Assembly (NCBI GenBank): GCA_023132915.1
Contig: JAGLXM010000188.1
Location: forward strand, 1 to 38,591
DNA: 38,591 bases
DNA from: Candidatus Bipolaricaulota bacterium
GTDB taxonomy: Bacteria; Bipolaricaulota; Bipolaricaulia; UBA7950; UBA9294
Reading direction: 5' to 3'
The notes beneath the pieces are model-generated. The model saw only the letters and a program-made list of their open reading frames with translations. It was not told where the DNA came from and did not search any database. Below, piece after piece: positions 1-38,591 of this stretch; positions within the stretch are counted from its first letter, which is position 1; the number at the start of each line of letters is the position of its first letter. The translations under genes and the position numbers were made by a program.

Positions 1-41
1 GGGGCAGAAAGAGCCAAAGCAGGGCCGGAAGGCTAAACCTT

Positions 42-227
42 TTAGAGCTTGCCCGCGGTCTTGGGCTGTGCGATAAGCTCCTCTAAGAGGACCTCTGGCC
101 GATCGCCCTCCTCGGCGATGGCTTTCTTAAGCTCCAGGGCATCCTCGAGGTCCTCGATCTGCTCGGTGACGACCTCATCGGGAAGTTGTTAGATAAGCTG
201 CTTAACGCGCTCCTTGACGGCACTCAT
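42..227 (-). pseudogene. Small antitoxin-like ORF (MSAVKERVKQLI*QLPDEVVTEQIEDLEDALELKKAIAEEGDRPEVLLEELIAQPKTAGKL) with an in-frame TAA at codon 13
   Basis: Manual minus-strand translation from the ATG at 227 to the TAA at 42; internal stop at 191-189. Confidence 0.4.
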
Positions 228-494
228 TTCGCTAAAGCTCCTTTCGAGTTTCATTATAGCAGAGAAAGGATAGAGAGGACCATCGGATATTCTTTCATGC
301 AACCGTGCTAACCTGCACACGTCGGTTCTTATGCTTCTCTAAAACCTTCGGGCTAAGGGGAAGGGCTATAGCTTGATCACTGCCTATAACACCCCCTCGC
401 TCGTCATCAGGAACTAAAGATCAGAGGGGCAGATACCCCCTTTCTTGTCCTCCTTCCCTGATATCATTTGTATTGAGCTTTCTCTCGGCGCGCT

Positions 495-857
495 TTATGT
501 TGTCCGGATGCGCAGGCGCCCGCTCTGATATACTGCGAAGTTACCTGAAAGTTGCTTCTCATATTTCCTTAAGATCTCTTCGACGACAGCCACTTTCGCA
601 TTGCTGCGGGCCTCTTCCAAGCGCAAGAGCAGGACACCAGCATGGGGTTGTCTTGAACGATAGACTAGTTCCCCAAAATCCTTATCCATGGTTACGACCA
701 GTCTCTGCTCCCGCACGGCCAAAGCAAGGATGTTAAGGTCTGGCATTCGGGGGTCGAGATCCCTCACAGCGAGCACATCATGACCTTGAGTCTTGAGCCA
801 ATTTTCGACGGCCTTCCCGACCCCTACATCGACTAGGAGCTTCAAGTGAATACTCAC
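495..857 (-). CDS. DUF5615 family PIN-like toxin
   Basis: KLLVDVGVGKAVENWLKTQGHDVLAVRDLDP...VVTMDKDFGELVYR pattern; ATGA overlap with the DUF433 gene. Confidence 0.8.
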   Translation of the reverse strand: MSIHLKLLVDVGVGKAVENWLKTQGHDVLAVRDLDPRMPDLNILALAVREQRLVVTMDKDFGELVYRSRQPHAGVLLLRLEEARSNAKVAVVEEILRKYEKQLSGNFAVYQSGRLRIRTT

Positions 858-1090
858 CCAGCCTTGATTGGAAGAACCTTCTCTTCGGCGATCAATTCGG
901 CAGCATAGGCCAGTGTCGCGCGGATGTCCTCGGGCTCAAGCTCGGGATACTCCTTAAGTAGCTCCTCTTGGGGGGCTCCGGCGGCTAAGGCTTTGAGGAT
1001 CTGCTCTACGCTGATCCGCAGCCCGCGGATTGTCGGCTTCCCTCCCAGGACGTTGGGATCGACCTCGATGCGCTCAGCGATTTTGGGCAT
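854..1090 (-). CDS. DUF433 family antitoxin
   Basis: RIEVDPNVLGGKPTIRGLRISVEQIL..L.AG...EELL.EYPELEPEDIRA.LAYAAE signature; AGGAGG upstream of the ATG at 1090. Confidence 0.85.
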   Translation of the reverse strand: MPKIAERIEVDPNVLGGKPTIRGLRISVEQILKALAAGAPQEELLKEYPELEPEDIRATLAYAAELIAEEKVLPIKAG

Positions 1091-1628
1091 AATCTTCCTC
1101 CTCAAAGATTATACAGCGGTCTACCTTGCCATCCAATCTCAACGTGTAAACTTGCCAACAGCGCTTCGTCCCATCTCAAAGCCCTTACGTGCAAGCGTGC
1201 CAACGTTGGTTCTTATACTCCCCTGAAGCTTTCGAGCTGAGGGAAATCGAGTAGTTAACCTCCACAGACCAACGGATAGAGCGATTCACCAGGAAAGTCC
1301 TCTCGCAAATGGGAGGACAACCCACCAGTCCCCAAGGTAATGACCAGCTCCATAGATTCACCGGCGCTTCCCTTTGAGCCGCCAGTGAGGCAGTATTTGC
1401 TCTTCCCAGCCCAGCCGCAAAAGAGGGTTAAGAGATGCAAAAGACAAGGTTTGACCCCATTTATTCGCAATCCTGGCGCCGGAAGCCAACCAGAAGCTTG
1501 AGGAGGCCACTCCGTCCAGTAGCGTTGCCATCCCGCAAGATCCTGACACTGAAGGGACGACAGGTAGGGAGTGAGGCTTGTTCGTTCTTGGCTGTTCGAT
1601 TTGCTCCATGACACTACTTCGATATCTG

Positions 1629-2177
1629 TTAGAACCCCATATAAAGTGAGATGATCGGCACGATCACTCCCCCGATCGGGATACCGGCAAGCCCCATCCA
1701 CAATGCCCCCGCCAGAAAACCCATTCCGACCGCCTGCGGGTAATTGAATACGCCCCAGTACCCCTCTGGGGCAGCAACAGTGGGAATGGCGATCGCGGCT
1801 GCAAGCGCGAAGCTGATTCCTCCGGCAACGGCACACCCTACCAACCCCAAGCCAGCGCCGAGGAAGGGAGACGCAAGGAGTGAGGGTTGACGTACCAGGG
1901 CCATCTCAGCGATCCACCGACTAGCCAGCGCACCAGTGACGGTGGCCATAGCGGCAACGGGAATAGCGACGAGAAGGGACTCGGAGAGGGGGGTGCCCGC
2001 CGGAACAAGACCGAGTCCGGTAGCGATTCCCCCTCCAAGGCCGAGAACCGCTCCGAGGAGCGTCGTCCCTGTACGTACCCGTTCCACCTTGTCTGCAGGA
2101 AGGTCGTTTCCGATAACGGAGAGGCCGGGGACTAAGGCCACCATCAAAAGGCAGATCAACATTCGTATCCGTTTCAT
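1629..2177 (-). CDS. Putative exported or membrane glycine/alanine-rich protein
   Basis: Signal-like MKRIRMLICLLMVALVPGL followed by several hydrophobic segments. Confidence 0.5.
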   Translation of the reverse strand: MKRIRMLICLLMVALVPGLSVIGNDLPADKVERVRTGTTLLGAVLGLGGGIATGLGLVPAGTPLSESLLVAIPVAAMATVTGALASRWIAEMALVRQPSLLASPFLGAGLGLVGCAVAGGISFALAAAIAIPTVAAPEGYWGVFNYPQAVGMGFLAGALWMGLAGIPIGGVIVPIISLYMGF

Positions 2178-2415
2178 AGTATTCGCATCATAGGCAGCGG
2201 CAAGTATACTTGTCAAGTCAGGGATAAGAAGCTATCAGCCGTCAGCGGTCAGTAATCAGGGATAAACAAGCTATCAGCCAGAAGCCAACCCCATGATCTA
2301 CTGGAAGCTGACCACTGATCGCGCGATCCGGTACAATGATTAGGACCAAGGCTTTGACTTGAAACGAAGCGGCGAGAGTAGATGCAGGAAACAGGCTGTA
2401 AAGGAGCTTTAAACG

Positions 2416-3600
2416 TTGGAAGGAATAACTGAAAGGGCGAGGCCACTTATTCGGTTGAGGCGAACTGCACTCGACCGGTTCCCGCGGTTAAAGACACGGC
2501 TTGCGCTTCGTTTAAAGGACCCGATCCTCGGAGTGGTTGACCGGCTTCCCGTGGGTTCGCTTGCTTCACGTGCTTTCCGGCAGACCCTGCGGCACCTGGT
2601 AGGAGGGGTCCTGTGGTCGGTTAAGCTTGAGGTGAACAATGCCTGCGGTCTCTCCTGCCCGATGTGTTACATAAAAAAGGGAGAGGATCTCCTCCCGATG
2701 CACGATATCAAGCGGTTGCTCGATGAGATCGCGGGGGTGGGAACCCGCCTGGAGATCCTCGGCGGGGAGCCGCTTCTGCGGGACGATCTGGCTGAGATCA
2801 TCCGCTATGCAAAGGAGGAGGCCAATGTTCCACAGGTTGTCCTCTACACAAACGCCCTGGGCGCTGATCAAAGGCGGGCGGGGGAGCTTCGCAGCGCTGG
2901 CCTGGATGCGGCGCTCGTTACACTGATCTCGTGCGATGAGAAGGAGCATGACGCGTTCGTCGGCGTGGATGGCGCCTGGCGAAAGACTACAAGCGGGATT
3001 AGATGCTTCAGGGAGGCTGGCGTCGAGGTTTACACCTTCACCGCGATCCACCGCGCAAATATAGGTCGAGTCAAGGAGATCTACGCGTTTGCGAGAGGGC
3101 AGCTTGGAGTACACGCCGTCTTCTATCAGTACATCCCTCAAGAAGCGGACGATCCACTCATCCCTGACAACGAACAGTGGGCAGCGGTCAAACAGTGGAT
3201 CCTACGTGAGAAGAACGCGCCGCACGCCCGCTTTGTACGCAATTTCTGCACACTGGCTGGCTCGGCCTGCTCCGGAGGGTACTTCGTGTTCACGGTCAAG
3301 GTGGATGGCACGGTGACCCCCTGTCCGTTTATTGATGACATCCCGCTTGGAAACATCAAGGAGAAATCGATCTGGGAGATCATGGGAAACCGGTTTGACG
3401 TACCTCAATTCATCCGGTTTCAATCGCTACCCGCGGAGTGTAGGGAGTGTAGCTACGCCGATATCTGTAATGGTGGATGCAAAGCGGGAAACGCAGTCTT
3501 GTTCGGGCGCTACGATCGCAAAGACCACCGCTGTCTTGGACCGTGGGGCAAACCGATCGCGGAAGATGCAGTATCAGACCGGCTTCCCTGTTTCTTCTAA
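2416..3600 (+). CDS. Radical SAM protein with SPASM domain
   Basis: CGLSCPMCY (CxxxCxxC), EILGGEPLLRDDL, and C-terminal CRECSYADICNGGCKAGN...RCLGP; TTG start. Confidence 0.85.
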   Translation: MEGITERARPLIRLRRTALDRFPRLKTRLALRLKDPILGVVDRLPVGSLASRAFRQTLRHLVGGVLWSVKLEVNNACGLSCPMCYIKKGEDLLPMHDIKRLLDEIAGVGTRLEILGGEPLLRDDLAEIIRYAKEEANVPQVVLYTNALGADQRRAGELRSAGLDAALVTLISCDEKEHDAFVGVDGAWRKTTSGIRCFREAGVEVYTFTAIHRANIGRVKEIYAFARGQLGVHAVFYQYIPQEADDPLIPDNEQWAAVKQWILREKNAPHARFVRNFCTLAGSACSGGYFVFTVKVDGTVTPCPFIDDIPLGNIKEKSIWEIMGNRFDVPQFIRFQSLPAECRECSYADICNGGCKAGNAVLFGRYDRKDHRCLGPWGKPIAEDAVSDRLPCFF

Positions 3601-3609
3601 ATTCTTCTT

Positions 3610-5250
3610 TTAAGCGTTGATGCCCAACTTCATCTGCAGGAACCTCTGCCACTTAAGCGGACTATCGCTTTTAAAGCGCAGGCGTAGCCTGCGCCCCTTT
3701 CCCAGGCCGATGTCGAGGCGATTGTTTCCCTCGATGGTGAGAGAGCGGATATTCTCCAATACGAGGGAGAACTCACCGACATATAAAGTTTCATCCTCGT
3801 AGCGTGCCTCGCCCGAGGCGATGCGTTGGAGCACCTCCCCTCCTTGAAGAAGCTCGACATGCCCGTGGGAGGTGAGGATCTCCTGCCCTTGAAATATCCT
3901 CTCTTCCTTGAGGGGGGTGGCGAGGTCTGCAATGGGGATGCTCTTCCCGTCGGTTCCTCGCGTTCTCAATCGGCGATCGATCGTCCAAGACGCATGGCAG
4001 TTTTTACAGTGAACAGTTCGCCCGCGAGTGAAGATCGTCCCGATTGAATGACAGCTTGGGCAGGCCCACAGGAGCCGCTCGATCCCAGCCGGGGAACGAG
4101 GAAGCAAGGTCTTGCCATCGCTTCGTACAGCGATCAACTTAAGCGCGGATGTGATGCCTTGTAAGGAAAATGGAGGATTGATCGGTGCGAAGAATCGGAC
4201 CTTGATCGGTCCAGGGAGTGGAAACTTGGCCCACCGGGGATAGATGGCGTAGCTTCCTTCAATTCTGACTGGAAAGATTGGGACATCGAGCTTCGTGAGG
4301 AACTTCTTGACCGTCCCCGAAACAGGAAGAGGATCTCCATCCCAGGAGCGTTCCCCTTCCTGGAAGATGCCCACGATCTCCCCTTGCTTGAGGGCAGACA
4401 AAAGCTTGCGGACCGCGCCGGGATCGCTGGCGTAGCGGTGGATCGGGATCGCGCCAAAGCGCGTGAAGAGCCACCTGCCAAGGGGCGTTCGCATCATCTC
4501 CGCTGTGGTGAGGAAGCGGATGTATCGGTTGCTTGAAGCGGTGAGAAAGACCGGATCAAGATAACATGCGTGGTTTGCAATGACCACTGCCGGACCTGTT
4601 TTTCCCAGATGCTCCTGCCCGTTTACCTCAGTGGGGAAGAACAGCCATATGAGGGGCTTGGCGAGAAGGTAGATCATGCAGAATAGCACTCCCGGGCCAG
4701 AGCGCGCCCGGCCGAGACGAAAGAAGAATGGGGTGACTTTCCTGTAGGCGTCGTATTCCTCTCCAAAACGGCGAAGTAGCACCCGCTCCTCATGTAGCAA
4801 GGCATATAAGCTCCAGACAAGGGCGAAACCAGGCACGACCACGGCAAGAAATCCGATCGAACGGGCGATCATTGCCCAGCCAGATAGATATAGAGTAAAG
4901 GAAAGGTAGAGTGGATGACGGGAGAGGCAATACGGCCCCTCGCGGACAAGCCGGGATGGGGGAAGAAGCGCGATCGGAAAACCCCCACCTCTTAGATACA
5001 GAGCGACCGCGATCCAAAGTGAGGCACCTACCCCGATTGCCAGGGATAGGCACCCAATACCGAGTCCTGCACCTACTGGAAGCAAAGGAAGTTTAAGCAC
5101 TCGATCGATCTTCGTGGCAGCCACGCCGAGAAGCCAGGGAAGGAGACCCCAGTATCCAATAAGGTTAACGAGGATAAACGTCCATTTTGCGATGCGATGG
5201 AGCCTAGTCAGCATTTCCCTTAAATTCATCCGCTGCTTGACCTTGTGCAT
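3610..5250 (-). CDS. Fusion: isoprenylcysteine methyltransferase-like membrane domain + PlsC acyltransferase + C-terminal zinc ribbon
   Basis: SRHPLYLSFTLYLSG...HEERVLLRRFGEEYDAYRK (ICMT/PEMT-like); NHACYLDPVFL and FQEGERSWDG (PlsC NHxxxxD and EGxRS); CPSC...CKNC ribbon. Confidence 0.75.
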   Translation of the reverse strand: MHKVKQRMNLREMLTRLHRIAKWTFILVNLIGYWGLLPWLLGVAATKIDRVLKLPLLPVGAGLGIGCLSLAIGVGASLWIAVALYLRGGGFPIALLPPSRLVREGPYCLSRHPLYLSFTLYLSGWAMIARSIGFLAVVVPGFALVWSLYALLHEERVLLRRFGEEYDAYRKVTPFFFRLGRARSGPGVLFCMIYLLAKPLIWLFFPTEVNGQEHLGKTGPAVVIANHACYLDPVFLTASSNRYIRFLTTAEMMRTPLGRWLFTRFGAIPIHRYASDPGAVRKLLSALKQGEIVGIFQEGERSWDGDPLPVSGTVKKFLTKLDVPIFPVRIEGSYAIYPRWAKFPLPGPIKVRFFAPINPPFSLQGITSALKLIAVRSDGKTLLPRSPAGIERLLWACPSCHSIGTIFTRGRTVHCKNCHASWTIDRRLRTRGTDGKSIPIADLATPLKEERIFQGQEILTSHGHVELLQGGEVLQRIASGEARYEDETLYVGEFSLVLENIRSLTIEGNNRLDIGLGKGRRLRLRFKSDSPLKWQRFLQMKLGINA

Positions 5251-5318
5251 ATGAAGGGTGCAGGACCTTGCCAGCCTTGGTCATAACTAAGACAGGCCCA
5301 ATTTGAGTCAGGTCACTG

Positions 5319-6422
5319 CTAGATTAAGATCTTCCCGTCCTTAAGGAACAGTACATCGTCCACATGGACCGTTCCGCCATGCCGCAGGTCGCAGACCATG
5401 TCCCAGTGAATCGCCGAGCTGTTCTTACTCCCCGTCTCAGGATACCCTTTCCCCAAGGCGAGATGGATCGTCCCGCCGATCTTCTCATCGAAGAGGATGT
5501 TCTTGGTAAAACGCTTTACGTTGGGATTGGTGCCGAAGGCGAACTCCCCCACGAAACGGGCTCCCTCGTCGGTCTCTATCATCTTTAGCAGAAACGCCTC
5601 GTTTTTGGCCGCTGTAGCCTTGACCACCTTTCCTTTCTCAAACCAGAGCCGCACATCCTCCACTTCCCGGCCATAAAGGCAAGCGGGGTAGGTATAGCGG
5701 ATATGGCCGTTGACACTGTCCTCCACCGGCCCAGTGAAGATCTCCCCGTCGGGGAAGTTCTCATGACCGTCGCAGTTCTCCCACGTTCGCCCCAAAACCT
5801 TCAGGGTAAGGTCCGTATCGGGACCGACGACGTGGATCTTTTCTTTGTCGTTCAGCCAATCGACCAAGCGCTGCTGCTTGCGGGAGACGGCCTGCCAAGC
5901 GGCGATCGGGTCGGGCTCGTGCACAAGACAGGCCTCATAAACGAACTCCTCAAATTCACGCAGCGACATCTCAGCATCTTGGGCATAGGCCTGAGTAGGG
6001 TAAAGCGTGCCTGTCCACCTGAGCTCCTTGTTTGCGGCGCGTTCGAGGAAGCGCTCAGATAAAGGACGCATCGCCACGGCTCGACGGGATTGCTTGGCAG
6101 GGTCGGCGTTGGTGAGTCGCTTGGTGTTCGCCTCGGTCCAGATGCCAATGCTCGCGCCTATCTGCTCGATCGCCTCCTTCATGAAGGGCGGCACATAGTC
6201 AAGCTGAGCATCATCCGCATAGCTGTAGAAGATTTCCTCTGCCTCCTCCAGACTGACCTGAAACCACGGATGCGCGCCGCGCTCCAGCACTTGCTGATAG
6301 ACCGCGATCAGCAGTGGCGCACCTTCGGGATTGCCATTGATCCGGACCAGTTGCCCCGGCTGCACATCGACTGAATACTCGACTAAGATCTTGGCCATTG
6401 TCTCGACTCTGGGGTCTGTCAT
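5319..6422 (-). CDS. Aminopeptidase, M29 family
   Basis: M29-like sequence with GEIFTGPVEDSVNGHI, TDEGARFVGEFAFGTNP and HLALGKGYPETG; AAAGGAG upstream of the ATG. Confidence 0.85.
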   Translation of the reverse strand: MTDPRVETMAKILVEYSVDVQPGQLVRINGNPEGAPLLIAVYQQVLERGAHPWFQVSLEEAEEIFYSYADDAQLDYVPPFMKEAIEQIGASIGIWTEANTKRLTNADPAKQSRRAVAMRPLSERFLERAANKELRWTGTLYPTQAYAQDAEMSLREFEEFVYEACLVHEPDPIAAWQAVSRKQQRLVDWLNDKEKIHVVGPDTDLTLKVLGRTWENCDGHENFPDGEIFTGPVEDSVNGHIRYTYPACLYGREVEDVRLWFEKGKVVKATAAKNEAFLLKMIETDEGARFVGEFAFGTNPNVKRFTKNILFDEKIGGTIHLALGKGYPETGSKNSSAIHWDMVCDLRHGGTVHVDDVLFLKDGKILI

Positions 6423-6735
6423 CTTCTCTCCTTTGGTCTTGCTGCAATGTGCAATTTGTAGCAAAGATAGTCGATCTCCTTTAAGAGAGTCAAATGACTA
6501 CGCGTCATCTTCCTCATTAGCAGGTTGGTCTTAAATCGGCACAATTTACACGGGGTTATCCCTCTCTTTTTTATTTGCAGGAAGTAGAGAACAGAACCCC
6601 GCAGCAAGCTAAAGGGCTAAGCGGAGTTGGTCCTTATGTTGCAGTTTGATGTAGCGCTGTGTCGCGCCAGAGATAACACCTGTCTGCCCTGGTGACGCGA
6701 CAGGCAGGCAAGGTGCGACGCTACAAAAACGAGGT

Positions 6736-6759
6736 AGCGTCGGGCTTCATGCCCGACGT
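6736..6759. repeat. Perfect intergenic hairpin (CGTCGGGC-TTCAT-GCCCGACG)
   Basis: 8-bp inverted repeat with 5-nt loop read directly. Confidence 0.7.
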
Positions 6760-6891
6760 CCCGGAGTTCGTCCCCGCCGGCGAGAAGACGGGCCTTGAGC
6801 AGTCTTGCCCTGATCCGCCTCAGTACTCTTTGGCCCGTTTCAGCGAGAAAAACCATACGAATCGCCAAGTTGTGTCTGTGTAAGACCCACC

Positions 6892-7953
6892 CTAGATTGC
6901 AAACTGCTTGGTTCTCCTTAGTACAAACACGACCACGCCGACTAGAATTAGATCCAGCCCAATGAGGATGAAGACATCCGTTGCGATTGCCGACCAGGAA
7001 CCGCCCTGCTGACTGATCTCCACAACCGGCTGAACAATATAGTATGTGGGGAAAATCTTGCCAATCCACTGCGGTATCTGGGGGAACATATAGACAAAAA
7101 CCGGTGCATAGAGTAGGATTCCGATTCCCTTGATGGTAGCGAATAGCGTGGTGATATCCTTAATCAGTACCCCGAGCACCAGGCCGAATAGCGCTGCCAG
7201 CACGGCGCCCAGACCGAGCACTATCATCAGTAACCCGGTCTGTACTCCAAAGGCCTGGTTCATGAGCAAGATGACGATACTCATCACCAGTGCCAGGATT
7301 ACGCCCATCAGTCCCTTTGCGGCGAGAATATCTCCCAGTGTGGCCGGTGTGATTGCCAGTGCTGTAAGTGTACGTTTCTGTTTTTCGTCCACCATAAGAC
7401 TTGCCGGTACCATGATGCCACCTATTGTCACGGCGTAGAGGAGCACAAATGGGAGCAGACGGTCGCTCCAGGGTACGCTCTGAGCATCACCCAGTGTGGT
7501 TGTTTCAATGTGGACCGGCACCTCCTGACCGGCCAGCTGGCGCACGGCGCTATTGACAGTCGCCAGCAGGATACCGCGGTTCTTGGCCAGGCTCTCACCC
7601 CATACGTACGCAGGCAGGACTATGGAGTTTCCACTTAATACGTCCTCGTCGAAATTCTCAGGTAAAGCCACCCCCATGTCCACGGCGCCGGACTCGACTG
7701 CCTTCTTGAGGTCGTCAGCCGAGGCGTAGGTGCGGGTCTGCACCGAATCCGATGCCGACACCAGGTCCACCAGCCGGGAATCACCCTGGTCGTTGATGCC
7801 CAGCTTCGCCGTTTGTGAGAAGAAGGTGCCAAATACCAGGTTAAGGACGAGGGAGATTAGTATCGGGGCGACGATTGCCATGATGAAAACAAAGCCTTTT
7901 GAGCCATACTTGAAGTCTTTCCCCAGCAGGATGGCTACTCTTCGAACGCTCAT
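6892..7953 (-). CDS. ABC transporter permease (ABC-2 type)
   Basis: N-terminal TM, large loop, multiple C-terminal TMs; overlaps the upstream permease stop; operon with an ATPase. Confidence 0.8.
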   Translation of the reverse strand: MSVRRVAILLGKDFKYGSKGFVFIMAIVAPILISLVLNLVFGTFFSQTAKLGINDQGDSRLVDLVSASDSVQTRTYASADDLKKAVESGAVDMGVALPENFDEDVLSGNSIVLPAYVWGESLAKNRGILLATVNSAVRQLAGQEVPVHIETTTLGDAQSVPWSDRLLPFVLLYAVTIGGIMVPASLMVDEKQKRTLTALAITPATLGDILAAKGLMGVILALVMSIVILLMNQAFGVQTGLLMIVLGLGAVLAALFGLVLGVLIKDITTLFATIKGIGILLYAPVFVYMFPQIPQWIGKIFPTYYIVQPVVEISQQGGSWSAIATDVFILIGLDLILVGVVVFVLRRTKQFAI

Positions 7954-9005
7954 CTCAGTTTCCTCCCCAGCACCATGATTCCGAGCCACACGAAGACGAT
8001 ATCAAAACCGAGCAGTATCAACAGGTTATCCCAGATATCACTCCACCCGGCATTGAAGTTCGCAGCCTGGTGGACGGCATCAACGAGGTAATAGGACGGG
8101 ACTGCCCTGACCCAATCCGAGACCGTTCCGGGGGCCAGCACACCGAATGCGGGCACGCTCAGGATGATTAACGCCGGCATGCCCCAGGCCATGACCGTCG
8201 TCATCTCCTTACTGCCGGATGCTACCAGGAAACCGATGCCAGTCACCATGATTGCGCCGAGCAGCAATGCTAGGATAATGATGAGTGGCTGCTGGCTCAG
8301 TCCACCCGTAACTGCCATGAACAGCATGACCTGGACAAACGCCAGGCTAACGCCCATTATCAGCTTGGCTGCAAAGAGACCTCGTATCGTCATCGGTGTA
8401 ATCAGCAGCGCCTGGACGGTACGGCCGACGACCTCGCTGCTTATCAGGCTGGCCAGACCGAGCATCTCCATCATTAGAATGATGACGGCCAACATCGGTA
8501 ACAGGCGGTCCCGCATCGGGATTTGAATGCCGACCATGTCACGTCCGAGCACCTCCGGCGAGACATGAACGCTCAACATCTGCCCGGTCTGGAGGTAGGC
8601 CATCTCCTCGAGCAGGACCGTAATGGAGTCCTGCAGTTCCTCCGGCGTGTCCGTACCGAAATAGACGTCAAGTTGGCCTTTCTCTCCCGACATCAGTTTG
8701 TCCATGAAGTCGGGCGGGACGACCACACCGGCGAGGTATTCGCCACCGACAACCGCCTCCTTGAGCTGCTCTTCACTTTCCATGAGCACAAGCTCCAGCC
8801 CCTGGCTTCCTGCCTGCTCCAGTATCGGAGGCAGTACCGGGGCATAGACGGCCAACTCCAGTGTCTCGTCAACCGTCGGTGGCATCACGAAATAGATGGC
8901 AATATAGGCCACCAGTGCCAGAACGGTTATCAGGGCAATGAAGCGGTTTCTGAAATAGAGTTTGAAGTCCTTGGCAATGAGCGCCCTGACAATCTGCCAG
9001 TTCAT
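7950..9005 (-). CDS. ABC transporter permease (ABC-2 type)
   Basis: Same architecture as the neighbouring permease, translationally overlapping. Confidence 0.8.
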   Translation of the reverse strand: MNWQIVRALIAKDFKLYFRNRFIALITVLALVAYIAIYFVMPPTVDETLELAVYAPVLPPILEQAGSQGLELVLMESEEQLKEAVVGGEYLAGVVVPPDFMDKLMSGEKGQLDVYFGTDTPEELQDSITVLLEEMAYLQTGQMLSVHVSPEVLGRDMVGIQIPMRDRLLPMLAVIILMMEMLGLASLISSEVVGRTVQALLITPMTIRGLFAAKLIMGVSLAFVQVMLFMAVTGGLSQQPLIIILALLLGAIMVTGIGFLVASGSKEMTTVMAWGMPALIILSVPAFGVLAPGTVSDWVRAVPSYYLVDAVHQAANFNAGWSDIWDNLLILLGFDIVFVWLGIMVLGRKLR

Positions 9006-9868
9006 CCCTGGAGCCCCCGGCCGGTAATATCGATGAAGATGTCCTCCAGAGTCGCCTCCTCACTGTGCACAGTGACTACCTTTTCCTGAGAAAAGAGCTG
9101 CTGAATGGCGTTTGAAGTCTCTGGTGTATCCAGAATGACCTCCCGGTCCTCTAACTCACCCTTCTCAGTTGAGACTTTAGCCTTGAGCGATCGCTTACCA
9201 TACTGCTGTTTGAGGTTGTGTGGTGTATCGAGAGCCACGATCTTACCTTGATCCATAAAGGCTACGCGGTCGGAAAGTTTATCTGCCTCCAGCATGTCGT
9301 GGGTGGTGAGAAGGACTGTAGCCCCTCGCTTACGTTCCTCGATAATGATGTTACGGATGGCTTCTGAAGATGTTGGGTCGAGCCCCGCTGTAGGTTCATC
9401 AAGAAACAAGACCCGGGGCCGGTTCACCAGCGATCGTGCCACCATGAGGCGCTGTTTCATGCCTTTTGAATAGGTCTCGACCCGGTCTTTTTCCCGGCCT
9501 CCCAGGCCGACTCTCCTCAACAGGGCATCGGCGTCGAATCGGCCTATGCCAAACAGACGGGCGAACAATTTCAGGTTTTCTACGGCACTCATCTGCTCAT
9601 AATGATTTGTCTCCTCAAAGCAAACGCCAATCTCCCCCTGCACCTTGTCAACGTTCTTGGCAACATCCATGCCGAGTAAAACTGCCTTTCCGTCTTTGGG
9701 TTTGAGCAGTCCCGTTAGCATCTTAATGGCAGTTGTCTTGCCGGCACCATTGGGGCCAAGAAACCCTAGAATTTCGCCTTCAGCCACATTGAAACTGATG
9801 TGGTCTACAGCAACCAATTCGCCATACCGGTAGGTCAGTTCCTCAGCAACAATCGCATCGCCAGCCAT
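9002..9868 (-). CDS. ABC transporter ATP-binding protein
   Basis: GPNGAGKTT Walker A, SKGMKQRLMVARSL signature, VLFLDEPTAGLDP Walker B. Confidence 0.95.
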   Translation of the reverse strand: MAGDAIVAEELTYRYGELVAVDHISFNVAEGEILGFLGPNGAGKTTAIKMLTGLLKPKDGKAVLLGMDVAKNVDKVQGEIGVCFEETNHYEQMSAVENLKLFARLFGIGRFDADALLRRVGLGGREKDRVETYSKGMKQRLMVARSLVNRPRVLFLDEPTAGLDPTSSEAIRNIIIEERKRGATVLLTTHDMLEADKLSDRVAFMDQGKIVALDTPHNLKQQYGKRSLKAKVSTEKGELEDREVILDTPETSNAIQQLFSQEKVVTVHSEEATLEDIFIDITGRGLQG

Positions 9869-9954
9869 GTCATCTCCTTTCCCACTGTACGCTAGATCCA
9901 GCTTGTTGGAATTCTATCACATACCCGAATTGCCCATTTGGTCAATCCGGAATC

Positions 9955-10145
9955 AACCGCGCCCGCTTTCCCCGCGTCGGGCAGCGCGTTCAGACGACCC
10001 TTGGACGCCAGTTCCTCAATTGGGACGCCGCAGGATTCGACTGCCTGCGCGGCCCGTCGGTAGGCAGGGGTTTGAACTGGATCCCCTCAAGGCCGAGGAG
10101 CTCGGCGATCTCATAGAGGATCCGGGCCACCTGCCGGTTCTTTAT
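9955..10145 (-). pseudogene. Remnant of a family X DNA polymerase (PolX) N-terminal domain
   Basis: Minus-strand KNRQVARILYEIAELLGLEGIQFKP then, after a frameshift, YRRAAQAVESCGVPIEELASKGRLNALPDAG. Confidence 0.55.
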
Positions 10146-10348
10146 CCTGTGTGGAAATGGGCAAACAGATTAGGGCAATTCACCATCTCCATTCCTCCCC
10201 TCGTCATGAAGGTAAGGGTCAGTCCTATCATGCCGATCCTTCGGTCAAAACACAAGCAGTAGACCAAGTCGTCATAGCAAAGGAACATCGGAAATGCTGG
10301 GGGCGGGGCTTGCATTCTAAGCCGCACCGCTCTGTGCCAATGGGCTCC

Positions 10349-11308
10349 CTAGGGCAAGGGCTCGATGCGGATTGTGCCGTTCGAAGTGCGAAGCGACATT
10401 GCGGCTTCAGCCGGGGGGTTTAGCACTGCATCCCAGTGATCGCCCTCCGTATCGCCGACCAAGGGCAGAGACGAGCGGATGCCTCCATCCTTTACGTCAA
10501 CTTCGAAGGAGACCGATGCGTCGGTGTGAATCCGCACCGTGATCGAGCCATTGCTTGTATGTAAGGTGTTGCCTTGGCCGACAGGGCGTCCTTCGTAGCG
10601 AATGCTTCCATTGCTTGTGTCCGCGTTCACCTCGCCGTCGATCTTCTCAAGATCGATGCTTCCGTTCGACGTGTTGGCCCGGACGTTTCCGACGATTCCC
10701 TCAAGATCGATACGTCCATTGCTAGTGTCAGCGCGGATATCGCCGGTGATTTCCCACATCTCGATCTCGCCGTTGCTCGTGTCTGCGATGACGTTGCCTG
10801 TCACACCCAGTACCGTGATCGCACCGTTTGAGGTGTCGAGATCCAGACGCCCAGAAACCGCTTCGATGGTAATTGCGCCGTTCGACGTCTCTGCGTCGAC
10901 TCGCGTCGTCACGGGAACCGTCACCTCGAAGCTAACGCCGCTGTATCGGCGCACATCCTTTTCCTGTTCCGAGGCTTGATACCGTAGGCGAACGGTCTTG
11001 ACGTCTTGTGTTACGTGATAGACGATCTCGTCCAGCCGCTCTTCCGCTTCCTCGAGAGTGTTTCCGCGGGTGCGAAGCGTTGCCACGACGTGCACCTCCT
11101 GCGCGCCCTCGACACCGCGAACGATGATCTCGCCATTCGAGGTGTCCGCGTCGATCACGGCAGAGTCGCCGACAGAAAACATCGCTTCTTCCGAGCGTGT
11201 GGCTTCAACTTTGGGCCACTGCTCCCCTTCCTCGTCACAGCCGACGAGCATCAAGAGCGCCACTGCGATGACCAACCCGATGACAACTTGGATCAACGTT
11301 TTGTTCAT
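10349..11308 (-). CDS. DUF4097-type beta-helix lipoprotein with tandem TSNG repeats
   Basis: Lipobox-like MLVGCD; eight or more (D/E/N)TSNGxI repeats. Confidence 0.8.
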   Translation of the reverse strand: MNKTLIQVVIGLVIAVALLMLVGCDEEGEQWPKVEATRSEEAMFSVGDSAVIDADTSNGEIIVRGVEGAQEVHVVATLRTRGNTLEEAEERLDEIVYHVTQDVKTVRLRYQASEQEKDVRRYSGVSFEVTVPVTTRVDAETSNGAITIEAVSGRLDLDTSNGAITVLGVTGNVIADTSNGEIEMWEITGDIRADTSNGRIDLEGIVGNVRANTSNGSIDLEKIDGEVNADTSNGSIRYEGRPVGQGNTLHTSNGSITVRIHTDASVSFEVDVKDGGIRSSLPLVGDTEGDHWDAVLNPPAEAAMSLRTSNGTIRIEPLP

Positions 11309-11326
11309 TTCGACCTCCTTAACGTC

Positions 11327-11488
11327 TCACCACGTGCCGGCGATGATCTGCCAGGCGAGTGCTCCAACGAACACGCACGCCACGCCGCGGGTGGTGAAGC
11401 TCCTCGTACCAGTCCACAACCGATAGGCAAAGTATCCTAAAAGCGCCAGAACCAACAACCTAAGAACGATCAAAAACGCCTGTGTCAT
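11327..11488 (-). CDS. Small 53-aa two-TM protein of the ABC operon
   Basis: MTQAFLIVLRLLVLALLGYFAYRLW...VFVGALAWQIIAGTW; lies between permease and DUF4097 genes. Confidence 0.5.
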   Translation of the reverse strand: MTQAFLIVLRLLVLALLGYFAYRLWTGTRSFTTRGVACVFVGALAWQIIAGTW

Positions 11489-12261
11489 CCCTCCACCTCC
11501 TGCCAGATACGACCGGCGATGACAAGCATGATTGCACTCAGAATCAGCATCCCCCACAACGGTTCCTGTGGTACCAAGGCGCCCTGCGTGGTGATCATGA
11601 TCTCGGTCTCGATCTCGACCTCGTCTATAAGCTGAGTGAACCCGCCGAACATTGGCCACGCGGGAAGCCAGTAGGAGAGTCTGACGATTCCATCCCCGAT
11701 CCAGCGGAAGAGGAAGGGCGTTCCTGCGACCATCACGATCCCTGGGATCCAGTTCGGCCCGGAGAGGCGATAGGCGCTTGAAAACACCATCAGAAGAAGC
11801 GTCCAGGCGAGGAACGGCACCAGGATCACGCCGATCCCGTAAAACGGCCCTGCTAGCAGGAGCTGCAAGATGCTTCCCACATCGGGATCGATTCCAGCCC
11901 GGCGGGCGACCCACCACAAGAGCCCGCCGATGATCACGTAGTAGACGATCCCCACGCCGAGCGCGAAAAGAAAACGAGCGAGGACGTGCAAGTACCCAGA
12001 TGGTGGGGTTAAAAGCAGAATCTGATACTGCCCGCGTCGCGTTTCCCCGCGAATGCGGCCGATCATGAAGCAGAGCACGATGACGCCTACGAGCGCCGCA
12101 ATCCCCACGATCGCCACCCGGATCCCCGCACGTTCTCCGACATCGGTCACTGTGACCTGGTTTAATCCCCAGAACCAGAACAAAAGTGACCCTAAAAGCG
12201 CTGCCGCCCACACGCGGCTTCGCCGGTATTCCAGCCATAAAAGTGTCGCAAAGCCTTTCAT
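11485..12261 (-). CDS. ABC transporter permease
   Basis: Six or so TM segments; overlaps the ATPase gene stop. Confidence 0.75.
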   Translation of the reverse strand: MKGFATLLWLEYRRSRVWAAALLGSLLFWFWGLNQVTVTDVGERAGIRVAIVGIAALVGVIVLCFMIGRIRGETRRGQYQILLLTPPSGYLHVLARFLFALGVGIVYYVIIGGLLWWVARRAGIDPDVGSILQLLLAGPFYGIGVILVPFLAWTLLLMVFSSAYRLSGPNWIPGIVMVAGTPFLFRWIGDGIVRLSYWLPAWPMFGGFTQLIDEVEIETEIMITTQGALVPQEPLWGMLILSAIMLVIAGRIWQEVEG

Positions 12262-12938
12262 CCCAGCACCTCCCTGAAGGTCGAGACCACGCTCTTTCCC
12301 TCCTCGCGAAGCGCCTCGGCCCTTGTGTCCAGGGCAACGCGGCCCTCTTTCAGTAAGACCACCCGCTCAAACAGGCCCTCGGCTTCCGCAACCTCGTGAG
12401 TGGAGAGGACGATCGTCGCGCCCGTTCGCCACTCGCGCACGAGCGACTTTAAGATCCGCTCGCGGGAGATAAGGTCAATCCCGGCCAGTGGCTCATCGAG
12501 CAGATAAAGCTTTACGTCGCGGGAAAGCGCCATCGCCAGACGCAAACGTCCCCGCTCGCCTCTGGACATCGCCTTGGTCTTGCGCCGTGGAACCTTCAGG
12601 AAATCGAGTAGCTCATGATACCGCTCTGGCTGAAAGTCCTTATACAGTCCGGCCATGAACCGCTCGCCATCGTGTGGCGTCATCCAGGCGTAGAGCGCAT
12701 CGGTCTCACCCAGGTAAACGAGCTTAGCGCGATTTGCCCGCGGCGGGCCGCCGAGGACCGTGATCTCCCCCTTTGTGGGAAAGAGCAAGCCGGCCATCAG
12801 TTTCAGCATCGTCGTCTTCCCGCTTCCATTTAGGCCCAGCACACCCAGGACCTGACCTTCGTCGATATCGAGCGTGAGGTCGCGCACGCCCTCGGTCTTC
12901 ACGTAGCGTTTGGTCACCTCACGAAGTTGTGCCAACAT
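12258..12938 (-). CDS. ABC transporter ATP-binding protein
   Basis: GLNGSGKTTMLKLMAGL, SRGERGRLRLAMALS, LYLLDEPLAGID. Confidence 0.93.
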   Translation of the reverse strand: MLAQLREVTKRYVKTEGVRDLTLDIDEGQVLGVLGLNGSGKTTMLKLMAGLLFPTKGEITVLGGPPRANRAKLVYLGETDALYAWMTPHDGERFMAGLYKDFQPERYHELLDFLKVPRRKTKAMSRGERGRLRLAMALSRDVKLYLLDEPLAGIDLISRERILKSLVREWRTGATIVLSTHEVAEAEGLFERVVLLKEGRVALDTRAEALREEGKSVVSTFREVLG

Positions 12939-13305
12939 CGAGTACCTCCTTCAACATGCTTATTGCTTCTTCTTGTGAGACATCAAGCGCTCGCACCTCT
13001 GCCGCGTAGCGCTGCGCCGCCTTTTTCAACATCTCCTTCTTCGTCATCTGCACCGGTGCATCAAGCCGGATAAACGTTCCCAACCCGCGCCGCGTCTCGA
13101 TTATGCCTTCGAACTCCAACCTAGAATATGCGTGCACCACCGTATTCGGATTCACCCCCAAGACTTGCGCCAACTCTCGTGCCGAGGGCAGCTTATCGCC
13201 CGGCCTCAAGTCTTCCCGCGCGATCAGTCGCCGCACGTTCTGCCCGATCTGTACGTAGATCGGCCCAGCCTCCATGTCGATCGTCCACGACAATTTTCCT
13301 TGCAT
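12919..13305 (-). CDS. GntR family transcriptional regulator (YtrA-like)
   Basis: PIYVQIGQNVRRLIAREDLRPGDKLPSARELAQVLGVNPNTVVHAYSRLE. Confidence 0.9.
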   Translation of the reverse strand: MQGKLSWTIDMEAGPIYVQIGQNVRRLIAREDLRPGDKLPSARELAQVLGVNPNTVVHAYSRLEFEGIIETRRGLGTFIRLDAPVQMTKKEMLKKAAQRYAAEVRALDVSQEEAISMLKEVLDVGTTS

Positions 13306-13312
13306 GGTGCAC

Positions 13313-13342
13313 TAGTATACTAAGACACTAGAGAGATGTCAA
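13313..13342 (-). promoter_or_regulatory. Sigma70-type promoter of the GntR-ABC operon, leaderless geometry, with palindrome TAGTATACTA over the -10
   Basis: Minus strand TTGACA-N17-TATACT; 8 nt between -10 and ATG; perfect 10-bp palindrome 13313-13322. Confidence 0.75.
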
Positions 13343-13481
13343 GTGGAAGGTCAAAGTTCCAGAAAGTCACGTTAGAAGTGCGTTCTATCCCTGTGTATCA
13401 TTGCGGCGTCGAGGAGATCTCATGCACCGAGCGCGATCGTGTGGTCAACTGGTTATTGAAGAAGTTTCCTGGCGGCTAGAG

Positions 13482-13541
13482 TTGACAGTAGCTACTTGTG
13501 GATATATTATATTGCAGAGTTGCACGATAATCATTGTCGTT
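13482..13541 (+). promoter_or_regulatory. Pc-like promoter and attI-like site at the left end of the cassette array
   Basis: TTGACA-N17-TATTAT (13482-13510) overlapping TATTATATTGCAGAGTTGCACGATAATCATTGTCGTT, homologous by eye to the other attI-like cores. Confidence 0.6.
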
Positions 13542-13564
13542 CGGCTGAATTAGGATGGCTTTAT

Positions 13565-14200
13565 ATGCCCGCAAAGCACAGAGATAAACAAGATGATATA
13601 CCTTGCATTCTTCGACATCTGATCAAATGGAGGCCGCTATACGAATTAGCTGTAGTTGTAAGTGCAGTCGTTGCTATAGTTTTTGGTGGTATATCCATCA
13701 GTCAAACTCAGAAAGCACTTGATGTCGTAATAAGCTCTCTTTCCCTTTCAAACAAATCGGTAGAGATGCAAGAAAAGGAATTTTCGCTACGCAACCGCCC
13801 TCTAATAGTAATAGGAAGCCATCAGCTTGATGGTCCAGCTGGAGATTCGACTGGCAATAAATTCCCTCGATCTGTTAAGGTTCACTTGGTGAACATTTCA
13901 GATATACCTGCAACTCAAGTACAAGGCACTTTTGAGGTCAAGCTGAACGGGAATACTATTGGGATATCGAGCCTTTCACCTACTGCAGTTACCAAAAATA
14001 CTACGAGGACACTTGCCTTGGGTTTGACCGATGATCTTTACAGAGAGGCCCTAAACCCAGCTAACAATTTCGAAACAACTGTTGAGCTTACATATTCTGG
14101 AATGCTTGGTGAAAAATCTGATCATTACATGACAAGAGTTATTGTTTATTGGTCATCTCAGGATAACCATTTCATAAGCAGGGAAACTTTATACAAATGA
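13565..14200 (+). CDS. Cassette-encoded membrane-anchored protein of unknown function
   Basis: ORF in register with the cassette junction; TM segment LAVVVSAVVAIVFGGISI. Confidence 0.6.
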   Translation: MPAKHRDKQDDIPCILRHLIKWRPLYELAVVVSAVVAIVFGGISISQTQKALDVVISSLSLSNKSVEMQEKEFSLRNRPLIVIGSHQLDGPAGDSTGNKFPRSVKVHLVNISDIPATQVQGTFEVKLNGNTIGISSLSPTAVTKNTTRTLALGLTDDLYREALNPANNFETTVELTYSGMLGEKSDHYMTRVIVYWSSQDNHFISRETLYK

Positions 14201-14228
14201 ATCATTTGAATCATGAATAGCTGGCTTC

Positions 14229-14386
14229 ACCGAACAAATAAATACAGCGGACGCAAAAAGACGCGCCGCGGATTTCAATCCGCTTGCTGTCCGGTGCGAA
14301 GCGCCTCCCAACAACGGATCCAGCGGACGGAGTCCGTTGCGAGCAAGCTCGCGCTCCGTCCACCGCTGATCCGCGGCTCGTTGGCA
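14229..14386 (+). repeat. Composite attC region; inner complete attC at 14306-14386
   Basis: TCCCAAC AACGGATCCAGCGG...CCGCTGATCC...GTTGGCA with central hairpin; outer ACCGAAC at 14229. Confidence 0.65.
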
Positions 14387-14397
14387 GGAAGGGAAAA

Positions 14398-15141
14398 ATG
14401 GACGTTGAATCCTATTTTCGGTCTTTAACCACCGAGCTTGAGTCACTTAAGGATAGAGTTAGAAATTTTATTCATGGGGCGCATTGGTTGACCGATGGCG
14501 AGTGGAAAGAAAGCGTGCTTCGATCAATTCTCGCACGAAAACTTCCTGACACAGTAAAGATCGGTAGAGGGTTTGTACTTACTCAGGATGGCGCATCTAG
14601 CCAGTGCGATATCCTCCTCTACAAGGCGAGTGCACCCATTTTGTTTAAGGAAAGTGACCTTGTGTTTCTCACACCAGATGCAGTTCTCGGCATAATCGAA
14701 GTGAAATCCCGAACAGATAGAAGGACTCTTGAGGCTGCCCTCGACAAGTTTTCACAAATAGGCCGTAAGCTGAGGCGACACAAAGAGCATTGTTTTTTCG
14801 GTCTATTCTCTTATGAATCCGCAATAAATCAAGACCGCGTGGTTCTCGAAACACTATGCAATAAATGTGATCATGAAACCAAAATAGTAGATTTAATCAA
14901 TTTGGGTTGCTCCACATTTGTAAGATGGTGGAAATTTAGCCCCGGTGATGGCATTGCACATTATGAAAGGTGGCATTCCTATAGTCTTGAGAATATGTCT
15001 GCAGGTTACTTTATTGCCAATGTAATAGATTTTGTGAGCCCAGATTCTGTAAGAAGCAACAGCTGGCTGTGGTTTCCGGAGGCAGGCAAAGAATCAAAAA
15101 AGACTGGAGATATAGCCTTTGGACATGCTCTTAACCATTAG
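14398..15141 (+). CDS. DUF6602-like putative nuclease-fold protein
   Basis: SILARKLPDTVKIGRGFVLTQDGASSQCDILLYKASAPILF...DAVLGIIEVKSRTD. Confidence 0.6.
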   Translation: MDVESYFRSLTTELESLKDRVRNFIHGAHWLTDGEWKESVLRSILARKLPDTVKIGRGFVLTQDGASSQCDILLYKASAPILFKESDLVFLTPDAVLGIIEVKSRTDRRTLEAALDKFSQIGRKLRRHKEHCFFGLFSYESAINQDRVVLETLCNKCDHETKIVDLINLGCSTFVRWWKFSPGDGIAHYERWHSYSLENMSAGYFIANVIDFVSPDSVRSNSWLWFPEAGKESKKTGDIAFGHALNH

Positions 15142-15143
15142 CC

Positions 15144-15280
15144 TGCCAACAACCGCATTCACAAGGATGTACGTTCCGCTGCCGCTCCATCGAGCCGCGG
15201 ATTTCAATCCGCTTGCTGTCCGGCGCGAAGCGCCGTCCATCAACGGAGTCCGTCCATCGCTGATCCGCGGCTCGTTAGGC
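15144..15280 (+). repeat. attC-like site between cassettes 2 and 3
   Basis: TGCCAAC ... GTTAGGC; CCTGCCAAC is the reverse complement of the cassette 2 start GTTGGCAGG. Confidence 0.65.
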
Positions 15281-15302
15281 AGCATACCAAAAGGGGGCAA
15301 AT

Positions 15303-16514
15303 ATGTATGTTCTTGACCTCCTCAAGAGTTTGAAATCAAACCAGCCCAAGGCAACGGATGTTGTTGCATTCGAATACAGACTCCTCTGCAGTGGGGCATT
15401 ATATAACGCACGGGTCATAACAACCGATTGGCGCAAGAGTGACGCAACTAGGCTCCTGTTCGGAAAACCCTTTGCGCTGAGTGTGTGTAGTCATCCTTTT
15501 GACGACTACCCCCAAGAGTTGTCCCTCAGATTCCAGGCCGCCCTCGTAACAGAGACCCGCGGTAATATGGAGGCTATATTCTATCCCGATGAAGAGATTG
15601 CCCGTGACATTGCTGCGATTCTTAGTCTTCTGCTGAGGCGTCTCATCACAGTAGCGGCTAAGGTCCGCGAGATCCATCCAAGACAATACGAGCAAGAGCC
15701 AGACTTCCTGCTTGATAGCGCAATAGATTTTGTAAACAGACTTACACGTATCTATTGGGAGCGTAAGCCAGCTACAGTCATCTACGGTAGGGAGGGTATT
15801 AGTGAAATTATCGACCACAACCCACCTCCCCAGGGTGTGGTCCCCGACGATCTGAGCAACCTACTAACTGGACTAGCCTCGTCTCAATTATCGGAGTCCT
15901 TGATCCTGAGCGCCCGTCTGTACTCCCAAGCCCTACGCCAAATTGAACACGAGGCAGAACTTGCCTATCAATCACTTATCTCGTGTGTTGAGACATTGGC
16001 GAACGAAGCGCTCTGCGACTACAATCCTGGAAAAGCTGATATGGTCGAGAGCAAGAAATCAGTATTCGAAATGGCAACACAACTAGGGCTGGAACGAGAC
16101 AAAGCCGAAGAGCTTGCCATAAAAGCTTGCTCGGACAATCCATGGTCTTCTAGGAAGTTCACAAAGTTTTTGATGGACAACGCCGGAGAAGACATATGGA
16201 AGAAGGATGACCTATTTCGTCTCGACGAGTTGTTCTGGCCCAAACGGGAAGAATTTGAAAGCACTATTAAATCTATCTACGGAGTTCGGTCAGGAGCGAC
16301 TCACCGAGGCCGCCCCTACCCTAGTAGCATTGCTTTTGGGATCGGTCCAACTGTGCCTTACGATGTCTTTCGCGACCTGAATCTTGGATTGCCTAACACT
16401 CCGATCACTCCAATTCCACCTGTTGTCTGGTTTGAACGGCTGGTGAACTCCGCAGTCAACAACTTCATCAGAGGCATCGCGGCAAACGAAACCATAGAGG
16501 AAGAAAGAGGTTAA
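15303..16514 (+). CDS. HEPN-domain-like protein (ApeA-like C-terminus)
   Basis: C-terminal IYGVRSGATHRGRPYP with an RX4H motif typical of HEPN RNases. Confidence 0.5.
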   Translation: MYVLDLLKSLKSNQPKATDVVAFEYRLLCSGALYNARVITTDWRKSDATRLLFGKPFALSVCSHPFDDYPQELSLRFQAALVTETRGNMEAIFYPDEEIARDIAAILSLLLRRLITVAAKVREIHPRQYEQEPDFLLDSAIDFVNRLTRIYWERKPATVIYGREGISEIIDHNPPPQGVVPDDLSNLLTGLASSQLSESLILSARLYSQALRQIEHEAELAYQSLISCVETLANEALCDYNPGKADMVESKKSVFEMATQLGLERDKAEELAIKACSDNPWSSRKFTKFLMDNAGEDIWKKDDLFRLDELFWPKREEFESTIKSIYGVRSGATHRGRPYPSSIAFGIGPTVPYDVFRDLNLGLPNTPITPIPPVVWFERLVNSAVNNFIRGIAANETIEEERG

Positions 16515-16553
16515 CCACTGACAACGGACATAATATGAAAAGACGTATCACTT

Positions 16554-16668
16554 GCCTAACAATTCAATACACCAGACCGCAAACAGCGCCTTGCGGGGCA
16601 TTTGGTTGTGCACCGATTCACGGGCTGGGGTATTCGAGGGGTGGTGGGTCACGAGGGGTGGTGGGTCA
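16554..16668 (+). repeat. attC 5' half (GCCTAACAATTCAATACACCAGACCGC...) followed by a 17-bp tandem duplication, interrupted by repeat unit U1
   Basis: GCCTAAC complementary to cassette start GTTAGGC at 15274; CGAGGGGTGGTGGGTCA twice at 16635-16651 and 16652-16668. Confidence 0.55.
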
Positions 16669-17081
16669 GACCTTTATTTTTGGTGTTTTGTGATGGGCTG
16701 AGGAACCGGGGTCCAAGACCGTTTTCAGCATCTTTCTCTTTCAAAGGTTTCTTTCGACACCAAGCTGTACGCACGTGAGGCATGAATCCACATTAGCGGC
16801 AAGTATCTCGTTAATGTGAGTCCAGCGTCCAGCCTTGTCGTGATGGAAGCGGAGGAACCGCTCGATCCAGCGGGTACTAGCCTCCTCTGTTCAGGGCGAC
16901 TACTGCGTCGCTCGGCAGGCCGATGGACTTGGTCGAACAACTTTATGGGTGTATGGTGGCGTGCACGAATAGCAATGTCAATATGAGGAGATGGAAAGCA
17001 GGTTAGAATGGTCGGGAACGGAAGTAGCGGCGAACGGTGCTCGTCGGCGCTATGGTGCAGATTTGCACACTAATCATTGTT
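16663..17081. repeat. Repeat unit U1: delta-intI 5' end (minus) plus attI-like site (17051-17081)
   Basis: Near-identical by eye to 18066-18485; minus-strand residues TRWIERFLRFHHDKAGRWTHINEILAANVDSCLTC. Confidence 0.75.
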
Positions 17082-17096
17082 CGAAAGGAGGAGAAG

Positions 17097-17390
17097 ATGG
17101 CAAGACGACGCGGAAGTAACCAAGATGGACGGAAGTTTGACGATGAGCGTGTCCAGGAGGTCTGGGACCGCGGAGCCACGATCCGCGGGAAGGACGCGGA
17201 CCTCTACCGCAAAGACGCAGCCGGTAACGAGATCTACCGACACTCGTACGGGAAGCAGTCCGACATGGGATGGGAAGTTGACCACAAGAAACCGGTCGAC
17301 GCGGGCGGAACAGACAACCTCCGCAACCTGCAGCCGCTCCAGACAGAAGAGAACAGGGAGAAGGGCAAGCAGTACCCCTGGAAACCGTAG
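17097..17390 (+). CDS. Small HNH endonuclease-like protein
   Basis: GWEVDHKKPVDAGGTDNLRNLQPLQTEENREKG; AGGAGG upstream of ATG. Confidence 0.75.
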   Translation: MARRRGSNQDGRKFDDERVQEVWDRGATIRGKDADLYRKDAAGNEIYRHSYGKQSDMGWEVDHKKPVDAGGTDNLRNLQPLQTEENREKGKQYPWKP

Positions 17391-17395
17391 TGGTT

Positions 17396-17473
17396 TTCGA
17401 ACAACCGGATCGAACGCGACTCCGGTAAGGCCGCGGCCGGCCTCACCGGAGCGGTTCATCCGGGACGTTGGAC
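17396..17473 (+). repeat. Complete attC site (78 bp)
   Basis: TTCGAACAACCGGATCGAAC...GGTTCATCCGG GACGTTGGAC with central hairpin CTCCGG..CCGGAG. Confidence 0.75.
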
Positions 17474-17498
17474 GGCGGGGAGAGCCATCTAGAACTGG

Positions 17499-17987
17499 TT
17501 GGTCTGGGGGTACTACATGCAGGCACAGTCCGGTTTCGAGCCGTGGTGGGCAGCGCTCACCATATGGGGAGTGGTGAATGCCGTAAATCTGCTGCAGGCG
17601 GTGGGCTTCCTCTCGCGGGTGCCCACCGGAAGCATGACGGTCAATCACCTTCTCGGTCGCGTGATGATTGCCCTCGCGATCCCATCGACAGGCGCCCTCG
17701 TCGCCTTCGTTCGTGCGCGCGCCAGTTGGCTGCACTGGGTCGGCCCAGTCGTCTACCTGGCGTTCGTGGCGTTCATGGTCGGCGTGGAGTACGTGTGGCG
17801 GGTCGAGTTCCGCTCGCCCATGCGCTACGAGATCCTCGTGCCGTATCTCGTCCTCTTCTTTGGCTCGATCGTACTGATGGGGCTACCCATGTTCCGCCTG
17901 AACCGGCAGCTTTGGCTCGTCACCGTGGCGACCGCGGTTCTGTTGTTGGGGGCGATGGGTGTTGCGATGCGCAAGGGTGTAGGGTGA
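17499..17987 (+). CDS. Cassette-encoded multi-TM membrane protein
   Basis: Several hydrophobic helices; lies inside a cassette with 14-nt complementary ends. Confidence 0.6.
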   Translation: MVWGYYMQAQSGFEPWWAALTIWGVVNAVNLLQAVGFLSRVPTGSMTVNHLLGRVMIALAIPSTGALVAFVRARASWLHWVGPVVYLAFVAFMVGVEYVWRVEFRSPMRYEILVPYLVLFFGSIVLMGLPMFRLNRQLWLVTVATAVLLLGAMGVAMRKGVG

Positions 17988-18065
17988 GGGATTGGACCAC
18001 GGTTGCGGCAACGGAACCCTTGGACTGCTTGTGCCACGGATCCCCGCCGTCCAACCAGTAGTGGT

Positions 18066-18485
18066 AGGGGTCAGACCTTGATTTTTGGTGTTTTGTGATG
18101 AGCTGAGGAACCGGGGTCCAAGACCGTTTCCAGCATCTTTCTCTTTCAAAGGTTTCTTTCGACACCAAGCTGTACGCACGTGAGGCATGAATCCACATTA
18201 GCGGCATCCATTTCCTCAGGGTGAGTCCAGCGTCCAGCCTTGTCGTGATGGAATCGGAGGAACCGCTCGATCCAGCGGGTACTAGCCTCCTCTGTTCAGG
18301 GCGACTACTGCGTCGCTCGGCAGGCCGATGGACTTGGTCGAACAACTTTATGGGTGTATGGTGGCGTGCACGAATAGCAATATCAATATGAGGAGAGGAA
18401 GGCAGGTTAGAATGGTCGGGAACGGAAGTAGCGGCGAACGGCGTCCGTCGACGCTATGGTGCAGATTCGCACACTAATCATTGTT
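18066..18485. repeat. Repeat unit U2: delta-intI 5' end (minus) plus attI-like site (18455-18485)
   Basis: Near-identical by eye to U1; directly precedes the TauE cassette. Confidence 0.75.
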
Positions 18486-18504
18486 AGCTTAAAAGGAGTA
18501 TAAA

Positions 18505-18873
18505 ATGACATTATTGATTCTGATTGGAGCAATAGCTGGTCTAGTTATGGGAGCCGTGGGTGTTGGAGGTGGAGCAATCATAATTTTTTGTCTATCAGCT
18601 TTTGCTAAGTTTCCTCAAAAAATTGCACAGGGGACAACCTTGTTTATAGTTGCTGCACCGATTAGCCTCTTGGCGGCAATGCGTTACTATAAACAAGATT
18701 ACGTTGACGTTAAGGCTGGTTTTATAGTTATGGCCAGTTTTCTCCTTTTTAGTTTCATTGGCGCTCATATCGCTATTCATCTACCAAGCAGCATGTTAAA
18801 GATTCTCTTGGGGATAATGCTTTTGTTGATGGGAACAAAACTTATATTTTCTGGCTGGGCAGCAATAAGCTAA
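18505..18873 (+). CDS. TauE/SafE-family (TSUP) permease, half-size
   Basis: GLVMGAVGVGGGAIIIF and IGAHIAIHLPSSMLKILLGIMLLLMG; AAAGGAG upstream of ATG. Confidence 0.75.
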   Translation: MTLLILIGAIAGLVMGAVGVGGGAIIIFCLSAFAKFPQKIAQGTTLFIVAAPISLLAAMRYYKQDYVDVKAGFIVMASFLLFSFIGAHIAIHLPSSMLKILLGIMLLLMGTKLIFSGWAAIS

Positions 18874-18937
18874 CAAGGCGCTCCACCTGACCGCTATACC
18901 GCTGCGCTCCAGTGCCGCCGGTGAGCTTTGAACCAAA

Positions 18938-19235
18938 GGGGTCAGACCTTTATTCTTGGTGTTTTGTGATGGGCTGAGGAACCGGGGTCCAAGACCGTTT
19001 CCAGCATCTTTCTCTTTCAAAGGTTTCTTTCGACACCAAGCTGTACGCACGTGAGGCATGAATCCACATCAGCGGCAAGTATCTCGTTAATGTGAGTCCA
19101 GCGTCCAGCCTTGTCGCGATGGAAGCGCAGGAACCGCTCGATCCAGCACGCGTAGGCTTGCTCCGCTCGTGGGGAGTAGTGCTTCGCTCGGCAGTAGAGC
19201 TTCCCGCAATTCTGACGGAGAACATACTCGTCCAA
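18938..19235 (-). pseudogene. intI-like: Repeat unit U3: truncated integron-type tyrosine recombinase, N-terminal domain only
   Basis: MDEYVLRQNCGKLYCRAKHYSPRAEQAYACWIERFLRFHRDKAGRWTHINEILAADVDSCLTC then stop; resembles the IntI N-terminal HYSxRTEQAYxxWIRRFIxFH region. Confidence 0.65.
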
Positions 19236-19254
19236 CCAAGGGGCGGTTCTCGGG

Positions 19255-19587
19255 GAGATTCAATTGAGCAAGTCTACTTTAGGGGCAGGCGCAAGGAGGC
19301 CACCATAGGCAAGGCGGCGGGCGCAGGCAGCGCTGGCACAGTGTCTGCTCTCTGGGGCATCGGTTGTCCTACTGGACGAGCCGACGAATCACCTGGATTT
19401 GACGAGTACGCAGGTGATGGAAAGGGCTCTGGTGCACTTCCCCGGCGCGGTCGTCGTGGTCAGCCACGACCGCTTCTTCATAGACAAGGTCGCCACGAGG
19501 TTGCTGGCCTTCGAGGATGGAGGAAGCGTGCGCCAGGTCGCCGGGAACTGGACGATGTGGCAGGCTAGTGCGCCGTTCACTCAGTAG
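19255..19587 (+). pseudogene. C-terminal remnant of an ABC-F type ATPase
   Basis: QCLLSGASVVLLDEPTNHLDLTSTQVMERALVHFPGAVVVVSHDRFFIDKVATRLLAFEDG. Confidence 0.7.
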
Positions 19588-19804
19588 ATTAGGATTGCCC
19601 TCAGATGGTGATCCAGTCACGAGGCGTGAAGGACCTCCAGCTTCGCCACTGATTGGGGGAGTGTTCTCCTGGTCTGGCGGGCTTGCCGGAAGAGCCCCAT
19701 GGTTGTAGCATGATTTCCGTGAATAGCAAGGGCACATGGAGGCAATAGAAGATATGGAGAGACCGATAACAAGAGCCGAGTTGGCGGGAGGGATGAGTCA
19801 ACGC

Positions 19805-19839
19805 TACGCTGCAATCCCGCACAGTAGTCGTTGTTACTC
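19805..19839 (+). repeat. Diverged attI-like site D
   Basis: TACGCTGCAATCCCGCACAGTAGTCGTTGTTACTC aligns with the attI-like core; upstream GAATAGCAAGGGCACATGGAGG matches flanks of other units. Confidence 0.5.
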
Positions 19840-19855
19840 TACGGAGGATGGATAG

Positions 19856-20905
19856 TTGACGGCTCCAGATGTGCGTTGGGCATGCTCAGCCCAGGTGGAC
19901 CTCCTGGGATTCTCAGACCACCTGATGGTTGCGAATTGGGACATCAGGAACCGAATCGGTAGGCAGGCAATTGAGCGGCTGTCATCGCTAGAGGATGCGC
20001 TGCAGCTCTTTCAGAAGGAAAGGGAGAACCACCCCCAGCTATATCCGAGAGCACTGCAATACAGGCGTTTCAATGATACGCTATTCCTTGGGGTAGATGC
20101 CGAGCATCTCGAGCCGCCAACCGGCCAGACTACCTTGACCGGCGGTTATTCACTAAACGAATTGAAGAAACTACATCCTCAGAGCGGGCAAACGGTGCCC
20201 AAGGGTACCAGAGCGGAGTCTGGCGGTGATGTCGCGAAGTTCCTTGGGCTGGTGGCAAGAGTACACGAATACGTAAACCGACGCGAAACAGAAAACGACT
20301 TCCCAGGGTGTCGCACCGTGGTAGCTTCGGGATTACGTAGGCGCTTTAGTGACCGGAATGACGAAGACGATTTCTTTTCTGCCAATTTCGCAGTCTCAGC
20401 AGCGTTTGAAGCCGATAAGAGTGGCAGTTCCGGGGGGCTGAAAGGCGACAACCTATATGTTGAGCAGGACGTTGGGATGGCTATTTCATACTGCGAGCCC
20501 TGTCATGCTGTCTTGGGGTTTGCGAAGTTCGTGAGGACAGATTCGTCCCTCATCGACCCATACGAATACATCAAGACGCCGGAGAACATGGTCATGGGCT
20601 TCCTTCCAGGTGGTTTCTGGACCATTCCCGAACCCGTCACGCTAGAGATAATGAAGAAGAACCTTACATTCAGGCGCCTCAATCCAGCGGTGTTGACGAA
20701 TCTTCAGCTCCTTAGTGACTATCAACGACTGGCAACAGAGAGCGGAGAGTTTAACAAGTTGATAAGTAATTGCTTTTCGACTTCGACCCCGTCGGTGGAG
20801 GAGGTGAACGAATCGAGTCTCCCATTCGGGAAACACGAGTATCCGTTTCTATCGTTGGAGTTCAGTCTAGATGCACAGTACAGTGGCTATTTCGGTGAGG
20901 AGTAG
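19856..20905 (+). CDS. Unknown protein, first gene of a three-gene set
   Basis: 349-aa ORF, TTG start, after attI-like site D; VDLLGFSDHL and RFNDTLFLGVD are loosely reminiscent of class III cyclase-like folds. Confidence 0.55.
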   Translation: MTAPDVRWACSAQVDLLGFSDHLMVANWDIRNRIGRQAIERLSSLEDALQLFQKERENHPQLYPRALQYRRFNDTLFLGVDAEHLEPPTGQTTLTGGYSLNELKKLHPQSGQTVPKGTRAESGGDVAKFLGLVARVHEYVNRRETENDFPGCRTVVASGLRRRFSDRNDEDDFFSANFAVSAAFEADKSGSSGGLKGDNLYVEQDVGMAISYCEPCHAVLGFAKFVRTDSSLIDPYEYIKTPENMVMGFLPGGFWTIPEPVTLEIMKKNLTFRRLNPAVLTNLQLLSDYQRLATESGEFNKLISNCFSTSTPSVEEVNESSLPFGKHEYPFLSLEFSLDAQYSGYFGEE

Positions 20906-20917
20906 CTTAAGGACGTC

Positions 20918-21160
20918 ATGGCGTCAGATCCTATTCCGCGAGGCAAGAAACAAGCTTTGACCCTACTTCCGCATGGCCCCGAGCATGTGGCGTTGATTCC
21001 GAACCTACCGCCGCTTCATGCTGTGGCATTTGGCCCTTGGGGGCGCTCTCAACAGCCCGTTGTCTTTGCGGTTCCGTTTGATCCTGGGAAGTTCGAGATG
21101 CCTGAGGGGTCTTCCGTCATAGAGGGCGCTGGCAAGTCTTTGACGATAGAGGTGCGCTGA
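20918..21160 (+). CDS. Small unknown protein
   Basis: 80-aa ORF closely spaced between the two neighbours, same strand. Confidence 0.4.
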   Translation: MASDPIPRGKKQALTLLPHGPEHVALIPNLPPLHAVAFGPWGRSQQPVVFAVPFDPGKFEMPEGSSVIEGAGKSLTIEVR

Positions 21161-21188
21161 ATCGAGCCAAGGAGGATAGAGGGCAACG

Positions 21189-22046
21189 ATGTCGCGGAAA
21201 ACGATACCCAAGAGAATCGAGGCGAAGCTACTGGCCCTAAGCTGTCGGCGGTGCGCGGTCTGCTACGGTCTCTTGGAGGATGACAGCAGAAAGACAGGGC
21301 AAATTGCCCATCTCGACGGCGACTCTTCCAATAACGAGCTAGACAATCTATGCTTCCTCTGCTTGGAGCACCATGATGAGTATGATTCGACCACGAGTCA
21401 ATCCAAAGGTCTGACCAAGTTTGAAGTGATGGCCTATCGTACGAAGCTGTATGAGCGGAATCGATCTGGAGTAGCCATCGGGGGGCACGCCAATGGCACT
21501 CTCCGCCAAGTCTGCCGCAATGCTTGGCATGCTGGACGAGGCTATGCTGCGTGTCTCAACCACCTTGAGGAGGGATTCACCTCCAGCCTTCGTGGACTGA
21601 TTGCACAGACCCAACCGTTTCTATTGGCTCTGCAGGTTGGAGTTGATCTGGCCGACGAGTTCAAGGATATCGACTGCGAGATTGGTGAAGCTCCGCCTAT
21701 TGCCATGAGGATACACTCGGAGCTGAAAGCACGGTACGGTCCTGGTGTGGCCTATCTCTACACGCTTGCCGAGAACATCGGCGGGTCGACAGGCATTCTG
21801 AAGAAGCTGGCCGAGGATAGCGACTACCGGGGAATGCTGAAAGCGCGGGGACTTGGGGCTGCGAATCTTACAGCGGTGCTTGACGAAGCGGTCCAGGCCA
21901 GTTCTGGTCTGCCTGCTACGCTGAAGAGTGAGTGGGTGGCGATTGTCGGCCGGCTCAACCTCGGGGAGTACGATGACCTGCCTGTTCGGATCGAGTCCTG
22001 GCGACGAAGCGTCAGATCCATCTTTGAAACAAACGCTGCTGCCTAG
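21189..22046 (+). CDS. HNH endonuclease-domain protein
   Basis: CRRCAVCYGLLEDDSRKTGQIAHLDGDSSNNELDNLCFLCLEHHDEYDSTTSQSKGLT. Confidence 0.75.
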   Translation: MSRKTIPKRIEAKLLALSCRRCAVCYGLLEDDSRKTGQIAHLDGDSSNNELDNLCFLCLEHHDEYDSTTSQSKGLTKFEVMAYRTKLYERNRSGVAIGGHANGTLRQVCRNAWHAGRGYAACLNHLEEGFTSSLRGLIAQTQPFLLALQVGVDLADEFKDIDCEIGEAPPIAMRIHSELKARYGPGVAYLYTLAENIGGSTGILKKLAEDSDYRGMLKARGLGAANLTAVLDEAVQASSGLPATLKSEWVAIVGRLNLGEYDDLPVRIESWRRSVRSIFETNAAA

Positions 22047-22286
22047 ATGGGAAGTTCAGGGGACGCATACCCTAATCCGCAAGAATCAGATCTTCACCCT
22101 ATTTCGCGACGAAGCGCCTGAGAGGCTGTTCATGATCCGTCGTGTCAGATCATCGATGCTAGATGGTTCGCACCGTCAGGATTGCCCGGAGTGTGGGCCG
22201 GGGTTCGCACCCCACCCGACGTGGTGTGAGGGGAGAGATAGCGTGTACGTCCCCCGGGTTCCCCTCGTCGAAAGGGAGCTGGTCGA

Positions 22287-22856
22287 ATGGGAAACGGTTG
22301 GTACTACGTCCGAGTAGGTACAGCGCACGGGCCGGTGTCCTTGTCGGAGTTGAAGAAACTCGTGCGGGATGGTGAGTTGGTCGCATCCGATCTCGTCTGG
22401 CAAGATGGGATTACCGAGTGGGTCAGAGCGAGCTTGATTGAGGCGCTATTCCCCCGCGCTGATCGACCCTCGACTCCACCTCTGCCGCTTGCCGAGGCGG
22501 TTGGAGAGGAGGTCGCTGTCCCAACTGAAGGCTCTCTGCCTGTTGAACTCCGGGCGAAGGCCGAGCACAACCACCTGCAGGCAGTGTTCAAGCTCAACGA
22601 GTGCCAGGCCTATCTCAGAGTCTATGGCAACCGACTTGCCCAGGCTGCCCGGGACGGCTTGGAGTTCATAGACGCGGCTCTGGAGCTAGATCAGGGGGCA
22701 TCCCGCTACTGGAATGCAAAAGGGTTGCTCCTCACCGACGGATTGGGCGAGCACCAGAGGGCGCTTGACTGCTTCAAACGTGCACTGGAGCTGGAACCGG
22801 ACTCAATCGTTGTCAGGCAGAACATCCGGAACACAGAGCAGCAAGAACGGGCGTGA
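22287..22856 (+). CDS. GYF_2-like domain plus TPR-type protein
   Basis: WYYVRVGTAHGPVSLSELKKLVRDGELVASDLVWQDGITEWVRAS, then TPR-like helices. Confidence 0.7.
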   Translation: MGNGWYYVRVGTAHGPVSLSELKKLVRDGELVASDLVWQDGITEWVRASLIEALFPRADRPSTPPLPLAEAVGEEVAVPTEGSLPVELRAKAEHNHLQAVFKLNECQAYLRVYGNRLAQAARDGLEFIDAALELDQGASRYWNAKGLLLTDGLGEHQRALDCFKRALELEPDSIVVRQNIRNTEQQERA

Positions 22857-22892
22857 ATGGGCTGGGAAGTCGGGGGCCTTAGGGGGGCCTTA

Positions 22893-23204
22893 GGGTCAGA
22901 CCTTCATTCTTAGGATCTCCTCATCTCAAGGAGCTGAGGCCCGATCTTTGACTCCGAATCATAACCAAAGTAACCAAAGGGGTCAAACCTTCATTCTTCG
23001 CATCTCCTCCGTTCAGGGCGAGTAGTGCTTTGCTCAGCAGGCCAGATGGACTTGCTCGAACAGCTTCATGGCTGTATGATGTCATGCACGAATAGCAATG
23101 TCAATATGAGGAGATGGAAAGCAGGTTAGAATGGTCGGGAACGGAAGTAGCGGCGAACGGCGCTCGTCGGCGCTATGGTGCAGATTTGCACACTAATCAT
23201 TATT
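22893..23204. repeat. Repeat unit U4: two GGGGTCARACCTT copies, shorter delta-intI 5' end, attI-like site (23174-23204)
   Basis: Sequence from about 23008 matches U1 by eye; GGGTCAGACCTT at 22893 and GGGGTCAAACCTT at 22979. Confidence 0.65.
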
Positions 23205-23251
23205 AGGCCGCATTTGAATATAATTAACTTGTTTTCGTCGAGGAAAAGTCA

Positions 23252-23812
23252 ATGGAGCTGTTTCCAAACTTAGAAATCGGATTGTTCAACGGATGGGTAC
23301 TGATTGTCCTCTTCTTTGGGGCTTATGGGATCATGTTGATATTCTTCCCCAAAAATGCGATTGCGAGGCTATATGACCGATCGGGTCAGAGAGAGCATCA
23401 GCTACTCCGCCGCTTATTTGGAGTGATCTTAGTATTGATGTGGTTCATTTTTGTGAGTTTGACCCCCCTGAAAATTGGTGATGTAGTGTTTATGATAGGA
23501 ATTTCAATATATTCCCTTGGGTTGATTGGATTTGTAATTGCCCTTGACAATTTCAAAAACACTCCGGTTGATCAGCCAGTTACAAGTGGGCTCTATAGGA
23601 TCTCACGGCACCCTCAGCAATTGGCCGTCTCCGTATCCTTCCTGGGGATAGGCATTGCCATAGGATCATGGCCAGCATTGGCATTCATGATCCTTGGTGT
23701 GATTGGAGCTCATTTTATAATCCTCGCGGAAGAGGAAGCTTGCCTGGAACAGTATGGTGAGTCGTATAAGAACTATATGGAACGTATTCCTCGGTATTTT
23801 TTGTTCTTCTGA
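23252..23812 (+). CDS. Isoprenylcysteine methyltransferase-family-like membrane protein
   Basis: ISRHPQQLAVSVSFLGIGIAIGS...EEEACLEQYGESYKNYMERIPRYFLF. Confidence 0.75.
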   Translation: MELFPNLEIGLFNGWVLIVLFFGAYGIMLIFFPKNAIARLYDRSGQREHQLLRRLFGVILVLMWFIFVSLTPLKIGDVVFMIGISIYSLGLIGFVIALDNFKNTPVDQPVTSGLYRISRHPQQLAVSVSFLGIGIAIGSWPALAFMILGVIGAHFIILAEEEACLEQYGESYKNYMERIPRYFLFF

Positions 23813-23897
23813 GATGGTTTCAAAATGATTATGGAGTGAATATGATTCACAGATTTGGTGTTGAATTTGCTTCCGAATTCACCGAATCGTAAATGCG

Positions 23898-24021
23898 GCC
23901 TAACGTCTCGCTGGAGGCGACCGGGGATGCGGCGCGATTTGCAGACAAAGTTGTATAATGGCGGTGCTGCAAGAGCAGGTAGTGGGGCGAGCCCTGGCGC
24001 CTCAGCTCGAGGCTGTTAGGC
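23898..24021 (+). repeat. Complete attC site (124 bp)
   Basis: GCCTAAC...GTTAGGC; AAATGCGGCCTAAC is the reverse complement of the cassette start TTAGGCCGCATTT. Confidence 0.8.
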
Positions 24022-24129
24022 GCACGCGACCGCAGTAAGGTGGCCACATAAGCAATGTTACATTGAGGTTGTCAATCAAGTGCATAGTTACAGACCAGGA
24101 GCTTGGGAGAATACAGAAGGGGAAGGGTG

Positions 24130-25371
24130 ATGGCGAAGGCATTCTTTCTCAATATCCCCGCGCACGGGCATATGAACCCGACCCTGCCGCTGGTGAGGGA
24201 GCTGGTCAATCGCGGTGAGACGATCATCTACTACACTGGCGAGGAATTCCGGGAAAAGGTTGAGACAGCGGGGGCCGAGTTTCGGACTTACGAGAGCTTG
24301 GGCGAGGCGGTGCGATTTCAGTTTGTGGGTTATGACGAGCGGTCGCCCAATATGGTTTTGATGGCGCGCATCATGATCCAATTTGCAGAAGACGTGCTCC
24401 CGCCGCTGCTCGATGTGCTCAGACGAGAGCAGCCGGACTACATTCTGCACGACTTTACCTGCATCTGGGGATTGCTGGCTGCTGAGATACTGGCTATTCC
24501 CGCCGTCGCCATCATCCCGCAGTTCCCCATCAACTATCAGACCCGCCCCGATCCCTATCCGGGGATGTGGCGCGATTTTCTCTGGAATTTCGTAGCCGGA
24601 ATCCCACACCTGGGACCTTTTAAGCGGGTTGCCAGACGCATCAGCGCAGCGTATGAGACACGGCCAATCACGCTGATGAACTTTATGTCCAATCACGAGG
24701 ACTTGAACATCGTCTTCACGTCACGCTACTTCCAGCCGAATGCAGAGGATTTTGACGAGAGCTTCGTGTTTGTGGGACCATCGATTGCACCGCGCGACGA
24801 GACGATTGACTTCCCGCTGGATTTCCCGGCCCATTGTACTGGCCCACTGGTCTATATCTCGCTGGGCACTACTATCTTCACCGCCAATGTGGCGTTCTAC
24901 CGGGCGTGCTTCCAGGCGTTCGGTGATACAGATAAGCGCGTGATTCTCTCGGCAGGTCAGTGGACCGACCCGGAGTCGCTGGCGGATGCGCCACCGAATT
25001 TCATCATCCGGCCATATGTGCCGCAGCTCGAAATCCTGAAGCTGGCAGATGTGTTCATCACGCATGGTGGGATGGGCAGCGTCAGCGAGGGGCTGCTCCA
25101 TAGCGTCCCGCTGATTGTCATTCCCCAGGCAGCGGATCAGCCATTTGTGGCCCAAAGGGTGAGGCGGCTTGGGGCAGGATACGTGCTATACAGGCAGCTG
25201 GCCCGTCCGGCGGAGCTGGATCGGCTGGTGGATGCCATCGTCGCTGATGAAAGCGTGCGCGCCGAGTGCAACCGGATCGCCGAGTCTTTCAAAGAGGCAG
25301 GTGGGTTCGTCAGGGCGGCGGATGTGATATTGGATTGCCTCTCAGCGCAGGCGAGGACGGCGCAAACGTAA
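24130..25371 (+). CDS. MGT-family (macrolide-type) UDP-glycosyltransferase
   Basis: NIPAHGHMNPTLPLVRELVNRG, FITHGGMGSVSEGLLHSVPLIVIPQAADQPFVAQRV. Confidence 0.88.
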   Translation: MAKAFFLNIPAHGHMNPTLPLVRELVNRGETIIYYTGEEFREKVETAGAEFRTYESLGEAVRFQFVGYDERSPNMVLMARIMIQFAEDVLPPLLDVLRREQPDYILHDFTCIWGLLAAEILAIPAVAIIPQFPINYQTRPDPYPGMWRDFLWNFVAGIPHLGPFKRVARRISAAYETRPITLMNFMSNHEDLNIVFTSRYFQPNAEDFDESFVFVGPSIAPRDETIDFPLDFPAHCTGPLVYISLGTTIFTANVAFYRACFQAFGDTDKRVILSAGQWTDPESLADAPPNFIIRPYVPQLEILKLADVFITHGGMGSVSEGLLHSVPLIVIPQAADQPFVAQRVRRLGAGYVLYRQLARPAELDRLVDAIVADESVRAECNRIAESFKEAGGFVRAADVILDCLSAQARTAQT

Positions 25372-25623
25372 ATGGCACCTTGAATTTCGCCCTTCGCCTA
25401 ACCCCGCGTGCAGCCGACCTGCTAATCGAGTGTCCTCTTGTTGCCAGGTTTCGTTTTTGCAGCGTTTTGGGTTCACGGGTGGTGTTACGAAATTCGAGGG
25501 ACATCTCTGAAAGCGCCCTGTTTGTCAAGTCATTCGTTCTCGATTTACCTCCGTAGTTGTCTTTCTGTCGTCCTTCCTTCGAGCCCGCTCTGCCGGAGGA
25601 AAAATCCCCCGCAAAGGTTGCGG

Positions 25624-25664
25624 TTGACAGTGACGACAATTTGTCTACAATTGAGGACGAAATG
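25624..25664 (+). promoter_or_regulatory. Promoter with operator-like palindromes before the MNT gene
   Basis: TTGACA-N16-TACAAT; GACAATTTGTC and GGACGAAATGTCC inverted repeats; ATG 10 nt after the -10. Confidence 0.6.
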
Positions 25665-26240
25665 TCCGCAAAGGGAATTGCCGAGACGCTCTTTCCTAAG
25701 ACGCGTCTTGCTGTGCTGAAGGAGCTGACAAACGCTGTTGATGAAGGCCTTCACCTGCGCGAGCTCGAACGTCGGACCGGCCTCGACAGCCGAGGGCTTC
25801 TCCGCGAGCTTCACGCGATGAGAGACGCCGGAATCCTGGCCGCAAAGCGTGTCGGCCGCCAGGTGATCTACCGACTGAATGGTTCCTGTCCGATTCATGA
25901 CGAACTACGCTCGATCGTGTTGAAGACGGTCGGCCTCGGGGACGTGCTGCGAGAGGCCCTTTCCCCATTTGCGGAGCGAATCGATTTGGCGTACGTCTAT
26001 GGCAGCCTGGCATCGGGTGAGGCTTCTGCTGAAAGCGACGTGGATGTCATGGTTGTCGGGACAGTCACGTTGCGCGAGTTGAGCGCATCGCTCCGAAAGG
26101 CGGGCTCGCTTCTGCGCCGTGAGATCAATCCAACGCTGTACCAGTCGGATGAGTATCAAGAGGCACTGAACACGCAGAATTCTTTTATCTCTCGTGTTCA
26201 CCAGGGACCGCGGATCGACCTGATCGGAGCGGCCACATGA
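25662..26240 (+). CDS. Winged-HTH + MNT-type minimal nucleotidyltransferase (antitoxin-like)
   Basis: N-terminal wHTH (LHLRELERRTGLDSRGLLRELHAMRDAGIL) and VYGSLASGEASAESDVDVMVVG. Confidence 0.8.
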   Translation: MSAKGIAETLFPKTRLAVLKELTNAVDEGLHLRELERRTGLDSRGLLRELHAMRDAGILAAKRVGRQVIYRLNGSCPIHDELRSIVLKTVGLGDVLREALSPFAERIDLAYVYGSLASGEASAESDVDVMVVGTVTLRELSASLRKAGSLLRREINPTLYQSDEYQEALNTQNSFISRVHQGPRIDLIGAAT

Positions 26241-26683
26241 GTCTTGACGACATGGTCCGTCGCGGTGAGCTTGAGCAATTACCGTCAACAGTGGGAGAGA
26301 TTCCTGCACTGCTGCAGACTATCAACCGTCGGATCGAGGATGCAACCAATCCGTCCAACCATCCCGAGACACGGCTGGAACAAGCCTACACAGCGATCCT
26401 GAATTGCGCCTTGGCCGCACTTCGTGCAGAAGGCACAAGACCAATCCGTGGGGCTGGGCAACACGTCCATACTCTCGAAAGCCTTCGTTTCACATTGGGC
26501 GTCGAGGAAGAACGTCTGGACTACTACCACACGTTGCGTTCACTCCGTCATCGCGGGCTCTACGAAGGCTTCACCGCTGTGTCCAAGAGCCGGGCCGAGG
26601 AAGCCGTAGATGAAGCTCGGTGGCTTCAAAGTCAGTTAGCGACGTGGCTGACTGGCCATAACCCTGAGCAGACAGAAGTGTAA
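26237..26683 (+). CDS. HEPN-like partner of the MNT protein
   Basis: Overlaps the MNT stop; helical protein ending RSLRHRGLYEGF...RAEEAVDEARWLQSQL. Confidence 0.6.
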   Translation: MSLDDMVRRGELEQLPSTVGEIPALLQTINRRIEDATNPSNHPETRLEQAYTAILNCALAALRAEGTRPIRGAGQHVHTLESLRFTLGVEEERLDYYHTLRSLRHRGLYEGFTAVSKSRAEEAVDEARWLQSQLATWLTGHNPEQTEV

Positions 26684-26818
26684 TTGCAGGCTGTGGAATT
26701 CCGGGGACATCTCTGAAAAGGCATGCCGTATCAAGTCTTCATACCTCGATTCACCTCCGAAGTAGCCTTGTCGCCATCCTTTCTTCAGCCTCAGTCTGTC
26801 GGAAGCATCTCTTCGCAG

Positions 26819-26878
26819 TTGGCATGATATAGAGCTCCTGGTATTATGTTGCGAGCTTGCAGAATAATTGCTGTATGG
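26819..26878 (+). promoter_or_regulatory. Promoter/attI-like element (copy B2) upstream of the ANT(6)-like cassette
   Basis: TTGGCA-N17-TATTAT, then ATGTTGCGAGCTTGCAGAATAATTGCTGTATGGG; same sequence recurs at 31551. Confidence 0.6.
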
Positions 26879-26893
26879 GCGGCACTGCGCGCC

Positions 26894-26974
26894 TCTCAAC
26901 AACGGATCCAGCGGACGGACTCCGTTGCGAGCAAGCTCGCGCTTCGTCCATCGCTGATCCGCGGCTCGTTAGCG
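26894..26974 (+). repeat. attC site nearly identical to that at 14306-14386
   Basis: CTCAACAACGGATCCAGCGGACGGACTCCGTTGCGAGCAAGCTCGCGC...GATCCGCGGCTCGTTAGCG. Confidence 0.7.
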
Positions 26975-26991
26975 TCACAAGAGGAAAACCC

Positions 26992-27840
26992 TTGAGAACG
27001 GAAGAAGATGTCCTATCACAGTTTTCTGAATGGGCACGGAGAAACGATGTGATTCGAGCGGCTGTGCTGACGAGTTCTCGCGTCAACCCGAACCCATGCA
27101 TCGATTTCCTGTCGGATTATGATATTGAGCTGTATGTATCGGATCTTCGCCCATTTCAACAAGACGATAGTTGGCTGAGAGTCTTCGGGCCCATCATGGT
27201 TCGCTGGCCACTAAAGCCACGGTCAACAGACGGTGAGAATTGGATCACGCGACTCGTTCAATTCAAAGATGGCGTGCGAATCGATTTTCAGATTACGGAC
27301 CAGACTAGTATTGAACCAGACGCCTACGATAACGGCTACAGAGTACTCATCGACAAGGATAATCTAACAACAGGCTTACAAGAACCGACATTCTCGGAAT
27401 ACATCATCAAGAAACCTTCCAGGCAGGAGTATGAAACGCTGGTCCATGAGTTCTGGTGGGATGCAATCTATGTACCTAAATACCTTTGGCGGGACGAATT
27501 GCCTTTCGCAAAATACATGTTCGATAACGTCCTTCGTTACTCTTTCCTGCAAAAGGTTGTCGAATGGTACATTGGTTTACAGAATGACTGGTCAGTGAGC
27601 ACTGGAACCTGCGGCAAAAAGTTCAAGCGCTATCTTGATGCCGAAACCTGGTTGGAATTCGAATCTACATACGCCGGGGCGGATGTCGAAGAGAACTGGC
27701 GGGCCTTCTTCAAGACCGTTGAGTTCTTTAGAAAGCTGGCAAGAACAGTCGGGACCAGTCTCGGTTATGACTATCCTACGGAGTTAGATGAAGAAGTGAC
27801 GCAATACTGCCTAAGTATTCGAAAAACGAATATGGAATGA
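26992..27840 (+). CDS. Aminoglycoside 6-adenylyltransferase-like protein (ANT(6)/AadK family)
   Basis: MRTEEDVLSQFSEWARRNDVIRAAVLTSSRVNPNPCIDFLSDYDIELYVSDL...DGVRIDFQI; TTG start. Confidence 0.85.
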   Translation: MRTEEDVLSQFSEWARRNDVIRAAVLTSSRVNPNPCIDFLSDYDIELYVSDLRPFQQDDSWLRVFGPIMVRWPLKPRSTDGENWITRLVQFKDGVRIDFQITDQTSIEPDAYDNGYRVLIDKDNLTTGLQEPTFSEYIIKKPSRQEYETLVHEFWWDAIYVPKYLWRDELPFAKYMFDNVLRYSFLQKVVEWYIGLQNDWSVSTGTCGKKFKRYLDAETWLEFESTYAGADVEENWRAFFKTVEFFRKLARTVGTSLGYDYPTELDEEVTQYCLSIRKTNME

Positions 27841-27888
27841 CGCTAACAAAACGGTTGCAGCTTACCATCCGCTGCTCGTCAGAAGGGC

Positions 27889-27917
27889 TTGAAATAGCAT
27901 GCTAGCCGTTCTATTAT
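27889..27917 (+). promoter_or_regulatory. Leaderless-type promoter for higBA with palindrome TAGCATGCTA in the spacer
   Basis: TTGAAA-N17-TATTAT; ATG at 27924 lies 7 nt after the -10. Confidence 0.65.
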
Positions 27918-27923
27918 GTGTTT

Positions 27924-28217
27924 ATGATTCGGTCCTTCGCAACCCAGGCAACCGAGGACATCTTCAACGGGCGCAGCACCAAGGCTGCGCGAAGAACGTG
28001 TCCGCAGAATCTTTGGAGTATCGCGGGACGCAAGCTAGATCAGCTGGACTCGGTGGAGTCGCTCGGTGGACTCCGAATCCCGCCGGGGAACTGCTTGGAA
28101 CAGCTGTTCGGAAGTCGGCGGGGCCAATTCAGCATTCGGATTAATGACCGCTACGGTTTGTGCTTTCACTGGACGGAGATGGGGCCTGCGGACGTAGAGA
28201 TTGTGGACTACCATTAG
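27924..28217 (+). CDS. higB: HigB-type toxin (RelE superfamily)
   Basis: MIRSFATQATEDIFNGRSTKAARR...RIPPGNCLEQLFGSRRGQFSIRINDRYGLCFHW. Confidence 0.9.
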   Translation: MIRSFATQATEDIFNGRSTKAARRTCPQNLWSIAGRKLDQLDSVESLGGLRIPPGNCLEQLFGSRRGQFSIRINDRYGLCFHWTEMGPADVEIVDYH

Positions 28218-28227
28218 GAGGTGGAAA

Positions 28228-28536
28228 GTGGTACTTGTACCGACCCATCGAGAGCCGACGCACCCGGGCGAGATGCTTCTGGAGGAGTTTCTCAAGCCGA
28301 TGAAGATTTCGCAGCGGGAACTGGCAGATCGTATCCACGTTCCCTATCAGCGTGTGAACGAGCTGATCAACAAGCGGCGCGGCATGAGCCCCAGCACGGC
28401 GCTGCGCTTGGCCCGAGTCTTTGGAAACTCGCCCTCGTTCTGGATGAATCTCCAGCTTCGGTGGGACCTTTTTCGGGCTCAGCAGACCGAGGCAGCCGAG
28501 CTCCGGCGCATTCGGCCTATGCGTGCCACCGGCTAG
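28228..28536 (+). CDS. higA: HigA-type antitoxin (XRE HTH)
   Basis: PTHPGEMLLEEFLKPMKISQRELADRIHVPYQRVNELINKRRGMSPSTALRLARVFGNSPSFWMNLQ; AGGAGG and GTG start. Confidence 0.9.
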   Translation: MVLVPTHREPTHPGEMLLEEFLKPMKISQRELADRIHVPYQRVNELINKRRGMSPSTALRLARVFGNSPSFWMNLQLRWDLFRAQQTEAAELRRIRPMRATG

Positions 28537-28550
28537 TGTTTGAAACGGCC

Positions 28551-28620
28551 TCCTAACATGACGCTCAACCCGACGGTCGCCTCCGGCGCCCGCTCGCAGC
28601 TTATTCGCAGCCTGCTGGGT
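28551..28620 (+). repeat. attC-like site after higBA
   Basis: TCCTAAC ... CAACCCGAC ... GCTGGGT; R' core deviates (GCT). Confidence 0.45.
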
Positions 28621-28644
28621 GGGCAAAACTGAAGGAGCAGAATT

Positions 28645-29409
28645 GTGCTTGCGGCCATCACGCGTGAAGTCAGTCCAAGCATTGCGAAGTGTGAACTCAC
28701 GCATCTGGTGCGTGAGGCGATTGATGTTCGTAATGCCAGGTTGCAGCATCGGCAGTACGAGCGTTGCCTGGCTGATCTTGGTTGTAGAATTCATCGCCTG
28801 CCTGTGGAGGCGAGTCTGCCTGATTCGGTATTCGTCGAGGATACGGCAGTTGTGGTCAATGAGCTGGCGGTCATAATGCGCCCCGGAGCTGAATCACGGC
28901 GAGCAGAGGCAGCATCGGTGGCGGAAGCGCTGGCAGGGTATCGGCAGCTGTACCACATTGAATCACCGGGCACCATGGATGGGGGAGATGTGCTGCGTGT
29001 GGGCAAGGTGCTGTACGTTGGGTTGTTAAGCAGGAGTAACCCGGCGGGCATCGAACAACTGCGGTCGTATGTATCAGCCTACGATTATGGAGTCGAGATG
29101 GTAGAGATGGAGGGATGCCTGCACCTGAAGTCGGCGGTGACGCAAGTTAGAAGAGGCACGTTGCTGGTGAACCGAGCCTGGGTGGATGTGAGTGCGTTTG
29201 AAGGGATGGAACTAGTGGATGTCGCACCAAGTGAGTCGATGGGGGCGAACGCGCTACTGATTGGTGAGACAGTGGTCTATCCGAAGGCGTACCCGGAAAC
29301 ACGAAGGCGGCTGGAGGAGCGTGGGATAGAGGTTGTGGTCGTTGATGTTTCGGAAATGGCAAAGGCAGAGGGTGGCGTGACGTGTTGCAGTCTGATTTTC
29401 GACGTGTAG
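28645..29409 (+). CDS. Dimethylarginine dimethylaminohydrolase-like (DDAH/arginine deiminase fold)
   Basis: DSVFVEDTAVVV, GTMDGGDVLRVG, CLHLKSAVTQV, EGGVTCCSLIF. Confidence 0.88.
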   Translation: MLAAITREVSPSIAKCELTHLVREAIDVRNARLQHRQYERCLADLGCRIHRLPVEASLPDSVFVEDTAVVVNELAVIMRPGAESRRAEAASVAEALAGYRQLYHIESPGTMDGGDVLRVGKVLYVGLLSRSNPAGIEQLRSYVSAYDYGVEMVEMEGCLHLKSAVTQVRRGTLLVNRAWVDVSAFEGMELVDVAPSESMGANALLIGETVVYPKAYPETRRRLEERGIEVVVVDVSEMAKAEGGVTCCSLIFDV

Positions 29410-29420
29410 GAGCTGTGCCT

Positions 29421-29607
29421 GTCTAACTCTCGCTGGAGCCGACCGTGCTGAGCGAGGGGCATTTGGAACTACTTGGTAGAAGTAATCAGCTTCGCGAGCG
29501 GCTGTGGCTGGTCAGTCCCGCACGGCAGCTCAGCTCAACTGATGGAGCGGTCGCTTCGCGCCCGCTCCATCGAGCCGCGGATTTCAATCCGCTTGCTGTC
29601 CGGCGCG
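29421..29607 (+). repeat. attC-like region containing a 44-nt segment identical to 15184-15227
   Basis: GTCTAACTCTCGCTGGAGCCGACC; GCTCCATCGAGCCGCGGATTTCAATCCGCTTGCTGTCCGGCGCG. Confidence 0.55.
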
Positions 29608-29651
29608 TCGGAATGGAGGCAGAATCTCTATTGACAGGTAGGGGGTGAAAG

Positions 29652-30551
29652 ATGACGGCGTTGCAGTTTGACGAAATCTATGCTCAAGTTCCTGTTGAAC
29701 AGAAGCGGCTCTTGCAGGAATTCCGCGCTAACCATCCCTACAAGGAACTGGAGGTCGGGGGTGCTCGCTGGCGCTACATTGCCTGCGGGCAGGGAGACAA
29801 AACTCTCCTTTTCCTGCCCGGTGCGTTTATGAGAGCGGATATGTGGTTCTACTCCATCACTGCCTTCGAAAAGAAGTATAGAATCATAACTCTGGACAAT
29901 TACGCATTGCAGGGAACGTTCGCCATGGACGAGGTCTGTCGCGCTCATGCGGCAATCCTTGGCGCCAAAGAGGCAGAGAAAGCAACGGTCATTGGGGTCT
30001 CCGGTGGCGCAGGAGTCGCCCAGTTTTTCCTTCAGGAATACCCGCAGAAGGTAGAGCATGTGGTATTCTCTCACTGTAGCGTTGCCGGCGCGCAAGATAC
30101 GTCAAGGCTACAGAAGCAACTGAAGTTGATCAAGATTCTCCCTTTCCCCATCTTGATGCGAATACTACGCCTAGTAAGGAGAAGTGGATGGGCATTTCCG
30201 CCTTCGAGCGAATGGTTGGCATTTCGCGGCACATACCTTCGGGAGATGAGTCTGGACATCAACAAGGAGATGTTTCTACGCTTCATGGAAGCAGGGGTAG
30301 AAGCCCATCGCAGCTTTGTGTTCAGGTCAGAAGCCCTACAGCACTGGCCTGGGGAGATATTGGTTCTGTCATCCAAGGGCGACAAGTCGTCAATCGACCA
30401 TGTGGGAGAACTGAAAGCACGGTATCCCAGGGCCAGAACGCATATCTTTGAGGAGGGCGGACATCACACGTTCATGCTGTTCCCCAAAACGTATACCGCC
30501 GTTCTAGAGGCGTTTTTGGATGAGGTATTGCAGCAACGGCTTCCCCGCTGA
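29652..30551 (+). CDS. Alpha/beta hydrolase
   Basis: LLFLPGAFMRADMWF, VIGVSGGAGVAQFFLQEYP, EGGHHTFMLFP. Confidence 0.85.
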   Translation: MTALQFDEIYAQVPVEQKRLLQEFRANHPYKELEVGGARWRYIACGQGDKTLLFLPGAFMRADMWFYSITAFEKKYRIITLDNYALQGTFAMDEVCRAHAAILGAKEAEKATVIGVSGGAGVAQFFLQEYPQKVEHVVFSHCSVAGAQDTSRLQKQLKLIKILPFPILMRILRLVRRSGWAFPPSSEWLAFRGTYLREMSLDINKEMFLRFMEAGVEAHRSFVFRSEALQHWPGEILVLSSKGDKSSIDHVGELKARYPRARTHIFEEGGHHTFMLFPKTYTAVLEAFLDEVLQQRLPR

Positions 30552-30585
30552 GTCGTTGCTACGCGGTAGTCACACTTGAAAAGCC

Positions 30586-30712
30586 GCCCAACAATGCATG
30601 CACCCGACCGGGCTATCGGTTGCGCACATCGGCGGTTCCACGCGCTTTCAGTGTGCCTTGTAGTGGAGGCTCTTTCCCGCAACCGCCCGGCGGGTGATGC
30701 TAACCGTTAGGC
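30586..30712 (+). repeat. Complete attC site (127 bp)
   Basis: GCCCAACAATGCATGCACCCGACC ... GCGGGTGATGC ... GTTAGGC. Confidence 0.8.
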
Positions 30713-30770
30713 GGAATCGCGAGTGATCGGTCACACAGGGTCTAGTCCTGCAACCCAACATTAATTCCTT

Positions 30771-30810
30771 GGTATACCTCGTTGACTTCGTATACCTTTG
30801 ATGCTATACT
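30771..30810 (+). promoter_or_regulatory. Promoter with operator repeats for the RHH/RelE module
   Basis: TTGACT-N17-TATACT; GGTATACC and CGTATACC repeats over the promoter. Confidence 0.65.
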
Positions 30811-30849
30811 CCTGCTTAGAGAACGCAAGAAAAAGGAGGCGGATGACGC

Positions 30850-31074
30850 GTGGCAAGCTCAAAGTCAGTCTCCACAAAGGTAAACCCTCAGCTAAAGAGA
30901 CACCTCGAGGAGATTGCGCGGCTGGAAAAGCGCAGCCTAAGCACGGTCGTCAAGATGGCCGTGGAATATTACGTCGATCAGTACAATACCCTGCACCCTC
31001 AGTTCCAAGCAGATATTCGCGAGGCGCTTGCGGGAATCGAACAAGGGGATGTTCTCCCTTACCCTCGCGGGTAG
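30850..31074 (+). CDS. Ribbon-helix-helix antitoxin-like protein
   Basis: STKVNPQLKRHLEEIARLEKRSLSTVVKMAVEYYVDQY; GTG start. Confidence 0.75.
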   Translation: MASSKSVSTKVNPQLKRHLEEIARLEKRSLSTVVKMAVEYYVDQYNTLHPQFQADIREALAGIEQGDVLPYPRG

Positions 31075-31083
31075 CTTTCCGCT

Positions 31084-31374
31084 ATGGTGTTAGAGCCCGT
31101 TGCCTATACCAAATTCGCCCGGATCAAGAAAAAGCTCCCCGAACTACTGCGGCGACAAATCGACGTACAGGTAGACCTGCTCTGCCGCGACCCGACCCTT
31201 GGTGAGATGAAGGCCGGAGACTTGCAGGGCGTACGCGTCCACAAGTTCTCTTGCCTCGGCCAACTCTACCTCCTTGCCTACACCGTTGATGAACCCGAAA
31301 ACAGACTCTACCTGCTCGCCATTGGAGGACACGAGAACTTCTACAGGGATTTGAAGAACTACATCAAAACCTAA
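31084..31374 (+). CDS. RelE/ParE-family toxin-like protein
   Basis: YTKFARIKKKLPELLRRQIDVQVDLLCRDPTLGEMKAGDLQGVRVHKFSCLGQLYLLAYTVDEPENRLYLLAIGGHENFYRDLK. Confidence 0.8.
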   Translation: MVLEPVAYTKFARIKKKLPELLRRQIDVQVDLLCRDPTLGEMKAGDLQGVRVHKFSCLGQLYLLAYTVDEPENRLYLLAIGGHENFYRDLKNYIKT

Positions 31375-31550
31375 ACGCTCGCTATCCAGAGAATCCAAGG
31401 GACGCGAACCATATTTCCGAGGCTTGCAACTCCGAAAACATCTTAAGAAAGCATGCGCCCAAATTAAGTCTTCACACCTCGATTCACCTCTGAGGTCGCC
31501 TTGTCATGATTTTCCTTCGGGCCCAGTCTGTCGGAAGTATCTCTTCGCAG

Positions 31551-31610
31551 TTGGCATGATATAGAGCTCCTGGTATTATGTTGCAGGCTTGCAGAATAAT
31601 TACTGTATGG
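31551..31610 (+). promoter_or_regulatory. Promoter/attI-like element (copy B3) upstream of the cupin cassette
   Basis: TTGGCA-N17-TATTAT then ATGTTGCAGGCTTGCAGAATAATTACTGTATGGG; duplicate of 26819-26878. Confidence 0.6.
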
Positions 31611-31632
31611 GTGATGGGTGGCGTGGCGCGTC

Positions 31633-31714
31633 TTCCAACAACGGATGAAGCTGACGTGCGTTCTGGCACGCAAGCATGCCTTCCGCTCGCAGCTTAGCCG
31701 CAGCTCCGTTAGGC
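31633..31714 (+). repeat. attC site (82 bp)
   Basis: TTCCAACAACGGATGAAGCTGAC ... GCAGCTTAGCCGCAGCTCCGTTAGGC. Confidence 0.7.
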
Positions 31715-31747
31715 GCACTGCTTATCAAACAACAGGAGGGTGGAGAT

Positions 31748-32146
31748 TTGACTGAAGAGAAGACCCCATACTTCATCGATCTGGAGGATACCCCCAGACT
31801 TACCCAAATGCTAGGACTCGAAACAACGATTCTCACCGGCCTGCACGGTGAGAGAATGATGATGGTGCTCAATGCGACTTCACCTGGTTATACCGTGCCA
31901 ATGCATTCTCATCCGCACGAGCAGACTGGTGTGGTATACGCTGGCAGAGCTGTCTTGCACATTGGGGATGAGGAGCGAATTGTGGAAAAGGGGGACTTCT
32001 ATTGTATTCCGGCCAATGTTCCTCACAGCGATACTTGCATTGGCGGAGAACCCTTTGTGATGCTGGATATCTTCAACCCTGTACGCGAGGATTTCATAGA
32101 GAAGTTCAAGCAAGCGTCGGAGACGGGGAAAGGGACAGGAGAGTAG
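31748..32146 (+). CDS. Cupin-domain protein
   Basis: PGYTVPMHSHPHEQTGVVYAGRAVLHIGDEERIVEKGDFYCIPANVPHSD; TTG start. Confidence 0.85.
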   Translation: MTEEKTPYFIDLEDTPRLTQMLGLETTILTGLHGERMMMVLNATSPGYTVPMHSHPHEQTGVVYAGRAVLHIGDEERIVEKGDFYCIPANVPHSDTCIGGEPFVMLDIFNPVREDFIEKFKQASETGKGTGE

Positions 32147-32272
32147 ATAGGGCACTGCGTTCAACAATCGGATGACCTTTGCTGAGTTCCTGAGGCACAC
32201 ACCTTATCTGCAGACCCTTGCTTATGTTGGCCCGTTGTACATCGGAGGAAAGGCGGGTTCTGACTAAAACAA

Positions 32273-32297
32273 AAGGACCGTTCGGTAAGCGGTCCTT
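32273..32297 (-). terminator. Rho-independent-like terminator on the minus strand
   Basis: Minus strand AAGGACCG-cttaccgaa-CGGTCCTT followed by TTGTTTTAG. Confidence 0.5.
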
Positions 32298-32325
32298 CTC
32301 AATCAAATGCTGTAGTGAGCTTATG

Positions 32326-32401
32326 ATGAGGGCCGTTACTTCAAGCTGGGAGAGCGCTTGCAGCATGCAAGAGGTCAGGGGTTCGAATCCCCTAGGCTCC
32401 A
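32326..32401 (+). pseudogene. tRNA-Ala-like remnant (intact T arm and 3' acceptor, degenerate D arm and anticodon loop)
   Basis: GAGGTCAGGGGTTCGAATCCCCTAGGCTCCA resembles a tRNA-Ala 3' half; anticodon arm CTTGC-AGCAT-GCAAG has a 5-nt loop. Confidence 0.5.
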
Positions 32402-32524
32402 TTAGTCGACTGGTGATCTCTGGCACCACGAACAGACAACCACACGCGTTCCGGGATCGGTCCTACTGGCCCCAGGAGACGTCTCACCAGCAACTGAACC
32501 GCCCCGGCTTTTCCGGAGGCTATG

Positions 32525-33753
<1,229 letters not shown>

Positions 33754-33833
33754 GACTCCATCCTCTCAAGAATTGAAGTCTCCGGCAATCCCGGGGCGGT
33801 TCAAACACGACAGAACTCCTAGCAAGTCAGGGT

Positions 33834-36797
33834 CTAGCCACAAGCAGAACAAGGCTTGTCAAATGGCGCAACTCTGGATCGAAGGAGCTGGATTCGTCCT
33901 ATACGACATCTAGGGCACGCGACGTCTCTTGGACGATTACCGCAAAGACTACATTCCCACCAGCTCGGCAGTTCGCCCACTCCAGGGTTCAGACGCACGA
34001 CCCCGACGGAGCAAGCCCCGCAAAGGGGCCACGAGGACGTCTCAAGGGCATCTATCCAATCAACCTCGTAGCCGTCGCGGCTTAGCTCAAGTAGGAATGC
34101 GGACTCGTTGCCGCGCGGCGCAATCAAGAACACCTCCTCGCGTGCACGAGATAGCGCGACGTAGAACAAGCGCCGTTCCTCTGCGTGCGGGAATTGCTCG
34201 GGCTCTGATCGCAACATATCAAGAAGAGGATCATCCGAGAAGGAAGAGGGAAACGTGTACTTCGAGGGGCCCGAATCGAGCCCAACCAATATCACGTAGT
34301 TGGCCTCCAAGCCTTTGCTCCCATGAATGGTGTAAAACTTCGTTCTCCGGTCTCTTCCCAACCTCAATCCCTTGCGGAGACGATCGTAGCGAGCGAGCAC
34401 GTAAACAGATCGGTCGGGAGAGCAACTCCGGGAATCGATTAGCTGAAGCGCTCGTCGGACTGCCTCAGCATACCGCACACGATCTTCCGAGTCTGGATAG
34501 ATGCCCTTGACCTGATCTGCCAGGAGAACATGCACGGGAGGCGAGTCACTCTCCCTTGAGCAGACGAGGCTCTTCCTGAGCTGCGTGGGGTTCCTCAACA
34601 CGAACCTCGAGCTCAGCTTCTCCAACCTTGCGTCGAAGCGGAACGTCTCGGTTAGATCGAGCCGCTTGTGGTAGCCCAGCAAGCTGCCAAAGGCTGACAT
34701 GTAGCCCGGATCCCCACCACGGAATCGGTAAATCGACTGCCAGTCATCCCCTATACAGAAGATCCGAGGCCGTGGAGTCTGTGAAGCCAATGCTTGAAGA
34801 AGTCGCACATCGTCGGCAGCGATATCCTGGAATTCGTCCACGAAGATGTACTTGAAACCATGGCGTATTGCTCCTTCCTTGAGGTAACTCGAAGCTTTGT
34901 CCAGCATGTCTGTGTAGTCTACACATGGAGTGTCCCGCAGATGAGCCTCATATGATTGGAGAACCTCCTCGAATATGGTGAAGAAGCGCCGAGCTCTCGC
35001 CTCACACCTCAGTTCTTTTGCCCTATCCAGGAATCTCTGCTTGGTCCAGTGCCCGGCTCGGTAGAGCTTAAGGAAGGTCGCGAGAAGTGACGAAAGCCTG
35101 CTAAGACGCGGTATGACCATTTTATGCGAGAGGATCTCTTGAGGAGACATTGGATTGAACACGACGCCATGTTCCTCAAGGCCCACCCGCAAGACATCAG
35201 TCAGAGTGCCATCACGCGCCTGATAGGAGTAAGTGGAAAGTAGAGACGTGCCGTGCTTCTTGTGAATCTTCAACGCCCATCTGTACTTCTGGATATAGCG
35301 CCGCTTCTCCGAAGGGTCTAGGAATGGGGGAGGCTGATGCTTCTCATCCAGCCCGAAATGCTCAATCCACAACTGCGCACTAGGGATGAAGAAATCGGGT
35401 TTGTACTGCCGGTGTTCCGGATCGAACACGCGAGGTTCGTAGGGCTTCTCATACTCGTGGTCGATACCCATTGAGAAGAGGAAGTCGGCGATGAGAAGTT
35501 CTTCGCGGCTACGCACGTAGTCTCCACTCAGGCTGCGTTTGTTGCAGCTTCGCCACTCTGTCCAGTACTCCTCCTTGCTTCCTGCGGCCACAAAATATAT
35601 TGGAGAAGGAAGATCGTGCAGCAAGAACCTGACAGCTTCAGAGGCACCGTCGCTTCGAAACAGGTGATCCAGGACGGCCTGGATGAACTCGCCGAGGCTG
35701 TCATCGTTCCCCGCGTGAGGCGAAACGTCCGGCTTTTTACCCTCCGCCTCCCCGATTCGAGCGTTGGCGTATTGGTGGAGATTGTGTACGGAGACCCCCT
35801 CCAAGGCGACTATGGAAACAGCATCAAGCCGCTTTCGCAGTTCCTCACGAACCTTCTTCAGAAAGGTAAGTACGAGGATCTCATCGGGTGCAGCCGCGCC
35901 ACTTGCCACCAGATAGGCAACTTTGGCGACAAGGCAAGCGGTCTTGCCTGTTCCGGCACCGGCAACGACCAGTACAGCGTCTTCATCATGAAGTACGGCA
36001 TCTTCCTGCGCGCGATTCAGGGAATACGGGAGTAGTGAAGATAGAACGTGTGAGTCGCGCTCTCTCCTCCTGTCAACGAATACAGCATTTCGTTGATCAA
36101 TCTCGGGAATCGCATCTTCCAAGCGTTTGATGTATCGCTGCGCAATCGCGAAGTGTTCCCCGTCCAAGTGCGGAAGCACCGAAGCCACGGCGTCGCTCGG
36201 CAAGTTGCTCGATGCATGCTCGCACCAGGAAACGTAGTCGCTGTTCCTGCAGTAGTCGTCGCGTTCGAGCATTGAATCGAAGCTAGACATGGCCGACACT
36301 ACTTGAGGAAACAGAGCTTCAGCCTCCGCTCTTGCCGCCCGCTTCCTCTCCCTTAGGATCTTGCCACGCTGAAAACTCAGCGTGGCAACGATCGAGAGCA
36401 GAAGAACAGATCCCACAATCGCGACTACGAGGCCGGCTGGCGAGGACCCATTTGGCAGCGGCGACACCGAGTCTGCGTACACCTGTGGTTCCCAGGAGTG
36501 TCGAGGATGCGAAAGGTAGTAGTGGCCTGACACCCTAATGTCCGCTCCTTCCCGAAGCCATGCGGGCTTGCCAGATTCCGAGAACTGCCAGTAGACATGG
36601 ACGGAGCACTCACCCTCGACAATGTCGAGATTCACCCATCGCGCTTCTTCGTCGAGCTCTCGGACCGTCCCTGTTACGGAAACGTACTCCTCGTCGTAAC
36701 TAGCGCCAAGGGAGCAAACGGGAATGGCGCAAGCGGACTGGCAAGAGCAGGCGGCGACAAAGAGAACCAGCGCAATGGCAATGCCTCTAGTACGCAT
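33834..36797 (-). CDS. UvrD-type superfamily 1 helicase with N-terminal lipoprotein-like signal, extracytoplasmic domain, TM helix, internal PD-(D/E)XK-like insert and C-terminal zinc-finger-like Cys pairs
   Basis: VLFVAACS lipobox-like; TM LVVAIVGSVLLLSIVATLSF; AGAGTGKTACLV; FVDEFQDIAADD; GDDWQSIYRFRGGD; HGSKGLEANYVILVG; FYVALSRARE; YKPDFFIPSAQLWIEHFG. Confidence 0.85.
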   Translation of the reverse strand: MRTRGIAIALVLFVAACSCQSACAIPVCSLGASYDEEYVSVTGTVRELDEEARWVNLDIVEGECSVHVYWQFSESGKPAWLREGADIRVSGHYYLSHPRHSWEPQVYADSVSPLPNGSSPAGLVVAIVGSVLLLSIVATLSFQRGKILRERKRAARAEAEALFPQVVSAMSSFDSMLERDDYCRNSDYVSWCEHASSNLPSDAVASVLPHLDGEHFAIAQRYIKRLEDAIPEIDQRNAVFVDRRRERDSHVLSSLLPYSLNRAQEDAVLHDEDAVLVVAGAGTGKTACLVAKVAYLVASGAAAPDEILVLTFLKKVREELRKRLDAVSIVALEGVSVHNLHQYANARIGEAEGKKPDVSPHAGNDDSLGEFIQAVLDHLFRSDGASEAVRFLLHDLPSPIYFVAAGSKEEYWTEWRSCNKRSLSGDYVRSREELLIADFLFSMGIDHEYEKPYEPRVFDPEHRQYKPDFFIPSAQLWIEHFGLDEKHQPPPFLDPSEKRRYIQKYRWALKIHKKHGTSLLSTYSYQARDGTLTDVLRVGLEEHGVVFNPMSPQEILSHKMVIPRLSRLSSLLATFLKLYRAGHWTKQRFLDRAKELRCEARARRFFTIFEEVLQSYEAHLRDTPCVDYTDMLDKASSYLKEGAIRHGFKYIFVDEFQDIAADDVRLLQALASQTPRPRIFCIGDDWQSIYRFRGGDPGYMSAFGSLLGYHKRLDLTETFRFDARLEKLSSRFVLRNPTQLRKSLVCSRESDSPPVHVLLADQVKGIYPDSEDRVRYAEAVRRALQLIDSRSCSPDRSVYVLARYDRLRKGLRLGRDRRTKFYTIHGSKGLEANYVILVGLDSGPSKYTFPSSFSDDPLLDMLRSEPEQFPHAEERRLFYVALSRAREEVFLIAPRGNESAFLLELSRDGYEVDWIDALETSSWPLCGACSVGVVRLNPGVGELPSWWECSLCGNRPRDVACPRCRIGRIQLLRSRVAPFDKPCSACG

Positions 36798-37004
36798 ACG
36801 GTATGCCGTTCCCCCTTCAACACAAGCCTGACCAGCCCTCTCTGACCGGTCCACTTCTTGAGTTAGTCTAGAGGATCACCTCCTGCGAAGGCGAATGTGC
36901 CCCCCAAGACAGCCCAAGATGAGAGTTAGCACTTGACCGGAAACAGGAGGCAGGTCAAGGAAGAGATCATGCAATAGCCTATCGCCAGAGCCCAACCGGC
37001 TTGG

Positions 37005-37050
37005 AATTCGGGGGACATACCTGAATTCGAGGGACACACACCTTATCTCT
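37005..37050. repeat. Tandem GAATTCGGGGGACATACCT / GAATTCGAGGGACACACACCTTAT motifs
   Basis: Two adjacent related copies; CACACACCTTATCT also at 32196-32209. Confidence 0.55.
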
Positions 37051-37145
37051 GTGGCTTGGGCTTTGCCTTTTGCTGAGCGTACCACGATCGCAACGCAGGA
37101 AGACAGACCTGCTTTTTTGAACACTGCGGGTTGTCCTCCCGTCGA

Positions 37146-37401
37146 TCAATACTCCAGGTACTCGTAGAAGGCGGATCCCTCAGGAAGGAGGCCGATGTCT
37201 TCATGGAGTCGCTCCACCTTCTGGTCGAAGCGCATACTTGACGACCACTGCATAGCCCGAAGTGGGAGCGATGATCCCCGCGAGCACGCGGATTGTGGTC
37301 GTCTTCCCGGCGCCGTTGGGGCCGAGGAAGCCATAAATAATCCCGGCCGGCAGCGCGAACACAGGTGGTGGCTGCATTACCGGCTGTCTTTGAGAACTTG
37401 A
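37146..37401 (-). pseudogene. ABC transporter ATPase remnant
   Basis: [34 protein letters not shown] then, frameshifted, [27 protein letters not shown]. Confidence 0.7.
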
Positions 37402-37433
37402 CAGAGCCAGACATGACAACCTAGGATGAACCC

Positions 37434-38591
37434 ATGAGAGTATATATCACGCTTTTGGCTCTGGTGCTTGCTGTTACCTCCTTGGGAGTGTCACAGGATG
37501 TCCCGCCGGTGTGGGTGCTCACCATCGACACAGAGATCGGCCGCGGCACCGTCTCCTATCTACGTAAGGGCTTGGCGGAGGCGACCGCTGCGAAGGCCCT
37601 GGCCGTTGTGATACAGCTTTCCACCCCCGGAGGCTACCTGGATTCGGCGGTGGCTGGCCGTGACGCCATCCTGGACGCAGACCTTCCCACGATCGCCTAC
37701 GTTAATCGGGAGGCCTACTCAGCCGGAGCGCTCCTCGCTATCGCCTGTGAGCACATCTACTTCGCCCCCGCTGGGGTGATGGGTGCTGCTACCCCTGTCT
37801 ACTTTGAAAAGGGGATGATGCGGGAGGCACCAGAGAAGGTCATCTCCGCCACGCGCAAGCTCTTCCGGGCCACGGCTGAGACGCGTGGCCGCCCGCCCGA
37901 GGTCGCCGAGGCGATGGTGGATCGCGACGTGGAGATCGAAGATCTCGTCGAGCGAGGCAAGCTTCTCACCCTCACCACTCAGGAGGCGGCGGAGTGGGGC
38001 TACTCCGCCGGAGAGGCGGCTAGCCTTGATCAGCTTCTGCAACTGGAGGAACTTGCCGCGGGGGAGGTAGTCCACTTTGCTTCCAGATGGGTCGACACGG
38101 TGGTCGAGATCCTGACCCGTTCGTGGGTAGCGGCCCTTCTCATCACCGTGGGGGTGCTGGGACTCATCGCCGAGATGATCATCCCCGGCTTTGGAGTGCC
38201 AGGCATCCTAGGGCTCGCCTCCCTAGGCGCCTTCTTGTGGTCTCACACCCTTGTAGGTCTGGCTGGGTGGGAGTCGATCATCTTCCTCCTAGGGGGGCTT
38301 GTGGCGATCTTTCTTGAGGTGTTCGTTTTTACTGCCGTTGACTTCGGGGTGGCTGGGCTTGTGGGACTGGTAGCGATTGGACTGGGCTTCTACACCTCGA
38401 TGGTAGGGCCATTCACGCAGCCGGGGGAGACGCTGCGAGCGGTGCTGGTAGTCTCAGGTGCCCTTGTGGTGGCTTTGATAGGGGTTATACTGCTCCTTGT
38501 CAAGCTCCCCAGGTCCAGATTGCGCTTAGGCGGAGTAATCCTATCCTCGTCTATCACCGGCCGAGCGTTTGATCGGCGCCAAGCTGAAGGT
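37434..38591 (+). CDS. NfeD-family membrane-bound ClpP-class serine protease (runs off the right edge)
   Basis: [16 protein letters not shown]...[32 protein letters not shown]; multi-[12 protein letters not shown]...; open to the window end. Confidence 0.85.

Follow-up and report, generated by a model that had tools for sequence, protein, structure and literature searches.

A textbook integron carries one attI site in cis to intI, so only the first few cassettes of its array are expressed and cassettes have a single entry point. Several related kinds of element are described in the literature, namely delta-attI cassettes, attG sites, pseudo-integrons and CALINs (PMC12901181, PMC12444791, PMC2426708). 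Delta-attI cassettes mostly keep 14-18 nt of attI, and 110 were reported among 1,742 class 1 and 2 integrons (PMC12901181). IntegronFinder, a tool used to annotate such elements, offers no attI detection outside class 1 (PMC9024848). In the open-licence literature that we searched, which does not settle priority, we found neither a genome with dispersed attI modules nor a paper linking Bipolaricaulota with integrons.

The window analyzed here, the whole 38,591-nt stretch of DNA, is a contig of a 2.49-Mb MAG of Candidatus Bipolaricaulota (G000; 91% complete, 354 contigs, 7% contamination). Two same-genus sister species, G001 and G002 (records CSMAG_2704 and CSMAG_2234; Candidatus Bipolaricaulota), served for comparison. 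As a cassette array from Bipolaricaulota, the window adds this phylum to the known hosts of such arrays. Relaxed criteria with a fold control identified four attC sites in the window and none in reversed controls, and the strict consensus (RYYYAAC/GTTRRRY, 6/7 pairs) left just two convincing ones. The features are listed in Table 1.

Between 13.5 and 32 kb, the order begins with attI-C, cassettes 1-3, head A1, cassettes 4-5, head A2, cassette 6, the interrupted head A3 and a run of ORFs. Head A4, cassettes 8-9, module D1 with its immediate attC and the adenylyltransferase gene follow, and the series ends with HigB-like toxin, DDAH-like, hydrolase and ParE-like toxin genes, module D2 with an attC, and a cupin cassette. 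The heads, four of one kind (A), two of a second (D) and one of a third (C), all lack intI, are joined head to tail and in some cases sit at REP-type transposon ends. The earlier note had described this region as one cassette array and suggested a multi-entry integron; several integron fragments joined head to tail fit better than one integron. In G002, the contig with the C-type module stops 108 bp upstream of it, which leaves too little sequence for comparison with an orthologous empty site.

Table 1. Integron-related features of the window (positions in nt, forward strand of the contig)
Feature	Position	Strand	Description
attI module, type C	13482..13530	+	Promoter TTGACA(13482)-17-TATTAT(13505) and attI-like core; same module in G002:C23
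attC site	14306..14386	+	Fold z -5.8; 0 such sites in reversed controls
Probable attC, cassette 2	15143..15282	+	R'' CCTGCCAAC pairs with cassette 5' end GTTGGCAGG; boundaries by eye
attC of cassette 3	16556..16662	+	R'' TGCCTAAC; 3' half absent, head A1 in its place
Head A1	16663..17079	+	REP-type end GGGTCAGACCTT; decayed intI 5' end on minus strand, ~16774-16950; attI 17051-17083
Cassette 4	17079..17473	+	HNH-type ORF 17097-17390; attC 17396-17473
Cassette 5	17468..18060	+	R'' CCGCCGTCCAAC matches own 5' end over 12 nt; remaining attC absent, then head A2
Head A2	18067..18483	+	REP-type end; decayed intI 5' end on minus strand, ~18179-18350; attI 18455-18487
Cassette 6	18483..18930	+	TauE/SafE-like ORF 18505-18873; attC R'' TAAGCTAAC at ~18865, 3' part absent
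Head A3, interrupted	18938..19194	+	REP-type end; intI 5' remnant on minus strand, 19050-19190
Doubtful seventh attI-like segment	19805..19837	+	Not significant alone
Head A4	22979..23202	+	REP-type end GGGGTCAAACCTT; intI 5' remnant; attI 23174-23206
Cassette 8	23202..24021	+	PEMT-type methyltransferase ORF 23252-23812; attC 23898-24021; 5' end and R'' complementary over 11-12 nt
attI module, type D1	26814..26875	+	Promoter TTGGCA(26819)-17-TATTAT(26842); core with GTATGG at crossover
Probable attC directly behind D1	26896..26977	+	94% like attC 14306-14386; by eye
Cassette 10	26973..27846	+	Streptomycin adenylyltransferase-like ORF 26992-27840; homologous cassette behind attI in G002:C49
attC, alpha/beta hydrolase cassette	30586..30712	+	attC search with fold control
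attI module, type D2	31545..31609	+	Core with GTATGG at crossover
Probable attC directly behind D2; cupin cassette starts	31640..31716	+	Repeat family D3; by eye

All seven attI-like segments that the earlier note had aligned were found at their positions. As a non-circular test, a weight matrix was built from 20 sites of other genomes only, the window being excluded. This matrix scored 51.7 bits at 23174, 51.4 at 18455, 51.1 at 17051, 41.8 at 13505, 26.5 at 31575, 19.8 at 26843 and 7.6 at 19805; these are exactly the seven top places on the + strand of the window, and the next best reached -5.8. In 40 random windows scanned on both strands, the best score had a mean of 2.6 (sd 3.8) and a maximum of 16.4. 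Six segments (13505, 17051, 18455, 23174, 26843 and 31575) are thus above all random controls, and 19805 is not; alone, it is not significant with the matrix or with the 76-nt sequence model R1 (3.1 bits, E 4.9).

Two further claims about these segments were borne out in part. The first five had been placed at the exact start of a cassette, which applies to 17051, 18455 and 23174, where the cassette starts with the reverse complement of R'' from its own attC downstream; 13505 is off by 2-3 nt (TGTCGTTCGG), and no matching attC was found for 19805. Each site had also been credited with its own promoter. A TTGACA-17-TAYTAT promoter is indeed present at 13505, 26843, 31575 and most sites elsewhere, and it reads into the cassette in types C and D and in most of type B. 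At the A-type sites (17051, 18455 and 23174), no recognisable sigma-70 promoter occupies the position used by the other types.

The attI label, offered earlier as an inference, is well supported, and we regard the segments as real attI sites on the grounds of the crossover boundary, the remnants of the intI 5' end, the attC-bearing cassettes behind the sites and a cassette that follows attI in one genome and attC in another. Across 34 copies, sequence identity stays high as far as the final T of TAATCATTGTT and drops to chance level immediately behind GTTRGG; since this boundary of homology lies at G/TTRRRY, the sites are read as integron attI and the border as the crossover. The GTTRRRY crossover is found at the cassette border except at 26843 and 31575, which have GTATGG instead of GTTRGG, an attC within ~35 nt and no ORF directly behind. 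Complementarity of at least 9 nt between the 5' end of a cassette and its own R'' was seen at 9 of 24 sites; 0.91 sites would be expected, and 300 swaps gave 4 at most. The cassette with two settings encodes an aadA-like adenylyltransferase, is 77% identical in the two genomes, and lies behind attI in G002:C49 and behind attC in the window; the homology of the two copies starts at the same GTT (GTTAGCGTCACAAG). The gene (window 26992-27840; G002:C49, L090, ~7.8-8.7 kb) is streptomycin adenylyltransferase-like (Adenyl_transf, E 6e-84) and is carried by uncultured members of a phylum far from clinical integrons.

Next to A-type sites in G000, G010, G016, G019 and G030, the minus strand carries an intI 5' start (KLFEQVHLACRAKHYSPRTEEAYARWIERFLRF-like). 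This decayed end of intI adjoins sites 17051, 18455 and 23174 as well as related sites of other genera, the integron-integrase family model itself matches head A3, and in G012 a related site has a long intI pseudogene ~135 bp away. Placement of attI next to the start of a divergently oriented intI is shown for the A type and, by eye, for one D-type relative, but not for B or C. These intI remnants contain stops and frameshifts, and the attI core and promoter are conserved across genera in which intI has decayed. The common ancestry of the segments, which the earlier note had proposed, is supported by homology over 76 nt or more and by shared left junctions and architecture.

The sites extend well beyond the window. 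At a cut-off of E ≤ 0.01, model R1 detects 22 sites in G000, so the earlier count of about seven, which matches the top-ranked places in the window, is too low for the genome; G002 has 14, G001 has 7, and other genera of the family have fewer, with none in 67 Bipolaricaulota genomes outside the family. The R1 training set included some sites from the window and its relatives, and the independent checks are therefore the matrix from other genomes, a pattern search with a reversed control and a genome-wide pattern scan. The reversed control was empty, and the scan of 84,980 genomes placed 6 of 10 matching stretches in two Bipolaricaulota. The four matches outside the phylum, two without R1 support and two weak, core-only matches of 14-17 bits, were taken as chance, with ~4 expected by our own estimate.

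Almost all copies in G000 have no integrase gene beside them. As the earlier note had proposed, the host genome was searched for a full-length intI; in the G000 assembly only remnants were found and nothing passed the curated cut-off, an absence that is weak evidence because the MAG is 91% complete and in 354 contigs. The assembly accordingly holds no intact intI next to an attI. IntI-like matches on contigs C206, C326, C237 and C339 of G000 are short or low-scoring parts, none over the cut-off, and we read them as other tyrosine recombinases. Full IntI genes over the cut-off were found in 2 of 100 Bipolaricaulota genomes (G001:C39 2999-4087, locus L081; G003:C137, locus L082). The two proteins are ~50% identical to each other, and neither gene has an attI-family site beside it; for this reason, the G001 enzyme is not claimed as the cognate integrase.

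Heads A1, A2 and A3 and a copy in G010, which belongs to another genus, start at the same left junction, GGGTCAGACC, with unrelated DNA beyond. This sequence is the end of REP/Y1-transposase elements, one of which carries inverted copies at both ends in G000; no matching right REP/Y1 end was found at attI, and the repeat marks the left border of the A heads. To the left of B-type modules the layout is constant: a MITE sits at -113/-87, or the 3' end of a methylase at -159. Left borders fall within truncated attC sites and not at GTT, so IntI was not the sole agent of module placement. The copies in the window differ by 5-25% and are not identical repeats.

Several observations concern the DNA around these borders. 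The 3' end of a DNA-methylase-like gene lies at ~-159 of the B-type modules in G002:C52, G002:C61, G001:C165, G001:C75 and G000:C275, and at -130 in G016:C5. Several REP/MITE-like repeat families (GGGGTCAGACCTTYATTCTT; GGAATTCCGGGGACGCATACC) fill intergenic regions, including 22893-23018 of the window, G000:C218 (L162 985-1909), C80 and C165, and the GGGGTCAGACCTTYATTCTT repeat lies at either side of a Y1 (RAYT-type) transposase gene.

With respect to cargo, no cassette common to two attI sites was found, and the first cassette of the B-type modules differs each time. A TIR-domain protein is encoded in the first cassette of two of them (G000:C80, L038, site 14013, minus strand; G001:C165, L083, site 2137), and the others carry DUF4917, metallo-beta-lactamase-fold or unknown proteins. 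The first cassettes behind B-type modules are possibly defence genes. In the window, a nucleotidyltransferase-domain ORF overlaps a small partner ORF at 25557-26683 in an arrangement like the MNT/HEPN type, with no clear attC. The cassette genes also include a HigB-like toxin gene followed by an antitoxin-like ORF (27918-28556) and a ParE-like toxin gene preceded by a partner (30798-31374).

Together, these data suggest a gene-capture system with many entry points whose enzyme is encoded elsewhere, and we consider it probable that attI sites have here been uncoupled from intI, multiplied and served by an integrase in trans. In the proposed sequence of events, the ancestral intI-attI head would have been truncated in this Bipolaricaulota family, with intI cut to its first ~60 codons or lost, and the leftover attI module, which in most subtypes has an outward promoter, would have been copied to ~20 places inside arrays and elsewhere in the genome. 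After the loss of intI in cis, either cassettes would have entered intI-less attI sites or heads would have moved to cassettes at the crossover. Copies with one common intI truncation front different cassettes, which implies that insertion or module movement continued after intI was lost; as either route needs site-specific recombination, an integrase would have been supplied in trans. Such an enzyme, resident or incoming, may act or have acted on the modules, and G001 does have an intact IntI. How the modules spread is less certain: homologous recombination, or Y1 transposition at REP-type ends and MITE-like repeats, may have been responsible and would fit the left borders. A bolder version, in which one integrase acts in trans on ~20 dispersed attI-promoter modules per genome and the module is itself a mobile, selected element (a polycentric integron), is possible, though somewhat less likely than not.

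The main rival to an integrase acting in trans is a history of passive relics, in which ordinary integrons were inserted or duplicated over time, each lost its intI, and homologous recombination between repeats shuffled the dead heads and cassettes with no integrase involved afterwards. The stops and frameshifts in the intI remnants, the attC sites truncated before heads A1-A3, the head-bounding repeats, which could recombine, and the commonness of pseudo-integrons (PMC2426708) are all in keeping with such a history. However, copies with the same truncation carry different cassettes joined exactly at the crossover, and the attI core and promoter have been kept across genera despite the decay of intI, which makes it unlikely in our view. 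It is also conceivable, if doubtful, that the heads serve as 3' recombination sites for attI-type cassettes of an unusual build (ORF, truncated attC, attI) and move as cassette parts, as c3-A1, c5-A2 and c6-A3. Cassettes 3, 5 and 6 do have a normal GTT start, have lost the 3' half of attC and end in an attI head instead, and IntI1 excises and inserts delta-attI cassettes that retain as much as 244 nt of attI2 (PMC12901181); yet the same unit of ORF and head with GTT at both ends was not found at two places, and B-type modules have MITE or methylase left borders.

Three simpler readings have very little in their favour. Cassettes are scattered through the genome, and insertion at attG is known (mentioned in PMC12901181 and PMC12444791), but insertion at unrelated native secondary sites that are alike by chance is refuted here: the reversed pattern gave 0 matches, and the sites are paralogous modules whose homology spans at least 76 nt and as much as 420 nt, with a promoter or intI remnant upstream. 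A MITE-like promoter repeat lying before genes by chance, with no role in recombination, would account for the repeats and promoter motifs but not for the GTTRRRY right border, the complementarity with attC or the intI remnants, and is highly improbable. An assembly or binning artefact might be feared in a MAG with 7% contamination and 354 contigs, but the same site family occurs in the independently assembled G001, G002, G010, G016 and G030, and the divergence of the copies in the window also speaks against it, so this explanation is scarcely credible.

With ~20 attI modules that have no adjoining intI, the docking site is separated from the enzyme. This makes it testable whether integrases naturally serve attI in trans, how cassettes distant from any integron come by their promoters, and how many "CALINs" hold unrecognised attI sites. 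If the polycentric arrangement is true, many captured cassettes would be first in line and expressed at once.

Compared with known systems, the locus is built of integron parts and would work in an integron-like manner, and among the tested features of a complete integron it lacks one, an intact intI beside attI. It shares with sedentary chromosomal integrons (intI-attI-array) the GTTRRRY attI, cassettes with attC, an outward promoter at C, D and most B sites, and a divergent intI beside attI, here as a remnant; in contrast to them, it has many attI sites per genome, an intI that is truncated or absent at each, and heads repeated within one array. As in CALINs, there are at least two attC (the four found by folding) with intI not nearby, and cassettes could be moved in trans; CALINs, however, are by definition without an attI or integron platform, whereas short cassette runs here have an attI and often a promoter. 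The attG sites are likewise cassette entry points away from intI, but they are unrelated native sequences, and the sites described here are paralogues derived from a single attI. In class 1 and 2 integrons, delta-attI cassettes (PMC12901181) also place attI-derived sites within arrays and have the attC of some cassettes replaced by attI sequence, as is seen in cassettes 3, 5 and 6, but the modules here are 76-420 nt long, genome-wide and common to several genera, with no intact intI at hand. Finally, pseudo-integrons (PMC2426708) share the decayed intI, whereas in this family the attI module has been kept and multiplied after intI decay.
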